A stretch of DNA of 60,882 nt from Candidatus Zhuqueibacterota bacterium (GTDB lineage Bacteria; Zhuqueibacterota; Zhuqueibacteria; Oceanimicrobiales; Oceanimicrobiaceae), in contig JAJDAG010000173.1 in assembly GCA_029262005.1 (NCBI GenBank), positions 1-60,882 on the forward strand, written 5' to 3'. Positions 1-60,882 of this stretch are shown here, one piece after another. The notes under the pieces were generated by a model, which was given only the letters and a program-made list of their open reading frames with translations, ran no database searches and was not told where the DNA came from. Positions within the stretch are counted from its first letter, which is position 1. Every line of letters starts with the position of its first letter. The position numbers and the translations under genes are program-made.

Positions 1-59
1 CTAAATGTACCGTCAAGGATAATCATTGAGGATCAACGTTTTCACACAGTCTGGACATT

Positions 60-779
60 ATGAACCGTCCAAGATTCTCAGGGGCAACGATTTTATCCAT
101 TGCCAAAACCACCCTCATCAATGCACGCATGCATGAGGCTGAGTTGAATCAATACGGCATCACCGCGGCCATGCTCAACCAGTTTGACACGGATATTCAA
201 GCTGCCGAGGCCATGCCGGGCGAGCTGCAAAACCGCCTGAATTTGCGCATTTACACGCAAGACAAGGATGTGGCTCTGGATAACTGCTATTTATGGGGCC
301 GTCAGTTGCGTGTGCGTCTGGAAACGGCCTTTGGCAGGACGTCGCCTGAGTTCCAGTCGTTTCCATTGCGGCAGTTCAGGAACACCATCAGTAGCGAGAA
401 AAACATGATGTATGTGTTGGAAACGCTGTTGTTGCTCGCAGACACACATAAAGAAATCCTCGCCAACTTCGGCCAGACCGATGCGGTGCTGGTCCAGGGT
501 GCGCAATGTCTCGCTGATTTGCGCGCCAAAGATGCCGCCCAGGAAGTTCAAAAGGATGAAAAGCGCAAAGCCACCCTGGAGCGCCATCAGAAGTTTCAGG
601 GGGTGTATGACACTGTCAATAAAATCAACCGCGTCGGCCGTCTTGTTTTTGCCGGCGATGCCACCAATCTGGCACTGTTTGCAACCAAATGGCCGCGTTC
701 GGGCAGCCCGGTTACGGTTGTGGAAGAAAGCGCGGTCCCTGCACCTGAGGAGCAGCCGCTGCCAGAGGAGGAGGGGTGA
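60..779 (+). CDS. Hypothetical helical protein, 239 aa
   Basis: I do not recognise this family. The protein has no signal peptide, no membrane segment and no catalytic motif that I can see. It looks largely alpha-helical, with a charged Lys/Arg/Glu stretch around residues 155-180 and a Pro/Glu-rich acidic tail of about 20 residues, so it is probably cytoplasmic. The ATG at 60 is the first in-frame start. Codon use matches neighbouring genes and there is no frame break. It stands alone on the plus strand and converges on coaX. The gene may have a partner left of the window, but the first 59 bases show nothing recognisable. Confidence 0.6.
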   Translation: MNRPRFSGATILSIAKTTLINARMHEAELNQYGITAAMLNQFDTDIQAAEAMPGELQNRLNLRIYTQDKDVALDNCYLWGRQLRVRLETAFGRTSPEFQSFPLRQFRNTISSEKNMMYVLETLLLLADTHKEILANFGQTDAVLVQGAQCLADLRAKDAAQEVQKDEKRKATLERHQKFQGVYDTVNKINRVGRLVFAGDATNLALFATKWPRSGSPVTVVEESAVPAPEEQPLPEEEG

Positions 780-801
780 CATAGCCGCATTCGCTAAGGT
801 T

Positions 802-828
802 GCCCCGGATGTAACAGCCGTCTGGGGC
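802..828. terminator. Possible hairpin between convergent genes
   Basis: An 8-bp stem (GCCCCGGA at 802-809 pairing with TCTGGGGC at 821-828, one G-T wobble) with an 11-nt loop lies between the converging stop codons of the first gene and coaX. Neither side has a T-run, so an intrinsic terminator is only possible. It may instead be an mRNA-end-stabilising hairpin. Confidence 0.35.
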
Positions 829-868
829 GGAATTCTGAACCCTATCACAAACCACAGCCACCCGTTGT

Positions 869-1693
869 TTATTGCTCTTCTGCCATGTGCTGTCCGACAA
901 TTACCAGACCTTGCAATGCAAGAAAAGGCTCATGTTTGACGGAACCTGGCAGATGCGGCGCCAGCAAGCGGCCTGCGCCCCCTGTGATAACAAATTCCGG
1001 TGTGTCAGGTAAGTCCGCACAAAGCCGGTTTACCAATTCACGGACGCCACCAAGTTGTCCCCAAAACAAGCCGCTGCGTAATGCATCACGGGTGTTTTTG
1101 CCCAGCGTTGGCGGTGGCAGGTCCTGAGCCATCTCCTGATTGCTGATGTGTGGCAGAAGCGCGGTGTATTGGTGCAAGGCCAGCGCCCCGAGTTGATATC
1201 CCGGCAGAATGGCGCCACCTTCGAAAGCGCCTTTCGCAGAAATCACATCGACTGTTGTGGCAGTGCCGCTGTCAATAATGATCATGGCTTGGTCCTGTCC
1301 GCGAATGATATTGCCGGCAATGGCGTTTAACAGGCGGTCGACACCAACGGTGCGCGGTGAGTTAAGGTCAATTTTTATGGGCAGAACAAACGGATTGTCT
1401 ATAAGCGTGGGCTGCGGCCAACCTGTTTTGGGCCAACCATCCAGAACTTTGTCGCGACCGCGCGGGTTGACGCCTCCCAGAATCACCGAAGAAACGTGAA
1501 TGGCGCCATCGCCGTTTTTCCAACTGGCGATTTCCTCCCATGGAACAACTTCATCAAGGTTGATGGCGATGGATGTGATGTATCCGGGCAGTTGCCCGCG
1601 CTTCAGCGCCGCGGAGTTGCTTTGAAAAAGTCCCAGTTTTATCCGACTATTGCCGACATCAATGGCGAGAACCTTTGTCTCTTTTTTAGACAT
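869..1693 (-). CDS. coaX: Type III pantothenate kinase
   Basis: The protein phosphorylates pantothenate to 4'-phosphopantothenate, the first committed step of coenzyme A synthesis. CoaX belongs to the ASKHA (acetate and sugar kinase / Hsc70 / actin) fold and is not feedback-inhibited by CoA. The sequence shows the N-terminal phosphate motif DVGNSRIKLG (about residues 11-20), GVDRL near 117, the central DSGTATTVDV motif near 142 and EGGAILPG near 157, all typical of CoaX. The length of 274 aa is slightly above the usual ~255. The ATG at 1693 is preceded by AAAGGA about 8 nt upstream. It is a monocistronic housekeeping gene; the BirA gene that is often next to coaX is not in the window. Confidence 0.93.
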   Translation of the reverse strand: MSKKETKVLAIDVGNSRIKLGLFQSNSAALKRGQLPGYITSIAINLDEVVPWEEIASWKNGDGAIHVSSVILGGVNPRGRDKVLDGWPKTGWPQPTLIDNPFVLPIKIDLNSPRTVGVDRLLNAIAGNIIRGQDQAMIIIDSGTATTVDVISAKGAFEGGAILPGYQLGALALHQYTALLPHISNQEMAQDLPPPTLGKNTRDALRSGLFWGQLGGVRELVNRLCADLPDTPEFVITGGAGRLLAPHLPGSVKHEPFLALQGLVIVGQHMAEEQ

Positions 1694-2035
1694 TGTGTGT
1701 TCCTTTTATTAGCCTGAATTATGCACCAGCCATTGAGGTTTAGAGCGCACAGGATTTTAAAAAACAGACAATTAAAGCTTGAAGAATGTGTGAACCCTCA
1801 TTCGCTTTTGAAATTTTTCTTTATTGAGATTATTTGTTCTAAGTTCTGTCTTCTCACTGTGCTCTGCGACTCTGCGGCAAAATTAATGAATAGAGCAGAC
1901 GAGATTAGAAGATGTGGCAATATCGTAATTCTAAATCAAAAATCCAACAAACGCGATTATAAAAGAGGGTGGGGTGGCGGTAGGGGCCGGGATTGTTTGT
2001 TTTTCGGCGAGTGGCCAGGCGTAAATTACGTGGAA
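1694..2035. other. Intergenic region with a repeat-like segment
   Basis: This 342-bp gap lies between the coaX start and the end of the TPR-pseudokinase gene, and no convincing gene is visible in it. An open frame on the plus strand crosses it and continues into the pseudokinase gene, but it has an unlikely composition. Around 1846-1884 there is a TTCT...GTGCTCTGCGACTCTGCGG phrase that resembles a dispersed intergenic repeat seen in many environmental bacterial genomes (from memory, not checked). The coaX promoter must lie at the left end on the minus strand, but I cannot assign its -35/-10. No clear terminator follows the long minus-strand gene array. Confidence 0.4.
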
Positions 2036-4471
2036 CTACTTGAGCAATTCATACATGCGCCGTCTGGTGCTCACTTCACGATCATCAAAAAAGTCGAGCA
2101 ATTCTGTTTGAAAATCCGTGATGGTCGCGAAACGTTGTTCCGGAATTTTGTCAAGCGCTCTGGTGAGAATTCGGTCTAACTCCAAAGGTAATCCCGGCTT
2201 GATGGTTGAGGCTGGTAGCGGTGTGTCGGCCAGAATATTCAAGCGTGTGTCGGGAGCAATTTCCGACTTGAATGGGTGTGTGCCGGTCAGGCTTTCATAA
2301 AGAAGGGTGCCTATTTGAAAAATGTCGCAGGTCTCCGTCAGTGTCTGACCCTGAATCTGTTCCGGTGCCAGGTAGGCCATGGTATCAGCGTCAAACTCTT
2401 CGGCTGATTCCGTGTAGCGGAGTTGCAGCAGACTACCGTCCACCACTTTGATTTCTTTGTGCGCACCCATGATGAAAATATTTTCCGGCTTTAGATTCTT
2501 GTGCCAGATTTGACTTTTGTGATATTGCGAAAGAACGCGACAGATACCAACAAATATTTCCAATATCTCCTGTGTTCCAGGTTTTTCATGCGTCATCAAA
2601 AAGCTTCGAAGATTCTTCCCTTCTATATGTTCGCGCACAAGATAGAGTGTATTCTCTTCTTCCCCCGCATCATAAATAACCCCGATGTTGGGATGGTTTA
2701 TGCGATTAAATCTGCGAACTTCGTCGTAAAACTGTTTTCTGAGCGTGGCCGTATCTTTGTGTGCCGCAAATGCATCTACCCGATGTGCTTTAATAATGAC
2801 CGGGCGTTCCAGTTGCGTATCATACCCTCGATAAGTTGAGGAAAAGGGCGCCTGCCGTAAAGTTTCCGTTACTTCATACTTGCCGAAATGGCGCTTTTCT
2901 TTGAAAGTAGGAACTTCAGTTTTGTTCTCAGTTCTATCCTCCGTAAAAGCAATTTTATAGAGGATGTGTTCTTGTGGAAAATAAGTCAGATTGAAGTTTC
3001 CTGTCTTATGACTGTTCAGGCCTGAGACTTGGCTGACCACTTGCTCACTGAGCATAACACAATCTGTTTCCAATTCAGAGGGGCTTATTGGTTTCTCTCC
3101 AAATTCGGGCTCTGCAATGCTGCGGTTGTGGATTTTTACAGTCTTGCGTAACTCACGAATACCATCATTTTCGAGTTCGCCAAAGGGAAGTGGCGTACAG
3201 TGCAGCGTGATGCGCATGTGAATAACTTCAGAATCATCGACGACCTGGTTGTAACGTTGCAGCTTTTCTATAATTTCCGTTGCTTCGGTCACCATCTTTC
3301 TTGGATTGGTTGCCAGCGCCACCATGCCGTCTGCGGTTTTTGCGCATTTGATTTCGCGTGATTGCAGCATATCTCCACAAATAAGCTTGAGAAATGTCTG
3401 AAAGGGGAGCTTTGACGTTTCTGCCTCATTCTCATAATTGGTGATTTCGAACAGTGCAAAAGTGTTTGTGGGGAAATCCGTAAGGTCAATTTCCGGTGTC
3501 TGCGAAGCGCCACCGTTGCCGTTTAAACTTAACACGCCTTTTGGGGCGGCGCTTTCCGAATCGTTGATTTTGCTCAATAAATCGTGGGCCAGGCGGAACG
3601 ATGGCTCGAAATCCGGTGGGATGCTTATGGACTGCGTAACTTCATCGATATTTTCGATTGCGTTATCCATGAGCATAATTTCATACTCGCCTTCAGCACC
3701 TTTGTCAGAAGGATTTTGTTTTTCTATCGCGAGCAGCAGGTTTCTGAAATCCAAATATGTTTCAAGCTCATGGATTCGAGTCAGTCGTTTTTCCGGGTTA
3801 AACTGCTTGAAACAGAAGTGTGCCTGGTGTGCTGACAGTGAAAAAGGATGATTTAGTTCTTCGGCGCTGGCCTTTTTTCTAAGCAGGGTGTCGCAAAAGG
3901 CTTGCGCGTAAAACGAGTCATCTTTTGACTGTGCGTGCAGGCTTTTCAATACTTCCAGTGCATCGTCAAATTTGTTGTCACGCAAAGCGGTGCGCAAAAA
4001 CAAATTCAGCAACTCAGGATTGTCACCCGATTCCAAAAGAGTCTTCTTGATTTCCGGAATGGCAATGTTTCCTGTGTTTTCGCTGAAAACGGCCTCAAGC
4101 GCAGCGCGGATTTCTGGTTCTTGCGGCGAGGAAAAACTCAGGCTTTTGTGCAATACCCGTAAAGCCGGATCTGCCACCACTTTTTGGTTAATAAAAAGCG
4201 TGGACAGGCTCAGGAACAAGTTCTCGTCATTGGGATGTCGGGTTGTGGCGCGCGCATAGGCATGCAAGGCCTCTTCTGAGGTGGCCTGCATTCCTGTCAA
4301 CGCCAATGCATGATTGAGAACAATCTCATCATCCTCAAAATTCTGACTGACCAGTTGTTTAAATTTGTCAGATGCCTTGGTATATTCACGATTTTCCAAA
4401 TAAGCAATGCCGAGCGCTTTGAGTAGCGCTACGACTTTGGGATCGGTGATTAGGTTTTCTCCTTGCATCAT
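2036..4471 (-). CDS. TPR / degenerate cyclase-like / pseudokinase protein (module A)
   Basis: This 811-residue cytoplasmic protein has three parts. TPR-like helical repeats cover about residues 1-220. A middle region of about 340-500 resembles a degenerate class III nucleotide cyclase domain; that assignment rests mainly on comparison with its paralogue at 23486-25975. A Hanks-type kinase fold runs from about 530 to 800. In the kinase part the VAIK lysine (VIIK) and the alpha-C Glu are kept. The catalytic loop, however, reads HKNLKPEN instead of HRDLKPEN, so the base Asp is Asn. DFG is replaced by DGS and the glycine loop is lost. It is therefore probably a pseudokinase, a scaffold or allosteric partner rather than an enzyme. 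It overlaps the preceding TPR gene by 4 bp (ATGA), implying translational coupling. It is the last gene of the minus-strand array. Confidence 0.8.
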   Translation of the reverse strand: MMQGENLITDPKVVALLKALGIAYLENREYTKASDKFKQLVSQNFEDDEIVLNHALALTGMQATSEEALHAYARATTRHPNDENLFLSLSTLFINQKVVADPALRVLHKSLSFSSPQEPEIRAALEAVFSENTGNIAIPEIKKTLLESGDNPELLNLFLRTALRDNKFDDALEVLKSLHAQSKDDSFYAQAFCDTLLRKKASAEELNHPFSLSAHQAHFCFKQFNPEKRLTRIHELETYLDFRNLLLAIEKQNPSDKGAEGEYEIMLMDNAIENIDEVTQSISIPPDFEPSFRLAHDLLSKINDSESAAPKGVLSLNGNGGASQTPEIDLTDFPTNTFALFEITNYENEAETSKLPFQTFLKLICGDMLQSREIKCAKTADGMVALATNPRKMVTEATEIIEKLQRYNQVVDDSEVIHMRITLHCTPLPFGELENDGIRELRKTVKIHNRSIAEPEFGEKPISPSELETDCVMLSEQVVSQVSGLNSHKTGNFNLTYFPQEHILYKIAFTEDRTENKTEVPTFKEKRHFGKYEVTETLRQAPFSSTYRGYDTQLERPVIIKAHRVDAFAAHKDTATLRKQFYDEVRRFNRINHPNIGVIYDAGEEENTLYLVREHIEGKNLRSFLMTHEKPGTQEILEIFVGICRVLSQYHKSQIWHKNLKPENIFIMGAHKEIKVVDGSLLQLRYTESAEEFDADTMAYLAPEQIQGQTLTETCDIFQIGTLLYESLTGTHPFKSEIAPDTRLNILADTPLPASTIKPGLPLELDRILTRALDKIPEQRFATITDFQTELLDFFDDREVSTRRRMYELLK

Positions 4472-6294
4472 ATTGTGCCGCTGCTCAGTTTCTTCAATTT
4501 TTTGTCGAGTTCACGTTCCATGATTGCGATGGCATTGCCATCGGTGCGACCTTGACTCAGGTAGTAGTCCGAAACAATTGAGTTGATTTCGGCTCTTCTC
4601 TGCGTAAGAACATTGAGTTTCAAAGTTGTCTCAAAAACCCGAATGGCGTTTTCATCCCGTTGGTCTTCCAGTAGGTAAATATTCGCCAGAATCGGATAAA
4701 GCGCTACGCGTTCAGGTTTTTTTTTCAGAAAATTTTCGTAGATCCTGGCCGCTTTTAAGTAATGTCCCTGAGATAGATACACGCGAGCACGGAGTGTTGG
4801 CGAAAAAGCAAAGGCACCAACCATAGGCAACAACAAAAGTGATACGCCTGAGCCTATCCACAGCAGCGCGCCGGTATTTTTTGCATCTGTTTTGGCGGCC
4901 ATATTGCCATTGCGCTTCAGGTTAAAACGGGCATCGGCCAGTTTGTTCTCCACATCTTTATAGGCAGGATTCAGCATCTTTACCTTTTCAAATGCCAGAA
5001 CAGCCTGCAACCAGTCACTCGTTTGCAATGCGGTAACGCCATGTTGGTAGAGTGTGTCGATGTTTGTTTTTATCTGTCGTTGCTTTACCAGTGCATCGCG
5101 GATTTTGAGGAGTTGCTCTTCCGTATCTTCGTAGCTAGGGTCGATTGCTTGCAAACTACTGAATACAGCGGCTGCCTGCCGCCACTCCTTGTTTTCCATC
5201 AAGGTTTTTCCTTGCTTGTAAAGCTGTGCCGTTTTAGCTTTCTTCTCTCGCGCAGCTCGAAGTTCCCGTTGGGCCTGTGCAAGCAGATTTGCAACATTGC
5301 CATATCCCGGTTCAAGCCGCTGCACCGCATCGAATTGTTCCAGCGCTTGTTGCCACTGCTTTTTTCTTAAGGCAGCCACACCGTTCTTGTAGTGTTGTTC
5401 GATAACCGGGGTCTCCGGCTCTGTTTGCACAACTGTTTTTTGACGCACGCGTTGTTTTGCCACCGGTTGGTTTTGTGCGCTGTCTATTTTCGGCGGGGAC
5501 ACTTTTCTTTCCGGTTTGCTTTGAGGTTGAACCTGGCTATCGATCTGCAGGGGTTGTACACGCTGGGCGGATTGCAATCGTGCTGTTTCCAGAAGCGTCA
5601 GGACATCTTTAAAGTTCGGGTCAGCTTTTGCAATTCTTTCGAGAAGCGTAATCGCTTCGGTGTGGCGCCCGGCTTGCAGCAGGGAATTGGCATTGGCGTA
5701 TTGACTGTTGAGTCCCTGTTTGCCGTTTGCTTTTGTAATGGCTTCGTTGAAGAGAACGCTATTTTGCGGCAGCAGCCGTTTGCCTCTTCGCAATATTTCC
5801 AGCGCTGTGGTGTATTCGCCCTGGGCAATATAGGCCTGGCCGAGTTCATAGGCAGTTCGGCCTCGCAGGGAATTGTTTCTGCCGGCGAGTTGTTCAACGC
5901 CCCGAAACGTTTCAATTCCTTTTTTCGTTTTCCCGGTGAGCATATACACAGTGCCCAGTTCAAACAGAATCTGTGCTTTGATCTTATCGTTCAAAGCGTA
6001 TGGATTGGTATAATAAGCTTTGTTCAGCGTGATTTCAGCTTGCTGGTATTGTTGATTGGACTTATATGCCAGGCCAAGATAAAAAAATGCTTCAACATAG
6101 TTAGGGTCCAGTTGCGTGGCTCTCTCAAATGCTTGAATTTTTTCATTAAGAGAAGCCGCATTCACACCTTTTTGGAAATACTCGGATGCAGTCTGACTGA
6201 TACCATTGGAAGCAAAAATCAGCAATAATAGCGTGATTATAAAATGAATGTTCGTGCTTTGTTGACAAGAATGCTGTCTTTTAAAGTGGTGCAT
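4468..6294 (-). CDS. TPR membrane protein with periplasmic and cytoplasmic repeat parts (module A)
   Basis: The open frame extends upstream to 6489, but that part lies inside the FHA gene. The ATG at 6294 gives a clean signal peptide (MHHFKRQ..., then a hydrophobic core FIITLLLLIFA), so I use it; the protein is then about 608 aa. Residues 35-470 are tetratricopeptide repeats, with a Lys/Pro/Gln-rich linker near 245-290. A transmembrane segment (ALLWIGSGVSLLLLPMV) lies near 477-498 and is followed by about 110 residues of further TPR-like helices. The predicted topology is periplasmic TPR, one membrane span and cytoplasmic TPR. The C-terminal part is clearly homologous to the short module-B gene at 25972-26382. 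It overlaps the FHA gene by 14 bp and the pseudokinase gene by 4 bp. TPRs are protein-binding, so it may link the envelope to the cytoplasmic pseudokinase. Confidence 0.8.
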   Translation of the reverse strand: MHHFKRQHSCQQSTNIHFIITLLLLIFASNGISQTASEYFQKGVNAASLNEKIQAFERATQLDPNYVEAFFYLGLAYKSNQQYQQAEITLNKAYYTNPYALNDKIKAQILFELGTVYMLTGKTKKGIETFRGVEQLAGRNNSLRGRTAYELGQAYIAQGEYTTALEILRRGKRLLPQNSVLFNEAITKANGKQGLNSQYANANSLLQAGRHTEAITLLERIAKADPNFKDVLTLLETARLQSAQRVQPLQIDSQVQPQSKPERKVSPPKIDSAQNQPVAKQRVRQKTVVQTEPETPVIEQHYKNGVAALRKKQWQQALEQFDAVQRLEPGYGNVANLLAQAQRELRAAREKKAKTAQLYKQGKTLMENKEWRQAAAVFSSLQAIDPSYEDTEEQLLKIRDALVKQRQIKTNIDTLYQHGVTALQTSDWLQAVLAFEKVKMLNPAYKDVENKLADARFNLKRNGNMAAKTDAKNTGALLWIGSGVSLLLLPMVGAFAFSPTLRARVYLSQGHYLKAARIYENFLKKKPERVALYPILANIYLLEDQRDENAIRVFETTLKLNVLTQRRAEINSIVSDYYLSQGRTDGNAIAIMERELDKKLKKLSSGTI

Positions 6295-8716
6295 GTTCTT
6301 TCGTTCCCCGGTTCTCTCGTATTTTATTTTGTCTGCTTTTTTTCTGGGTGAAAGTAAAACCTGCGGTGGCGGCAAACAACAAACCGAATGCAGCAAATGC
6401 GATATTGCCGGCCCTTGCCGCGGAATTGATTTGTTCGGCTGTGCAGTGGTGGGTCGCGCTGCTAAACGCCTGCCCCCAAATAACGGCATTGCTTTTTATT
6501 GGCGAGTTTGTTTGAATTCGATAAATGTTGCCATCCTGGCGCGTGAATAAAAGGTCGGTGAGTTCATCATCATCAATGTCTGCTGCAAGAATTGACGAGG
6601 CCACCGGATTCGATTCGTTGTGAATCTGAGAAATGATCTTTCCATTTATGCCATTAAATAAGAATATGGAGCCGCTTAAACCGGCTACAATAACTTCGTT
6701 TGCGCCGTCCTTGTTCAGATCAACGAGCGTGACCGGCGAAATAAAATAATCATCCGACTCCGCATAGTACTCCCAGAGCACTTTTGCAGTGCCAGTGGGC
6801 TGTGCGCCGCCTTGAATGATTTTTAGTGACTGATTCGAAGTAAGCACCGCATCTAATTGCTCATCGCCATCTATTTTGCCAATGGCTGGTGCGAGGTTTG
6901 TCTTGTTGAAATGTAAGTCACTATGCAGTTTCTCTTGCCAAATTGATTTAAAATTCTCGCCATCAACAGCAAGGTATTGACCGCTGGTCGAAGACATTAG
7001 CAAGTCCGCAACGGTATCATCGTTGAGATCGAAAATGGCAATTGGCGCCTGTATTTGTTGCGGCACGTTTGTCTCAGTGCCGGCCTTTTCCGCAAAGTTG
7101 AGCACCCTGGATAATTTCCCGGTCAAGCCGTCAACGATAATGACTTTTCCATCTTCAGTGCCAATGAAAATAGTACATTGCCCGTCGCCCTGAATGTCCG
7201 CCGAAGAGGGGGTGCCTTTTATGGATAGACGTGTGTTTACTTTTTTCCAGTTCAGTTGAAAAACGTCACCGTAACCAATGTGGAGTTGACCATCTTTGGC
7301 TGCCACCAGTACATCTTGAAGGCCGTCACCATCAAAATCGTTGACGACAGGTGCACTTGTGAGCTCTCCGCCAAGCAACGGACTTAGCCACATTTCCGCA
7401 CCATTTTTACCATCAAAGGCATGTAATCGGGCATCCTGGCCAACGACCAGCACATCTTCGAGATCATTTTGATTCATATCCGCGAGAACAATAGGCAGGT
7501 CACTTCGCACACGCAGATGGTCATTTTCCCAGAGGCGGTTTTTTGTCAAGCTGTCCAGCACTTTAAGGCGGCCTTCAGCATCAACGAAAACCACATTGGC
7601 CATATCATCTCCGTTCAAATCAGCGATGGCGATGTTTGTTTCGCGAGTTGCGGAAACGGTGTTTGCTGTGGCGGTTGTTGGTTCCGGTCCCTGGTACCAG
7701 GTTTCTTCAAAAAATTTCAGTTGTTCCGGTGCTGCATTCAGCAACCAGCTATTGGTGCAGGAAATACCAACTACGGCAACTGTAATGACCGCAAAGACAG
7801 CAGATAAAATCGGCATCATCCTCGGGGCATTGCGTATCCACCAAATGCCTGCATGTTTGGGTGGACTATAGTCAGGCAGTTCATTTGTAACAAACCTGAA
7901 AATGGTACTTTTCTGGTCGCTGACTATTTCAATTTCATCGCCTTCATGCACGCTGCATTCGTCGCTTGAGCTCAGTTTTTTTTGATTGACATAGGTTCTG
8001 GTTTTACTGCGTTTGTCACTTACCACAAATCGACCATTGTCGTTGCTGATGGTTGCGTGTCGCCTTGAGATACTTGGGTCGAGGTCGCCATGCTCATTGT
8101 TGCGGATAACGATGTCATTGAGCGTGTTGTCGCGCCCAATTCGAGTGTCGCCAATTTTGAGAGGATATTTTTTGCCAAGATACGGGCCGTAAATAACAGC
8201 GAGACTGTAAGCCGAATTTTCAGCCGCATCCTGTGTCTGCGTTTGCGTTGAGTGATTTTCGGCAACATCGCCAATTTCAAAGAACTCATCAGTCTCCTCT
8301 AAGCCGGGTGTGTCCTGCGTAGATTTGAAGTGAAAGACATTGCCCAATTCATCTTCACCAATAACTTCCAGCGTATCATTTACGCTTTGTTTCTGCGGAG
8401 ATGATGCCTGCACAATGTCTGCGAACAGGATTGAGTAGGGGCCGAATGTCAGTTCATCGCTGTCGGTAATTTGTTTACGAACTGTTAGAGGTTCGCCGTT
8501 CAGCTTTAATCTTGACCGGCTGTTTTGTTTGTCAATAAATAAACCATCATCCGGGTGCTCGATTTTCACTTGAACCGAGGCCACGCTGTCATCCGGAATA
8601 ACGAAATCACATTTTGCACCTGAGCCAACCAGATAGACTTTTTTGTTAGACTCGAGGGCAAACTTCTCGACGAATTCCTGGTTTTTTTTTAGAATAAGTT
8701 TCGGTGTTTCCGGCAT
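6281..8716 (-). CDS. Membrane protein with two FHA domains and an FG-GAP propeller (module A)
   Basis: The N-terminal 95 residues form a degenerate FHA domain. A second FHA domain at about 170-265 has the canonical binding residues (IGRD, SRRH and a VN before the last strand) for a phosphothreonine peptide. A membrane span (LSAVFAVITVAVVGISC) lies near 300-320. Residues about 360-745 form eight FG-GAP/VCBS-type repeats with Asp-rich calcium loops such as ADLNGDDMAN, NDFDGDGLQD and VDLNKDGANE. A second span near 770-790 is followed by a basic tail. The predicted arrangement is cytoplasmic FHA domains and a periplasmic propeller tethered at both ends. It starts 2 bp after the PEGA kinase stops and overlaps the TPR gene. 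I infer that the FHA reads phosphorylation by the neighbouring kinase. The paralogue is at 27729-30449. Confidence 0.88.
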   Translation of the reverse strand: MPETPKLILKKNQEFVEKFALESNKKVYLVGSGAKCDFVIPDDSVASVQVKIEHPDDGLFIDKQNSRSRLKLNGEPLTVRKQITDSDELTFGPYSILFADIVQASSPQKQSVNDTLEVIGEDELGNVFHFKSTQDTPGLEETDEFFEIGDVAENHSTQTQTQDAAENSAYSLAVIYGPYLGKKYPLKIGDTRIGRDNTLNDIVIRNNEHGDLDPSISRRHATISNDNGRFVVSDKRSKTRTYVNQKKLSSSDECSVHEGDEIEIVSDQKSTIFRFVTNELPDYSPPKHAGIWWIRNAPRMMPILSAVFAVITVAVVGISCTNSWLLNAAPEQLKFFEETWYQGPEPTTATANTVSATRETNIAIADLNGDDMANVVFVDAEGRLKVLDSLTKNRLWENDHLRVRSDLPIVLADMNQNDLEDVLVVGQDARLHAFDGKNGAEMWLSPLLGGELTSAPVVNDFDGDGLQDVLVAAKDGQLHIGYGDVFQLNWKKVNTRLSIKGTPSSADIQGDGQCTIFIGTEDGKVIIVDGLTGKLSRVLNFAEKAGTETNVPQQIQAPIAIFDLNDDTVADLLMSSTSGQYLAVDGENFKSIWQEKLHSDLHFNKTNLAPAIGKIDGDEQLDAVLTSNQSLKIIQGGAQPTGTAKVLWEYYAESDDYFISPVTLVDLNKDGANEVIVAGLSGSIFLFNGINGKIISQIHNESNPVASSILAADIDDDELTDLLFTRQDGNIYRIQTNSPIKSNAVIWGQAFSSATHHCTAEQINSAARAGNIAFAAFGLLFAATAGFTFTQKKSRQNKIRENRGTKEHAPL

Positions 8717-8718
8717 CG

Positions 8719-11268
8719 CTATTCGTTGACCTCCTTTGCGAGATTGAACTCCAGCAAGCTCATACCTGCCGACTCAATAACAACCGACTGCTCTTGATAT
8801 GCATAGCCGTTTTTGCTTGTTCTGAACAAGTAGAGCCCGGCTTTAAGAATACCATTGACCGTTCCATCAAGATCGGTTACATCGAGAGATTCCCGCGCTC
8901 TGTTGCGTTTGTCCATTGCCTTGTAGCGTACTTCAACGTTGCTAAGTGGCCGCCGGGTTGAGTTGTCTAAAACCACGACTGAGAACTGGCCGGAGGATGG
9001 TTGCATGCGCGCAGTCACCAAATTGGTTGACGGCGTCACTTTGACTCTGAGATCTTCGTAGCCGGGTTTGGAAAAAGTAGCGTAGTAAGTTTGCGGTTGC
9101 AGATTGACCGTGAGCGGCGTTATGCGTCCGGATGAAACTGTTTTTTTGCCTCTGGTCAACTTTGTAAGGGTGGTACGCAACTCTTTTTTATTCTTGTCAG
9201 CCACACTATATGCGACAAACTTGACGGGCCGCGCCAGAACTTCGAAAATTTTAGTCGGTGTGTTTGCACTGACTTTTATGTTTAGTTTTTTGGTATTGTA
9301 GCCTTTCTTTTTTAGAACAATACTGTGGCTCGCAGCGGTGAGGAAATAGCCTTTTTCTGCACTTGTATATCCAATGGGATTGGCGTTATTGTCCAGATAA
9401 ATGGCAGCCTTAGGCGGACTTGAATTGATGCTGACCAGTTTGCCAAACAGACCACGAATGCGATGATTTATAGTCGGTTCTACTTGAACGTCATAGTTCC
9501 ACAGCCGTCGATCTTCAATTTCTTCAATCATTTGTTCATCAAGGGCAAAACCAATTAAGTCGGCAAACCCGGCCTTTTTAAGCTGAATATCGCAGCGCTC
9601 GCCAATTTCCCAGGTTACGGAGCACGGTGTGTTTTGTCCGAACTTTATGCCATTAATAAAGACTTCCGCATTTTCCGGAGTTGATTCTATTTTCAGGGTT
9701 GTTTTGAATTTGAATGTATACGGTTTATTGCCCCGGCGCATTTCTTCACCCTTGACAGTGATTTGGCCTTTACTGGGAATATGCAGTGATTTCACAATGA
9801 ATTCGTAAGGCTTTAACACCAATTTCAGTTCATAGATGCCGGGACCAATTTTATCAATTGCAAGGGGGGTTTTACCCGGCAGGGCTTCATTGTTTAGAAA
9901 CACCTGTGCGCCCGCCGGCATCGATGCAATCCTGATTGCAGGCGGAAACAGGAAATCGTAGATACCAGTGCCGAAGTCTGTCCATTGCATCGAAATGTCC
10001 AGCAGCAAAAATGAAAACAGCATGGCTGCAACTGAAATCAAACTTTTGACCACCAGTTTTTTGTGGCCGCGTGCCGACAGCCGAATTACGTCAATGACTG
10101 TTTTTATCTCATCGTCGTCATCGAACGATGCCTCTGGAATTGGACCAACCGGTGCCGGCGGCAGATTCAGCGCTTGCCCGAACGGTTCATTCGTAACGAT
10201 TCCACCATTTGGCATGGGAGCGCCTTGGTCCAAATGGTTTGATTTCAGACCATCCTCTGTTCCCAGATCAATTTTATGATTGTTTTCAATAGCAGGACTT
10301 GGGCTGGTGACTCCCAGAGTGTCGGTTGATTGTGATGACGCTTCCGCAATTGTAGATTCCTGCACAAACTCAACCAACTCTGCATCAATTGCCGTGGGCG
10401 CACCGTTCATGACCAGGTAAGTGACCAAATCAATATAAAACTGGTTGGCATTTTGAAAACGCTTTTCAGGCGTTTTTTCAAGCGCTTTCTTAATTATTTT
10501 TTGTAACGGTTTAGGCGATCGTGAAAACCCTTTTAGTTTTATCTTGCCGTCGCGCAGTGTCTCAACAATTCCTTGTGTGTCATCCCCTTGAAAGAAACGC
10601 TTTCTTTCCACTAACTCATACAAAACCAGCCCTAGAGAAAAAATGTCAGAGCGCTTGTCGAGTGTATGTTCCGTGGACACATGCTCGGGTGACATATACT
10701 GCACCTTTCCCTGCAATGTGATGGTGGAAGCATCACTGACAGCTTCTTTCTGAACACCGGCAATACCAAAATCGATAAGCTTAACGATGCCGGTGCCGGA
10801 GATCATAATGTTGCCTGGTGAGATGTCCTGATGTACCAGGTTAAGTGGTTCATTGCTCTCTGTATTACGGCAATTGTGGGCATAATCGAGGGCTTTACAA
10901 ATCTCTGCCACAATGTGGACTGCAATGTGGACCGGCACAGCCTTGTCAGTTAATTTGCTTCTTTTGAGAAAGTGGATCAGATCAAAGCCATCAATAAATT
11001 CCATAACGATGTAGAACTGACCTTCCTTTGTCTGCACCAAATCGAAAATGTGGACGATGTTCTGGTGGTGCATTTGGGCAACGTGCCGTGCTTCATTCTG
11101 GAACTGATCGATGTACCATTTGTCCTCTACCAGATCCTGATTGATTTCTTTGACGGCAATGTCTTTTCCCAAAACATTGTCGTAGCCTTTGTAAATCGTG
11201 CCGAAACCGCCGCGTTTGATGACACTGAGCAGTTGGTAACGATTGTTTAGTAATTTCAGTGATTCCAT
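8719..11268 (-). CDS. Hanks-type Ser/Thr kinase with periplasmic PEGA repeats (module A)
   Basis: The kinase domain covers about residues 8-275, with the glycine loop GGFGTIYKG, the VAIK lysine (AVKEI), the catalytic loop HQDISPGN and an intact DFG (LIDFGIAG). Because the Arg of HRD is Gln, this is a non-RD kinase, although the catalytic Asp is present. A flexible Pro/Ser/Asp linker (300-395) precedes a membrane span near 408-428. The periplasmic part has at least three PEGA-type repeats (for example IASMPAGAQVFLNNE and IESTPENAEVFINGI) and ends in a carboxypeptidase-regulatory-like beta domain. PEGA domains generally bind cell-envelope surfaces or proteins. It begins module A and directly follows the pilus genes (24-bp gap to the PilX-like gene). 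The paralogue is at 30464-33124. Confidence 0.9.
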   Translation of the reverse strand: MESLKLLNNRYQLLSVIKRGGFGTIYKGYDNVLGKDIAVKEINQDLVEDKWYIDQFQNEARHVAQMHHQNIVHIFDLVQTKEGQFYIVMEFIDGFDLIHFLKRSKLTDKAVPVHIAVHIVAEICKALDYAHNCRNTESNEPLNLVHQDISPGNIMISGTGIVKLIDFGIAGVQKEAVSDASTITLQGKVQYMSPEHVSTEHTLDKRSDIFSLGLVLYELVERKRFFQGDDTQGIVETLRDGKIKLKGFSRSPKPLQKIIKKALEKTPEKRFQNANQFYIDLVTYLVMNGAPTAIDAELVEFVQESTIAEASSQSTDTLGVTSPSPAIENNHKIDLGTEDGLKSNHLDQGAPMPNGGIVTNEPFGQALNLPPAPVGPIPEASFDDDDEIKTVIDVIRLSARGHKKLVVKSLISVAAMLFSFLLLDISMQWTDFGTGIYDFLFPPAIRIASMPAGAQVFLNNEALPGKTPLAIDKIGPGIYELKLVLKPYEFIVKSLHIPSKGQITVKGEEMRRGNKPYTFKFKTTLKIESTPENAEVFINGIKFGQNTPCSVTWEIGERCDIQLKKAGFADLIGFALDEQMIEEIEDRRLWNYDVQVEPTINHRIRGLFGKLVSINSSPPKAAIYLDNNANPIGYTSAEKGYFLTAASHSIVLKKKGYNTKKLNIKVSANTPTKIFEVLARPVKFVAYSVADKNKKELRTTLTKLTRGKKTVSSGRITPLTVNLQPQTYYATFSKPGYEDLRVKVTPSTNLVTARMQPSSGQFSVVVLDNSTRRPLSNVEVRYKAMDKRNRARESLDVTDLDGTVNGILKAGLYLFRTSKNGYAYQEQSVVIESAGMSLLEFNLAKEVNE

Positions 11269-11292
11269 GATTGCATTGATTGCAGCCTCCTG

Positions 11293-12513
11293 CTAGTCCA
11301 TTGCCGTAATAAAGCCGCGCATGAACGGTTCGACCCGGTTTGTCCTGGGATAATATGGCGGTGTATTTAATCTGAGCCGCGTATCATACAAATGCGTGAA
11401 ATTGAAATTGTTGACCGGCAGTGAAGTGGCCGGTATTCGGGATGTTGCCAGGCTGTCCTCTACTGCAACAATTGAACCGAGCAATGTTAACGCCAGGTCT
11501 GCATTGGCCGCTACTTTGTTCTCGATAAGCACGGAACCGATGCCACTGCTGGCGGCCATCACAGCGGCCTGAACCACCATCCCGGTATTGGTTGTATATT
11601 GAAAGATGACTCTATTTCTTGCAATGATACCAAGATAGTCTTGAGATGTGCCGTTTATGCTTGGATTGGTTTTATAGCGTAATGTATCTTGAATGATGAT
11701 GTCTCTGCCTGAAGTAACCGTCATTCTCCCGGCAACAATTCCGCGTACTTTGATGTCGTTTCCGTCGGTTGTTCCGATGGTGCCATTGTTAGCATTTAAT
11801 TTCGTGGCAATGGCCCATGTAAGGCTGTCTGCAGACCAGGTATAAGTACTGTCATCATTAAAAACCAGCCAGATGGATTGATTAAACCAATCGCCGGATG
11901 CGGCTGTTACAGTACGCAGAGGATTTAACATTGCGTCATTCGGGACTTGAATGGTCTGGGTATCTAATTCTGCACCGCCGTAAAGTTTGGGGTTACCATC
12001 ACCGTTAAAGCCAATGTTATCATCGGATGAAACCCGGCCCATAAAAATCGGTGTGCCGGTTACTTTGATTTTCGAATTGGCATGAACCGGACCCCACAAA
12101 GTGTCTCCGCTTGCATACGTGCGGTGCGATGGCCAGTCGTGCATGAAAAAGTAGTAAAATGAATAAGCCGGCCACATGACAGCAGCGTAGGTGCTGTCCG
12201 CACCACCGGCATAACTCGTTGCCACTTCAATACCGAGGCTAACCACCTGATTTACCGAGTCAGCGGTGGCATCAAAAGTGCGGATGATACCTTGTACACC
12301 GTTTAATTCGAGTGTGTCGTCCGGCACGCTGTCTCGATAGACCTTGGATAGCGCAACGTTGGTAATGCTTTCGATGGCATTGTTTCGCAGCCAGCGATCG
12401 TACTGCCGGACTATTTCCTTTGACGAACTTTGCTGACTCGATGTCAGGTTAAACATGACGCCTGTAAAAATGGTTGTAAAACCAACCACGATAATCATCA
12501 AACTTCTACCCAT
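11293..12513 (-). CDS. PilX-like pilus-associated protein with leaderless N-terminal membrane helix
   Basis: The 406-residue protein starts with a hydrophobic helix right after Met-Gly (MGRSLMIIVVGFTTIFTGV). A long beta-rich exported part follows, with GPVHAN and repeated Gly/Asn-rich turns. This layout is like PilX or DUF4900-type proteins in pilus loci of related bacteria; the family name is recalled, not verified. There is no classical prepilin leader and no Glu5. It is the last pilus gene before signalling module A and is separated from the previous pilin-like gene by 186 bp that hold no gene. A small palindrome (CGGCATGCCG near 12621-12630) lies in that gap. Its role may be pilus priming or tip structure. 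It could alternatively be a surface adhesin. Confidence 0.62.
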   Translation of the reverse strand: MGRSLMIIVVGFTTIFTGVMFNLTSSQQSSSKEIVRQYDRWLRNNAIESITNVALSKVYRDSVPDDTLELNGVQGIIRTFDATADSVNQVVSLGIEVATSYAGGADSTYAAVMWPAYSFYYFFMHDWPSHRTYASGDTLWGPVHANSKIKVTGTPIFMGRVSSDDNIGFNGDGNPKLYGGAELDTQTIQVPNDAMLNPLRTVTAASGDWFNQSIWLVFNDDSTYTWSADSLTWAIATKLNANNGTIGTTDGNDIKVRGIVAGRMTVTSGRDIIIQDTLRYKTNPSINGTSQDYLGIIARNRVIFQYTTNTGMVVQAAVMAASSGIGSVLIENKVAANADLALTLLGSIVAVEDSLATSRIPATSLPVNNFNFTHLYDTRLRLNTPPYYPRTNRVEPFMRGFITAMD

Positions 12514-12699
12514 GATATAATGGCCTTATTCTTTAATATGAGTGCTTAAACTTCGAGCATGTTTTATTGGGAAACTCTGCTCTCTTAGCCGAAATCTCCT
12601 GCTACCGGACATTTTAATCCGGCATGCCGTTTCGCACCGGCCGGAACGCGAGTGCGTCCTGCTTCTACTTGTTGCTGCTCCGGCGCTATTTGTTCAATG

Positions 12700-13284
12700 T
12701 TACAAATTTTGGTTTGTGATTCTGATAATATTCACCGGTGTAACGCGCTTTTGCCATCTGGCCACAGGATAGCCGACGTCGCCATATTGAAACTCGGATT
12801 GCACTTCCAGGAAAATATCAATAATTGCCACATCGTTTAGCTCGGTTGTAGCGCTGCCGGTCCAATCATACAGTTTAACTGAAAATTGGGTTACACCGGC
12901 AGAAGTGTTTATTGTCGTTGTGCCATTGACAATTCGGTAAAGAATTTTGTCATTGGGGTTTTCCGTGTTTGGCGCCTGGTCGGCATCGCTCAAATAGTAA
13001 CGGACTGTTTCAGCAACTGCATCGTTGTCGATATCAGCGAGAAATGTAATATCCGTCGAGTCGGAAATGGAAACAATCGCTTGCGATGCATTGGCCACGC
13101 CACTGCCTATTTTACGAAAGTCATAATCAATGATCTCCGCGACTGAAGCCATTGATTCCTGGGTCCACATTTCCTGCATACGAACGTTTTGATGTTCAAT
13201 CACATCATCATAAAAGGTCATGACACTCAGCATAAACAGTGCGCCAATAACAATGCTGCCCATTAATGTTATTGTAGAATCCAT
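12700..13284 (-). CDS. Minor pilin-like protein (PilW-like)
   Basis: The 194-residue protein begins MDSTITLMGSIVIGALFML, a membrane helix with almost no leader, followed by an alpha helix with Tyr/Asp and a beta-rich C-terminal domain. The pattern of an N-terminal helix and a region around FRKIGSGV that resembles the PilW/GspJ stretch supports a minor pilin. There is no GFxxxE prepilin-peptidase motif. An AGAGG ribosome-binding site lies about 6 nt before the ATG at 13284. It sits between two other pilin-like genes; the gap to the preceding gene is 12 bp. The function, minor pilin of the tip complex, is inferred from position and shape. Confidence 0.6.
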   Translation of the reverse strand: MDSTITLMGSIVIGALFMLSVMTFYDDVIEHQNVRMQEMWTQESMASVAEIIDYDFRKIGSGVANASQAIVSISDSTDITFLADIDNDAVAETVRYYLSDADQAPNTENPNDKILYRIVNGTTTINTSAGVTQFSVKLYDWTGSATTELNDVAIIDIFLEVQSEFQYGDVGYPVARWQKRVTPVNIIRITNQNL

Positions 13285-13296
13285 AAAGCCTCTTGC

Positions 13297-13794
13297 CTAC
13301 TTGTTTTTTTGATAGGAAAATATATAGGATGCGACCACTTCATTCGGCAAGTAGTCATTGGTTACATTTACGGTCATTTTTTTGTAATACTGCCTTGTGG
13401 CAACAGGTGTATTCAAGTCGCCGGCTTCAACATATTGAAATACCACTTCGACCTGCATGGGAATGCCTGTCGAATTATCTTCAATATCGAGGCCGTTGAA
13501 ATCATCAATATCGTCAAAGCCGTGTGGGTAGCTCTCATGGCCGGCGTGCCCCATGCCAGTGGGGTGCGCGAATGAATTAATAGTTACTGTTCGTTCTTTA
13601 TTGATTGTGTTGTGGTCATACGCTTTTGTTTTGGCCTCTTCAATATACTTTTGCGCCACATTCATGGCCAAATATTCCACTTGTTGGTCATAGAGCGCTT
13701 CTGAACTGTTGATGATGTTTTGATTGACAGTGATGGATGTCAAGCCAAAAATGACCATGGCTCCAAGTGTGAGAAGTAGCTCTCTGTGTCCCAC
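13297..13794 (-). CDS. Minor pilin-like protein (PilV-like), GTG start
   Basis: The 165-residue protein starts MGHRELLLTLGAMVIFGL, a hydrophobic helix right after Met-Gly, followed by a helical stretch ending in AQKYIEEAKTKAYD and a beta-rich domain. This is the general shape of PilV/GspI minor pilins. The GTG at 13794 is the chosen start because GGAGGTAACA stands immediately before it; this ribosome-binding site is embedded in the last codons of the secretin gene, whose stop is 2 bp away. The arrangement couples translation of the two genes. There is no canonical prepilin leader or Glu5. Confidence 0.62.
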   Translation of the reverse strand: MGHRELLLTLGAMVIFGLTSITVNQNIINSSEALYDQQVEYLAMNVAQKYIEEAKTKAYDHNTINKERTVTINSFAHPTGMGHAGHESYPHGFDDIDDFNGLDIEDNSTGIPMQVEVVFQYVEAGDLNTPVATRQYYKKMTVNVTNDYLPNEVVASYIFSYQKNK

Positions 13795-13796
13795 TG

Positions 13797-15044
13797 TTAC
13801 CTCCGGCGTCTGTTGTTTATGCGGCTTTTGCTGGGCGGTGCCGATGTTTTCAATTGCCGCATTTTGCGTAAGAATTCCTGCCGTTTTTTATCGATATAGA
13901 TTCTTCTATTGGCTGAGCGGGCAGCGATTCGATCCGAAATACTTGGCAGGATGTTGGCCTGCAAGACTATAACCAATTCTCTTTTCGTGACACTTGTTGA
14001 ATTAAAGCCAAACAGGTAACGCAGCCCAAAGAACCACGGTGGCAGGTCTTTTAGAAGCGGCAGCCCGCGCCGAACTTCATTTTCTGTGTTTGAAAAAAGT
14101 CCGGCAACAACGGTTTCTTCGCCGCTCATCAGCAGAACTTGTGTTTTGCTCTCAGTTATGGTTTTTGTAACTGCCTGAGCTGCCGGCACCACGGTGCTGC
14201 GCTCTGCCCGGATATCGAGATGGACAAACATGGAGTCTGGTCCGCCAACGATGATTGGCGTCACTGTGAGTATGATGCCTGACTCATATTCCTGAAAAAT
14301 AGTATTCCCGGCAAAATCAGTGGTGGTTAAAAAGAAATTCTGACCGACCTTAATTTTGCCCTCTTCGCCCTCAAGCACCTTGATTTGCGGGTTGGCAATG
14401 ACTTCGCCTTCCTGGAAAGACTCAACGGCTCTCAGGAATGCGAATAAATCTACTGAGCGGAAACTGCGTCTCACCTGGGCGGTTATGTCATTGCTGGCTT
14501 GTTGCGGAGCAAAGTTGCCAAAAATTTCAACCCGCCCACCGTTAATGGCGGACCAGTTTACGCCGGCCTGCCGCAAGGTCTGGTAGTTTGCTTCGAAGAA
14601 AACGGCGTTGATTTCTATCTCACGCGATGATGTCGTGATGAGGTCGTCTTTGGGGCCCTTGGCTTTCTTGATCAGGGGAATGATTTCGTAATGGCGATCT
14701 TTCTCTTCATATTTGAGCAGGTTTGAGCGCAGAATATATTCAAGCGCTCGCTTCCAGAACATGTTGTTGACCACGACGCTAATGGCTGGATTTGCAGTCT
14801 GCGAATTGATGATTATTTTACCCTCATGCTTCATGCTATATTGGCTCAGAATGTCTATAGCGGTTTTTAGCGGCAGACTGCTATCGAGTGTTACTTTTTC
14901 GTCCGACCGAATGGTGCGGCCGGGATAGTTTTGCTGCGCCCGGAGATCCGGCACCGGGCTGCATACGAGAAAAAACAATAGTAATAGAATTCCCCGCGAC
15001 TTTATTTTGAAATTTAGATTTCTATACAACTTGAGATGCTCCAT
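13797..15044 (-). CDS. Secretin (PilQ/GspD family outer-membrane channel)
   Basis: The protein forms the outer-membrane gate through which a pilus or pseudopilus passes. A signal peptide (about residues 15-36, core GILLLLFFLVCSPVP, ending at RAQ) is followed by an N0/STN-like domain (about 45-115, with LKTAIDILSQYS and AISVVVNNM). The conserved secretin core follows at about 140-370, with VIANPQIKVLEGEEG, GIILTVTPI and the final RRGLPLLKDLPP motif and ELVIVLQ strand typical of the family. The length of 415 aa is short for PilQ, which usually has extra N1 and AMIN domains, so this is a minimal secretin. It also has a basic C-terminal tail rich in Arg and Lys. It is 18 bp from the PilO-like gene. 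Confidence 0.9.
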   Translation of the reverse strand: MEHLKLYRNLNFKIKSRGILLLLFFLVCSPVPDLRAQQNYPGRTIRSDEKVTLDSSLPLKTAIDILSQYSMKHEGKIIINSQTANPAISVVVNNMFWKRALEYILRSNLLKYEEKDRHYEIIPLIKKAKGPKDDLITTSSREIEINAVFFEANYQTLRQAGVNWSAINGGRVEIFGNFAPQQASNDITAQVRRSFRSVDLFAFLRAVESFQEGEVIANPQIKVLEGEEGKIKVGQNFFLTTTDFAGNTIFQEYESGIILTVTPIIVGGPDSMFVHLDIRAERSTVVPAAQAVTKTITESKTQVLLMSGEETVVAGLFSNTENEVRRGLPLLKDLPPWFFGLRYLFGFNSTSVTKRELVIVLQANILPSISDRIAARSANRRIYIDKKRQEFLRKMRQLKTSAPPSKSRINNRRRR

Positions 15045-15062
15045 TTGAGAAATTTATACCTG

Positions 15063-15971
15063 TCACTTTCGCGGGTCTATTGAAAGTGTAATTTTTTCTG
15101 ATATGCCGAATTTTGTGATAATAAATTCGGCTTTACCACTTTGTTGATAAATTGCCACCAGTCTTCCAAGGTAGACGGCATCGCCGATGCGAAGCTCTTT
15201 TACGCCACTGCCACCCTCTGAAATGAAGACTGAATTGGCCGTAACAGCTTTGATTGATGCTTTACGTACATCAATTTCACCCGGCTTCTTCTTGGGTAAA
15301 GTTGGTTTTTTAGGTTTGGCCCTGACTTCGATGTTTTTTATAATCCTTTCTTTTACCAGAGGCTTGAAAACATCGTGCTGGGCAACGTAAGCGCTGGCAT
15401 CGGTGAGCTGGTATTCTGAAAAATTCTCATTAATGTCGGATTGACTATCAACCGTAAAGCCTTGCAGCTTCATGTTGAACCGGATAAACTCACTGTCTTT
15501 TCCGCTGGGACGAAGGGAAATTGATTCTATCTGGTAAAGAATCGGTTCGTAGGTTAAATGCCAGATCAAGCGATTGATGTCATTGTAAGTTCCTTCACCG
15601 GCCAGGGTGTAGGCGAATTTGGTTACATCTCCGCTTTTACGTTTGGAGTTGAGCACGAAATCGTAGTAAATATTTAAATTGTAACTTGACATTATCCAGT
15701 TTAGATAGGACAGGGTAAAGGATGGTTCATCTGCTGAGATGATTCGTTTTGGTGATTGTTGCCATTTTGTTGTCACTTCACCATGAATATTTTCGACCTT
15801 GGTCAAACGGCTGACTTCAGTTTGTGATTGTTTTAGAACGGTGCTCAAGCGCTGTTCCTCTTTAATGGCGCCCACCAGATTATTGGCGTCGGTGAAATAC
15901 CAAAAGGAACCTAAGGCCAGGAGCAAAATCCAGATAATTAAGAGTGTGGCGCTGTTTTTACGTGCGAACAT
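15063..15971 (-). CDS. PilO-like inner-membrane alignment protein with PilP-like C-terminal domain
   Basis: There is an N-terminal membrane span (LLIIWILLLALGSFWYF, residues about 9-26). A coiled-coil region (EEQRLSTVLKQSQTEVSRL) follows, then a ferredoxin-like domain at about 75-185 of the PilO type. After a Lys/Pro linker (KPKKPTLPKKKPGEI, near 225) a small beta domain near 235-300 resembles PilP: it contains GVKELRIGDAVYLGRLVAI and ends in a strand pair. PilO and PilP usually are separate proteins that connect the inner-membrane PilM/N complex to the secretin. Here the two appear fused, next to the PilM-PilN fusion and the secretin gene. The PilP part is an inference from position and shape. 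Confidence 0.72.
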   Translation of the reverse strand: MFARKNSATLLIIWILLLALGSFWYFTDANNLVGAIKEEQRLSTVLKQSQTEVSRLTKVENIHGEVTTKWQQSPKRIISADEPSFTLSYLNWIMSSYNLNIYYDFVLNSKRKSGDVTKFAYTLAGEGTYNDINRLIWHLTYEPILYQIESISLRPSGKDSEFIRFNMKLQGFTVDSQSDINENFSEYQLTDASAYVAQHDVFKPLVKERIIKNIEVRAKPKKPTLPKKKPGEIDVRKASIKAVTANSVFISEGGSGVKELRIGDAVYLGRLVAIYQQSGKAEFIITKFGISEKITLSIDPRK

Positions 15972-16110
15972 TGATGGTAGCTACTCAGTTTTTTAGTTAT
16001 TAAAAGACAGCATTTTTAGTAAGGCAGCTTATTTTTTTAAAATAAAAGCTCCGGCCATTTTTTTGACTGATGTTTTCCGACACTTGCAATTAATAAGCAT
16101 CGATATATTT

Positions 16111-18123
16111 TTATCCAGCCTTCTTAAATCTCACAACCTTGTTTTTGATGCGTGCTTGAATGGCAAAAGTCTCCGACGTCTTTTGCGCCTCTTTGATAGT
16201 GCCGAATGTACCAATAATAAGTGCGTATCTTGTCGTTTTGCCGTCCTGGGTTATCGGCGAAACAGTGGTTTTGTAGCCTTTCTCGCGAAAGGAGGTTCCT
16301 GCCGCGGTCGCTTGTGCCGAGGTGTCATAAGTACCAACTTTTAGTCCATAAACATAGGTGTCGGCTGCAACAGCAGTGGATTTGGTGTTCGATTTTTTGT
16401 TTGCACTATTGGTCGGCAAGCGGCTTTTATCGAGATGTCCGTTTGTGCTGCCATTGCTGCCACGTTTAGGCAGTTCTGCCTGCAGCGGCCGGCTCTTTTT
16501 TGCCGGGTTCTTCTCACTGTTGCGATTTTTCAGGAACGAAAAGATGGTGAGGTTTTTATTGGCGTCAGTTTCATCGAGGTGTTTTTCCAAATGAAAGGTA
16601 AAGACGCTTGCGCCCAGAAATTCAGACCGCGTTACTTTTTTTAAATCAGCGCCGCCGATGGCGTTGGCAATAATCGGAATTTTGGCACGCTTTTGGGCGA
16701 CACCGGTGATGTTCACTTTCGGCCCTGTTTTTTTCATCTCAGTTATCCAGATGTCTCTGGCGCCATGAACTTCTTTGTTGAGTAGTTGCAAAAAGGAGAT
16801 GGTCTCTCCGTAACTTATGCTAAAACTGTCAACCAGGGCAATTTTGCGTTCGATATCTATTATCTGGCCATCGTAGGTATGCACACGGTCGGTCAATGCT
16901 TTGTTGTTGTCAACTTGTTGTTGCATGACTTCGACGCGACGTGTGACTTTTCGTATTTCAAGATTTTTGGACACAAGGGCCCAGGTAAAAAGTAGGGCCG
17001 AACTTGTTATCAGGAACAGAAGAAGATAGCCGTGAACAGCAAGTCTGGGCACTGTTTGCCGGTCACGAATATATTCCGGCAAAAAATTGCTGTCCTTGGA
17101 TTTTACGGCGTTTTTGATAAGCGCCTTCCATGCAAGGGCGATGGGAACAGCGTACCGGGAAAAAAGCAACCCTCTGTCTTTGAAGCGCAGATCCGACGGA
17201 ATTTTCCTGGAATTTAAATAACCTGTGAGAGCAGATGGAAATTTTTGTCTGAAATAATACTTGGCTTTAAGTCTCGACGAGTGGCCCGCTACCAGAATTT
17301 TGTTTATTTCCGGGATAAAATAATGGTCCTGAGCGAAAATAATTCTGCTGTACAAAACCTCCAACACGTCTTTGGACAAGCTGCCTTTGTGGAGTGTTGG
17401 TGTTATGTGAAAAATATCTTTGCCATTGAGGAAAATAACTCGCGAAAAATCCTGCTCAATGTAGACGATGGCCGTAATCTCATCTTTGTCAAATTTGTAA
17501 ATCTCTTTAACCAGATCGACGAGAGCCAGCTCATTGGTGTCCATCAAAACCAGATTCAAGTTGTTGGAGCGAAACTGATTGACTTCTTCCATAAGTTCGA
17601 TGACCGGAGGATGATATTCATAATCAACCATGAGCGTCTTGTCATCGCTCGCATTTAAATATTTTGTACCATGCGCGTCGTCTTCGCCTTCGCCTTCGCC
17701 TTCTTGTCCCCAGATATCCATTTTGCTTTTCAGGCGATTTTTCTTTTTTGGTGCCTGTTGCTTTTCAATGAAATCATACTTGACCGTGAGGTGAGGCGCG
17801 TTAATGGCGACATTGGCCTTCATGTTGTTAAATTTGTCCAGAAGGGCGTAAACTTTACTCACGTTCTGTGCAGCATCATTGCTTTTTGATACCTCAGGTT
17901 CCTCCGCCTGGGAAGTTCTGGGTTCATTAATGTCAAATGCATTTTCCAGATCGTTTAATGCTTCCGGTTCGGCCTTGTCTTCTGAGTGAGCATGGTCAAT
18001 GGGCTGGTCCAATGTGATGGATTCGAGCGCCTTGATGCGTGCTTTACCGCGAACAAGGGAGAGGAAGGCTGCCCTGACCTCATTGCCGTTTATTGTAATT
18101 CCTATTGCGTGTTTTGTTTTCAT
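16111..18123 (-). CDS. PilM-PilN fusion with C-terminal SPOR domain
   Basis: The protein has 670 residues. The N-terminal ~350 look like PilM, an actin-like ATPase fold: it starts AIGITINGNEVRAAFL, and a VYIEQDFSRVIFLNGKD strand pair follows near 220. A membrane span (GYLLLFLITSSALLFTWALV) lies near 365-385. A coiled coil and a PilN-like domain follow (about 385-510). After a Lys/Ser/Asn linker, residues about 589-668 form a SPOR-type domain (YVYGLKVGTYDTSAQA, then YALIIGTFGTIKEAQ). SPOR domains bind peptidoglycan stripped of stem peptides. The fusion would place an ATPase, a platform protein and a wall-binding module in one chain. The usual separate pilM and pilN genes are missing here. The ATG at 18123 is the first in-frame start. 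Confidence 0.78.
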   Translation of the reverse strand: MKTKHAIGITINGNEVRAAFLSLVRGKARIKALESITLDQPIDHAHSEDKAEPEALNDLENAFDINEPRTSQAEEPEVSKSNDAAQNVSKVYALLDKFNNMKANVAINAPHLTVKYDFIEKQQAPKKKNRLKSKMDIWGQEGEGEGEDDAHGTKYLNASDDKTLMVDYEYHPPVIELMEEVNQFRSNNLNLVLMDTNELALVDLVKEIYKFDKDEITAIVYIEQDFSRVIFLNGKDIFHITPTLHKGSLSKDVLEVLYSRIIFAQDHYFIPEINKILVAGHSSRLKAKYYFRQKFPSALTGYLNSRKIPSDLRFKDRGLLFSRYAVPIALAWKALIKNAVKSKDSNFLPEYIRDRQTVPRLAVHGYLLLFLITSSALLFTWALVSKNLEIRKVTRRVEVMQQQVDNNKALTDRVHTYDGQIIDIERKIALVDSFSISYGETISFLQLLNKEVHGARDIWITEMKKTGPKVNITGVAQKRAKIPIIANAIGGADLKKVTRSEFLGASVFTFHLEKHLDETDANKNLTIFSFLKNRNSEKNPAKKSRPLQAELPKRGSNGSTNGHLDKSRLPTNSANKKSNTKSTAVAADTYVYGLKVGTYDTSAQATAAGTSFREKGYKTTVSPITQDGKTTRYALIIGTFGTIKEAQKTSETFAIQARIKNKVVRFKKAG

Positions 18124-18189
18124 TATGTTGTTACTTGGGGCACACCCGTCATTATTCAGACAATAATTTCAAACTATAATCTGTTTTTT

Positions 18190-19425
18190 TTACGAATAAT
18201 TATATTTAATTAATTCTTCAAACCGCTTCTTATTGTTCGAATTTATGTAAGCATCGAAATAAGAGATTTTATTTTCGGCGTAAAGCCTGGCTAAATCCTG
18301 CTCCATCGTGTTCATTCCATGCTCACGGGATTGGTGAATGACCTGGTAAATTTCTCCAAGGTTGTTATTACGTATGGCCGCTTTGACAGCAGATGTGCAC
18401 AACAGCACTTCTTTTGCCAGAACGCGTCTGCCATCCTGGGCAGGTACCAGTTTTTGTGAAACAACACAACTCAGGACATCAGCCAGCCGCGTGCGGATAC
18501 GGTCTTGCTCGTTTGCTGGTATTTCCCCCAGAATTCTATCGATGCTTTCTATGGCGGATGAAGTGTGCAGAGTCGAAAACACTTTGTGGCCGCTGTCAAC
18601 AACTTCGAGCACAGTCATGATGGTTTCGGCATTGCGCATCTCACCGATCATGATAATGTCCGGATCCTGCCGCAAGGCCTGAATCGTGCCTTCTTTGAAC
18701 GAGTGCACGTCGCGCCCGACTTCACGATGCTTGACGATGGACTTTGCCGGCTCATGTACGTATTCGATGGGATCGGCAATGATAACGATATGCGATTCCA
18801 TGGTGCGATTATTTGCGTCGATAATTGAATCCAGTGTCGTACTTTTACCGGAGCCTGTGATACCGGTTATGAGAATGAGACCCGATTTTTGATATTTCAG
18901 GCTGAGAGCTTTTGCCACATGTTCGTTAAAACCCAGTTTTGAAAATGCGATGACTTCATCGTTGACTCGCCGCATGTTCACAGCCAGATGGGTTAAGTCG
19001 AAATAAACCGTCGCTCGAAATCGGCTCCAAAAGCTGTTTTGCGCATCTTCAACCCGGTATGAAAAATCAATATGCCGCTGCTCGAAAAGCTGTTTCCGGT
19101 CTGGTGCAGTCAGCAAATTGAGAATGAGAAAATCCGTTTCAGCAATGCTGTATTCCAGCATGGTTGGGTCCGGTGTCTTCGTACCAAATGTACGAAACCA
19201 GACCTGACTATTGCAGCCCGGGCCACCAAGGTCGATATCCGAGGCTTCAAGTTGCTTCATTCTTAGTAGAAATGCATCAAAATGACTTTTAAGAATGAGC
19301 TTGGTCTCTTCAGATTGATCTTCGAGCATTTGGACAATAAACTGCCACCTGTCTCCACCGACAACCTGAGGCTGAGCAGTATTGGCCAGACTGTTTAAGA
19401 GTTGTTTACTTTCTTGAAATGTCAT
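18190..19425 (-). CDS. pilT: PilT-type retraction ATPase
   Basis: This secretion ATPase drives pilus retraction. It has Walker A GITGSGKST (about residue 193), an Asp box with EYVHEP, Walker B DIIMIGEMRNAET and the His box LHTSSA, all matching PilT. An upstream TTG at 19455 would add 10 residues. I prefer the ATG at 19425 (MTFQESKQLL), because an AGGGGTGG stretch lies a little upstream and the extra residues look non-native. The PilT N-terminal PAS-like domain (residues 1-130) is present but divergent. It follows pilB, with a hairpin in the 153-bp gap. The presence of both a PilB and a PilT argues for a retractable type IV pilus rather than a type II secretion system. Confidence 0.92.
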   Translation of the reverse strand: MTFQESKQLLNSLANTAQPQVVGGDRWQFIVQMLEDQSEETKLILKSHFDAFLLRMKQLEASDIDLGGPGCNSQVWFRTFGTKTPDPTMLEYSIAETDFLILNLLTAPDRKQLFEQRHIDFSYRVEDAQNSFWSRFRATVYFDLTHLAVNMRRVNDEVIAFSKLGFNEHVAKALSLKYQKSGLILITGITGSGKSTTLDSIIDANNRTMESHIVIIADPIEYVHEPAKSIVKHREVGRDVHSFKEGTIQALRQDPDIIMIGEMRNAETIMTVLEVVDSGHKVFSTLHTSSAIESIDRILGEIPANEQDRIRTRLADVLSCVVSQKLVPAQDGRRVLAKEVLLCTSAVKAAIRNNNLGEIYQVIHQSREHGMNTMEQDLARLYAENKISYFDAYINSNNKKRFEELIKYNYS

Positions 19426-19548
19426 GCACAAATTTGCCACCCCTGTTTTGCCCAAGCCGGGGGTATTGGCAGCCCTTTCGTTGCTTTAAATTAGCTCTTG
19501 GTTATTACTTTCACTTATTTGTTTTCAAGTTTCAACCGTCGGTACGGC

Positions 19549-19576
19549 CCCCTCTCTTCGCTAAGCCGGAGAGGGG
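19549..19576 (-). terminator. Hairpin just after the pilB stop
   Basis: CCCCTCTC at 19549-19556 pairs with GAGAGGGG at 19569-19576 (8 GC-rich bp, 12-nt loop). On the minus strand it starts 2 nt after the TAA of pilB at 19579-19581. No T-run follows, so it is more likely an mRNA-stabilising or partial-attenuation hairpin than a strong terminator. Confidence 0.5.
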
Positions 19577-19578
19577 CA

Positions 19579-21414
19579 TTATGTCGCTTCAATAGTTGTC
19601 GAAATAATTTCGCTCATGGTCGTTACCTCGGTCATAACACGCTCCTTGCCCGACTGACGCAAAGAAAGCATCCCATTTTGTTCGGCAATGCTGCGTATTG
19701 CGTCCTCATCAACTTCATCTTTTGAGCCAATGATCTCATTGCGCATTTCGCGATTAAAAAGCAGTGCTTCGCTAATGGCAAGGCGCCCCTTGTAACCTTC
19801 GTAACATTGATCGCAGCCTGCTGCTTCGTAGAAGGACGTGCGGCTGATTTCTTCGTTTGTAAATTCCAGTCGGGCCAAATCGTCCGGGTCCGGATTGCCG
19901 AGCGGGCGTTTGCAGTAGTCGCAGAGTTTGCGCACCAACCGCTGCGCCATGATCAGTTTGATTGCGTTGGCAATAAGGAAAGGCTCAACACCCAGCATAT
20001 AAAGCCGGGAAATAGCGCTTGGTGCATCATTGGTATGCAAGGTGGAAAATGTAAGGTGGCCCGTGTTCGATAGCGAAATGGCGATTTCCGCAGATTTGAG
20101 GTCACGCATTTCCCCCACCATCACAATATCCGGATCGTGTCGCAGGATAGAGCGCAGGGCACTGTCAAAATTGAGTTTTGGATTGAGCTTAATCTGTCTG
20201 GCCCCATGGATCAGATATTCGACCGGCTCTTCGACGGTCAGCACGTTTTTGCTCGTGTCCATAACATGGCTCAGAGCCGCCACCAGCGTTGTGCTCTTGC
20301 CACTACCAGTCGGACCAGTGAGAATGACCATGCCTTGCGGCTGAGCGATGGCGGTGTTGAAATCACGCAGAGCCTGTTCCGGAAGTCCGATTTTATTGAG
20401 ATCCGTTATCACCTTGCGGTCGTCCAGAACACGAATTACCACACTTTCAAAACGTCGGTCGAATTCGATTCCGACAATGGGGATAACCGAAACACGATAG
20501 CGGATATAAAAACCATCAATTTTGCGTTGAATGAAGCCGTCCTGAGCAATCGAGCGGTCGAAACGGTCGATATTGACCGAACGATCTTTGACAACAGCAA
20601 TGAGCGCTTCCGGCCTGATTTCAGTTTGCGTATACCAATGAATCAACTTGCCGTCAATCCTGAAATATATTTCAGTGGCAGTACTGTCTTTTGGAATTAC
20701 ATGAATATCACTGGCGCCGCGGCGCACTGCTTCCACAAGCATGCCTTCAACCAGATTGACCAGACGGCTTTTGTTGATTTCCGAGTCCAGCGCCTCTTCG
20801 TCAACCTGCTTTGCATCATCTTCGAAAATCTCGGTTTCCTCAGACTCATCAAAGATACGCTGCAGGAATTCATTGTTTGAGTGGAAAACTTCGTGAATGA
20901 GCTTCTCGATTTCATCCAGCGGTGCGTAAGCAATGTCAAAGTCTGCAATATCAAGCTTTCTGGCAATGGTATGCAATCCCTGATTGGTTGGATCGCCGGT
21001 AACCAGCACCAATACATCGCGTTTATAGTCGTGCCATTTAAAAGGAAGTATTTTATTGGTCAGCAATTCGCTGGACATTTCATCTTCCATGGCAAAAACG
21101 AATTCTTTAATAAAATCAATGCGGGCTCTGTCTTCCTTAACTTGTTCCAGATCAATAATTTGGAAACCGTATAGCTTGGACATTTCAACGAAAATAGCAT
21201 GTCGATTGATATTCAGATCTTCAATCAGGATATCGATGAGTTTCCGTTTTGAGTTGCGCGGCTCTCTGCTCTGGATGTCGGCTGCTTTTTGCAGTGTCTG
21301 ATCGCTGACAATGCCCCTTTCAATGAGGGTTTGTGACAACCTGCCAAATCCTTTTTGGGCCGGCTTAAGGTTTATTTCTTCCGTGATTGTGGGTTTTTCA
21401 GCTTTTTTAATCAT
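19579..21414 (-). CDS. pilB: PilB-type pilus assembly ATPase
   Basis: This hexameric ATPase powers pilus extension. The protein starts with an N-terminal MshEN/GspE_N-like domain (about 25-170: FGRLSQTLIERGIVSDQTLQKA). A GspE core with Walker A GPTGSGKST (about 375), DPDIVMVGEMRD (Walker B), LHTNDAPSAISRL (His box) and VRKLCDYCKR follows. The tetracysteine zinc site is CDYC...CDQC near 510-545. The length of 611 is in range. The ATG at 21414 has AAGGTAACG about 11 nt upstream. It is 12 bp after pilC and the order pilC-pilB-pilT is compact, so the genes are probably co-transcribed. Confidence 0.95.
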   Translation of the reverse strand: MIKKAEKPTITEEINLKPAQKGFGRLSQTLIERGIVSDQTLQKAADIQSREPRNSKRKLIDILIEDLNINRHAIFVEMSKLYGFQIIDLEQVKEDRARIDFIKEFVFAMEDEMSSELLTNKILPFKWHDYKRDVLVLVTGDPTNQGLHTIARKLDIADFDIAYAPLDEIEKLIHEVFHSNNEFLQRIFDESEETEIFEDDAKQVDEEALDSEINKSRLVNLVEGMLVEAVRRGASDIHVIPKDSTATEIYFRIDGKLIHWYTQTEIRPEALIAVVKDRSVNIDRFDRSIAQDGFIQRKIDGFYIRYRVSVIPIVGIEFDRRFESVVIRVLDDRKVITDLNKIGLPEQALRDFNTAIAQPQGMVILTGPTGSGKSTTLVAALSHVMDTSKNVLTVEEPVEYLIHGARQIKLNPKLNFDSALRSILRHDPDIVMVGEMRDLKSAEIAISLSNTGHLTFSTLHTNDAPSAISRLYMLGVEPFLIANAIKLIMAQRLVRKLCDYCKRPLGNPDPDDLARLEFTNEEISRTSFYEAAGCDQCYEGYKGRLAISEALLFNREMRNEIIGSKDEVDEDAIRSIAEQNGMLSLRQSGKERVMTEVTTMSEIISTTIEAT

Positions 21415-21426
21415 TCTGTTTTTACG

Positions 21427-22770
21427 TTACCTTGATAATGGCGAGGCTGGACTGACGAATCCGATTTCTGAAGAAACGATGGTCAATGCAATAATCATGA
21501 TGGTGATGACCACGGAAATCAAAATGTTGACAACATCGACGAGTCCGGCCATTTTATGTTTGTTTTCTTTCTCGTAATAGTTGGCCAGTTGTCGGGCGCT
21601 TTGCCGCAATGTCCCGGACTCTTCGCCCGATCTAAGGCGCCGAACCGCAGTTAAGGTGAAGCAATTTGTCCGGTTCAGGCATTCTACAAAACTGCGACCT
21701 TCTCTTAACATTGTTGGTAAAACGATGCCCGTAATTTGCTTTTCTATGTATTTGTTCCGGCACGATTCTGCCGCAACCCGTATGGCGGCAATATTTTCTC
21801 CGGAGCTGCTGTACAGTGAATAGAGTACCCTGCTGAAAATTTCAATGCTGGTTTTGTGCATGATTGAGCCGAGTATTGGAACTCGAATCAGAACCCTGTC
21901 AAAATTATACCTGCCTTTTTCGGTGCGAATCCATTTCAGAAACAGCCAGAAAGGTATGACAATGGCAGCGAAAATGTAGAACCAGTAGCTTTGCAGAAAC
22001 TGACTCAAATCGAGCGTTGCTTTTGTTAATGGCGGAATCGCGATATCGTGCTTGATAAGCATGTCGGTCATTTTGGGAAAGATGTAGATGACATAGAATC
22101 CCATGGCAGCGATCATGGCGACAACCACAACGATGGGCATGATCAGCACAGAGCGCAGGTTGCTGCGGAATTCTTCTTCTCTCTCCAGGAACTTCGCGGT
22201 GCTCTCATAGATCTCAGCCATGTTGCCGCTTGTAGAAGCAACGGCCAACATGTGACAGGTGAAGCGGCCAAACACATCAGCATGTTTACTGAAGACTGTA
22301 TCGCCTTCATTGCCTGCTTTGAGGTCTTTTTGAATATCTGAGATTGTTTCACGCAGGCGCCTGTTGTCGGTATCCGAACCGACCAGGGTCAAAATTTCAT
22401 CGTAAGGGAATTTTTCCCGCAACAGATCGGCGCAAATCCGAATGAACAGCACCAAATCTTTGGTGGGTACCTTAAATTTGAAGTTGAAGAGTTTCTTTCG
22501 TACATAGAAAACACGATAGCCCATTTTTGTCAGGGCGTTATGCAACTCCTCTTCTGAAAAAGCCTTTTGTTCGCCTTGCAGCGGTTTTTCAGTCCCTCTT
22601 TGAACCTTGTATACGAAAACGCTCTTCTGTTCAATGTTGTCAATACGGATGCCTTTGGCCTTGACCACCTTCTGCAGTTTGGCTTTGGCTGTTTTGCTGT
22701 CCGGGCTGAAAAGCGTGCCTTGAATCAGCTTGCCGTTGACGTTTTTACCTGTGTATCTGAATTCCGGCAT
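21427..22770 (-). CDS. pilC: PilC-type inner-membrane platform protein
   Basis: This polytopic platform protein is the inner-membrane site on which the pilus is assembled by the PilB and PilT motors. It starts MPEFRYTGKNVNGKLIQGTL, a standard beginning for the family. It has two T2SSF domains, each with the helix pattern before and after a membrane span: spans near 205-230 (LIMPIVVVVAMIAAMGFYVIYIF), 260-285 and 410-440. The conserved RRLRSGEESGTLRQS motif is near 380. An extra ~60-residue N-terminal portion contains a basic GYRVFYVRKKLFNFKF stretch. The length of 447 is a little above the usual ~405. The gap to pilin is 138 bp and holds hairpins. Confidence 0.94.
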   Translation of the reverse strand: MPEFRYTGKNVNGKLIQGTLFSPDSKTAKAKLQKVVKAKGIRIDNIEQKSVFVYKVQRGTEKPLQGEQKAFSEEELHNALTKMGYRVFYVRKKLFNFKFKVPTKDLVLFIRICADLLREKFPYDEILTLVGSDTDNRRLRETISDIQKDLKAGNEGDTVFSKHADVFGRFTCHMLAVASTSGNMAEIYESTAKFLEREEEFRSNLRSVLIMPIVVVVAMIAAMGFYVIYIFPKMTDMLIKHDIAIPPLTKATLDLSQFLQSYWFYIFAAIVIPFWLFLKWIRTEKGRYNFDRVLIRVPILGSIMHKTSIEIFSRVLYSLYSSSGENIAAIRVAAESCRNKYIEKQITGIVLPTMLREGRSFVECLNRTNCFTLTAVRRLRSGEESGTLRQSARQLANYYEKENKHKMAGLVDVVNILISVVITIMIIALTIVSSEIGFVSPASPLSR

Positions 22771-22830
22771 TGTATTGGATTATATTGTTCTTTTTGTTAT
22801 TGCGGCCCGGCCGCGTGATAATACAGCAAG

Positions 22831-22866
22831 CGGGCAGGTAGCGCGTTGTGTGCCTCTACCTGCCCG
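22831..22866 (-). terminator. Strong hairpin between pilin and pilC
   Basis: CGGGCAGGTAG at 22831-22841 pairs perfectly with CTACCTGCCCG at 22856-22866 (11 bp, 14-nt loop). On the minus strand it follows the pilin stop at 22909. The DNA after it has no T-run on the minus strand. It may protect the 3' end of an abundant pilin transcript, or partly terminate. A second hairpin, AATTCAC (22867-22873) with GTGAATT (22880-22886), sits directly before it, and a GC palindrome lies at 22802-22814. Confidence 0.55.
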
Positions 22867-22908
22867 AATTCACAGAAAAGTGAATTATTTCACCTCGCTG
22901 GTTTGACT

Positions 22909-23289
22909 TCACTGGGTGATAGTTGGCGTCCCTAATGAATCATTATATACCGTCATTGCAACTGTCAATGGCGTGCCTTCAATACCTATGCCAGTGATGT
23001 TGAAATCGTTGGCATTTACAGTACCGATTCTAATGGTACCATTGGCGTTGGTAGAGTCAATGTTCAGGCTTGCCAGTGTAAGGCCAGTGAAAGCCTGGCC
23101 ACCACCGCCCATTACGGTTGGCTTGCGGTACCATTCACGCGCGCGGGTTGCGACATGCAAAACATCTTGCATCACTGCGTCCTGGTTTGCCGTCACCGCG
23201 CTTTCTTCAAACATCTGAATACCAATTACCACTGCAATACCAACGATAATGGCGCTTAATACTACCAGCAAAAGTTGTTGTTGTCCCAT
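22909..23289 (-). CDS. Major pilin-like protein with leaderless N-terminus
   Basis: This is a small protein (126 aa). It starts Met-Gly-Gln-Gln-Gln, followed by a long hydrophobic helix (QLLLVVLSAIIVGIAVVIGI), a helical stretch (NQDAVMQDVLHVATRAREWY) and a small Gly/Thr/Asn-rich beta domain. The size, the arrangement and the place upstream of pilC-pilB-pilT indicate a structural pilin. It has no basic prepilin leader and no Glu at position 5. If the prepilin peptidase cut after Gly2, the leader would be only two residues. The ATG at 23289 has a GGAGAAATATCTC context, with AAGGAG about 9 nt before it. It has its own upstream region and hairpins on both sides, suggesting separate high expression. 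Confidence 0.7.
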   Translation of the reverse strand: MGQQQLLLVVLSAIIVGIAVVIGIQMFEESAVTANQDAVMQDVLHVATRAREWYRKPTVMGGGGQAFTGLTLASLNIDSTNANGTIRIGTVNANDFNITGIGIEGTPLTVAMTVYNDSLGTPTITQ

Positions 23290-23370
23290 GAGATATTTCT
23301 CCTTAGGCTAAAATGTAAATAGTGAATAATCTTTTTATTCGAAACTGTATGTTAATCCCCCGGTAATGCT

Positions 23371-23383
23371 ATCACCTCCTTTT
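23371..23383 (-). promoter_or_regulatory. Extended Shine-Dalgarno-like sequence far from the pilin start
   Basis: On the minus strand these bases read AAAAGGAGGTGAT, a nearly full match to the anti-SD end of 16S rRNA. It lies about 80 nt before the pilin ATG at 23289, which has its own AAGGAG. No convincing gene starts right after it; a short frame from a GTG overlapping the motif stops after seven codons. It may be a ribosome-standby or leader-peptide signal. Confidence 0.4.
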
Positions 23384-23485
23384 GGACCCCGCGGCGGCCA
23401 CAACTGCTTGTTTCAGGACCATAACCTGTGTAGAGCAGGATGTCCATTTATTTATCTGCGTCTTCCTTTATTAATCTTAATCATC

Positions 23486-25975
23486 TCAAGTGTACGAGTC
23501 TCTGGAACGCGCTATTTGAACATTGAAGTTCGAAAACAGGGTTCTCTCAAAGTTCTTTTTCAATACATTGACAATATTTTCCACAGATTGGAACCGCTTA
23601 TCAGGTTTTTGTTCCAAACACTTCAAAACCAGCGCATCACAAAATTTTGGAATATTGGGGCTCAGTTCTGATGGGGAAAGCGGCATTTTCTGCGTGTTCG
23701 CATCATTCATTGAAGAAAAACTCGTTTCCAAAAAAGGATGTCTTTGGGTTAACGCCTCATACATAAGCACGCCCATTGCAAAGATGTCGCTTCGTCCATC
23801 AACGCCGTGTCCCGCCACTTGCTCGGGTGCAAGGTAGGCGCTTTGGGCCGTGAGGTTACTAAACAGAGCGCCCGGTATGAGGAAGTCCAATAGTTTTCCT
23901 TCGTCATTTGCGCCAAGCAGAACATTGCTTGGTTTCAGATTCAGGTGAAAAAAACCAAGCCGATGCCCATATTGCAAGCCTTTGAAAATCTGGTAAATTG
24001 CCTTGATAAACCGGTCCGGGTTGAAGGCATTGCCATTGCTGAACATTTGGGTCAGTGGTGTGCCTTCAACGTATTCACGGGCGATGTAAGTCAGTCCGTG
24101 GTCTTCGTCAACTTCGTAAATTGTGACTATATTCGGGTGGTTAAGCTGCCCCAGTGTTTTGGCAAACTGATAAAATTCCTGTTTTTCCGCGTTGTTTGCC
24201 GGCAGCGAATTAAATACATCCGATTGAATCACTTTCAGAATAACAAACCGGTGCAGGTCTGCATCTTTGGCCTTATACACTTTGATAACACCCTTGCCAC
24301 CCAATTCAGCAAGCAATTCGAAACGGCTGATTTTTCGTATGTAACCGAACTTCAATTCATCGGTTGGGTTTCGCCAGGATACTTCGTGCAGGCTAAGAAC
24401 TTCGTTAATATATTTAAGCCTGAATTGACCGATTGAGTTTAGTTTGAAGCGGTTAGAACTTTTGACTTCACGATAGGCCTTCGCCCCGAGGCAGATCCTG
24501 TTGGTTTTACGAAGTGTCTTGCCATAAACCGCACGGTCTTCGGGGGCCAAATCTTTTTCTGTTACAGTGGCGAGTTTGATGCCTGTGCTGAGATCGCGCA
24601 GGGTTTGCCCGTTATTGTTTATGAGTCCATCGCGTGAATGATGAATTCCGAAAGAAACGTGGAGATGCTCTGACGGCTCGTTCACAAAATTGTAACGATT
24701 CAGTTTGTTAAGGAAATCAACAGCCAGGGCTACGGATTGAATGACATCTGTGGCGACAATGACCAGGCCGTTGGCAGCGCACCAAGCACTGCTCATTTGG
24801 TACTTTTCAAGAAAATCCGCTAACATTACAAGGAGCTTTTTTCGCACTTGCGTAACATGTGCAGAACCATATTGATGCTCAAAGTCATCAAAGTTGGTCA
24901 TTTCTATGACGATGAGAATTTCTGCCTTTGCCGGGAACTCAATGCTGCTGGTTTCTACTTCCTCATCAGTAAAAATTGAACCACCTTGCTTTTGAAAGTC
25001 TTCATAGGTCAGAGAAGATTTAGAGCACAGACTTTTCCCTGATAAACTCTCAAATGAACTGAGCTTGGCAAGCACTTCTCGGCCCAGATGGAACGTCTCG
25101 CCAGCCTTGGAACTGGTCTTTGCGGCAGACGATCCAACAGCGATTTGCTGTGTTTCAGTGGCCTCCGGCTCTTCTGTCTTTTCAATATCTGCTACGTGAA
25201 GTCCACCCCAATATGCTTTGTCCTGAAGAAAACGCCTCAGCTCCAGGTGATATGCAATATCCTGCAACTTGCTAAAGGTTGTCTGGTTTTTCAGGAAGTC
25301 CTTAACGAATTGGCGATCGATGAAGCTGAAACTGTGCTGCTGGTTCTTTACTTCGCAATCGAACTTCCTTTCCAGATATGTGTCGCATAAATGCTTTTGC
25401 AGTGTGGCGTTGTTTTCTGCTGTGTCAATAAGCTTTTTGAGCAGGACAGTGGCCTCGTGGAATGCTCCGGTCTGCCACGATGATTGCATAAACAATTTCA
25501 GGCTTCCAGGTTGGTAATCACCTCTGCTCAACATTGTTGCGGTAATCTCTCTACACTTATCAAGTTCATTCTGGCGGTAATATGCCTCACTGAGATATTC
25601 TGCCAAATTATTGAAGTTCGGGCTGTTGTGATTTAAGGCCATTTCATAGATTTGCATGGCGCCCGTGTCGTCCCTTCTTTCGCTCAAAAAAGTATCTGCC
25701 AGCACATGGTATATCTCCGCATTGTTCGGTTCATGTTGGATGGCTTTCTGGTACACTTCGAGAGCAAAGTGGTCAAACTGTTTCAAACCGATAAAGGCCT
25801 TGCTCAAATTCGTGTAGATATGCTTGCTTGCCACCTTGAATTCAAGCAACTGTTTGTATCGTTTTGCTGCCTCTGTATAGAGTCCTTTTTCGAGGTAAGC
25901 ATCGCCCAGAGCGGAGATCATCACAATTAAATCTCTGCTTATTTTGCCATCAGAACGCATTGATAGTCGCTTCAA
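23486..25975 (-). CDS. TPR / degenerate cyclase-like / pseudokinase protein (module B)
   Basis: This is the paralogue of 2036-4471, 829 aa. TPR repeats occupy about residues 15-200. Residues about 348-545 resemble a class III nucleotide cyclase domain: ILIVIEMTNFDDF stands where DIVGFT would be, and LHVSFGIHHSRDG stands where the RIGIHTG motif would be. The metal-binding Asp is replaced by Glu, so it is probably inactive. The kinase fold (553-829) has VILK for VAIK and an HPNIV strand, but HLNLKPSN for HRDLKPEN, DFL for DFG, and Phe at the alpha-C Glu position. It is thus probably a pseudokinase. It overlaps the previous TPR gene by 4 bp (ATGA) and is followed by 196 bp and then the pilin gene. 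The N-terminal TPRs match the protein-interaction role proposed for module A. Confidence 0.8.
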   Translation of the reverse strand: MKRLSMRSDGKISRDLIVMISALGDAYLEKGLYTEAAKRYKQLLEFKVASKHIYTNLSKAFIGLKQFDHFALEVYQKAIQHEPNNAEIYHVLADTFLSERRDDTGAMQIYEMALNHNSPNFNNLAEYLSEAYYRQNELDKCREITATMLSRGDYQPGSLKLFMQSSWQTGAFHEATVLLKKLIDTAENNATLQKHLCDTYLERKFDCEVKNQQHSFSFIDRQFVKDFLKNQTTFSKLQDIAYHLELRRFLQDKAYWGGLHVADIEKTEEPEATETQQIAVGSSAAKTSSKAGETFHLGREVLAKLSSFESLSGKSLCSKSSLTYEDFQKQGGSIFTDEEVETSSIEFPAKAEILIVIEMTNFDDFEHQYGSAHVTQVRKKLLVMLADFLEKYQMSSAWCAANGLVIVATDVIQSVALAVDFLNKLNRYNFVNEPSEHLHVSFGIHHSRDGLINNNGQTLRDLSTGIKLATVTEKDLAPEDRAVYGKTLRKTNRICLGAKAYREVKSSNRFKLNSIGQFRLKYINEVLSLHEVSWRNPTDELKFGYIRKISRFELLAELGGKGVIKVYKAKDADLHRFVILKVIQSDVFNSLPANNAEKQEFYQFAKTLGQLNHPNIVTIYEVDEDHGLTYIAREYVEGTPLTQMFSNGNAFNPDRFIKAIYQIFKGLQYGHRLGFFHLNLKPSNVLLGANDEGKLLDFLIPGALFSNLTAQSAYLAPEQVAGHGVDGRSDIFAMGVLMYEALTQRHPFLETSFSSMNDANTQKMPLSPSELSPNIPKFCDALVLKCLEQKPDKRFQSVENIVNVLKKNFERTLFSNFNVQIARSRDSYT

Positions 25976-26382
25976 ACTCCATTAGGTGCGTATTGCTTTA
26001 AGCGTTTTAATTCTTTGTTTACTGCTTTCTCTATAAGTCGTATTGCTTCTGTGTCTTTTCTGCCTTCAACGATGTAATGTTTCGCAATCACGGTGTACAA
26101 TTCATCTCGCCATTCAAACGGAATTTTGAATTTTACAATAAATTCGAATATCTTGACAGCTTTTCTGTCTCGCCGGTTTTCGAGATAGTAAATACGTGCA
26201 AGCTTCCGGTAGAGCTGCATTTTTTCAGGATTCTGTTGCAGCAGCGATTCCAATAAATTGCGGGCCCGTGCTGATTTACCACGCCAGATTAAAAGGTTGG
26301 CCCGTTGCTCCGGCGTGAACAATACAATACCAAAAATAGCGACAATACTAATCAACCCTAATGGCAACCATATAAATGTCAC
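25972..26382 (-). CDS. Short TPR membrane protein (module B)
   Basis: This 136-residue protein starts with an N-terminal membrane span (LPLGLISIVAIFGIVLF, about residues 6-22). It continues with helical TPR-like repeats (ANLLIWRGKSARARNLLE, KLARIYYLENRRDRKAVKIF, HYIVEGRKDTEAIRL). It aligns along its full length with the last ~135 residues of the module-A protein at 4468-6294, span included. The large periplasmic TPR part of that protein is absent here. The gene may be a truncated or slimmed version. It follows the PP2C gene by 6 bp and overlaps the pseudokinase gene by 4 bp. The helices probably face the cytoplasm and could dock the pseudokinase. Confidence 0.75.
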   Translation of the reverse strand: MTFIWLPLGLISIVAIFGIVLFTPEQRANLLIWRGKSARARNLLESLLQQNPEKMQLYRKLARIYYLENRRDRKAVKIFEFIVKFKIPFEWRDELYTVIAKHYIVEGRKDTEAIRLIEKAVNKELKRLKQYAPNGV

Positions 26383-26388
26383 AACAGC

Positions 26389-27729
26389 TTACCTCTCCGG
26401 ATTCGGGATTTGAATGCCGGATGTCTTGTTGATTACATTGTTGGCGGCGTCTATCAGGAAAATTGAAAAATCACCGGTTATTGCCAGTTGTTCATTTTCC
26501 GCATAAGGATGAATTTTGTCAATGAGCAAGCCTCGTTGCTCGAGTTTTGCTTTGTTAAAGTCTGACTCGCTGTTAAAAAAAACAAAAGCTAAAACAGCGT
26601 CTTCTTGCACGTCGGAGCGTTGTATTAATTCGCTTTGCCCCCCCTGAATGCCTGTGCGTTGAATTCCAGCGGCTGATGCCATTTGTTGTGCCTGGATATT
26701 TGTGCGGGCACTGGAACGTCCGCCTTTAATAAGCATGCCCAGCATAAAGCAAATCAGTCCTGTTGCCAGGACTAATATGGGCAGCATAAAAGGTCTTGTG
26801 CTGAAAGCGTTTGTCATCGGTATCCTGCTGTTTTGTAAATTGGGTTCCGTATAATGTTCCTGTATAAATTTGTCTGCCTTCGCGAGCAGGCGGTCGCCTT
26901 CTTCCGGTATAACAGTAGAAAGAGCAGGCCGTTTTGTCTCGCGACTGTCCTGATCGACACGGGCAACAGCCACGGTTATGTTATCAGAGCCGTCTCTGTG
27001 CAGCGCTTTGGTCAGCAGCCCGCGTGTTGCTGTATCAATTGAACCGTTACTTCGCGCGACGGTCTTTTTAATATCCTTTGCGCCGACAGAGGTGTGTAAG
27101 CCGTCGGTGCAAAGGACGTAGATGTCATTCTTTTTGTATTTCTCACAATGAATATCGATCTTAATTGCCGGGCCGGTGCCAAGAGCTCGGGTTATAACAT
27201 TTTTTTGTGCGAATGTTTCAATCTGCTCTGCGTTGATCTCATTGTCTTCAATCAGCTCGTTTAGCCAGGAATGATCCTGGGTTAATTGTAATACCTTATT
27301 ATCGCTGTGCCGAAAAATTCGACTGTCACCAACGTGCACCATGGTTGCGAATGACTTATCCAGTGTTAATGCGACGACTGTTGTGCCCATGCCTCTTAGC
27401 TTTGGAAATCGTTTTGAGACATTGTAAATACGTCTGTTCGCTAACCTGACGGCAACAATCAGGCGTCTCGATGACGATGCCAGTTGCTTTTCGCTTTCGT
27501 AAAGAAATTCCTGAATGCCCTCTTCACTCAGTTCCTGATAGATATCCTTTATGGTTTCAACAGCTATTTTGCTCGCCAGCCCACCGGCCACCTGACCACC
27601 CATGCCATCACAAACGATGATGAGATTTTCGTTCTTGGATATATAATAGCTATCTTCGTTCGCTTTGCGGACTTTGCCAACGTCGCTGTGAACCGCAGTG
27701 GAGGTTTTTATTCGTTTTTGTTTCAACAT
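26389..27729 (-). CDS. PP2C-family Ser/Thr phosphatase with C-terminal membrane span
   Basis: The protein probably removes phosphates put on by the two Hanks-type kinases in the array. The N-terminal 250 residues show PP2C metal motifs: SDVGKVRKANEDSYY, VCDGMGGQVAGG, GDSRIFRHSDN, TDGLHTSV and DGSDNITVAV. A linker and one membrane span (LPILVLATGLICFMLGMLI) near 312-330 follow, with about 110 further residues on the far side that have no known motif. It starts with a one-base overlap (TAATG) with the FHA gene and is followed by the short TPR gene. No paralogue exists in module A, so one phosphatase may serve both modules. Confidence 0.92.
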   Translation of the reverse strand: MLKQKRIKTSTAVHSDVGKVRKANEDSYYISKNENLIIVCDGMGGQVAGGLASKIAVETIKDIYQELSEEGIQEFLYESEKQLASSSRRLIVAVRLANRRIYNVSKRFPKLRGMGTTVVALTLDKSFATMVHVGDSRIFRHSDNKVLQLTQDHSWLNELIEDNEINAEQIETFAQKNVITRALGTGPAIKIDIHCEKYKKNDIYVLCTDGLHTSVGAKDIKKTVARSNGSIDTATRGLLTKALHRDGSDNITVAVARVDQDSRETKRPALSTVIPEEGDRLLAKADKFIQEHYTEPNLQNSRIPMTNAFSTRPFMLPILVLATGLICFMLGMLIKGGRSSARTNIQAQQMASAAGIQRTGIQGGQSELIQRSDVQEDAVLAFVFFNSESDFNKAKLEQRGLLIDKIHPYAENEQLAITGDFSIFLIDAANNVINKTSGIQIPNPER

Positions 27730-30449
27730 TAGTAATAGCTGAGTTTGCTTCGGCTTCTTCTCAGCATGATCTGAATGCCGGCGATGCAGGCAATCGAAAG
27801 AAGAGAAAGAAGCATGGCGATTGTATAAGTTTTTGTGTTCGATTGTTCAGAATTCATGAAACTCGTGTGCCGGCTGTCCGCGAAGGCCTGCCCCCAAAGC
27901 ACGACACTGCTTAAGCTTGTTCTATTTGTGCTCAGTTTGTGAAACCTTCCGTTGTTTTTCAGGAGCAAGATGTCAACAGTGTTGTCACTGTCAAAATCTG
28001 CTACCACCGGTTGGCTTAGAACAAGCTCACCGCGGAGATCTTGTTTGAAAAGCGTTTTTCCAGTTGCTCCCTCGAGAATACGAATGCCACTTTGTTTGCC
28101 TATCGCAAAGACATCCATCGTTCCATTTTTATTGAAATCCGCAAGAATCGGGCTTACTGTGAATTCATCTCTGCTCTTTTCTGGAAACTCCCAGAGAATC
28201 ATTTTTCGATCTTTACCTTGCCCCATGCCTTTCATTGCGCGAAGTTTGCCGTCATGGCCCTGAACGATGATGTCTGGAAGATCGTCACCATCAAGATCGC
28301 CGAGCGTTGTGCCGGGCATTTGTATCTGCTTACTTTGGCTGATGTTGTACCAAAGTCGGTTCAAATTTCCCCCGGCCAGCACAAGCAGATTTCCTTGTGT
28401 CGTGGTCACAACCATGTCGTCAATGCCATCAGAATTCAGATCTGCAATGGCAACAGGGGATCTGATGCGGTTCTTCTGGTTGAAACTGCCGGTGGCTTTG
28501 TTGAGTTCTTCATCAACGTTTATGTAGCCAACCACTCTTTGATCGCGGCCATCGGCGATGACAACCCTGCCGTCTTCGGTGCCGGCGAGAATGTTGGCAA
28601 TCCCATCGCCTGTAACATCGCCGGCACTCAGGCCGGAGCGTAGTTCAGCGTTAGTACTAAGCTTGCTCCAGCGAAAGTCGCGAGCAGTGCCAAAACCAAT
28701 ATAAATGGCATTGTCAGCCCCGGCAACAGCCACGTCTTTTAAACCGTCACCATTCACATCCGCGACGATAGGATGACTTGTGAGTGGGCCGGGTAGAATA
28801 GGACTTTTCCATATTTCCAGACCTGAACTGCCGTCTATGGTTCGTATTCGAGAATCGTCGGAGACAACGACGATGTCATCAGTACCTTTGTTAAACAAAT
28901 CTGCCAACATTACCGGCATTCCGGCAAGGAATCTGGTGTCGGTTTTTGTCCACAGAGGTACCTTTGTTTTTCCATCCGTACAAGTCAGTTGCCCACGATT
29001 ATTGATATAAATAAGGTCGATATGGTCATCTCTGTTAACATCAGTTGCTGCCGGAAAAATAGTGGTCAGGTTGTTGCCTTCAACAGCAAATTGCGAGTCG
29101 ACATCGCTTGAGCCCCAAACTGTACTGTCGATTGCTAATGTATCGGGCTGACCTGCAATTCTGTGTCTGGTTATAAACGAATTTATAAAAACGGATACAG
29201 CCAGCACGACAATAATGGCCGCACCTGCATTAAGCAGCCTCATGATATTCCTGACATGCCAGGGCCCGGCTTTTCTGGGAAATGAGTAATCCCAGTCACC
29301 ATCTTCCACCATTCTGAAAATGTGACTTTTCTTATCGCTGATTATCTCTAATTCGTTATCGGGACTGATAGATACTTGATCATGTACTTCGAGTTTACGC
29401 TTGTTAATCCGAGTACGAGTCTTGCTCCTTTTATCTGAAACCAACCATTTCCCGTTTTTAAATTTCAACGTGGCGTGGCGTCTCGACACGCTTTGATCCA
29501 GTTGCCCTTTGGAATTTTTTCTGATAACGATATCGTTGAATTTTCCGTCACGGCCAATTCTCGTTTCTGGTGCTTTAATTTTGAACTTACGTCCGAGATA
29601 ATAACCATAAATCCCCAGCAAGTAGTATGAAGATACTGGCTTCTGCTGTACCTGAGCAGCCTGAAAAGAACTGGAGGCATTTTTTTTCTCAGCAAAAGCA
29701 CTTGGCGGACTTGACGCTGGTATCGGCGTTTTGGGTTGAGATTCCGGATAAATGTTCTCAATTGCCTCTGTTTCACCACTAGTCTGCATGTTAGCGTCGT
29801 CAGGTGAAGGCGGTTTACTGAGATTTATCAGAGTCTCGGGGTTATGACCATTGAATTTGGCTTTTTCGCTCTTGTTGAAAAACAACTCAGGCTCAGGCTC
29901 GGAGTTTTTGCTATGGAGCGGGTCAGCGATTCTTGTTGATGAGAACCCGTTTGCTGCTGTACTGGCTGTGTCAATGTTCCGGGCTGGTCGTACATCGATA
30001 TCCTCTTCGGTGTTCACCCAATGGTTAAGTTGTCGAAGTGCCGGAACCCCCAATATTTGTTCTTCAAGTTTAGGCGCCATTGGGCCTGCCGGAACAGGTC
30101 TGGGCGCTGGCTCGTGCGTGAGTACGTGATCTTTCGCTTCCTGCGGTTGTGCGTCTGGATCTATGAAGATAATCGAATGTCGCCCTAACCGAACTTCGTC
30201 AAGATTTTGAACCGGTGTGCGGGTTGATATTTTTTCGTTGTTGACAAATGTTCCCCATTGGCTCTGCAAATCACGGACATAATAGTCACCGTTTTGCTTT
30301 TCAAATTGGAGATGAAAAAACGAAATATCATCATCTTTGATAATGATATCGTTTCCATGTTCGCAGCCAACCGTAAATGCTTCAACTGCTTGAGGCACAG
30401 ACAGTTTTTTGACGACAATTTCCCCCCTTTTTACAATCAACTTAGGCAT
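27729..30449 (-). CDS. Membrane protein with two FHA domains and an FG-GAP propeller (module B)
   Basis: This is the paralogue of 6281-8716, 906 aa. FHA domain 1 (about 5-95) has VGCEHGNDIIIKDDDISFFHL and a VNNEKI turn. Acidic and Pro-rich linkers follow (110-270). FHA domain 2 (about 275-370) has the canonical GRDGKFND, SRRHATL and N/K turn. A membrane span (LLNAGAAIIVVLAVSVFINSF) lies near 405-425. An FG-GAP propeller (about 465-845) has eight Asp-rich repeats, for example ADVNGDGLKD, ADLNSDGIDD and GDLDGDDLPD. A second span near 880-898 (IAMLLSLLSIACIAGIQIML) ends in a basic tail. The WGQAF motif after the propeller is shared with the paralogue. It is 14 bp after the PEGA kinase gene. The inferred function is a phosphothreonine-reading transmembrane sensor. 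Confidence 0.88.
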   Translation of the reverse strand: MPKLIVKRGEIVVKKLSVPQAVEAFTVGCEHGNDIIIKDDDISFFHLQFEKQNGDYYVRDLQSQWGTFVNNEKISTRTPVQNLDEVRLGRHSIIFIDPDAQPQEAKDHVLTHEPAPRPVPAGPMAPKLEEQILGVPALRQLNHWVNTEEDIDVRPARNIDTASTAANGFSSTRIADPLHSKNSEPEPELFFNKSEKAKFNGHNPETLINLSKPPSPDDANMQTSGETEAIENIYPESQPKTPIPASSPPSAFAEKKNASSSFQAAQVQQKPVSSYYLLGIYGYYLGRKFKIKAPETRIGRDGKFNDIVIRKNSKGQLDQSVSRRHATLKFKNGKWLVSDKRSKTRTRINKRKLEVHDQVSISPDNELEIISDKKSHIFRMVEDGDWDYSFPRKAGPWHVRNIMRLLNAGAAIIVVLAVSVFINSFITRHRIAGQPDTLAIDSTVWGSSDVDSQFAVEGNNLTTIFPAATDVNRDDHIDLIYINNRGQLTCTDGKTKVPLWTKTDTRFLAGMPVMLADLFNKGTDDIVVVSDDSRIRTIDGSSGLEIWKSPILPGPLTSHPIVADVNGDGLKDVAVAGADNAIYIGFGTARDFRWSKLSTNAELRSGLSAGDVTGDGIANILAGTEDGRVVIADGRDQRVVGYINVDEELNKATGSFNQKNRIRSPVAIADLNSDGIDDMVVTTTQGNLLVLAGGNLNRLWYNISQSKQIQMPGTTLGDLDGDDLPDIIVQGHDGKLRAMKGMGQGKDRKMILWEFPEKSRDEFTVSPILADFNKNGTMDVFAIGKQSGIRILEGATGKTLFKQDLRGELVLSQPVVADFDSDNTVDILLLKNNGRFHKLSTNRTSLSSVVLWGQAFADSRHTSFMNSEQSNTKTYTIAMLLSLLSIACIAGIQIMLRRSRSKLSYY

Positions 30450-30463
30450 CTGAGCAAAAAGGA

Positions 30464-33124
30464 TTAGTTCGATGGATAAATTTCTATGACCAGGTCGAGC
30501 GTCTCTCCGGCTCGAGCTGTGACCAACTTACTTTGGGCTTTGTATCCTTCTTTCTTGACAATAATAATATAGTTTCCGCCGGCAATTTGGCCGTATGCAG
30601 ATCCGGCAAAGTCCGTTCTGGCAAGCAGAGCATCTTCTGTTTCTGAACCGCCCTCGAAATTATAAAAAATTTCGGCGCCGGTTACAGCTTTCTCAGACAG
30701 TGCGTCGATAACTTTTATCTCATAGGCCGGCTGCAGCGGTTCCATTTCGACTTGAATGGAGCGGGTTTCCGATTCGATACGCATCTGAGCGCGTTGGTAA
30801 CCCGGTTTTGAAAAGACCGCCGTGTATGTGAGTGCTGGAATTGTCAGCTCCACAGGTGTTCTCCTGCCGGCGCGCAGCGCATCTCTGCCGTTTCTTTTTA
30901 GACTAATCAGTTTCGCACCAATGTCTCGACGTTCTGAGTCATGGGCATCGACAACGGTAAATCTGATTTTGCGAGATAATACAGCCCTAAGCTTATCTGA
31001 ATAGGATTCATCGATATTCACGCTGAGCCTGGTTGAAACAAAGTTGCTTTTTCTAAACAATAACTCATGCTTGCCGGCTGGTAGTGAGATCCCTCTGCTA
31101 TTACCAGTCACACCGATGATCTGATTTGTTCGAACATCAACTATTTCCGCACCCGACGGAATGCTCTCTACTTTGATGTCCTTTAAAAAGACGCCTGTGA
31201 CGGCGTACCGGGTGTTGTCATCGTTATATACTTCCAATTTCCATAATCTGCGGTCTTCTACTTCATCGAAATGCTCGACTGTGTTCAGAGAATAGCCGGA
31301 AAGTGTTTCAAAACCGTTTTTTCGCATTTCAAGAGACAGTGGGGCGCCAACGTCCCATGAGATCATGCACGGCGTTCGCTGGTTAAACCTTACGCCGTTG
31401 ATGTAAATGTCTGCTCCTTGTGGAGTTGAATTGAGCATGATTTCCGTGCTGAATCGAAAAAGATAGGATTGGCTGTTGCCTTCGGTCTCATTTCCCTGCA
31501 CCTTGATGCTGCCCTCCCTTGGCACAAACAGTGATTTGACAATAGGTTTATAGCCCGGCAATGAAATCTCCAACTTATGGACACCCGGGTTTATTTTATT
31601 TATGGGAAGCGGCGTCAAGCCCGCCAGTTGCTGGTTGTCAAGTGAAATGCTCGCCCCTGGGGGAACCGTTACCAGCTCGATCGCGGGCGGGAAAAGGTGG
31701 TCATACACCCAGACGCCTGCTTTTGTCCAACCGTTGATGGTATCAAACACGGCGAGTGTCAGCAGTGCCAACAGCAAACCGGTGGTGATTTGCAAGACTC
31801 GCTTTTTGTAATTTCTTGCGGAGACGCGAATAATATCTATCACCGTTTTCAGGTCTTCGCTGCTACCGAGTTCAAATTCCATGGTGCCAATGCCTGGTGA
31901 CCCTTGGAGGCCCGGCAAAGGCTGATCGAAATCCGCTAGCCTGCTGTCAGGTTTCTGGAAATTGGAAACGTGGTTTACCCCGGAATGTGGAGATGGGTTT
32001 ATGTAAGATTGAGGACGCTCTGGAGTTATTTGTTTCGGCGCCGTGCCGGCAGAAACCTCCGGTGTTGTTACGTCGCTTTGGTAATAGTTTGCAGCGCTTC
32101 CCGGGTTGCCGGATTCATTTAGTGCATCCGGGGTACTCTTGCCGGGAAAGACACTACTGCCGTACTGGTAGTTTGGCGGTGTTATTGGCGGGTTCGTTTG
32201 GCCGAAGTGGTTTGTCAGGTAAACGGCCAGGTCGTCCATCAATTCACCTGTTTCATTGCAGGCGATGAGATATTGCAGCAAATCAATATACATGTGGTTT
32301 GCTGTTTGGTAGCGTTTGGAAATATCTATTTCCAGAGCCCTGAGCAATATTTTAACCAGAGCTGCGGGTATCTTCTTGCCTTTAAGCGCTTTGCGGAACC
32401 ATTTCGGATTTTTACCAGCGGTCAGAACCTCGTCTTGAGAACTGAATAGCCGCTCACCGGTTATTGCCTCATATAATACCAGGCCTAGCGAAAACAAGTC
32501 TGACCGGTGGTCTGGGTGGTTGCCCATAATAAGTTGTTCCGGCGCCATGTAAGGAATTTTTCCACGCAGTTTGGTGTCTTTTCTTTTCTTCTGATGGCGT
32601 TTGACGGATGCAATACCAAAATCGATTAGCTTGACCGCACCTTCACGAGAGATCATTATATTGGAAGGCGAGATGTCTTGATGCACCAAATTCAGTGGCT
32701 TGTTTGTGAAAGCGTCGCGACGTTGGTGTGCGTATTCGAGCGCCATGCATATTTCGGCAATGACGTAAACCGCGAGGTGAGGTGGGATGCTCTTCCCTGA
32801 CTTTTTCGACGAACGAATGATCTTTTCAAGATCAATGCCATCGATATATTCCATGATTATGAAGACATGGCGGTCTGAAGCCTTCTTCAACTCATATATA
32901 TGCACAATGTTGTTGTGGCTAAGCTTGGCAATGTTGAGCGCTTCTTCCTGAAACATGTCCAGATATTTGGGATCTGCCACCAGGTTGGGAGCGATTTCTT
33001 TGATGGCAACCGGTTTGTTTAGCTTTTTGTCCAGTCCGTAGTAGACAATCCCGAACCCGCCTTGCTTGATTTGCCGAATAATTTCATACTTGTCGCCAAG
33101 CTCTCTATTGTAATTGGTCGTCAT
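30464..33124 (-). CDS. Hanks-type Ser/Thr kinase with periplasmic PEGA repeats (module B)
   Basis: This is the first gene of the long minus-strand array, 886 aa. The kinase domain (about 8-275) has GGFGIVYYG, AIKEI, HQDISPSN and LIDFGIAS with a YMAPEQL activation segment, so it is probably active. HRD reads HQD, as in its paralogue. Residues 280-430 form a Pro/Ser/Asn-rich linker. A membrane span (VLQITTGLLLALLTLAVFD) lies near 440-458. The periplasmic part has PEGA-like repeats (IELVTVPPGASISLDNQ, IMLNSTPQGADIYINGV, VESIPSGAEIVDV) and a final carboxypeptidase-regulatory-like domain. The start at 33124 is the first ATG. It is divergent from the phosphatase gene at 33463. Confidence 0.9.
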   Translation of the reverse strand: MTTNYNRELGDKYEIIRQIKQGGFGIVYYGLDKKLNKPVAIKEIAPNLVADPKYLDMFQEEALNIAKLSHNNIVHIYELKKASDRHVFIIMEYIDGIDLEKIIRSSKKSGKSIPPHLAVYVIAEICMALEYAHQRRDAFTNKPLNLVHQDISPSNIMISREGAVKLIDFGIASVKRHQKKRKDTKLRGKIPYMAPEQLIMGNHPDHRSDLFSLGLVLYEAITGERLFSSQDEVLTAGKNPKWFRKALKGKKIPAALVKILLRALEIDISKRYQTANHMYIDLLQYLIACNETGELMDDLAVYLTNHFGQTNPPITPPNYQYGSSVFPGKSTPDALNESGNPGSAANYYQSDVTTPEVSAGTAPKQITPERPQSYINPSPHSGVNHVSNFQKPDSRLADFDQPLPGLQGSPGIGTMEFELGSSEDLKTVIDIIRVSARNYKKRVLQITTGLLLALLTLAVFDTINGWTKAGVWVYDHLFPPAIELVTVPPGASISLDNQQLAGLTPLPINKINPGVHKLEISLPGYKPIVKSLFVPREGSIKVQGNETEGNSQSYLFRFSTEIMLNSTPQGADIYINGVRFNQRTPCMISWDVGAPLSLEMRKNGFETLSGYSLNTVEHFDEVEDRRLWKLEVYNDDNTRYAVTGVFLKDIKVESIPSGAEIVDVRTNQIIGVTGNSRGISLPAGKHELLFRKSNFVSTRLSVNIDESYSDKLRAVLSRKIRFTVVDAHDSERRDIGAKLISLKRNGRDALRAGRRTPVELTIPALTYTAVFSKPGYQRAQMRIESETRSIQVEMEPLQPAYEIKVIDALSEKAVTGAEIFYNFEGGSETEDALLARTDFAGSAYGQIAGGNYIIIVKKEGYKAQSKLVTARAGETLDLVIEIYPSN

Positions 33125-33462
33125 TTTCCGTTGCTTAACCTCAGAAGTCGTTCCGAATCTTTATACAGAATATAATATATGTTAGAATAGGTTAATTTGT
33201 GACACCATTAGCAATTAGTGTGCCACTTAAAGGCGTTGCAAATTCAGTAAAGATATGTTGTTGCAATTACAAATATTTGCTTGGTCTGATTTGCTGAATG
33301 CTGATGAGAATAGATTTGTGCCTTTTTGAAGCACCTGTCCGGTTTTCGGACAGACATTACTCGAAAATATACCGATAATCTACCCGATTGTTGAACTTGT
33401 TGTAAATTGTAAATAACGGTGTGGTGCTTTTTTTCTTGCATCTTTTTTAGGGGGGCGCTATC
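33125..33462. other. Divergent intergenic region between the kinase array and the rsb-like operon
   Basis: This 338-bp AT-rich region contains no gene that I can support. It must carry promoters for both directions. On the minus strand there are AT-rich blocks (TATATTATATTC around 33170), but I cannot pick a -35/-10 pair with confidence. On the plus strand AGGGGGG at 33449-33455 stands 7 nt before the TTG start at 33463. Confidence 0.5.
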
Positions 33463-34845
33463 TTGGTTTATCTAAGTAATGGTATGGAAAGATTGACTAT
33501 TCAAGCATTTATGCCGGACAACAAACAAGAATCTGCAACGAAAACGATGCAGCCATCTGAAAAAAGTGAGGCTGAGCTTCATGAGTTGCGTAGCAAAGTT
33601 TCTGACCTCTCTAGTCTTATCGAAGTAAGCATCATCATAAACACCACCCAGAATGTCGATGAACTTGTAAACCTCGTGATGACAAAGGCACAAAGTGTCA
33701 TGCGTGCCGAAGCAAGTTCCGTCATGTTGCTCAATGAGGAAACCAACATGCTGGAATGTGAAGTGGCGCTGGGAGAAGTTGGAGAAAAAGTTAAGAAGAT
33801 TCAGCTCAAAATGGGCGAAGGCATCGCGGGTTGGGTGGCGCAGCATGGCCAACCTGAAATTATTCCCGATGTCTCGACAGATGAGCGGTTTGCCTCGAAG
33901 ATAGACAATTCAACCGGATTTCAGACACGGTCTATTCTGGCTGCACCACTTCTGGTTAAGGAAAAAGTAATCGGTGTTGCGGAAGTGATTAACCGCCTTG
34001 ATGGCAAGGCGTTTGATAACGACGATTTAGAGCTTTTCTCCACTTTTTGCCGGCAAGTCGCTATGGCGATTGAAAATGCCCGTATGTACCAAATGAAATT
34101 GGAAAAGCAGCGCCTGGAGCAAGATTTAGAACACGCTAGAATTATCCAGCAGAGTTTCATGCCTGAAGTTTTTCCGTCAGGAACTGAAAAAGCGTTTTCG
34201 ATTTTCGCCAAAAGTTTGCCCGCGGCAGCGGTCGGCGGTGATTTTTTTGATTTTCATGAATTTGGCAATAGCTCGGTCGGTGTCGCTGTTGGGGATGTTA
34301 CTGGAAAAGGCGTGCCGGCAGCGCTCTATATGGCACGGCTGGTCAGCGATTTGCGGCGTTATACTCAGATTTGCGTCGATCCGGCTGAGGTCATTATTCA
34401 ACTGAACAAAGCGTTGATCGACCGCAGTCGGCGTGGTATGTTTGTAACTTTTCAATATGGTATTTTGCAATCTGAGACTGGATATTTCACTTATGCCAAT
34501 GCCGGCCACCTGCCGTTTATTCGAGTTTCTAAAGACAAGGATGTGGAAATGTTGAAAGGTGGCAAAACGATTCCACTCGGAATTGTTCCCGATGTCTACC
34601 TGGACGCGGTCACAGTGAAGTTGGAACCGGGTGACAGCATTGTGCTAATTACAGACGGTATCGTCGAAGCAAAGAGCCGCGATGGCAAGGCCTACTCTAT
34701 ACCACGCACAGTCAGAACACTGGCCGGCGCAACGAAAACCGCTAAGGGCATTGTAGAGGAGCTACTTGCTGATGTGCAGGCTTTTGCAAAGGGTGTGCAG
34801 CAACACGATGATTTGACCATTCTGTCTATCACTTGGACCAAATAA
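33463..34845 (+). CDS. GAF-domain SpoIIE-type phosphatase (RsbU-like)
   Basis: The predicted role is to dephosphorylate a STAS anti-sigma-factor antagonist. A coiled-coil N-terminus leads into a GAF domain (about 55-205), followed by a connecting coiled coil (EKQRLEQDLEHARIIQQSFMP). The SpoIIE/PP2C domain (about 240-460) has VGGDFFDFHEFGN, VGDVTGKGVPAALYMA, TYANAGHLPFIRV, LITDGIVEAKS and HDDLTILSI. The TTG start at 33463 has AGGGGGG upstream with a 7-nt gap; the next possible start is an ATG at 33484 with a weaker site. It is followed 12 bp later by a HATPase anti-sigma gene and a STAS gene, which forms the full partner-switch set. Confidence 0.9.
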   Translation: MVYLSNGMERLTIQAFMPDNKQESATKTMQPSEKSEAELHELRSKVSDLSSLIEVSIIINTTQNVDELVNLVMTKAQSVMRAEASSVMLLNEETNMLECEVALGEVGEKVKKIQLKMGEGIAGWVAQHGQPEIIPDVSTDERFASKIDNSTGFQTRSILAAPLLVKEKVIGVAEVINRLDGKAFDNDDLELFSTFCRQVAMAIENARMYQMKLEKQRLEQDLEHARIIQQSFMPEVFPSGTEKAFSIFAKSLPAAAVGGDFFDFHEFGNSSVGVAVGDVTGKGVPAALYMARLVSDLRRYTQICVDPAEVIIQLNKALIDRSRRGMFVTFQYGILQSETGYFTYANAGHLPFIRVSKDKDVEMLKGGKTIPLGIVPDVYLDAVTVKLEPGDSIVLITDGIVEAKSRDGKAYSIPRTVRTLAGATKTAKGIVEELLADVQAFAKGVQQHDDLTILSITWTK

Positions 34846-34857
34846 TATTTTTTCTAT

Positions 34858-35280
34858 ATGACTGAAATTGAAATAAAATTACCAAGTGATCCTCAATTTT
34901 TACGGATCATTCGCAGCGGTATTGCCCATATAGGTGAACTCTGCTCTTTGTCGGACGAAGAGTGTAATCAAGTTACAATTGCCGTGGATGAAGCTGCGGC
35001 AAACATAATTAAGCACACTTATAACGGTGATAAGAGTCAGGTCATTATCGTGACCTTTCGCATTCAGGATGATCGGCTTGAGGTGGTTTTGCGCGATTTT
35101 GGCGCGAAAGTGGATCCGAAAAAAATTAAGCCCAGAAATTTAGATGATGTCAGGCCAGGCGGATTGGGTGTCCATTTAATTAAATCCGCCATGGATGAAG
35201 TTTTTTATGATAATTCGTTGGAAGTTGGAAATCAGCTCACCATGGCCAAATATTTGTCCGGAGGAAAAGAGGAAAACTGA
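34858..35280 (+). CDS. HATPase anti-sigma / serine kinase (RsbW-like)
   Basis: The 140-residue protein is a single GHKL ATPase domain. The N-box (EAAANIIKHTYNGD) stands near residue 43, followed by a G1-like region (RDFGAKVDPKKI) and G2 (GGLGVHLIKSAMDEV). RsbW-like proteins bind a sigma factor or another target and phosphorylate the STAS antagonist. No cognate sigma factor is adjacent. The gene overlaps the STAS gene at 35280 by one base (TGATG), so they are translationally coupled. There is no strong ribosome-binding site before the ATG at 34858. Confidence 0.87.
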   Translation: MTEIEIKLPSDPQFLRIIRSGIAHIGELCSLSDEECNQVTIAVDEAAANIIKHTYNGDKSQVIIVTFRIQDDRLEVVLRDFGAKVDPKKIKPRNLDDVRPGGLGVHLIKSAMDEVFYDNSLEVGNQLTMAKYLSGGKEEN

Positions 35281-35618
35281 TGCTTGATGTACGAACCAAG
35301 TCTGAAAATGATTTGCACATTGTTGAAATTGAAGGGGAAGTTGATTTGTATTCCTCACCGGAATTGCGTAAAGTTTTGCTGCAGTTAACAAAAGAAAAGA
35401 CCAAAACGATTCTGGTTGATTTGGAAAAAGTGAAATATATGGACAGTTCCGGTGTTGCGACATTGGTGGAGGCATTGCAGCAGGTGCGAAAGTACCAGGG
35501 AATGCTGAAGCTTGTGAACCTGCGCGATGCTGTGAAAGATGTGTTTGAATTAAGCCGTCTCGACAAAGTCTTCGATATTTACGCAAGTATCGAAGAAGCA
35601 ACGAAAGCACTCGATTGA
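35280..35618 (+). CDS. STAS-domain anti-sigma-factor antagonist, possibly MlaB-like
   Basis: The single STAS domain (112 aa) has the phosphorylatable serine motif YMDSSGVATLV near residues 56-66, typical of RsbV/SpoIIAA. It overlaps the anti-sigma gene by one base on one side and the mlaE gene by one base on the other (TGATG). In Mla transporters the STAS protein MlaB binds the ATPase MlaF. The position next to mlaE therefore suggests a second possible job. Both readings are inferences; the neighbouring phosphatase and kinase favour RsbV. Confidence 0.85.
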   Translation: MLDVRTKSENDLHIVEIEGEVDLYSSPELRKVLLQLTKEKTKTILVDLEKVKYMDSSGVATLVEALQQVRKYQGMLKLVNLRDAVKDVFELSRLDKVFDIYASIEEATKALD

Positions 35619-36421
35619 TGGGGGGCATTGCAAAAATATTTGGTAGTGTTGGCCGACAAGTCCTGGGATTTCTGGTACAACTGAGCAGGATTACCCATTT
35701 GGCGATGGATACGGTCTACTGGGTTTTTGTCGCGCCATTCAAGGGCAAAGGCCTACGGTGGAAAAGCACAGTTGAACAGATGGTTCGGATCGGCTACGAA
35801 TCCATTCCAATTGTAACATTGATTGCCTTTTTTGTCGGCTTGATCATTGCTATGCAGGCCGCTTATCAACTCGAACGCTTTGGAGCGACCCTGTTTGTGG
35901 CTGACCTTGTGGCAGTGTCAATCACCCGGGAGCTGGCACCATTGTTAACCGCTATCGTGATTGCAGGAAGGAGTGGTTCGGCAATCACCGCAGAAATCGG
36001 TACCATGCAGGTGTCGGAAGAGATAGATGCCCTTAAAACAATGGGGTTTAACCCCATAAAATTTCTGGTTGTACCGAAGACCCTGGCCATGCTGATTATG
36101 TTACCAACATTAACGGTTATTGCAGATCTTCTTGGCATTCTCGGCGGTTATGCTATTTCAATGTCGACCATAGAGGTCACCAGTCCGCGTTATATTAATC
36201 AAACAATACAGTCTTTGGGCTTTCAAGATCTGTTCAGCGGCCTGGTAAAGAGTGTGTTTTTCGCTTTGATTATTGCAAATATTGGTTGTTATGAAGGTTT
36301 TAATGTCGCGGGTGGGGCTGAAGGTGTCGGCAAGTCGACGACCCGCTCTGTTGTAGCATCCATTTTTCTAATTATAGTGGCCGATGTTTTTTTTACAGGA
36401 TTATTTTATTCTACATTTTAA
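35618..36421 (+). CDS. mlaE: MlaE-family lipid ABC transporter permease
   Basis: The permease is the membrane part of an ABC transporter that moves phospholipids between the inner and outer membranes. It has about five to six hydrophobic segments. Characteristic parts are the N-terminal amphipathic helix, FFVGLIIAMQAAYQLERFG near residue 70, the EIGTMQVSEEIDALKTMGF motif near 130 and a GCYEGFNVAGGAEGVGKS end. A TTG at 35615 is also possible, but the ATG at 35618 overlaps the STAS stop by one base and is preferred. It is followed immediately by the ATPase gene. Confidence 0.93.
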   Translation: MGGIAKIFGSVGRQVLGFLVQLSRITHLAMDTVYWVFVAPFKGKGLRWKSTVEQMVRIGYESIPIVTLIAFFVGLIIAMQAAYQLERFGATLFVADLVAVSITRELAPLLTAIVIAGRSGSAITAEIGTMQVSEEIDALKTMGFNPIKFLVVPKTLAMLIMLPTLTVIADLLGILGGYAISMSTIEVTSPRYINQTIQSLGFQDLFSGLVKSVFFALIIANIGCYEGFNVAGGAEGVGKSTTRSVVASIFLIIVADVFFTGLFYSTF

Positions 36422-36422
36422 A

Positions 36423-37214
36423 ATGCCGGAACCCATTGTCCAAATAAAAGATCTTGTTGTTCAATATGGTGCTCGCACCATATTGAATGGTGTAAATCTC
36501 GACATTCATAAGGGTGAATCGCTGGCTATTCTTGGTAAATCCGGTTGCGGCAAAAGCACACTTCTCAGGCACACGATTGGCCTGTCGAGACCTGCTTCCG
36601 GACAAGTTCTTATTAAAGGCCACGATATTGCCACCCTCGATGAAGACAGTAGAATTGAGGTGTTGAAAAAGGCAGGTATGCTTTTTCAATCCGCCGCTCT
36701 GTTTAACTCCATGACCATCGGTGATAATGTGGCACTTGCTCTCCGCGAACATACGGAACTGGAGGAGAGCACCATCAACATCATGACCAACATAAAGCTC
36801 GACTTGGTTGGCTTGAGCGGCTTTCATGATTTCCGTCCAGCGCAGCTTTCCGGGGGGATGAAAAAGCGTGCGGGCCTGGCTCGGGCGCTGGCAATGGATC
36901 CGGAAATTTTGTTCTGTGATGAACCCTCGGCCGGTTTGGATCCGGTGGTTTCGGCTGGTATTGACAATCTAATTGTGAGCCTTAAAAAGGCATTCAAAAT
37001 GACCATTGTCATTGTAACACACGAAATGGCTTCAGTGGAGATTATTGCTGATCGCATCGCCATGATGCACGAAGGAAGAGTATTGGCAGTAGGAACCATG
37101 GACGAATTGAAAAGCCTTGGCAATCCGATTGTTGATCAATTTTTTAATCGAGAACCAGATGCCGAGGAAGAAGATCCCAGGGCTTATCTGAGTTCAATTA
37201 CAGGCTCTGCGTAA
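36423..37214 (+). CDS. mlaF: MlaF-family ABC ATPase
   Basis: The ATPase is the energy-coupling part of the lipid transporter. Its sequence has Walker A GKSGCGKSTLLRH near residue 37, a Q-loop (GMLFQSAALFNSM), the ABC signature LSGGMKKRAGLARALA, Walker B ILFCDEPSAGLDP and the H-loop VIVTHEM. An in-frame ATG at 36384 would extend the protein into the end of mlaE. The ATG at 36423 (MPEPIVQIKDLVV) matches the usual family start, so I use it. It lies 2 nt after the mlaE stop. Confidence 0.93.
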   Translation: MPEPIVQIKDLVVQYGARTILNGVNLDIHKGESLAILGKSGCGKSTLLRHTIGLSRPASGQVLIKGHDIATLDEDSRIEVLKKAGMLFQSAALFNSMTIGDNVALALREHTELEESTINIMTNIKLDLVGLSGFHDFRPAQLSGGMKKRAGLARALAMDPEILFCDEPSAGLDPVVSAGIDNLIVSLKKAFKMTIVIVTHEMASVEIIADRIAMMHEGRVLAVGTMDELKSLGNPIVDQFFNREPDAEEEDPRAYLSSITGSA

Positions 37215-37232
37215 TTTAGGTTGGAGACGTGA

Positions 37233-38135
37233 ATGGATCATAGTGCAAATGAAATTAAAGTGGGCGTTGTCGTCATTGCCGGCTTTATCATTTTACTTGG
37301 CTTTGTGGGCGCCATTATTGGTGTTAACTGGGGCGAAGATTTAAAAGAATATCATACATTTTTAAGAAGCGTCCCTGGAATCGTGGAGGGCTCTCTGGTC
37401 AAGTTCGGCGGCATGGATGTTGGCTCCATAACCAAAGTGACCTTTCCGGAGAAACAAGAAGGCGAAGCCATGATAGAGTTAACGCTCAAAGTGGATAAAC
37501 GCACGCCTGTAAAAACAAATTCTCGAGCCTATTTGTCCTCATTGGGCATTATGGCCAATCAGCATATTGAAATATCTTCCGGCACGCCGACTGCACCACT
37601 TCTGCCTTCAGGAAGTTTGTTGCTCGGCAGGGAAGTGCCGACCATAATGCAGATGGCTGAGCCGTTCGGTGAAGTAGCCGGTGATCTAAAAGTATTGGTT
37701 GCCCGTCTTTCCGACCTGTTTAATGATCAGAATCGTGCGCACTTGTCTTCAGTCATAGAAAATGTAGATCATCTCGTTGCAGAAGGTGGCGGGCAGTTCC
37801 TGGATATGTCCCGTAACATGGAAGAACTGACTGGGAATATGGCAGAAGTGAGCCAAAGCCTCAATGAATTAATGGCAAAGAACAAAGGTAATTTTGATGA
37901 GACCCTTATTCATCTTGAGAAAACAACCCGGGAGACAAGCCTGCTCATCTCGGATTTGCGCGAGTCTTTAGTTCAATTTGAGAATGTGGTTGCAGCTAAT
38001 GGTGCAAGTGTCATTGAAATAATGGAAAATTTTCAGTTTGCATCGCAAAACCTTGAAGAGTTTACCCGAACGCTAAAAGAGAAACCCTGGCTGTTGGTAA
38101 GGAAGGCTGCACCGCCGGAAAGGAAACTTCCATAA
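37233..38135 (+). CDS. mlaD: MlaD-family MCE-domain protein
   Basis: The protein has an N-terminal membrane span (VGVVVIAGFIILLGFVGAIIGV, residues about 10-31) and then an MCE domain (about 37-115) with the motif SVPGIVEGSLVKFGGMDVG. The MCE part forms a hexameric ring that shuttles lipids. A long C-terminal helical stretch (about 140-270), with NVDHLVAEG and MEELTGNMAEVSQSLN, is probably a coiled coil. The length of about 300 is longer than E. coli MlaD (~183), but similar to MlaD in many other diderms. The ATG at 37233 has GGAG 8-9 nt upstream. Confidence 0.92.
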   Translation: MDHSANEIKVGVVVIAGFIILLGFVGAIIGVNWGEDLKEYHTFLRSVPGIVEGSLVKFGGMDVGSITKVTFPEKQEGEAMIELTLKVDKRTPVKTNSRAYLSSLGIMANQHIEISSGTPTAPLLPSGSLLLGREVPTIMQMAEPFGEVAGDLKVLVARLSDLFNDQNRAHLSSVIENVDHLVAEGGGQFLDMSRNMEELTGNMAEVSQSLNELMAKNKGNFDETLIHLEKTTRETSLLISDLRESLVQFENVVAANGASVIEIMENFQFASQNLEEFTRTLKEKPWLLVRKAAPPERKLP

Positions 38136-38213
38136 AGTTTTCATGGCATTTAATAGCGGTGTGTCCTTGTGCATTTTTTCGGTTTTGCGAAGTCAAGAAT
38201 TCAGAGGAACTCA

Positions 38214-38822
38214 ATGAAACAAACTAAGCTTATTCTGTTGTTTTTTCTTTTGTTGTTTGTTGTAGGTTGTGGTATACCTACTACATATTATTATAGAATT
38301 GACTATGCGTCGGCCGGTCAGAATAATCATGCTGTGAGTTTGCCGTATACTATCGGTGTCGCACAGTTTGGCGCAGACGCTCTTTACGAAAATGATCGGC
38401 TTGTTTATCGAGAGTCGCCGTATCAGGCTCAGTTTTACAATTACCGGCGCTGGGTCGCGGCACCGAAGAAACTCGTAACAGAAAATGTAATAAAACAATA
38501 TCAAAAAGCTGGAATTTTTCAAAGGGTTGTCAGGATTCCATCCGCCTACAAAATCAATTACATCCTCCGTGGTGATATTCAAGGGTTTGAAGAGTGGGAT
38601 GACGGTGACCAGTGGTTTGGGGTTGTGACGGTTGGGTTCAGGTTGCAGGAGGTCTCATCAAGTGAAATTGTTTGGGAAAATGTGGTTTCTGAAAGTACTT
38701 TAGCCAGCAAGAAAGCCCCGGTTGCAGTTGTTCAGGCGATCAGTGAGAGTTTAAATCGTGTTGTGCATACATCTATTTTGCAAATTAACGATTATCTTAA
38801 GTTGAACGTGAAAGACCAATAA
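38214..38822 (+). CDS. Outer-membrane lipoprotein of the Mla-like operon (ABC-transport auxiliary type)
   Basis: The ATG at 38214 (MKQTKLILLF) follows AGAGGA and gives a lipoprotein signal with lipobox VVGC at residues about 18-21; earlier in-frame starts would lie outside it. The mature part is about 180 residues, has a YYYRIDY motif right after the lipobox and is mostly beta. This layout resembles the ABC-type transport auxiliary lipoproteins (PqiC-like). It follows mlaD by 78 bp and is probably the outer-membrane end of the transport route. The family assignment is from position and pattern and is moderate. Confidence 0.7.
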   Translation: MKQTKLILLFFLLLFVVGCGIPTTYYYRIDYASAGQNNHAVSLPYTIGVAQFGADALYENDRLVYRESPYQAQFYNYRRWVAAPKKLVTENVIKQYQKAGIFQRVVRIPSAYKINYILRGDIQGFEEWDDGDQWFGVVTVGFRLQEVSSSEIVWENVVSESTLASKKAPVAVVQAISESLNRVVHTSILQINDYLKLNVKDQ

Positions 38823-38849
38823 TCCGTCCTGTGTTAGGGGAATTTTTTC

Positions 38850-40199
38850 ATGGGGAATATGCCTTCACTGGATATCCTGGTTGTTGAGGATATTGACAGT
38901 GTGCGTAAAGCGATCACGCATTTGCTGGCTCACGCTGGGTACAACGTAGCGGAAGCAAAGAACGGTGAAGAAGCACTGCATCGGCTTCAGGGGCACTACT
39001 TCGATCTCGTTATTTCCGACTACAAAATGGAGCATATCAATGGCATTGAGTTGCTCTGCCGAATCAGACGCAATTGGCCGGCAACAGCCGTCATTATTAT
39101 TACGGGTTACGGGACTATTGCCCAAGGAGTCGAAGTCATGAAATTGGGTGCTTTTGACTACATTACCAAACCCTTTGACAATGAAGGTCTATTGCTGCTT
39201 GTCAGTAGTTTCGTAGAGAGGAGGAAGGCTGGTCAAAAGGTAAGCGCCATGTCGGATAAAGTACGAAGCCTGGCAGAATTTGATACCATAATTGGTAAGT
39301 CAAACAGACTTTACGCCATCATGCAAATGGTAGCACAAGTGGCGCCAAAAGAGAGCACTTGCATGATTTTGGGCGAAAGCGGGACAGGAAAAGAACTCAT
39401 TGCCAAATCCATTCATTACCTGAGTGGCAGAAAGGAAAAACCGTTTATTGCCATCAATTGCAGTGCAATCCCTGAGACCTTGCTTGAAAGCGAGTTGTTT
39501 GGATATGCAAGGGGGGCCTTTACCGGCGCCAACGAGGAAAAAGAGGGCCTGCTCGAATCTGCAAACGGGGGTACTGTGTTTTTGGATGAGATCTCCGATA
39601 TGCCGCTCGCCATGCAGGTCAAACTGCTTCGCTGTCTGCAGGAATTTAAAATTCGCAGAATAGGAGAGAGCTTTGAGCGCAAGGTGACTTTTCGGCTTAT
39701 TGCAGCCAGTAACAAAAACCTCACTGAAGAAATTAAAAGCGGCAGATTCCGCCAGGATTTGTTTTACAGAATCAATGTCATCCCAATTGAGATGCCCGCA
39801 CTAAGGCAACGTAAAGAGGATATTCCGCTGCTTGTTGATCACTTTGTGTCAAAGTACAATAAGAATAATCACAGCGAGATTAAATCGGTTTCTAAGCGTA
39901 GCTTGTCCATGTTGATGAACTATGATTGGCCTGGAAATATTCGTGAGTTGGAGAATGTGATAGAACGGAGTGTCGCGTTGGAGAATTGTGAAGAAATAAC
40001 CCCTGAACTACTGCCTTTGGAAATTCGTGACCGACCCGATTTTATCGAATTGAGTAAATCTGCGAGGAAACTCAGTTTGGCAGAAATTGAACAAGAAGTC
40101 ATTCTTGAAACGCTCAAACGAATGGATGGAAGCAAAAAACAGACCGCCAGAGAGTTAGGAATCTCAAAAACCACTTTGTGGCGAAAGCTGAACAAATGA
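38850..40199 (+). CDS. NtrC-type sigma-54-dependent response regulator
   Basis: The receiver domain (about 5-120) has acidic pocket EDID, phospho-acceptor Asp in VISDYKMEHING and the Lys in ITKPFD. An AAA+ domain (about 145-385) has Walker [18 protein letters not shown] in ARGAFTGANEE and an arginine-finger region; it binds and activates sigma-54 polymerase. A Fis-type HTH (KQTARELGISKTTLWRKL) closes the protein. GGGGAA lies 10 nt before the ATG at 38850. The likely partner kinase is the split histidine kinase pair at 41227-43178. Target promoters are not evident here. Confidence 0.92.
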   Translation: MGNMPSLDILVVEDIDSVRKAITHLLAHAGYNVAEAKNGEEALHRLQGHYFDLVISDYKMEHINGIELLCRIRRNWPATAVIIITGYGTIAQGVEVMKLGAFDYITKPFDNEGLLLLVSSFVERRKAGQKVSAMSDKVRSLAEFDTIIGKSNRLYAIMQMVAQVAPKESTCMILGESGTGKELIAKSIHYLSGRKEKPFIAINCSAIPETLLESELFGYARGAFTGANEEKEGLLESANGGTVFLDEISDMPLAMQVKLLRCLQEFKIRRIGESFERKVTFRLIAASNKNLTEEIKSGRFRQDLFYRINVIPIEMPALRQRKEDIPLLVDHFVSKYNKNNHSEIKSVSKRSLSMLMNYDWPGNIRELENVIERSVALENCEEITPELLPLEIRDRPDFIELSKSARKLSLAEIEQEVILETLKRMDGSKKQTARELGISKTTLWRKLNK

Positions 40200-40245
40200 A
40201 CTGATTTTTGTTGAAAAGGCTCACCTTCTCACAGAGGAGAATTCA

Positions 40246-40992
40246 ATGTCCGATAGCCAAACACCTGCTGCAGCAGGTAATGCCCCCAGTCCGGAAAAGA
40301 TGGCGCAACCGGGTCGTTCCGGATTATTAAAGAGCGTCTTTCTTCTAATTTTTATTATTGTCGTCTTCTTTGTGTCTTATAAGTATTTTGGCCTGGGCCA
40401 GGTTCAGAACAATCCAAAACTGAACGACTTGGAGAAATCATTGCAGGATATTCGGGCGGCTATGAATGTTGATAGTGTCAGGCAATACAATATTCAGAAG
40501 ATGATGAAAATCATTGATCGCTACAATCCCGCTCTGCCTTCAGGAATAAAGTACGAGATTGCTGATGAAATCTACAACATGAGCATTAAATACACCAATC
40601 TTGATGTTGACTTGATTTGCGCAACCATTACGCACGAAAGTGGTGGCACATGGGAGCCGGAGGTCATTTCCGTATCCGGGGCCATGGGACTCATGCAGGT
40701 TATGCCTGCAACCAGTCTTTGGATTGCGCATTACGAAGGGATCACCTGGACTTCGTCCGAGGAAGTCTTGTTTAATCCTATTTACAATGTCAGAATTGGC
40801 TGTCGTCAACTCTCGACTTTTATTGAAATGTATGATCTTGAAGGTGGGTTGGCGGCTTACAGCGGCGGCGAGAAACGCGCTGCAATCTGGATTAGCAGCA
40901 ACAAAGCCAAAGGCATCTTGTGGGCTGAAACCAACAACTATATTCCGCATGTCCTTCTTCTTTATGAAGAATTTAAGACCATTACTTTGTGA
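40246..40992 (+). CDS. Lytic transglycosylase (SLT domain), membrane anchored
   Basis: The protein has a Pro/Ala-rich N-terminus and a membrane span (SVFLLIFIIVVFFVSYKYF) near residues 28-46. The catalytic domain covers about 100-230, with the conserved catalytic Glu in TITHESGG, the GAMGLMQVMPATS motif and an AAYSGGE motif near 207. These enzymes cleave the glycan strands of peptidoglycan and often open space for envelope machines. The preceding GAGGAGA ribosome-binding site is strong. The gene lies between the NtrC regulator and the histidine kinases, and could serve the pilus locus or the lipid transporter. Confidence 0.88.
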   Translation: MSDSQTPAAAGNAPSPEKMAQPGRSGLLKSVFLLIFIIVVFFVSYKYFGLGQVQNNPKLNDLEKSLQDIRAAMNVDSVRQYNIQKMMKIIDRYNPALPSGIKYEIADEIYNMSIKYTNLDVDLICATITHESGGTWEPEVISVSGAMGLMQVMPATSLWIAHYEGITWTSSEEVLFNPIYNVRIGCRQLSTFIEMYDLEGGLAAYSGGEKRAAIWISSNKAKGILWAETNNYIPHVLLLYEEFKTITL

Positions 40993-41062
40993 TAAGATAA
41001 AATGTAGATCTTGCCACATTTTAGAAAGCACTTGATTTTCTATTATTTCTATTTAACTTAGC

Positions 41063-41170
41063 AAGTACTTTGGCGTTTTGGTTCAGCTTGAAATAGCCGC
41101 ATGGAGTACAGAACCGGGATTTCGCTAAAAATAGGAAATTCAAGCTGGGTACGCCAACAAAAAGTACCTT
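41063..41170. repeat. Imperfect inverted repeat in an intergenic region
   Basis: The left arm (about 41063-41098) and the right arm (about 41133-41170) are imperfect reverse complements. The shared blocks are GTACTTT, GGCGT and CAGCTTGAA, in the same order on both arms. The total span is about 108 bp with a loop of about 35 bp. It lies between the transglycosylase stop (40992) and the GAF-kinase start (41227). It could be a structured RNA, a MITE-like element remnant or a binding region; I cannot tell which. Confidence 0.5.
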
Positions 41171-41226
41171 GATAACATCATTTCTTTAGCACAAGCCAAA
41201 CATACATTAAATTATAACCAGGTTCC

Positions 41227-42021
41227 ATGCACGCACCGGTGAACAGTCTGCCAGAAGTCAAACCGAATGGATTTTTGTCGGACCTTTTCGGCGTTTTGCG
41301 CCAAATTGTGCGTACGCTGCGCGCAGATGGGGATTTACAGAAGCAAATAAAATTAATTTATTTGGCGCTTGCTGAAATTGTTCCGCTTGAGACGATGGGG
41401 GTCACTGTTTTAGAAAAAGGTGGAAAACGTTTAGCTTACCGCCTTGGGCCTGTCGGCAGGGAGAACAGTGCTGTACACAAACACTTACCACTAAGTACTC
41501 TGAGAAAGGCAATGCTGCAGGATGGTCCTTGCCAGTTTGAGGGTGATGCATCTTGCAATCATACCGGGAGCAGCGGTATTTACCACCACCTTGCGGCACC
41601 CGTTAGAATGGCTGACGGCAGGGTCGGGTTCTTGCTGTGTATGCGAGTGAAACCGTTTGAGCCGGACGAATGTGAAATTCTGGCCACTGTAGCGGAAATT
41701 GTGCTAAGCGCCATTTATTCCCGGCAGAAAACCATATCTGAGAATTCAATACAAAAAGTAGTAGAGGAAAACAGCAAGCTCAAATCCATTATCGTATTGG
41801 CCAGGAAAATCGCGCATGAGTTAAACCAGCCTTTGACTGGTATTGTCGGTTATTGTACTTTGATTCAAGAATCTCTCAGTGAAAAAGATATGATTTTTAA
41901 GGATTTAACCAGAATTCAGAAGCAAGCGGGCAGACTTGAAAATCTTGTTGTAAAGTTTCAAAATATCGTTCACATTGAGTATCCCTCCGAAAATAAAAAG
42001 ATAAAACAGGATACTGATTAA
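41227..42021 (+). CDS. GAF-domain protein with a DHp (HisKA) domain but no ATPase domain
   Basis: The protein has a helical N-terminus, a GAF-like domain at about 30-175 (ending before a VAEIVLSAIYSRQKT helix) and a helical region with the H-box KIAHELNQPLTGIVGY near residue 196. It ends soon after the second DHp helix, so the HATPase (CA) domain is missing. The reading frame is intact and the stop is 2 bp before the next gene's ATG, so this is not an obvious frameshift. I infer that a CA domain in another protein, probably the adjacent one at 42024, phosphorylates its His. A sensor-only role is also possible. Confidence 0.82.
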   Translation: MHAPVNSLPEVKPNGFLSDLFGVLRQIVRTLRADGDLQKQIKLIYLALAEIVPLETMGVTVLEKGGKRLAYRLGPVGRENSAVHKHLPLSTLRKAMLQDGPCQFEGDASCNHTGSSGIYHHLAAPVRMADGRVGFLLCMRVKPFEPDECEILATVAEIVLSAIYSRQKTISENSIQKVVEENSKLKSIIVLARKIAHELNQPLTGIVGYCTLIQESLSEKDMIFKDLTRIQKQAGRLENLVVKFQNIVHIEYPSENKKIKQDTD

Positions 42022-42023
42022 GG

Positions 42024-43178
42024 ATGACGGTAACAAGAAACAGCATTCTCATTGTCGATGATGAAGAGGTGATTCGGGACATTTGCCTCAGGAGTCTTAA
42101 GAAGAGCGGCTATGAAATAATGCTGGCGGAAAATGGTGTGAAAGCACTGGAGTGTTTACGTCAGAATGATGTTGAAGTGGTATTTTCCGACTACAGGATG
42201 CCCATGATGGATGGCATTGAGCTTCTGGAAACCATCAAGCGCGACCATCCGCATGTTGAAGTTATCATCATGACAGCTTTTGCCACCATTGAGCGTGCGA
42301 TTCATGCCATGAAACAGGGCGCATATGATTTTATCTTAAAACCAGTTAAACCGGACCGAATTCGTCTTGCCGCAGAGCGGTGTTTTGAAAAAGTAAATCT
42401 AAGCAAAGAGAATGCGGAACTTAGAAATGCCAATAAACAACTTACTGAACTGGAAACTTTGAAAAGCAGGTTTATCGCCATTACCAGTCACGAGCTCAGA
42501 ACGCCTGTAAGTCATCTCAAGGGATTTGTAGGAATATTGAACGATGCCTATTTTGATGAACTTAGCGATGAAGAGAGAAGTCAGTGTCTATCAGTGATGT
42601 CAGATGCGATCACTGATTTGGAAAATATCGTTGTCAATATGCACAATCTGACCCATATCAGCGACAGTGAGCTCAACCTGAATTGTGAGAAACGCAATAT
42701 AGAAGAAATCGTGAAACAATCAGTCGCTTCGTATCAGCTTATTTCAAAACAGCGATCTCAGAAACTGCAATATGTTGGAAATAGCCCTGATTTGCTGGTT
42801 GAAGTTGATCCGAAACAGATTAGCACTGTTTTTAATGAACTCATTCAAAATGCCATCAAGTATACTCATGATGGTGGGGAAATATTCGTGGACGTGAGCG
42901 CTGAAGAGCAGTATAGCGTTGTCAGCGTAAAGGATACAGGTATCGGCATCGATGTTTCAGAACATGGTAAGATATTCGAGAAGTTTTATGAGGTGCAAAA
43001 TAGCAACTATCACAGTACAAGCAAGGTCGCTTTTATGGGAGGCGGACTTGGTCTCGGCTTAAGCTCTGTTCGAACAATTGTGGAGGCCCACGGCGGTGGC
43101 GTGAAAGTGAAAAGCAAGAAAGGAGAAGGTGTTGAATTTCTGATTTATCTGCCGCTGGCGGCGGATGATGGCCAATAA
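42024..43178 (+). CDS. Receiver-histidine kinase hybrid protein
   Basis: The N-terminal receiver domain (about 6-120) has acidic DDEE, phospho-acceptor Asp in VFSDYRMPMMDG and Lys in ILKPVKP. The kinase part has a DHp domain with ITSHELRTPVSHL (His near 157) and an HATPase domain (about 265-380) with N-box ELIQNAIKY, G1 VKDTGIGI and G2 GGGLGLGLSSV. The order receiver-then-kinase is unusual but known for proteins that both sense and relay. It begins 2 bp after the GAF/DHp gene, so the two are probably made together. The gene is followed by a bidirectional terminator. Confidence 0.9.
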   Translation: MTVTRNSILIVDDEEVIRDICLRSLKKSGYEIMLAENGVKALECLRQNDVEVVFSDYRMPMMDGIELLETIKRDHPHVEVIIMTAFATIERAIHAMKQGAYDFILKPVKPDRIRLAAERCFEKVNLSKENAELRNANKQLTELETLKSRFIAITSHELRTPVSHLKGFVGILNDAYFDELSDEERSQCLSVMSDAITDLENIVVNMHNLTHISDSELNLNCEKRNIEEIVKQSVASYQLISKQRSQKLQYVGNSPDLLVEVDPKQISTVFNELIQNAIKYTHDGGEIFVDVSAEEQYSVVSVKDTGIGIDVSEHGKIFEKFYEVQNSNYHSTSKVAFMGGGLGLGLSSVRTIVEAHGGGVKVKSKKGEGVEFLIYLPLAADDGQ

Positions 43179-43213
43179 AAAGGCTTCTCAGGAAATTCCC
43201 GGGAAGCCTTTTT
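43177..43213. terminator. Bidirectional intrinsic terminator
   Basis: AAAAAGGCTTC at 43177-43187 pairs with GAAGCCTTTTT at 43203-43213 (11 bp, and two more weak pairs inside). The T-tract on the right and A-tract on the left make it usable from both strands. It lies between the converging ends of the histidine kinase gene (43178) and the ppiD gene (43236). This is the best terminator in the window. Confidence 0.88.
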
Positions 43214-43235
43214 GGTTTAAGTCATTTCTTATGCT

Positions 43236-45065
43236 TTAGTTGTAAAAACTGTCGCGGTAATCTTTGACTTCAGCTCTTGCTTTTGCTCCGGCATACCAAT
43301 TGGAGAATGCCTCGTTCTCCTTGCGTTGTTTTAAAGTAGTCTCAACCTGCAAGCGTTTGACCAGAAAATCCTGTGAGATGAACTCACTTTTTTCAAGCAG
43401 CTTCAAAATGTAATAGCCGCGTGTGCCCTTGACGGGTGATGAGATGTCCCCAACTTTTTGTAGAGAGAATGCCGCACCAATGAAGCCGGGATCTCTGCCC
43501 ACACTGGTTACAAAGCCGGCACGATTAAATGGGTCGGTTTCGACCGTATCAACGCTATCCTGTTCGGCGATTTTTTCAAAATCAACGCCTCCTTGAACTT
43601 CAGTATAAATCTTTTGAGCGAGGTCGCCTGCTTTGTCCATCTGTGCTTCAGAAGTCAATTTGTTCGTGATGAGCAGACGTACTTCGTCCAGTGTTTTGAT
43701 CTTATCGGATTGTATCTCCGCAACTTTGAACACGATTAAACCATCGTTGGTCTCTTCAACCGGTCCGACATCACCAACTCTGCCCCGGAACACGAAGTTG
43801 CTGATCCGGGTGTTGAGACCAAGTCCCGGAACGAAGCCGGAACCTTTGGTGAATAATCCCGATTTTTTTATAGTACCATCGGTTTCCTTTGCCAGTTCCT
43901 CAAAAGAGCCGCTGGTGGCTTTATCGGCCAGGTAATCTGCGTCGTCACGAATGCGGTTGAGGGTTTTGCGGGAGGCTTCGTATTTCAGCAAAATATGCCG
44001 AGCTTTCACCTCTTCGTTTCTTTTTCCTTTCTCATCCTTTTTCGACAATCTTTTGTCTTCAATTTTGATAATGTGCAGCCCAAATTGTGATTCAACGGGC
44101 CCAACTACATCGCCAATTGCAGCTGCAAAAGCAGCCTCCTCAAATGATTTAACCATGGCACCTTTGCCAAAGTACCCGAGGTCCCCGCCTTTGTCGCGGC
44201 TTCCCTGGTCTTCAGAATATGTTTCTGCTATCTCGGCAAAGTCTTCGCCATCTTTGGCTCTTTGCAACAAGCGGTTCGCTTCTGCCTCGGTATTGACTGA
44301 GTCCAGCGCAGTGGCTTTGGTGGATAGCAATACGTATTCAATGGCTCGCTGTTCGCTTTGTTTGTAGTCCTCTTGGTGTTGGTTATAATATTCCTCAACG
44401 CTGGCATCTTCAATTTTTATGTCTTCGCTGCTAAATACTTTGGGATCAACAAAAATGTATTGTACTTTTGCGTTCTGATTATTTTTGAGATACTCTCTCA
44501 TAATCTCTTCTTCAGTAATGCGAACGGTTGCCAGCAGACGTTGCTGAAATTTTTCGAATGGCAAATTGTCACGCAAATAACTTTCAATAGGCGCCCATTG
44601 CTCGGCCAAACTGGGGTCGTTGATAGCAGCCTGGTATATTGCCATATCAAACTGTTTTTGTTCATTTAAAAAAGAAGGATTTGTTTTCAAAATTTCAGGC
44701 GGATCATTGAACAGGCGGTAAACGATTTCTGCATCAGCAGCAACAATTTCGTTTTCCGTCAGCTCTTTTCTAATTAACACGTCCCGAATCATGGCCTCCC
44801 AAACCTGGTTGCGAATGAAAGTGCGTTGTGCGTCGGCAATTTCACCACCAGCTTGTTGACGGTATTGGTCCATCTGTCGCGCGAATGCTGCATCAAATTG
44901 CTTGGCGTCGATTTCCACACCATCGACTTCGCCAACGGCCGTGGTATTGACCGAGCGCCCTGTGTAATTCATACCCCAGCTAAAAATAATCGTACCAATA
45001 AAGGCGAGAATCAGAGTGTACAAAATGATGCTTGTCATACTTCGCATCTTGTTCATTACAGCCAT
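43236..45065 (-). CDS. ppiD: PpiD/SurA-type periplasmic peptidyl-prolyl isomerase
   Basis: The protein helps outer-membrane proteins fold. It has an N-terminal membrane anchor (SIILYTLILAFIGTIIFSWG, residues about 11-30), a SurA-like N-domain (about 40-215) and two rotamase (PPIC) domains near 235-345 (GDLGYFGKGAMVKSFEEAAF, QFGLHIIKIEDKR) and 350-470 (ARHILLKYEAS). The length of 609 agrees with PpiD (~620). The start at 45065 gives a short cytoplasmic N-terminus, as expected. The neighbouring genes give no functional clue except other envelope functions in the region. Confidence 0.9.
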   Translation of the reverse strand: MAVMNKMRSMTSIILYTLILAFIGTIIFSWGMNYTGRSVNTTAVGEVDGVEIDAKQFDAAFARQMDQYRQQAGGEIADAQRTFIRNQVWEAMIRDVLIRKELTENEIVAADAEIVYRLFNDPPEILKTNPSFLNEQKQFDMAIYQAAINDPSLAEQWAPIESYLRDNLPFEKFQQRLLATVRITEEEIMREYLKNNQNAKVQYIFVDPKVFSSEDIKIEDASVEEYYNQHQEDYKQSEQRAIEYVLLSTKATALDSVNTEAEANRLLQRAKDGEDFAEIAETYSEDQGSRDKGGDLGYFGKGAMVKSFEEAAFAAAIGDVVGPVESQFGLHIIKIEDKRLSKKDEKGKRNEEVKARHILLKYEASRKTLNRIRDDADYLADKATSGSFEELAKETDGTIKKSGLFTKGSGFVPGLGLNTRISNFVFRGRVGDVGPVEETNDGLIVFKVAEIQSDKIKTLDEVRLLITNKLTSEAQMDKAGDLAQKIYTEVQGGVDFEKIAEQDSVDTVETDPFNRAGFVTSVGRDPGFIGAAFSLQKVGDISSPVKGTRGYYILKLLEKSEFISQDFLVKRLQVETTLKQRKENEAFSNWYAGAKARAEVKDYRDSFYN

Positions 45066-45279
45066 CTCAATAGTTCTCCAGTTAAGTTGTTAGCATGAAC
45101 CCCAAGAGTCTCGAACCTTGTCCGGGCAGCCGTGAAACGCTATTTCACTTGTTGTTACTTTTTTGTGCAAGCGAATGGATCGCGGAAGTCAAAAAAGTCG
45201 GCTTGAAAAGTGCAATTTTTAGAACACAAAATATAGTTGCTATTCAGGCAAGATGCAAGGTCTTTTTTAGGTTTTGACC

Positions 45280-45308
45280 TTGACATTTTGTCATGTCCTG
45301 CGTATATT
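45280..45308 (+). promoter_or_regulatory. Near-consensus sigma-70 promoter
   Basis: TTGACA at 45280-45285 and TATATT at 45303-45308 are separated by 17 bp, the optimal spacing for housekeeping sigma. The predicted start of transcription is near 45315. The next gene is uvrB at 45723, leaving a leader of about 408 nt if the promoter drives it. Confidence 0.7.
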
Positions 45309-45538
45309 TTACCTTGCCGGCAGAGCAAAAACGAATAAATGATTAGGCAGATCAAGAAAGAGGGAAATTAGATTTGCCGATACTCATAACAGGTTTTCTG
45401 AAATTATCACGACCGGTATTGGGATGATTATGCTCGACCGCGCTTGTTGGTAAAATACGCTGAATATGAGTGTTTTCAGCACTAAAAAATGAACCTGCGC
45501 TGCTGGTGGGGGTATGTCGCCTGACAAGGCGCTGCTCT

Positions 45539-45592
45539 CGGACTGCCCAAAGCGGCTCGGTTTTCGTATATTACACAACTGTTGGCAGTCCG
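45539..45592. other. Stem-loop in the uvrB upstream region
   Basis: CGGACTGCC at 45539-45547 pairs exactly with GGCAGTCCG at 45584-45592; after a bulged C the AA and TT pair too. The loop is about 33 nt. It has no T-run, so it is not a classical terminator. It would be transcribed from the promoter at 45280 and could be part of a structured leader or small RNA. Confidence 0.45.
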
Positions 45593-45722
45593 GGCTTTTC
45601 GTGCAATTCACACTTTGTTTTTCAGGTCGAAGTGTTGGCCCAGGAGTTTCGGGATTGACGGGCTTGGCACAGACAGATTAAATTCATCATTTTTATCCAT
45701 GCGGCTTCTCCGCTAAATATTT

Positions 45723-47741
45723 ATGGCTAAGTTCGAGCTTCACGCTGATTTCAAACCCACCGGTGACCAACCGCGCGCCATTGCTGAGCTGACTGAAGGT
45801 ATATTACGTGGTGATTCCTATCAGACCCTGCTTGGGGTAACAGGCAGCGGCAAGACTTTCACAATGGCTAATGTTATCGCCAATGTTGGCAAACCCACGC
45901 TGATTATTTCCCATAATAAAACGCTGGCCGCCCAACTTTATGGTGAGTTCAAGAGTTTTTTCCCCAACAATGCAGTTGAGTATTTTATCAGCTACTACGA
46001 TTATTATCAACCGGAGGCGTATGTTCTTTCGAGTGATACTTACATTGAAAAAGACACTTCAGTCAATGATGAAATAGATCGTCTGCGGTTGAAGGCCACC
46101 AGCTCTGTGCTGTCGCGCGAGGATGTCATTATTATCGCATCAGTATCCTGCATTTATGGTCTTGGCGACCCTGATGATTACCGCCGTGAGCTTATTACAT
46201 TGAGCCGGGGGCAGGTGGTTGATCGCAATTTCATTTTGTCAGAGCTGGTCGACAGCTACTATACCCGCAACGATTTCGAATTCGTGCGCGGCACCTTTCG
46301 CGTGCGCGGAGATGTGGTTGAGATTTTTCCGGCTTATGAGGAAGTGGCTTTTCGAATTGAGATGTTTGGTGACGAAATTGAACGAATAAATGTGGTCGAT
46401 ACGGTCAGCGGCGAAATTCTTGCATCTCAGGAGACGGTGGCCATTTATCCGGCCAAACATTTTGTTACCCCGGCACACAAAGTAAGACGCGCCATTCAGT
46501 CAATCCGTGTAGAACTGGCCGAGCGTTTGAAATTCTACCGTGAAAATGGCAAGTTACTGGAAGCGCAGCGGTTGGAAATGCGCACCAATTATGATCTTGA
46601 AATGTTACAGGAACTGGGTTACTGTAGCGGTGTTGAGAATTATTCTCGCCATCTTTCCGGTCGAGTAGCCGGGCAAAAACCGTATACGCTGTTGGATTAT
46701 TTCCCGAAGGATTTCATGACCATTGTCGATGAGTCACACGCAACTGTGCCGCAGATTAATGGCATGTATCATGGAGACCGCTCGCGCAAGGAGATGCTGG
46801 TGGAACATGGTTTCAGGTTGCCCTCTGCCCTGGACAATCGCCCGTTAACTTTTGAAGAATTTAATGGAATGATGAATGAAATGGTTTTTGTTTCGGCCAC
46901 ACCGGCGGATTTTGAGTTTGAAAAGTCAAAAGGTGTGGTGGTGGAACAGATTATTCGGCCAACCGGCCTCATGGACCCCGAGATTGTGATAAGACCCGTA
47001 CTGCAACAAATAGATGATCTTGTGGACGAAATACGCCGCCGCGTCAAAAGGCAACATCGTACGCTTGTTACAACGCTGACCAAACGCATGGCTGAAGATT
47101 TGACCGATTATATGGCAGGGTTGGATATTCGCGTCCGTTACCTGCATTCAGAAATAGCTGCTTTGCAGCGTGTGGAAATTTTGCGTGATTTGCGTCTGGG
47201 TGAATTTGATGTGCTTGTGGGGGTCAATTTGCTGCGGGAGGGCCTCGATTTGCCTGAGGTCTCTCTGGTGGCGGTTTTGGATGCGGACAAAGAAGGGTTT
47301 CTGAGATCAAAACGGTCACTGATGCAAATTGCCGGCCGGGCTGCGCGCAATGTTTCGGGAAAAGTGATATTTTATGCAGATAAGATAACCAATTCAATGC
47401 AGGGTACAATTGATGAGACAAACCGCCGCCGCAAGTTGCAAACAGAGTATAATGAGACCCACGGCATTCAACCGAAATCAATTTTTAAGTCATACGAGCA
47501 AGTTATGAGTTCAACGCGGGTGGCAGATGTTAAATCGTCAAAGTGGGGTAAGGCAGCAGACGACCGTTTTGATACGGCGGCCTGGAAAGAACTTCCGCCA
47601 ATCGAGAAGGAAGAAATTCTTGAACGTTTGGAAAAGGAAATGCTGCAAGCTGCTGGAAAGTTGGAGTTTGAAAAGGCGGCTGGGCTTCGTGATGAAATTG
47701 ACCGCTTGACAGGCAAAAAGAATTCAAAAGTGTTAAGGTGA
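45723..47741 (+). CDS. uvrB: Excinuclease ABC subunit B
   Basis: UvrB is the damage-verification helicase of nucleotide excision repair; it takes over from UvrA and recruits UvrC. It starts with [11 protein letters not shown], then Walker [10 protein letters not shown] (near 39), the beta-hairpin tyrosines [11 protein letters not shown] (near 90), IVDESHATV near 338 and helicase motifs such as [14 protein letters not shown] and [12 protein letters not shown]-terminal UVR domain ([16 protein letters not shown]) for UvrC binding is near 640-665. The length of 672 is typical. No strong ribosome-binding site precedes the ATG at 45723. I did not find a recognisable SOS box upstream. Confidence 0.97.
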
Positions 47742-47813
47742 ACCAGAACTTGAGATGAAAACAATGCTGTTTTTCACTCTGCTCATTTTAAAAATTAACT
47801 GAGAACTGAAAAT

Positions 47814-49106
47814 ATGCGAGTATTGGTAATTGGAAACGGTGGCCGTGAACACGCGCTTGTGTGGAAATTCTCTCAAAGTATTTTGGTGGAGAAAATATAT
47901 TGTGCACCGGGAAATCCGGGTATCCGTGAGTTGGCTGAATGCATTGACATTGCTCCGGATGACATTCCCTCACTGTTGAGTTTTGCCGCAGAGAATGAGG
48001 TGGACTTGACGGTCGTTGGGCCTGAAGGGCCGTTGGTCAATGGCATTGTAGATCAATTTGAAGCCAAAGGGCTTCATATCTTTGGACCAAGTGCAAGGGC
48101 TGCAGAGCTTGAGGGAAGCAAAGTTTTTACAAAATATCTACTTGATAAATATCACATTCCCACGGCAGATTGCATTGTTTTCGAAAAATATGAGGAAGCC
48201 AGAGATTACCTGAACGAAGTCAGTTATCCCACGGTTGTAAAGGCCGATGGGCTTGCTGCTGGAAAAGGCACGTTCATTTGTGCTACGCTAGAGGAGGCGG
48301 TTACCGCCCTTGACAAAATTATGATAGAAAGAATCTTTGGCAAATCCGGCAAAAAGGTCATTGTCGAAGAGTTTATGCAGGGCGAGGAGGCTTCGATTAT
48401 TGCAATCACGGATGGTGAAAATCTTGTTTACCTGCCGTCGGCGCAGGATCACAAAGCGATTTTCGATAATGATGAGGGCCCAAATACAGGCGGTATGGGC
48501 GCTTATGCTCCGGCCCCGGTCATGACGGATGCCTTGCTGGAGCGTGTGCACACTGAGATTATGCTGCCAGCGGTCAGAGCGATGGTGCTGGAAAATCGTC
48601 CTTATCGCGGTGTTTTATATGCGGGGTTGATGATCACGGCTGATGGACCAAAGGTTGTTGAATTCAACTGCCGTTTTGGCGACCCGGAAACACAGGTGCT
48701 GCTGCCCCTGGTTCGTGACGACATCGTTGAATTGATGCACACAGTGGCCATCGGAAAGCTAATTAAATCCCAATTGAATTTGCACAATGATTGGGCCATG
48801 TGTGTGGTCATTGCATCCGGTGGCTATCCTGGTCGTTACGAAAATGGCCAGGAAATTTTTGGCCTGGAGCGACCGCTGGGAGATGATATCATGGTTTTTC
48901 ACGCCGGCACGAAATCCACGGAAGATGGCAAGGTTGTGACGAATGGCGGACGCGTTTTGGGGGTTACGGCCCGGGCCGGTGACTTTTATGCAGCTCGCGA
49001 AAGGGCTTATTGGGCTGTCGGGAAAATTACTTTTGACAAAGCCTACTACCGCAAGGATATTGGCTTAAAGGCACAGAAGCATTTGCAAGGAAGTACAAAG
49101 AAATAG
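47814..49106 (+). CDS. purD: Phosphoribosylamine-glycine ligase
   Basis: PurD joins glycine to phosphoribosylamine in purine biosynthesis, using ATP. It starts MRVLVIGNGGREHALVWK, the N-terminal motif of the family. The ATP-grasp part has VKADGLAAGKGT (near 142), VEEFMQGEEASI (near 184), FDNDEGPNTGGMGAYAP near 225 and CRFGDPETQVLLP (near 285). The length of 430 is usual. It follows uvrB by 72 bp without a visible terminator. The rest of the pur pathway is not in the window. Confidence 0.96.
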   Translation: MRVLVIGNGGREHALVWKFSQSILVEKIYCAPGNPGIRELAECIDIAPDDIPSLLSFAAENEVDLTVVGPEGPLVNGIVDQFEAKGLHIFGPSARAAELEGSKVFTKYLLDKYHIPTADCIVFEKYEEARDYLNEVSYPTVVKADGLAAGKGTFICATLEEAVTALDKIMIERIFGKSGKKVIVEEFMQGEEASIIAITDGENLVYLPSAQDHKAIFDNDEGPNTGGMGAYAPAPVMTDALLERVHTEIMLPAVRAMVLENRPYRGVLYAGLMITADGPKVVEFNCRFGDPETQVLLPLVRDDIVELMHTVAIGKLIKSQLNLHNDWAMCVVIASGGYPGRYENGQEIFGLERPLGDDIMVFHAGTKSTEDGKVVTNGGRVLGVTARAGDFYAARERAYWAVGKITFDKAYYRKDIGLKAQKHLQGSTKK

Positions 49107-49190
49107 GGTTTGCAAAACCGTCGAATACTAAAACAAAGTAGTCTGAAAAACAGACTCTATTAAATATTACCAAACGAAAAGGACATCGTT

Positions 49191-50117
49191 ATGAAAATTT
49201 TAGTCACTGGCGGAGCCGGGTTTATCGGTTCCCACATCGTCGATGCCTATATCGAGCAGGGGCATGAAGTTGTGATTATTGACGATTTTTCATCCGGCTC
49301 TGAGAGCAACTTAAATCCGAAAGCAAAAGTATTTAGATGCGGCATTCAGGACGACCGGGTTCGTGACATTTTTGCCGGCAATCAGTTTGATATTATGAAT
49401 CATCATGCAGCTCAGATGGATGTGCGAAAGTCCGTGGCTGATCCCGTATTTGATGCCGGCACCAACGTTCTGGGCACTTTGAATCTCCTGCAAAATTGTG
49501 TTGAGTACAAAGTGAAGAAGGTCATTTTTTCTTCCACGGGGGGGGCGGTTTATGGTGAACAGGAGACGTTTCCTGCAGATGAATCCCACCCGACCTGGCC
49601 ACTTTCACCTTATGGCATTACAAAGTTGACTTGCGAAAAATACTTGTTTTATTATCATCAGGTATTTGGTCTGCCTTATATCGCTTTTCGTTATGCCAAT
49701 GTTTACGGGCCACGGCAAAATCCACACGGAGAAGCGGGCGTTGTTGCAATTTTTATTGAAAAGCTTATGAGGGGTGAAAAGGCTATCATTAATGGCGACG
49801 GTTTACAAACTCGCGATTATGTCTTTGTCGCCGACCTGGTTAGGGCAAATTTAAAGGCGCTTGAACACGAGGCTTGCGATGTAATTAATCTCGGAACCGG
49901 TAAGGAAACCGATGTGAATACGATTTTTCGGTATCTGAACGAACTCACCGGCGCAAACGTTGAAGAAAATCACGGTGAGGCAAAACTGGGCGAACAATTA
50001 CGTAGTTGCCTGTCCATCAAAAGGGCCGGAGCGGTTTTGGACTGGCAGCCTGAAATCGAATTGAGCGCAGGGCTGGCCAGAACGGTGCAATACTTTAAGG
50101 AAGAGGAATCCGAGTAG
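49191..50117 (+). CDS. NAD-dependent sugar-nucleotide epimerase (UDP-glucose 4-epimerase family)
   Basis: This extended short-chain dehydrogenase has the NAD-binding TGGAGFIGSHIVDAY at residues about 6-20, then DDFSSGSESN. The catalytic YGITK (Tyr-x-x-x-Lys) is near 142 and an upstream Ser/Thr segment reads FSSTGGAVYGE. AFRYANVYGPRQNPHGEAG is a typical substrate-loop motif, and the RDYVFVADL motif is near 220. The closest groups are GalE-like and dTDP-glucose/UDP-GlcNAc epimerases; the exact sugar cannot be read. It would supply sugars for lipopolysaccharide or exopolysaccharide, in keeping with the GT2 enzyme at 54518. A small AGTCTG/CAGACT hairpin (49140-49156) precedes the start. Confidence 0.88.
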   Translation: MKILVTGGAGFIGSHIVDAYIEQGHEVVIIDDFSSGSESNLNPKAKVFRCGIQDDRVRDIFAGNQFDIMNHHAAQMDVRKSVADPVFDAGTNVLGTLNLLQNCVEYKVKKVIFSSTGGAVYGEQETFPADESHPTWPLSPYGITKLTCEKYLFYYHQVFGLPYIAFRYANVYGPRQNPHGEAGVVAIFIEKLMRGEKAIINGDGLQTRDYVFVADLVRANLKALEHEACDVINLGTGKETDVNTIFRYLNELTGANVEENHGEAKLGEQLRSCLSIKRAGAVLDWQPEIELSAGLARTVQYFKEEESE

Positions 50118-50229
50118 CGATCCTCTTGCCCCGGCAGTCCGGGAAAGTTGGAAAAAGATAATCGTGTGATTGGCGAATTATTCAGACTGTTGTTTTTGTC
50201 ACATCACAGTCAATAAGAAGGAAAAAATA

Positions 50230-51393
50230 TTGAATTCAATTGGTGGAAATTTTGGCATTATCGGGCAGTCTGCGGAAATTCAGCAGATATTGTTGACTAT
50301 TAACCAGGTGGCACCTACCGATATTTCAGTGCTGGTCACAGGCGAGAGTGGAACCGGCAAAGAGCTTGTTGCTCAGGCTATTCACGCGCAGAGTCATCGC
50401 CGGGACAAACCCCTTGTTGTCGTAAATTGTGGTGCCATTCCCGAGGGCATTCTTGAGTCAGAACTTTTTGGCCACGAAAAAGGGGCTTTTACCGGTGCTG
50501 TCGGCGCACGCAAAGGCTACTTTGAGCTGGGCGACTCCGGCACAATTTTTCTGGATGAAATCGGTGAAATGCCGCTTCCCACCCAGGTGAAACTGTTGCG
50601 TGTGTTGGAAAACAAAGACTTTATGCGGGTGGGCGGCAGCAAGATGCAAAAGGTTGATGTGCGCGTTGTTGCTGCAACAAACAAGGATCTGCTCCAGGCA
50701 GTGCAGGTAGGTGAATTTCGTGAGGATTTGTACTATCGCTTGAACGCTATTTCAATCCGCATTCCACCTTTGCGCGAGAGACAGGAGGATATTCACTTGA
50801 TTGTTCGTAAAATCGCTGCAGATTTTGCCGGACAAAATCATATCGAATTTGCCGGGTTTACCAACTCGGCTTTTCGCATGTTGCAAGCAGCCGCCTGGCC
50901 GGGAAATGTGCGTGAGCTGAAAAATGTAATTGAAAGCATGATAATCCTGGAAAAGGGTGCCCTTATCGATGAGCTCATCTTATCGCGTTACTTAAGGCCG
51001 CAAGACAGCGGCCTTTCCAGAAATTTGCCGGTACCAACCAATCGGTCGTCGGAAGAAGTGGAGAGGGAATTTATTTATCGGGCATTGCTGGATCTGAAAT
51101 CTGAACTCTCCAAACTTCGGGAAGATATTTACCAGGTGATGTTTTCTAAACACCCGCCCAAGTCGTTGCCGGTTTATTCTGAAGTTGTTTCCAGGGGTAG
51201 TGATGTGGAATTTTCCGGGGAAGTCGCCGAAGCATCACCTGTCGAAGGGAAAACTCTTGGAGAAATAGAACTTTTTATGATCAACAGTGCTTTGGAACAA
51301 TTTGACGGCAGCAAGCGTAAGGCTGCGAAATCCCTTGGAATAAGCGAACGGACGCTTTACAGGAAGATTAAAGAATATGACTTGCCGTTTTAA
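50230..51393 (+). CDS. Sigma-54-dependent Fis-family activator without receiver domain
   Basis: The AAA+ domain follows immediately at the N-terminus: Walker [14 protein letters not shown], the sigma-54 contact loop [12 protein letters not shown] and the [19 protein letters not shown] stretch. A linker of about 75 residues ([18 protein letters not shown]) precedes a Fis-type HTH ([19 protein letters not shown]). An earlier TTG at 50170 would add 20 residues, but AAGGA stands 8 nt before the TTG at 50230, which I prefer. The absence of a receiver means that activation comes by other means. The end overlaps lptE by 17 bp. Such a regulator next to lptE is, from memory, a recurring arrangement in some FCB bacteria, which is not verified. 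Confidence 0.9.
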
Positions 51394-51904
51394 GTTTCGA
51401 TTTCAGATATTCAAGCTCGCTTGCTTAGCCGGCTTGTTACCTTGTTGCTTGACGCAACTTGCGTGCAGTGTGTACTCTTTTTCGAGTTCCGGGGCATCCC
51501 ATTTGAAAACCGTTGCCATCCCGGTTTTTCAGGATCAGACTTCTGAATTTGGAATCAAGGAAAAACTGACGGATGAAGTCCAGGAGCAATTTACGCGTGA
51601 TAATACTTTGCGAGTAACAGAGCGCCGCAACGCAGATTCTTTAATAGAGGGCAAAATCATTCGCGTAAATGACGAGGCTGGTGCTTTTAGCAGCGACGAA
51701 AGTGTGCAGGATATCAAGGTGTTTATTTCCGTTTCGGTGAAATATCGTGATTTGAAAAAGCGAAAAACTGTCTGGGATGAGCAGTTCACACAATGGGGAA
51801 CATTCAATCCGGATGAGGGAACACAAAGCAGGGAGACTGCAATTGATGAGGCAATTGGTAAAATTGCGACTGATATTCTTAATAAATCAGTCTCCGGGTG
51901 GTAA
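51377..51904 (+). CDS. lptE: LptE-like LPS-assembly lipoprotein
   Basis: The N-terminal signal sequence ends in the lipobox LTQLAC (near residue 30), followed by VYSFSSSGASHLKTVAIP, which fits LptE of Bacteroidota-type genomes. Residues about 35-170 form a beta-alpha fold of about 135 residues; TVAIPVFQDQTSEFGIKEKL is the family-like stretch. LptE is the plug of the LptD channel that inserts lipopolysaccharide in the outer membrane. LptD is not adjacent. The gene starts inside the 3' end of the sigma-54 activator gene (17-bp overlap), so translation may be coupled. Confidence 0.78.
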   Translation: MTCRFKFRFQIFKLACLAGLLPCCLTQLACSVYSFSSSGASHLKTVAIPVFQDQTSEFGIKEKLTDEVQEQFTRDNTLRVTERRNADSLIEGKIIRVNDEAGAFSSDESVQDIKVFISVSVKYRDLKKRKTVWDEQFTQWGTFNPDEGTQSRETAIDEAIGKIATDILNKSVSGW

Positions 51905-51976
51905 AAAAACAGTTGCACGGCCACACATAAATGCTTAAATTTAAAAAAATTGTTGTCTAATTCATTGGATATTAAA

Positions 51977-53365
51977 ATGTCTGGAAATAATCAAAGGGAT
52001 GTTGAGTTTCTCGAAGGTCGTTTGCGAGAGCAGCCGGACTCTATGTTATTTGCCCGGCTTGCAGACATTTATCTCGAAATGAACAGGGTGGACGAAGCAA
52101 TTACGCTATGTGAAGCCGGTATCAAAAAACATCCCTACTACTCGACGGGACATTTTGTTCTAGGCAAGTGTTATCTTGCCAACAAAATGCACGAACAGGC
52201 TGAGAAAGAATTAAAACGTGTGCTGCTTTTTGACCCGAAATTTCTCGCTGCTCATAAAATGTACGGCGACCTGATGAAGGAGATTGGTTGGGAAAATACT
52301 TGTGATATGAGCTACAAGCGAATTCTACAAATTGATCCTCTTGAAGAAGCCGCTTTTGCTTATGTTCAAAAGGCAAACGATGCGTCTGCGTTTATGCAGC
52401 CTGGAGGGTCCGCGAAGCCGGCGAGTTTTCAAGAACCGGTTCCCCCTAAAGCGGAGACCTTACCTGAAAAACCGCTTCCTGAAACAAGTGAGACAAGGCC
52501 CGGATTTCAAAACATGCCGGATGCTTTCGGGGCAGAGGACACGCTATCCGACCCTGGGAACTGGGGTGCGCAGGCCTTGCAGAGCCGGCCTCCGCAAGAG
52601 CCTGAGCCAATGAAACCTGAGTCCTCGGACTTGGAATCGAAACCACTGCCCGCAGAGCATGGCTTTGAGCCTGTCGGGCCTCTGCCGGTAACACCTGAGC
52701 AAGAGGACTTGCTGTTCAAAGAACCGGATTCCACGGAAATTGATTTTGTCCAAACTCAACCTTCGCCGACATCGCCTGAACAAACACAGGAATCAGAACT
52801 GGATGAGGAGAAGGCTCAAGAGTTTTCCTATATTCTTGATGATATTTTCAAGGATGAATCAGAAGACGATTTCGTGAAACCACGGGATGTTGATGAGCCT
52901 GCTGAGAATGCGGCCAAAAGTGAATTGACTGATGACCCGGATAATTTTTTAGCAGAGCTTCAACGCAGTCAACGTGAGCCGGAGGCACCGCCGCCGCCAC
53001 CTCTACCTCCATCTGCGGCAAGCGCCCCGCTTTTTACTGAAAAGCCTGAAGAACCCCGGGAGCCTGAAGAGCCCGAACCGTTTAAACGGCCCACTGTGGT
53101 GGATGATTTTGAGTCGAAAGACCAGCCAGAAAAACCTGCTGCTGAGAAAAAGTCGGTTCTCAAAGCCCATATGCCCAGGCGCAAGAAGCAAGGAGATGGC
53201 ATCGCAACACCAACGCTTGGTGAAATTTATGCCGCCCAGGGTCAATACTCCAAGGCAATTGACGTCTTTGAGACATTGATCAAGAAACATCCTGATAATG
53301 AGTTTTACCAGAAAAAGCTTGAGGTTTTGCGAAAGAAGTTGGCAGAAGTGAGTGATGCCCGATAG
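51977..53365 (+). CDS. TPR protein with long Pro/Glu-rich acidic middle region
   Basis: The N-terminal ~120 residues are TPRs (ARLADIYLEMNRVDEAITLC, HFVLGKCYLANKMHEQAEKE). A roughly 240-residue low-complexity region rich in Pro, Glu and Asp follows. A last TPR (GEIYAAQGQYSKAIDVFETL) sits near the C-terminus and is followed by a short charged helix (KKLEVLRKKLAEV). There is no signal peptide. I use the ATG at 51977 (MSGNN) instead of a TTG at 51950. The gene overlaps the M24 peptidase start by 11 bp. I do not know its partner; it is probably a scaffold. Confidence 0.75.
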   Translation: MSGNNQRDVEFLEGRLREQPDSMLFARLADIYLEMNRVDEAITLCEAGIKKHPYYSTGHFVLGKCYLANKMHEQAEKELKRVLLFDPKFLAAHKMYGDLMKEIGWENTCDMSYKRILQIDPLEEAAFAYVQKANDASAFMQPGGSAKPASFQEPVPPKAETLPEKPLPETSETRPGFQNMPDAFGAEDTLSDPGNWGAQALQSRPPQEPEPMKPESSDLESKPLPAEHGFEPVGPLPVTPEQEDLLFKEPDSTEIDFVQTQPSPTSPEQTQESELDEEKAQEFSYILDDIFKDESEDDFVKPRDVDEPAENAAKSELTDDPDNFLAELQRSQREPEAPPPPPLPPSAASAPLFTEKPEEPREPEEPEPFKRPTVVDDFESKDQPEKPAAEKKSVLKAHMPRRKKQGDGIATPTLGEIYAAQGQYSKAIDVFETLIKKHPDNEFYQKKLEVLRKKLAEVSDAR

Positions 53366-54425
53366 AATTGAGCGGCTCCGGAAACGACTTCACCAACTCG
53401 AATTAGATGCGTTTCTGGTTTCCTCTATAACAAACATTAGATATCTTTTCGGTTTTACAGGGTCGAATGCAATCGCTTTGATTACATCCGGCCCTTCTTA
53501 TTTTATCACGGACCGGCGTTACGGTCAGCAGTCTGAACAGGAAGTTCAGAAGGCAGAAATCATCATTTCTAAAAGCGATCTCTTTTCGGAATTGAGAAAA
53601 ATCCCTGGGGTAAACGGTTTTGGCAGGGTTGGCATTGAGGCTTCACATATGTGTGTGCAGGATTTTTCCTGTTTGCGAAGAACACTCTCAGGGCCAAAAG
53701 TGATTGCGTCTGAACGAATTGTTGAACGGTTTGCCAGTGTTAAAGACGCTGCGGAGATTGAGAATATTCAGCGCGCGGCAAGAATTTGCTGCAGCGTCTA
53801 CAATTCGTTGCTGACCGTCATCAAACCGGGTGTCACCGAGCTGGATATTTCCGCTGAAATTTCTTACCGAACAAAACGCGCAGGCAGCGAACGCGATCCA
53901 TTTGAGCCCATTGTGGCCAGCGGAGTCCGTTCGGCCTTGCCGCACGGGATTTCTTCAAGCAAAAAAATTGAACCGGGAGATTTAATCATCGTTGACTTTG
54001 GCGCCACTGTCAACGGTTATGCCGCAGATTTTACACGCACTCTGGTAGCAGGGGAGCCCACATCTCAACAGTCGGAAATGGCAGCCGTTGTCACCCAGTC
54101 CCTGGAATTGGCAGAGCAATCGGCTTTACCCGGTTTGACCGGCATGCAACTCGATGCGATTGCCAGAAACCACATCGCCGGCACTGCTTACAAAGATTGT
54201 TTTCAACACTCTTTGGGGCATGGCCTGGGTTTGAGCGTCCATGAATTGCCAAGAATTGGAGAGAAAAGCAAAGATCCGTTGCAGGCAGGAAATGTAATCA
54301 CATTGGAACCGGGCATCTATCTGCCGGAAGTTGGAGGAATTCGGATTGAGGATGATTTTGTAATCACAAAATCCGGGGCAGAAAACCTTACTCCTGAGCC
54401 GAGAGCGCTCTCAATAATTGAGTAA
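53355..54425 (+). CDS. M24B peptidase (Xaa-Pro aminopeptidase/dipeptidase)
   Basis: The enzyme removes the N-terminal residue before a proline. An N-terminal creatinase-like domain (about 1-125) contains RYLFGFTGSNAI and ITDRRYGQQSE. The pita-bread catalytic domain (about 130-350) has the five metal ligands: Asp in IIVDFGATVNG and DFTRTL, His in HSLGHGLGLSVHE, and the two Glu in LEPGIYLPE and RIEDDFVI. The length of about 356 fits PepQ/YpdF-type enzymes. The ATG at 53355 overlaps the TPR gene end by 11 bp; a GTG at 53352 is in frame but less likely. Confidence 0.93.
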   Translation: MPDRIERLRKRLHQLELDAFLVSSITNIRYLFGFTGSNAIALITSGPSYFITDRRYGQQSEQEVQKAEIIISKSDLFSELRKIPGVNGFGRVGIEASHMCVQDFSCLRRTLSGPKVIASERIVERFASVKDAAEIENIQRAARICCSVYNSLLTVIKPGVTELDISAEISYRTKRAGSERDPFEPIVASGVRSALPHGISSSKKIEPGDLIIVDFGATVNGYAADFTRTLVAGEPTSQQSEMAAVVTQSLELAEQSALPGLTGMQLDAIARNHIAGTAYKDCFQHSLGHGLGLSVHELPRIGEKSKDPLQAGNVITLEPGIYLPEVGGIRIEDDFVITKSGAENLTPEPRALSIIE

Positions 54426-54517
54426 AAAGCAACCCCTCTCTGATTTTTAATGCAGCAATTTTATTTAGTGAAAAGCCAGCGAAGTCGCATTTTCTTGAAA
54501 GACAAAAATTACTGATC

Positions 54518-55411
54518 GTGGATATTTCGATTGCCATTGTCACCTATAATAGTGCCGGCGAAATAGCAGCTTGCATGGCCTCTGTAGTTCGCGATCTGGG
54601 CAAGGCGCTCGGCCAGGTGGTGTTGGTGGACAATGCTTCAACAGACGGCACGATCGACGCGGTGAAAAAGGAAGTGAATCGCCATGAAGATGCATATTGC
54701 CGGTTTGAAGTCGTGCAGAATAAAAAAAATGTAGGTTTCACCAGGGCGCTGAACCAGGTGCTCACACGCTGTCGAGGGCGTTATATTTTGGTCTTGAATC
54801 CGGATACAGAGTTGCTTTCACCGTGTCTTTCAATTCTCATGGACGCACTTGAGCAGGACAATTCGATTGGTGTGGTCGCGCCACAGTTACTCAATTCAGA
54901 CGGCACAATTCAAAAATCCTGTCGCCGATTTCCACGCCGCCGCGATCTACTTTTTGAAGTGAGCGGTTTGAGCTATATCTTCTCTGAAAGCAGCCGTTTC
55001 AATCGGTGGAAGATGGGCAGCTTTGAGCATCGTGTGCGTTCATTTGTTGAGCAGCCTCAAGGTGCATTTTTGTTTTTCCGGCGTTCATTGCTTCAGGAAG
55101 TGGGGCCGTGGGATGAGCGATTTCCCATGTTTTTCAGTGATGTTGATTGGTGTAAGCGCGTTATAAAAAAAGAATATCAAATTCTTTTTGAACCGACTGC
55201 ACGCGCCTTACATCACAAAGGCGTCAGTATTTCTCGAAACAGAGCAGCCATGATATGGACTTCACATCGTTCGTTTTATCACTATTTTAAAAAGCACACG
55301 CGCAATATTGTGCTTGAAAATGAATTTTTTGGACTTATATTATTGCTGGCCGGTTTTGCCAGAATCGCTGTTTATTATGTTGCTCGAATTCTCGGGTCTT
55401 TTGGCAAGTAA
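54518..55411 (+). CDS. Family 2 glycosyltransferase, rhamnosyltransferase-like
   Basis: The GT-A fold starts MDISIAIVTYNSAGEI with a GTG at 54518. DNASTDGTID is present near 37-46 and VLNPDTEL (the DxD-like region) is near 95. A further region (RRFPRRRDLLFEVSGLSY, near 137-155) and FSDVDWCKRV near 204 are typical of WbbL-type rhamnosyltransferases. A hydrophobic C-terminal helix (LILLLAGFARIAVYYVARIL) suggests membrane attachment. The donor sugar cannot be read. It could help build surface polysaccharide with the epimerase at 49191. The gap to the preceding peptidase gene is 92 bp and shows nothing recognisable. Confidence 0.88.
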   Translation: MDISIAIVTYNSAGEIAACMASVVRDLGKALGQVVLVDNASTDGTIDAVKKEVNRHEDAYCRFEVVQNKKNVGFTRALNQVLTRCRGRYILVLNPDTELLSPCLSILMDALEQDNSIGVVAPQLLNSDGTIQKSCRRFPRRRDLLFEVSGLSYIFSESSRFNRWKMGSFEHRVRSFVEQPQGAFLFFRRSLLQEVGPWDERFPMFFSDVDWCKRVIKKEYQILFEPTARALHHKGVSISRNRAAMIWTSHRSFYHYFKKHTRNIVLENEFFGLILLLAGFARIAVYYVARILGSFGK

Positions 55412-55432
55412 ACAACTTTCAGGAGTAGTTTT

Positions 55433-55777
55433 ATGCAAGACAACACTCAAGTATCGCCTCGGGTTCAAGACAGCATCGGAATCATGGACATAAGCGGTGA
55501 GGTAACCAGTTTTTCCGAGAAGATTATTGAGGAGACATACGAGAAATTTTCTAAAGATGGTTTACAAACCATTTGTTTGAGTTTTGAAAAGGTAAAGTAC
55601 ATTAATAGTGCAGGCATGGCTATCATTATTGGTCTTTTGACCAAGAGCCGTAAGCGCGAGCAGGAGTTGCGCTGTTGGGGGTTAACTGATCATTTTCAAA
55701 AGATTTTTGATATGGTTGGTATCACCAAATATATGAAACACTTTCCCGACGAGGCCGCGGGGCTGGAGGGCAAATAG
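55433..55777 (+). CDS. STAS-domain anti-sigma-factor antagonist (second copy)
   Basis: This is a small single STAS domain of 114 aa. The phospho-acceptor region reads YINSAGMAIIIG near residue 60, with Asn at the place where most homologues have Asp, and one Ser. It differs clearly from the copy at 35280-35618. An AGGAG ribosome-binding site lies upstream of the ATG at 55433. No anti-sigma or phosphatase gene lies beside it, so its partner may be the RsbW-like protein at 34858 or one outside the window. It is convergent with the DUF1207-like gene, 17 bp away. Confidence 0.83.
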   Translation: MQDNTQVSPRVQDSIGIMDISGEVTSFSEKIIEETYEKFSKDGLQTICLSFEKVKYINSAGMAIIIGLLTKSRKREQELRCWGLTDHFQKIFDMVGITKYMKHFPDEAAGLEGK

Positions 55778-55794
55778 TTTCAATCCTGCCTGGT

Positions 55795-56676
55795 TCAATA
55801 GTCGAAAGCCATCACCATGTTAATATCGCGTTCCTTTCTTGATAGAAATTGTCCCTGATTTGAATAGCCGCTAAAAATTTCCAATGCCAGGCGCATCCTC
55901 CGTAGCCTGTTTTTTCCTATAATGAACCCTGTCTGCCAATTTAATTCGATGTTCCAATTTAGCTCCTGCCTGCTCTTGAAGTCAATCGCCATAAAAGGGT
56001 AAATGAGGGACCGCTCACGCCGATTATGCCATTCCATTCCTGCCTGGAAACTCCATGGTTTGCTTTCAGCAGTCTCTAACCGACTGACGACAATATGATA
56101 AGCCCAGATGAGGCCGCTGTAAAGGCGAAGCTTGCGAGTATTCACCGCACCAAAAAGTTGCAGAAACTCTCTGCTGAATTTTTTGGGTTTTGAGAAATAA
56201 GCGGACTCGTCACCATAGAAAACGATGGTGCTGCCAACATCGTCAATCCGGTTGAAATCGTCGCCCAGGTGGCTGCTGATGTGTGTCCACATGAGCCTTG
56301 AGGAGAAAGCGCCTAACTGTATATCCAGGGGAAATGCCAGCGTGTAGTCGGTGGATTGCACTGGAAAATCAGGGGATTCTATCTTCAGAACAATAAATGT
56401 GTTTCCTTCTATACGTAGTTGAATGGGTAGTTTTTTCAATTGAAACTGTAGCAGACCCACGGAGTAACCAATGTTGCCGTTGAATTCTCGTCTGCCTGTG
56501 CGTACTTTGGCGCTAAGTTGAACCTCACTGGGGTCAGCAAGCCTGGGAGTAAAGAGCCGTTGCCGGGGGAAAAGTGAAAAAGGCGTGTTTCCATCTTTCT
56601 GAGCAAAGACCGGGGAAAGTCCCAAATTCAGGGTGAAAAAGAGTGCGAGTATCAGTATGTTTTTTTGAGTCGTCAT
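55795..56676 (-). CDS. DUF1207-like outer-membrane beta-barrel protein
   Basis: The start at 56676 (MTTQKNILILALFF) gives a signal peptide ending at VFAQ and has AAAGG about 9 nt upstream. An earlier in-frame start at 56757 would hide it behind 27 residues. FSLFPRQRLFTPRLADPSE, right after the signal, and WTHISSHLGDDFN near 150 fit DUF1207, a barrel family of unknown function. The rest consists of alternating beta strands with Trp/Tyr girdles, ending in an aromatic residue (AFDY), as in outer-membrane barrels. The gene is on the opposite strand to its neighbours. I cannot give a substrate. Confidence 0.7.
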   Translation of the reverse strand: MTTQKNILILALFFTLNLGLSPVFAQKDGNTPFSLFPRQRLFTPRLADPSEVQLSAKVRTGRREFNGNIGYSVGLLQFQLKKLPIQLRIEGNTFIVLKIESPDFPVQSTDYTLAFPLDIQLGAFSSRLMWTHISSHLGDDFNRIDDVGSTIVFYGDESAYFSKPKKFSREFLQLFGAVNTRKLRLYSGLIWAYHIVVSRLETAESKPWSFQAGMEWHNRRERSLIYPFMAIDFKSRQELNWNIELNWQTGFIIGKNRLRRMRLALEIFSGYSNQGQFLSRKERDINMVMAFDY

Positions 56677-56898
56677 CAGGTTGACCTTTTCTATTGATAC
56701 TTTGGAAAAAGTAAGTTCGTGCCTGGTTTGTTGCATGTTAATTTTAGCCAGCCTCATTATGTTGTTATATTGAAATATCGTCCAACAAAGCTGTCATATT
56801 TAGGCTTGATGAAACTATTTGTTTTTCCAGTCCTGTTTGTTAAATTGAAAATGTAATTGGCTGTTTGGGCGAATCCTTCTAACTTTGCAGATTATTTT

Positions 56899-57600
56899 AT
56901 GGGCATGAAATTATTACTTTTTGACGTTGACTTAACGTTGATAAACAGTGGCGGCGCGGGTCGTCGGGCTATGAGTCGAGCCTTTACGGAGTTATTTGGC
57001 AACACGAACGGGTTGCACAAGGTGAGTTTTGCCGGCAGAACCGATCCCGCGATTCTGCGTGAAGCGCTTGAACATCATGGTGATGAGTGGAGCGAAGTAA
57101 TTCAGGAGGCGTTTAAGCGACGATATCTCGAATATCTTGTGCATGAGATTGCGCGAAACCATGAGGATAAACATGTCGAGCCTGGCGTCGAACCGTTGCT
57201 AGACACACTCAATCAGCGTTCTGATATCACGCTCGCTTTGTTGACTGGCAATTGGCGGGCTGGTGCCCGGACCAAACTGGAGCATTTTTCACTTTGGCAT
57301 TATTTTGAATTTGGCGCTTTTGCTGATGATGCCTGGATCCGAAATGAGTTGCCGGCCGTTGCTGCAAGCAGGTTTGAGGAAAACAGTGGACATGGCATTG
57401 CACCTGAAAATGTTTACGTCATCGGCGACACCCCCCGGGATGTGGCTTGTGCACAACCGTTTGGGGCGCGCAGTGTTGCCGTGGCAACCGGTTTATATTC
57501 TTACTCTCAACTCAAAGCTGCAAACCCTGACTTTCTCTATCACGACTTGTCAAATATGAATGCATTTTTGAACATGCTTGAGGGAAAAAATGAGATATAA
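56899..57600 (+). CDS. HAD-superfamily phosphatase (phosphoglycolate phosphatase-like)
   Basis: The motifs are DVDLTLINSG (Asp nucleophile and acid, near residue 8), LLTGNWRAG (motif II), Lys in ARTKLEHFS (motif III) and VIGDTPRDVACAQPFG (motif IV). The alpha-helical cap lies between motifs I and II, so it is of the C1 type. Phosphoglycolate and pyrophosphate phosphatases share this layout; the substrate is not determined. I use the ATG at 56899 (a second ATG is at 56905); a TTG at 56857 would add an unnatural N-terminus. It overlaps the aldo/keto reductase start by 11 bp. Confidence 0.85.
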   Translation: MGMKLLLFDVDLTLINSGGAGRRAMSRAFTELFGNTNGLHKVSFAGRTDPAILREALEHHGDEWSEVIQEAFKRRYLEYLVHEIARNHEDKHVEPGVEPLLDTLNQRSDITLALLTGNWRAGARTKLEHFSLWHYFEFGAFADDAWIRNELPAVAASRFEENSGHGIAPENVYVIGDTPRDVACAQPFGARSVAVATGLYSYSQLKAANPDFLYHDLSNMNAFLNMLEGKNEI

Positions 57601-58528
57601 AAAATTGGGTTCAACCGGACTAGACGTTTCGGTTATTGGACTCGGCACCTGGGCCATGGGAGGACGCTGGTGGGGGCCAACCGACGATGAAACTGCTGTT
57701 GCTGCCATTAATCAAGCCTTTAGCCTTGGCATTAATCTGATCGACACGGCCGATATTTATGGATTCGGCCATTCCGAGTCGTTACTGGGAGAGGTTCTTG
57801 GGTCGCGCAGAAAGAATGTGATTTTGGCAACCAAGGTAGGACTGCGTTGGAACAACAAAGGCAAGGTCCGGCACGACCTCAGTCCTGAACACATCGCCAT
57901 GGCCATTGATGCGAGTTTAAAACGCCTGAAAACCGATTACGTTGACATTTATCAGGTTCATTGGCCTGACCCTGAAGTGCCCATCGAAGCCACGGCTGAG
58001 GCGCTCCTTGAATGCGTTGAGTCCGGTAAAGTTCGCTTCCTCGGTTTTTCAAATCATGCGCCGAAATTGATGAATGAGTTTCGCAAGCACGGTCAGTTTG
58101 ATGTGTGTCAGCCGCCTCTAAATTTGTTTGAGCGTCACGCTGAAGTGGGGGTATTGCCTTACTGCTACAAAAAAAATGTGGGTGTTCTGGTTTACAGCCC
58201 ACTTTGTAGAGGGCTGCTTTCAGGGGGTTTTAAGGTTGGCCAGGAATTCAATGAGTCGTTGCGGCGCAACGATCCCTTCTTTAATGGTAAGGTGTTCGAA
58301 CGGAATCTTGCAGTTGTGGCGAAGCTTAAAGAGTTTGCCGAAGAGCATAATCGGACGGTTTCACAGCTTGCGCTGGCATGGATTTTGGCGCACTCTGGCG
58401 TGACTACTGCTTTGTGCGGTGCGCGTAAGCCGGAGCATTTTAGCGAAAATGTGGGGGCTGCGGACTGGAAACTTAGCTATGCCCAGCTAGAGCAAATTGA
58501 GAAAATTTTGATAACAAGCCAAATCTGA
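57590..58528 (+). CDS. Aldo/keto reductase
   Basis: This NADPH-dependent oxidoreductase has a TIM barrel. The family's catalytic tetrad is present: Asp and Tyr in DTADIYGFG (near 48-56), Lys in ATKVGLRW (near 82) and His in YQVHWPDP (near 120). GLGTWAMGG near residue 18 and RKPEHFSENVGA near 283 are typical. The start is the ATG at 57590, overlapping the HAD gene by 11 bp. The substrate is unknown. It ends 15 bp from the converging Spy-like gene; there is no obvious terminator in that gap. Confidence 0.9.
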   Translation: MRYKKLGSTGLDVSVIGLGTWAMGGRWWGPTDDETAVAAINQAFSLGINLIDTADIYGFGHSESLLGEVLGSRRKNVILATKVGLRWNNKGKVRHDLSPEHIAMAIDASLKRLKTDYVDIYQVHWPDPEVPIEATAEALLECVESGKVRFLGFSNHAPKLMNEFRKHGQFDVCQPPLNLFERHAEVGVLPYCYKKNVGVLVYSPLCRGLLSGGFKVGQEFNESLRRNDPFFNGKVFERNLAVVAKLKEFAEEHNRTVSQLALAWILAHSGVTTALCGARKPEHFSENVGAADWKLSYAQLEQIEKILITSQI

Positions 58529-58543
58529 ATTTGACACAGGTTT

Positions 58544-59233
58544 TCATCTTTGCCGCTTCCGCTCTCGTCTCTCTTCCCTTAATTCCTGTGGTGTGCCATC
58601 TCTTCGAAATGGTGGATGTTCCGGCGGCCCGAAACGTCCACGCCGGAACTGCTTCATTTTTTGAAACTGCTTTAATTGTTCGGGCGTCAGAATTGCTTCG
58701 ATGCGCTCATCAATTTCCCGTAGCCTTGCCCGGCGTTGCCCTTTTCCCGAATGTGGCAATTTGTGCGTGCCGGATCGTGATTTGAATGTGTCGAGCATGA
58801 TATTTTTGAGCTCAGCTTGTTGTGATTCATCCAGAGCCAACTCTTCGGTCAGGCGTTTCACCCGTTCTTCAACCATGTTTTTCGGGGCGCGTTCGAGGTG
58901 CCGTTCCAGGCGCTGCCTCTGTTCTTCGGTTAGAGTGGATAACAAATCAGTATGAATCGAGTCATATATAGCGACTATTTCGTCTTCACATTCTTCCCGA
59001 ATCGCAGCAATTTGGTCATAACGTTGGTTGAGTGTCTCTTGCAACGCTTTATGCTGCGAATCGTCCGGTTTGATAATTCGCTTCATGATTCGATGGAAGC
59101 GTTCCTCCGGCCGCATTTCACCAAGGCGTGTAACACGCTGATGTCTCAAGGCGCCGCCGGCCAATGCCCCAATCACGATGCCAATGACCAGCGTTGCCGC
59201 CAGAATAAGTAATGTTTGTGATTTCTTACTCAT
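58544..59233 (-). CDS. Spy/CpxP-like periplasmic protein with LTxxQ motifs
   Basis: An N-terminal membrane anchor or signal (LLILAATLVIGIVIGALAGG, about residues 8-27) leads to a charged helical domain. LTEEQRQRLERHL near 101 and LTPEQLKQFQKM near 183 carry the LTxxQ motif of Spy/CpxP periplasmic proteins. The tail is rich in Arg, Pro and Glu. It is the third gene of the ECF operon, with a 4-bp ATGA overlap with the anti-sigma gene. By analogy it may be a periplasmic stress sensor or chaperone. No metal-binding motif is obvious. Confidence 0.78.
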   Translation of the reverse strand: MSKKSQTLLILAATLVIGIVIGALAGGALRHQRVTRLGEMRPEERFHRIMKRIIKPDDSQHKALQETLNQRYDQIAAIREECEDEIVAIYDSIHTDLLSTLTEEQRQRLERHLERAPKNMVEERVKRLTEELALDESQQAELKNIMLDTFKSRSGTHKLPHSGKGQRRARLREIDERIEAILTPEQLKQFQKMKQFRRGRFGPPEHPPFRRDGTPQELREERRERKRQR

Positions 59234-59649
59234 AGTTCCTCCAATGGCAGAAATTCAATTTCCAGAGTTTCCTCCAAAGTCAGTTTCTGCATAGCCAGAA
59301 GGTCATCCGGTGCAATGCTTCCGGCTTTGATTATGTTGTTTGTGAGCAGAACGGCAATTGCAATGGCGGCCACGGCGCCAATGAGGCGAAATGACCAAAG
59401 CAGAGATGCAATGAAGTCGGTGCGCTGCTCTTTCCCGGCTTTAATTTGATTCATGACCCGCGCTGAAAAGAATGGCCGGAATGAGCGGACTGCGCCTCTG
59501 CCTACCAGGTTTCTCATTGCCAGAATCTGTTGTTTTTCTGCCTGTAATTCCGGTGATGCTTGCAAAGCCGTCTCGAGTTTTTTATTTTCATCCGGCGTCA
59601 GTTCGGCGTCAAATGAGCGATTAAGCAACTCCTGGAATTCTCTTTTCAT
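59230..59649 (-). CDS. Anti-sigma factor of the ECF operon
   Basis: This 139-residue protein has an N-terminal helical part (FQELLNRSFDAELTPDENKK...) that probably binds the sigma factor and a membrane span (LLWSFRLIGAVAAIAIAVLL, about residues 84-103). A short periplasmic or cytoplasmic acidic tail follows. The zinc-binding HxxxCxxC motif of ZAS anti-sigmas is absent, so it is a zinc-free type. It overlaps the sigma gene and the Spy-like gene by 4 bp each (ATGA). Anchored anti-sigmas release the sigma factor on envelope stress. Confidence 0.82.
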   Translation of the reverse strand: MKREFQELLNRSFDAELTPDENKKLETALQASPELQAEKQQILAMRNLVGRGAVRSFRPFFSARVMNQIKAGKEQRTDFIASLLWSFRLIGAVAAIAIAVLLTNNIIKAGSIAPDDLLAMQKLTLEETLEIEFLPLEEL

Positions 59650-60209
59650 GCTTCCTCCTTAAAAATAGGAACAAGATGTTCTTTCAGTTTTTGTTGGGCG
59701 CGTGCCAGCCTGGAAAGAACCGTGCCGACGGGTATTTTTAGAATTTCAGCCGTTTCCGCAGTGGAGTATCCGTCAATGAGTCGCAGGACCAGAACTGAAC
59801 GAAAATTGTTGTCGAGCTTCTGAATAGATTTTTGTACCAGCTCTTGCTCTTCTTTTTGTTGCATAGATTCGTTTGGCTCAAATGTCATGTCGCGAATGTC
59901 ATCCTCTGTGTCTGTGAAAAGAAGCTGTCGGCGTTTTCTCCGTTTGAGTTCATTTAAGCTTAAATTTATGGCAATTCTTGTCAAGTAGGTGCCCAAAGAC
60001 GCGTCCTCACGGAATTTGTCCAGATACTTGTAGAGTCGGATGAAAACTTCCTGGCCCACATCATCAGCCGCCTGGCAGTTGCCGAGCATACCAATGACAG
60101 TCGCTGCGATCTGGGGTTCGTATTTTTTTACAATTGATTCAAAGGCGCTGAGTTCGCCGGCTTTTGTTCTTGCAATCAGTTCTGTGTCGGTCACGGTGGC
60201 CTTTTTCAC
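59646..60209 (-). CDS. ECF sigma factor (RpoE-like)
   Basis: The sigma-70 region 2 (about 15-85) is visible as KYEPQIAATVIGML and QAADDVGQEVFIRLYKYLD, and region 4 (about 125-180) as DGYSTAETAEILKIPVGTVLSRL. The start is the GTG at 60209; AGGA lies 5 nt before it. It overlaps the anti-sigma gene by 4 bp. A candidate autoregulatory promoter lies about 20-50 bases upstream (60227-60256). It probably controls the envelope-stress response, with the Spy-like protein as sensor or effector. Confidence 0.92.
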   Translation of the reverse strand: MKKATVTDTELIARTKAGELSAFESIVKKYEPQIAATVIGMLGNCQAADDVGQEVFIRLYKYLDKFREDASLGTYLTRIAINLSLNELKRRKRRQLLFTDTEDDIRDMTFEPNESMQQKEEQELVQKSIQKLDNNFRSVLVLRLIDGYSTAETAEILKIPVGTVLSRLARAQQKLKEHLVPIFKEEA

Positions 60210-60226
60210 TTTTCCTGTCCCGCTGT

Positions 60227-60256
60227 TTAGACCTTTGACGATAGCGGTTTATTCCC
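60227..60256 (-). promoter_or_regulatory. Candidate ECF-sigma autoregulatory promoter
   Basis: On the minus strand GGGAATAA (60249-60256) and GTCTAA (60227-60232) are separated by 16 nt. These are typical -35 and -10 elements for ECF sigma factors. The predicted start, near 60220, would leave a leader of about 10 nt before the GTG at 60209, including its AGGA. This implies that the sigma factor transcribes its own operon. Confidence 0.65.
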
Positions 60257-60507
60257 ATTTTAGCAAATAAATAATGCCCACCACAAGCTTCTTTTTTGGG
60301 AAATTGAGTAACAGCTTTCGCGTCAGGTTGGTCTTCTGGGTATTGCTCTGGTAATGGAGCCATAATTCAAAAAATACTTGCAGAACGTAAGATATGTGGT
60401 ATATTTAATAGATTCTCAATTTTGCACTCGGACCTTTGTTTATTCCTTCGTTGCTGACTACGCGATCAAATTCAACCCTACAACCGAAACGTGAAAAGAA
60501 GGCTCTT

Positions 60508-60882
60508 TTGAAACAAAAAAAAATGCGCATGAAACAAGTATCATGCCCGGTTATTTTCAAAGCAAGCGTTGCTATAATATTTTTCCTAACCTTACTCGCC
60601 GATTTTTTTTGTCTATCTACGGTTGTTGCGCAAACCAAGACCGCAGCAGCAAAACACACCGAAACCCACTGGCAGGAAGCCGGACTGCCTTTCATTCAAA
60701 ACTTCGACCCGAAAGAGTACAGCGCCTCTCCCCAAAACGTTATGGTGGTGCGAGACCACCGCGGGGTGATGTACTTTGCAAATATTTCAGGCGTACTCGA
60801 ATACGATGGCGTGTCCTGGCGTCTGATTACGCTCCCAAACAAGGCTGCGGTTTTTACACTCGGGATTGATAAAAACGGAATC
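60508..60882 (+). CDS. N-terminal part of a Reg_prop-type sensor protein (runs off the window)
   Basis: The frame is open to the window end. A TTG at 60508 follows AAGAAGG by 5 nt; ATGs at 60523 and 60529 are alternative starts. The first residues make a signal sequence (VIFKASVAIIFFLTLL, then VVAQ). The mature part begins TGGCAGGAAGCC... (WQEAGLPFIQNFDPKEYS), followed by QNVMVVRDHRGVMYFANISG and VLEYDGVSWRLI. These are typical starts of periplasmic two-component regulator propeller (Reg_prop) sensors, which usually continue to a Y_Y_Y domain, a membrane span and a histidine kinase, a diguanylate cyclase or a LytTR domain. The output domain cannot be seen. It is divergent from the ECF operon. 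Confidence 0.7.
   Translation, partial: MKQKKMRMKQVSCPVIFKASVAIIFFLTLLADFFCLSTVVAQTKTAAAKHTETHWQEAGLPFIQNFDPKEYSASPQNVMVVRDHRGVMYFANISGVLEYDGVSWRLITLPNKAAVFTLGIDKNGI

Follow-up and report, generated by a model that had tools for sequence, protein, structure and literature searches.

The window analysed here (the whole DNA stretch of 60,882 nucleotides), part of a candidate division KSB1 genome, exhibits on its minus strand, from position 33124 to 2036, a signalling module (module A), then ten pilus genes, then a second module (module B). We see an about even chance that this is a type IV pilus locus with a KSB1-specific Ser/Thr-phosphorylation cassette built in twice, a T6SS-like pathway having been recruited in one family. 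Module A consists, in this order, of a PEGA kinase, a double-FHA/FG-GAP protein, a PP2C phosphatase, a short TPR membrane protein and a TPR-pseudokinase; module B is the same set without the PP2C. A previous sequence-only reading had placed kinase-FHA-pseudokinase modules on both sides of the type IV pilus genes, and all these genes were recovered on the minus strand at the coordinates given there. Its description of one gene set in one order holds for the paralogues, which do follow a matching order, but the PP2C is confined to module A. The TPR member is likewise homologous between the modules, but TPR_A (136 aa) covers only the C-terminal membrane and TPR part of TPR_B.

The first gene of module A encodes PEGAk_A (30464..33124), with a Ser/Thr kinase domain, a juxtamembrane KTVID motif, one predicted transmembrane segment (TM) and periplasmic PEGA domains. 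FHA_A (27729..30449), defined by Pfam, residue conservation and TM prediction, contains two FHA domains, a TM, an FG-GAP beta-propeller and a C-terminal TM. It is followed by the phosphatase PP2C_A (26389..27729; Pfam, NCBIfam Stp1), which has a TM, by TPR_A (25972..26382; Pfam, comparison with TPR_B, TM), and by psK_A (23486..25975), which combines TPRs, a cyclase-like fold (topology only) and a pseudokinase exhibiting HLN for HRD. In module B, the PEGA kinase PEGAk_B (8719..11268) again carries the KTVID motif, while FHA_B (6281..8716) has a degenerate FHA1, a canonical FHA2 and an FG-GAP propeller. The membrane protein TPR_B (Pfam, TM) is called at 4468..6489, its true start being probably near 6294 and not 6489, and psK_B (2036..4471) comprises TPRs, the middle domain and a pseudokinase with HKN for HRD. 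Pfam assigns Pkinase and PEGA to the kinases (P0019 and P0004), two FHA domains plus FG-GAP to P0018 and P0003, PP2C to P0017, TPR to P0002 and P0016, and TPR plus Pkinase to P0015 and P0001. FHA_A and FHA_B are 35% identical over 650 aa, and the kinase domains of PEGAk_A and PEGAk_B 47% identical; judged by their sequences, the two modules are true paralogues. The arrangement of module A, pilus and module B is intact in genome G003 and spread across contigs in G005.

The ten genes between the modules comprise a PilA-like major pilin (22909..23289), the platform protein PilC/GspF (21427..22770; Pfam T2SSF), the assembly ATPase PilB (19579..21414; Pfam T2SSE) and a PilT-like retraction ATPase (18190..19455), whose closest solved structure is PilT 2ewv (E = 3e-69). 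PilB, PilC and PilT are recognised by NCBIfam models, all at scores under the cut-offs (for PilT, TIGR01420 at 315 bits against a cut-off of 319). The next gene (16111..18123) encodes a 670-aa protein with Pfam SPOR and weak PilN matches. Its predicted structure best matches PilM in Foldseek (5eou, E = 2.8e-13), and we therefore regard it as a fusion of PilM and PilN that also carries a SPOR domain. The PilO-like protein (15063..15971), placed by position and topology only, has no family match in Pfam or NCBIfam; the PilM/PilN/PilO alignment complex is present in this sense. The C-terminal ~65 aa of the PilO-like protein resemble a PilP/GspC-type domain and may be PilP-like; no separate PilP gene was seen. 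A short PilQ/GspD-type secretin (415 aa, 13797..15044; Pfam Secretin, NCBIfam) is followed by two minor pilin-like proteins with an N-terminal TM (13297..13794 and 12700..13284) and by a large minor pilin-like protein (11293..12513; TM) with a weak Pfam DUF4900 match. The locus thus holds the assembly ATPase, platform, retraction ATPase and secretin of a type IV pilus, and a prepilin peptidase (Peptidase_A24) is encoded elsewhere in the genome. The canonical prepilin N-terminus with Glu5 is absent: the PilA-like proteins of the window and of families f4, f5, f7, f8, f9 and f10 mostly begin with MGQQQLLL, with a leader of at most two residues and no Glu5. It is the pilins that deviate in this respect; the genes of the machine are typical. 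A single prepilin peptidase was found in the genome (G000:C80, L055); it adjoins a second T2SSE ATPase and may be shared by another pilus or T2SS-like cluster.

A sigma-54-type -24/-12 promoter, TGGCACACTAATTGCT (33210..33225, minus strand), lies 86-101 nt upstream of PEGAk_A. The pattern TGGCA-N6-TTGC is found before PEGAk_A in all six family genomes holding the region, at 84-104 nt from the start codon in five of them and, in G004, 233 nt ahead of the called start; its background is 6 of 635 other ORFs (0.9%). RpoN is encoded elsewhere in the genome. Sites of this type also precede the modules of G031a and G020 and two of the four copies of a third module, C (see below), whereas in the family neither pilA nor PEGAk_B has a convincing one. 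An inverted repeat TGTCCG-N5-CGGACA (approximately 33337..33353, minus strand), some 110 nt further upstream than the promoter, is a candidate enhancer. In an alignment of five genomes it is complete in the window and G003, half-conserved in G005, and absent in G002 and G007; it lies in the interval that separates PEGAk_A from the divergently oriented RsbU-like gene. Histidine kinases and an activator of the NtrC type are encoded near the locus. A sigma-54 response regulator of the NtrC/PilR type (38850..40199, plus strand; Pfam) is a possible activator, and its homologues (42-49%) adjoin pilus genes in other families.

At the other end of the pilus cluster, the distance between the last pilus gene and the start of PEGAk_B ranges from -1 to 24 bp (24 bp in the window) in all six genomes with this junction (the window, G003, G005, G007, G001 and G006). 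In G007, G001 and G006 the junction is with the secretin, not with a minor pilin; in G007 the minor pilins stand beside pilB instead, yet the PEGAk_B junction is kept. The gap between psK_A and pilA is 196 bp in the window and 163-409 bp across the family genomes, and this interval may contain a separate promoter. The earlier suggestion of one regulated unit is consistent with the sigma-54 site before module A and with module B following closely on the last pilus gene, but fits less well with the 196-bp gap and with genome G002, which has no module B.

The residues required for phosphorylation and for its recognition are conserved across the homologues. The VAIK lysine, HxD aspartate and DFG aspartate are intact in 28 of 28 PEGA kinases, and the five phosphothreonine-contact residues of FHA2 (Arg, Ser, Arg, His, Asn) are invariant in 29 of 29 proteins; FHA1 lacks its Arg in 28 of the 29. 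The HxD aspartate of the pseudokinase is replaced in all 23 homologues (by N in 20, R in two and S in one), confirming its status as a pseudokinase, with the VAIK lysine (Arg in two) and the aspartate at the DFG position being retained. Among the Foldseek matches listed for psK, all are to the kinase domain. The middle domain, previously called cyclase-like, has a predicted topology compatible with a class III nucleotide cyclase, but the name finds no sequence family in its support, there being no PDB sequence match and no Pfam cyclase among the families listed for 21 members.

The linker between kinase domain and TM is variable (1.51 bits per column), and ends beside the membrane in a conserved motif, K/R-T-[VI]-I-D-[VI]-x-R-[LVI]-S (3.57 bits). 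Its Thr is present in 27 of 28 kinases and the Asp at +3 in all 28; Asp at +3 of a phosphothreonine is a known FHA preference. Among ORFs over 130 aa in the regions collected, the pattern is limited to these kinases, and neither a KTxID motif nor another phospho-target was found on the pilus proteins of those regions. Genus g2 alone has lost the Thr, and there only in module A, which has Ala in G007 and Pro in the partial kinase of G001. In the same two loci the FHA2 sequence KRSKTRT is replaced by KSKSGLR/KSTWGLR; module B of g2 keeps the Thr and a near-canonical FHA2 loop. The joint loss therefore points to docking within the module, and counts as one event because it belongs to one lineage. 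Alternatively, the KTxID motif could be a membrane-proximal helix.

We propose the following mechanism. Transcription would start at module A from the sigma-54 promoter, as its sequence suggests. Each PEGA receptor kinase would sense a periplasmic signal and autophosphorylate the juxtamembrane Thr in K/R-T-[VI]-I-D, and the intact FHA2 of the partner propeller protein, by the evidence of conservation and joint loss, would dock on the phosphothreonine. Going by the functions of their families, the pseudokinase and TPR proteins would provide a scaffold in the cytoplasm, and PP2C_A would reverse the mark. The docked complex may then gate pilus assembly or retraction, as PpkA/PppA/Fha gate T6SS; this last step is suggested by linkage, with the conserved surrounding gene order as the main caveat. 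More tentatively, at somewhat below even chances, the pilus would be run by two dedicated kinase-FHA switches that differ in function, only one of them having a phosphatase. They would derive from a stand-alone KSB1 receptor module, duplicated and re-tasked, in which the kinase offers a juxtamembrane phosphothreonine of its own to the membrane propeller protein.

Of 63 genomes in the class, 33 have the module's FHA protein, 27 a close PilB and 14 both (odds ratio 0.96, p = 1). There being no co-occurrence, a class-wide functional coupling of module and PilB was rejected. Among the named relatives with this module, most are metagenome-assembled genomes of candidate division KSB1 or Calditrichota. 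At least one module is present in all eight genomes of the window's family (f1). In seven of the eight, one or other of the copies shares a contig with pilus genes; of G004, just the conserved flank of module A is visible. The module is not, however, a general pilus component, and in part this is the outcome that the sequence-only reading had named as refuting it. Modules stand alone in f4, f6, f8, f9 and f11, with no pilus genes in the stretches read, and homologous pilus clusters without a module occur in f4, f5, f7, f8, f9 and f10; among the genomes compared, module and pilus are linked in f1 and unlinked elsewhere. The window's own genome has a third full copy, C, including the PP2C (L007 10330-19026 = G000:C190:46329-55025), whose kinase has a sigma-54-type site 146 nt upstream; no pilus genes are among the ORFs labelled on C190. 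In origin, the cassette belongs to KSB1 signalling as a free-standing module and is not a pilus part. Genome G002 (C68, L061-L062) has the pilus and module A, no module B and no third copy, and a second DUF4900-pilin gene instead. Phylogenetic trees resolve A, B and C as three fully supported family clades; C groups with the stand-alone copies, and A and B, each on a long stem, are specific to the family and separate from the stand-alone type. A tandem sister pair A+B is neither shown nor rejected (p-AU 0.08).

These data bear on a reading that we consider rather unlikely, in which A and B are an autonomous envelope-sensing cassette and share with the stand-alone copies a function unrelated to the pilus (sensing of the cell envelope, for example), with an adjacency to the pilus that is historical and kept by gene order. 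The stand-alone modules, the copy on C190 and the missing co-occurrence outside the family all favor it, as do the modules of G031, G025, G020 and L146, which have no pilus next to them but have as neighbours the RsbU/RsbW/Mla genes also found around module A in the window. Gene order around the locus is moreover conserved family-wide, including the Mla, NtrC and histidine kinase genes, so that linkage alone is weak proof of function. Two observations stand against an accidental adjacency: module B is spaced from the pilus genes as within an operon in all six genomes with the junction, the rearranged G007 included, and the long-stem clades of A and B differ from the stand-alone type as expected from a change of role.

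The FHA-TM-periplasmic architecture, the TM topology and Yop-YscD_cpl matches in both FHA proteins would also suit a structural role, in which the FHA-TM-propeller and TPR proteins are parts of a pilus inner-membrane platform (a YscD/CdsD-like ring) and phosphorylation is secondary. CdsD carries FHA domains. We consider this role improbable, as the YscD-type match may stem from the FHA fold itself, the pilus loci read in other families lack the FHA protein, genomes without this pilus possess it, and the invariant phosphothreonine-contact residues favor phospho-reading. There is likewise a slim chance for the scheme of the sequence-only reading, in which the kinases mark pilus proteins, the FHA protein reads the mark, the PP2C erases it and the pseudokinases are adaptors at the pilus motors. 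It agrees with the gene content and linkage, with the intact catalytic residues of the kinases and with pseudokinases inactive by sequence. The clearest candidate FHA ligand, however, a motif that matches the conservation of the FHA2 site, is carried by the kinases, and none of the pilus proteins in the collected regions has it; no result puts the pseudokinases at the motors.

The preferred reading, a KSB1 cassette recruited to the pilus, has its nearest parallel in the PpkA-PppA-Fha pathway of T6SS, where a periplasmic input reaches the kinase and FHA reads phosphothreonine (PMC3953482, PMC6082577). As there, a membrane Ser/Thr kinase, a PP2C and an FHA protein with phosphothreonine-contact residues are encoded (in module A, within one locus) with an envelope machine. 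Here, however, the machine is a type IV pilus, the FHA protein is a membrane propeller protein, and there are an extra TPR protein and pseudokinase, two specialised copies and a sigma-54 site. T6SS as a hidden partner was rejected, the VipB/TssC sheath family being absent from the genome; because no T6SS was found, the locus is not a member of the T6SS threonine pathway, though alike in its proposed working. In Chlamydia, a kinase is similarly paired with a secretion-type machine, PknD phosphorylating the structural component CdsD (PMC2765968), but this machine is a T3SS, without FG-GAP propeller or PEGA kinase cassette. The FHA protein of ArnA/ArnB and the Ser/Thr kinases ArnC/ArnD influence the archaellum, a type IV pilus-like machine (PMC6509490, PMC5300886); that network is archaeal, acts on archaellum gene expression and has another domain set. 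PilS/PilR-sigma54 control of type IV pili (for Myxococcus, PMC6211767) shares the NtrC-type activator and the sigma-54 site near a pilus cluster, but here the site precedes the kinase gene, not pilA, and the link to the activator is a putative one.

In agreement with the earlier claim that no described pilus system has this architecture, no counterpart was found for a conserved, co-oriented kinase/FHA/phosphatase/pseudokinase locus around a pilus, and the open-licence literature yielded no paper combining FHA domain, type IV pili and PEGA, or FHA, FG-GAP and kinase. FHA-read threonine phosphorylation gates T6SS and touches T3SS and archaella; if the proposed mechanism is true, such control would also reach the type IV pilus of a bacterium, and one from a phylum little studied by experiment. 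The five-gene KSB1 signalling module described here has a specific, testable docking motif, and lineages naturally vary in having no, one or two pilus-linked copies.

Other kinase associations were seen in these genomes. In f8, the pilus cluster (L121 of G017, L122 of G027, L123 of G030) contains a different, single-PEGA kinase of ~450 aa with an intact HRD, adjoining pilA and a gene of the NtrC type; this appears to be a separate instance of a kinase associated with a pilus. On G000:C19 (L008 8145-12355), a gene for a TPR-TM-active kinase overlaps that of an FHA-GAF-SpoIIE-like phosphatase, near a patatin-like protein.

Follow-up and report, generated by a model that had tools for sequence, protein, structure and literature searches.

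Gene content of the locus

We found two related genes in the window, by which we mean the whole stretch of DNA analysed (60,882 nucleotides of contig JAJDAG010000173.1, from a Candidatus Zhuqueibacterota bacterium). Both are on the minus strand, as are all the features of the window described below. Gene A (2036–4471) is an open reading frame of 811 aa with a Pfam Pkinase match, gene B (23486–25975) one of 829 aa, and each encodes a TPR region, an apparent pseudocyclase domain and a pseudokinase domain, in that order. The two are paralogues along their full length (E 2e-69, with 25% identity across 818 columns); a third paralogue, less closely related, is found on another contig of the same genome (L080, 3023–5260). 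Gene A has three orthologues, with identities of 35–46%, and gene B has orthologues in six genomes of its bacterial family, with identities of 47–57%.

Pfam TPR matches cover about residues 1–190 of A (3902–4471). The degenerate class III cyclase domain of A takes up residues 333–520 (2912–3475), as placed by alignments and by hhalign with the family profile (E 3e-7), and its pseudokinase domain residues 528–800 (2072–2890), as placed by Pfam and by sequence matches to PknB in PDB. The corresponding domains of B are at residues 349–542 (24350–24931), from the AlphaFold2 model, Foldseek and VIA-align, and at 23534–24334. Both lobes of the kinase fold are present at the C-terminus, where Pfam PF00069 matches at E 1e-31 in A and 5e-36 in B, and PknB structures match the kinase region by sequence at E 5e-32. 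Past the kinase fold there is a short conserved C-terminal tail, STRRRMYELL in A-type proteins (2042–2071) and FSNFNVQIA in B-type proteins (23510–23536); these tails are possible interaction peptides.

Each gene ends a cassette. The B cassette begins with a PEGA Ser/Thr kinase whose catalytic residues are intact (HQD and DFG motifs; 30464–33124), followed by a protein with two FHA domains and an FG-GAP propeller (27729–30449, Pfam), a PP2C-type phosphatase with a TM segment (26389–27729; Pfam PP2C_2, E 3e-13), and a small TM-TPR protein (25972–26382) whose gene runs 4 bp into the start of B. The A cassette has a second PEGA Ser/Thr kinase identified by Pfam, again with intact catalytic motifs (8719–11268), a second FHA–FG-GAP protein (6281–8716, Pfam) and a large TM-TPR protein (4468–6489), whose overlap with the start of A is likewise 4 bp; a PP2C is absent from this cassette. 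Several members of the pseudokinase family have TPRs related to those of the TM-TPR protein encoded upstream. PADLOC matches proved to be generic kinase matches, and a defence system was rejected.

The same gene order recurs on one strand across the bacterial class: PEGA Ser/Thr kinase, FHA–FG-GAP protein, PP2C, often the TM-TPR protein, and the pseudokinase at the end. At least one module gene was found at 34 of the 35 loci with usable upstream sequence; PP2C was present at 29 and the FHA protein at 26, while the kinase was reached only at some loci because the sequence stretches are short. Elsewhere in the same genome (contig C19, L193:3845-6355) a TPR-TM-kinase protein with intact HRD adjoins a separate FHA protein gene; its kinase is among the ordinary kinases closest to A and B.

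Between the two kinase-FHA-TPR-pseudokinase cassettes is a type IV pilus-like cluster (11293–23289), identified by Pfam and NCBIfam and containing pilin-like, PilC, PilB, PilT, SPOR, secretin and other genes, the whole arrangement covering some 31 kb of the minus strand (2036–33124). Three of its products, in 11293–13794, are pilin-like or associated with the pilus, and Pfam and NCBIfam assign them weakly or not at all; there is a weak DUF4900 match among them, and the others are at 12700–13284 and 13297–13794. Cassettes and cluster have an identical order in one other genome (G003; L082 and L083). A general link to type IV pili was considered and dropped: outside bacterial family f1, wherever both were found, PilC and the pseudokinase are on different contigs, and PilC also occurs in genomes where the pseudokinase family was not found. 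Because the pilus cluster is elsewhere in the remaining families that were examined, these proteins cannot have the pilus as their general output.

Two degenerate domains

The middle region of A and B has no significant Pfam match. We built a profile from 21 middle regions, those of A, B and the third paralogue together with relatives, and compared it with 23 class III cyclases of related genomes, obtaining an hhalign probability of 93 and E 3e-7. Used for whole-genome search, this profile recovers bona fide cyclases at about E 1e-8, and in a single comparison the middle region of B alone matches one genuine cyclase at E 2e-5, the RYNFDKPESDQIHVRIGI of that cyclase facing RYNFVNEPSEHLHVSFGI of B. 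Weak Pfam matches to GGDEF in three members suggested another fold, which was rejected on an hhalign probability of 1%, against 93% for the cyclases. An AlphaFold2 model of the B middle domain, made with A and B as the only input, has a modest pLDDT of 56 and a pTM of 0.66; its best 40 Foldseek matches in PDB are class III cyclases (E 3e-6, probability 1.00), and VIA-align superposes it on the Mycobacterium avium cyclase Ma1120 with Z 12.7 over 144 residues. A two-sequence model of the cyclase and kinase half together was poor (pLDDT 43) and was set aside. Sequence comparison and predicted structure agree on a cyclase fold for the middle domain. The layout put forward in an earlier note on this DNA, with TPRs first, then a region resembling a degenerate class III cyclase, and a kinase fold last, is borne out by Pfam for the two ends and by hhalign and the model for the middle; structure prediction, which that note had named as a check of the middle region, came down on the side of a cyclase relation.

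Active class III cyclases have two metal-binding Asp residues, a substrate Lys, and a transition-state Asn and Arg, a set that A and B lack. Aligned to intact relatives, both have Glu for the first metal Asp, neither has the substrate Lys or the transition-state Asn, and Arg has become Lys; the second metal Asp is Asn in B and either Asp or Asn in A-type proteins. A search of the pseudocyclase for NxAxR gave four matches, but these align to the first helix (NLAxR), away from the active site. From these replacements the cyclase domain is predicted to be catalytically dead.

Kinase-domain residues were counted in 43 family members, all from one class, of which 42 are readable at the HRD position. 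None of the 42 has the Asp: 33 have Asn, seven Arg, one Lys and one Ser. The catalytic loops are HKNLKPEN in A (residues 657–664, 2480–2503) and HLNLKPSN in B (residues 677–684, 23924–23947), and the DFG position reads VVDGS in A (676–680) and LLDFL in B (695–699), so that the Asn and the altered DFG motifs (DGS, DFL) recorded in the earlier note were read correctly, and its view of both proteins as pseudokinases is upheld by the absence of the Asp throughout the readable homologues. The alignment of homologues that it proposed as a check on the Asn gave a divided answer: loss of the Asp is family-wide, but Asn itself is not conserved, one sub-lineage (L186, L184, L090, L182, L089, L185, L181) having Arg or Lys in its place.

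The other residues are unevenly kept. The β3 Lys is present in 40 of 43 members (Arg in the other three), the catalytic-loop Asn in 42/42 and the DFG Asp in 41/41; most members have lost the DFG Gly and the glycine loop, which in A and B alike is degraded. The αC Glu persists in A-type proteins and a small number of other members, whereas B and most of the family have lost it. A pseudokinase has been defined as lacking at least one of β3 Lys, HRD Asp and DFG Asp (PMC12599244), a definition that takes in A and B, with the HRD Asp missing throughout. We predict that their kinase domain is without catalytic activity. It probably still binds ATP with one metal, because loss of the catalytic Asp, in most members together with the αC Glu, has left the β3 Lys, loop Asn and DFG Asp in place; HER3 and JAK2 JH2, with the same residue pattern, bind ATP with one cation (PMC4718504). 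Given the degraded glycine loop and the three members with Arg for the β3 Lys, some of the family may no longer bind ATP.

The linker ahead of the B cyclase domain is variable, with two of 80 positions invariant apart from one motif, SSLTYEDF (24995–25018), of the form S-x-[LI]-T-[YF]-[ED]-D-F, whose Ser, Thr, Asp and Phe are kept in all seven B-type proteins. It contains a TxxD sequence; phosphorylated TxxD is a classic target of FHA domains (as for Rad53 FHA1), and Thr323 of B is a candidate site for FHA docking. A-type proteins lack a conserved TxxD, which is otherwise sporadic in the linkers of other members. With conservation confined to the B type, phospho-docking may not be a general property of the family.

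Origin and retention of the family

A tree was built for 78 kinase domains after the HRD columns had been taken out of the alignment; exactly one change separates the Asp-less from the Asp-bearing sequences in it (SH-aLRT 99, from a quick search). On this tree the HRD Asp was lost once, at the base of the family. The paralogues A and B are thus not independent cases, and the Asn that they share is no coincidence, being inherited across the whole family.

A profile search placed the family in 31 of 63 searched genomes of the class; the matches across the class include a small number of true cyclases, yet each genome concerned also has a family member. No member was found by this search in 19 other genomes of the phylum, and outside the phylum the profile matches are cyclases of other architectures. 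Open frames of 750–910 aa are maintained across six families. Pairwise dN/dS among close relatives is 0.02–0.27 for the kinase domain, 0.10–0.34 for the middle domain and 0.08–0.22 for the TPRs, leaving aside saturated comparisons and a zero from one nearly identical pair. Retention of the Asp loss over six families, together with dN/dS well below 1, argues for selection and against decay. To that extent the suggestion of a selected pseudoenzyme in the earlier note stands; its argument from the same change in two paralogues falls with the single origin of that change.

Possible function and comparison with known systems

We lean toward a reading of A and B as non-catalytic, probably ATP-binding scaffolds for phospho-signalling, placed at the membrane and set by the kinase, FHA protein and PP2C of the module. 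Both domains appear dead, are under selection, and are encoded beside an apparently working kinase, phosphatase and phospho-reader, which points to a scaffold and probably not an enzyme. To judge from gene order, the TPRs of A and B would dock on the translationally coupled TM-TPR protein, bringing the scaffold to the membrane beside the active PEGA kinase of the operon. That kinase would phosphorylate the scaffold, in B most likely at Thr323 of the TxxD motif; the FHA–FG-GAP protein would read the phosphate and PP2C would strip it. ATP occupancy and phosphorylation would set the shape of the scaffold, hence assembly of the complex, and in the bacterial family of A and B the type IV pilus machine between the cassettes may be among the outputs. 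In mycobacteria the MviN pseudokinase is phosphorylated by PknB and read by the FHA domain of FhaA (PMC12599244), and this trio is the closest working precedent.

The main rival, which we think rather unlikely although it could hold together with the scaffold, is an allosteric activator: the pseudokinase would dimerise with the kinase domain of the operon PEGA kinase and switch it on, as HER3 does for EGFR and STRAD-alpha for LKB1. The active kinase does belong to the same module and the residue pattern is HER3-like, but FHA and PP2C are steadier neighbors than the kinase in the stretches read, many of which are too short to reach the kinase. It is improbable that the fold is an unconventional enzyme, with weak phosphotransfer or with some other ATP-dependent transfer such as AMPylation (SelO) or glutamylation (SidJ). 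Its ATP and metal ligands are retained, and bacterial kinase folds lacking the canonical catalytic motif do have such activities (PMC12599244); against this, the Asp position is occupied variously by Asn, Arg, Lys or Ser, unlike a catalytic site, and we identified no conserved acid or base to replace it.

Two further explanations concern the cyclase fold and the genes themselves. Class III cyclases are dimers with shared sites and genuine cyclases are present in the same genome, so the middle domain might be half of a heterodimer, active only with a partner cyclase. We give this very little weight, as the genuine cyclases are on other contigs and residues of both half-sites are altered (Asp to Glu, Lys and Asn lost, Arg to Lys), leaving neither half intact. 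Least credible of all is that A and B are decaying, pseudogene-like paralogues; several catalytic motifs are degraded, as decay would have it, but the frames are long and open across six families, omega is well below 1 in all three domains, and the operon position is conserved. The scaffold reading can be widened, tentatively, to a lineage-wide hub, in which a cyclase-kinase fusion, with both enzymes dead, would have been retained as a scaffold gated by nucleotide and controlled by phosphorylation. Such a hub would be a bacterial equivalent, with the domain order reversed, of the pseudokinase in receptor guanylyl cyclases, set in a kinase-FHA-PP2C module that flanks a pilus cluster in one family.

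Receptor guanylyl cyclases (GC-A, GC-C) resemble A and B in fusing a class III cyclase to a kinase fold that lacks the HRD Asp and has a degraded Gly loop, and the kinase homology domain of GC-C, without that Asp, binds ATP through its Lys (PMC12493192). They are membrane receptors with the pseudokinase N-terminal to an active cyclase, whereas in A and B the order is reversed, the cyclase residues are lost and TPRs replace the receptor part; the analogy drawn in the earlier note, opposite order included, holds as far as architecture goes, though the receptors have a working cyclase and A and B seem to have lost activity in both parts. MviN (ActPs3) of Mycobacterium is a pseudokinase that likewise shares its pathway with a Ser/Thr kinase (PknB) and an FHA protein (FhaA). 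It has lost the β3 Lys and DFG, which A and B largely keep, so these fall outside ActPs3, and it belongs to a peptidoglycan-synthesis membrane protein with no cyclase fold (PMC12599244). HER3 and JAK2 JH2 share with A and B the change of HRD Asp to Asn and the retained β3 Lys, loop Asn and DFG Asp, with the αC Glu lost as in B; being eukaryotic and fused to other domains, they serve only as a mechanistic yardstick. CP1 pseudokinases are defined by fusion to a COG3899 ATPase (PMC12599244), and in A and B Pfam finds only TPRs and kinase. The T6SS threonine phosphorylation pathway (PpkA-PppA-Fha1) is like the present module in that kinase, PP2C and FHA protein are encoded together and control an envelope machine; the machine differs, and no pseudokinase or pseudocyclase takes part.

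Two bacterial fusions are closer in composition. The TOMM kinase/cyclase fusion (TIGR03903) joins a Ser/Thr kinase and a cyclase in one polypeptide, but with the kinase N-terminal; A and B score 68.4 and 56.2 bits against it, in the kinase part only, far short of the cut-off of 705.75. A protein from another phylum (L206, 1160–4372) has the cyclase followed by the kinase as in A and B, and A aligns across both domains at E 6e-41. Unlike A and B it has no TPR, ends in a TolB/WD40-like propeller, and retains all catalytic residues; judged by its sequence, the cyclase-then-kinase order does exist in intact form. Two genomes, both from one other family, were found to carry this cyclase-kinase-propeller protein. 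A separate observation from another phylum is an FHA-cyclase-like fusion (L203:3056-3934), its transition-state Asn replaced, beside PilB and PilC and near PP2C.

Bacterial pseudokinases are largely unexplored experimentally, according to a 2025 review, whose selection of families includes none with TPRs, a cyclase fold or the operon of A and B (PMC12599244); our search of the pseudocyclase literature returned engineered mammalian cases only. The present proteins are new as a bacterial pseudokinase family and unusual in their double-pseudoenzyme architecture; they involve no new principle. Because an apparent kinase, phosphatase and phospho-reader are encoded next door, the function of the family can be tested with few proteins. 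With the intact fusion for comparison, the family lends itself naturally to testing how a cyclase–kinase pair can be put to new use once both parts have lost catalysis.
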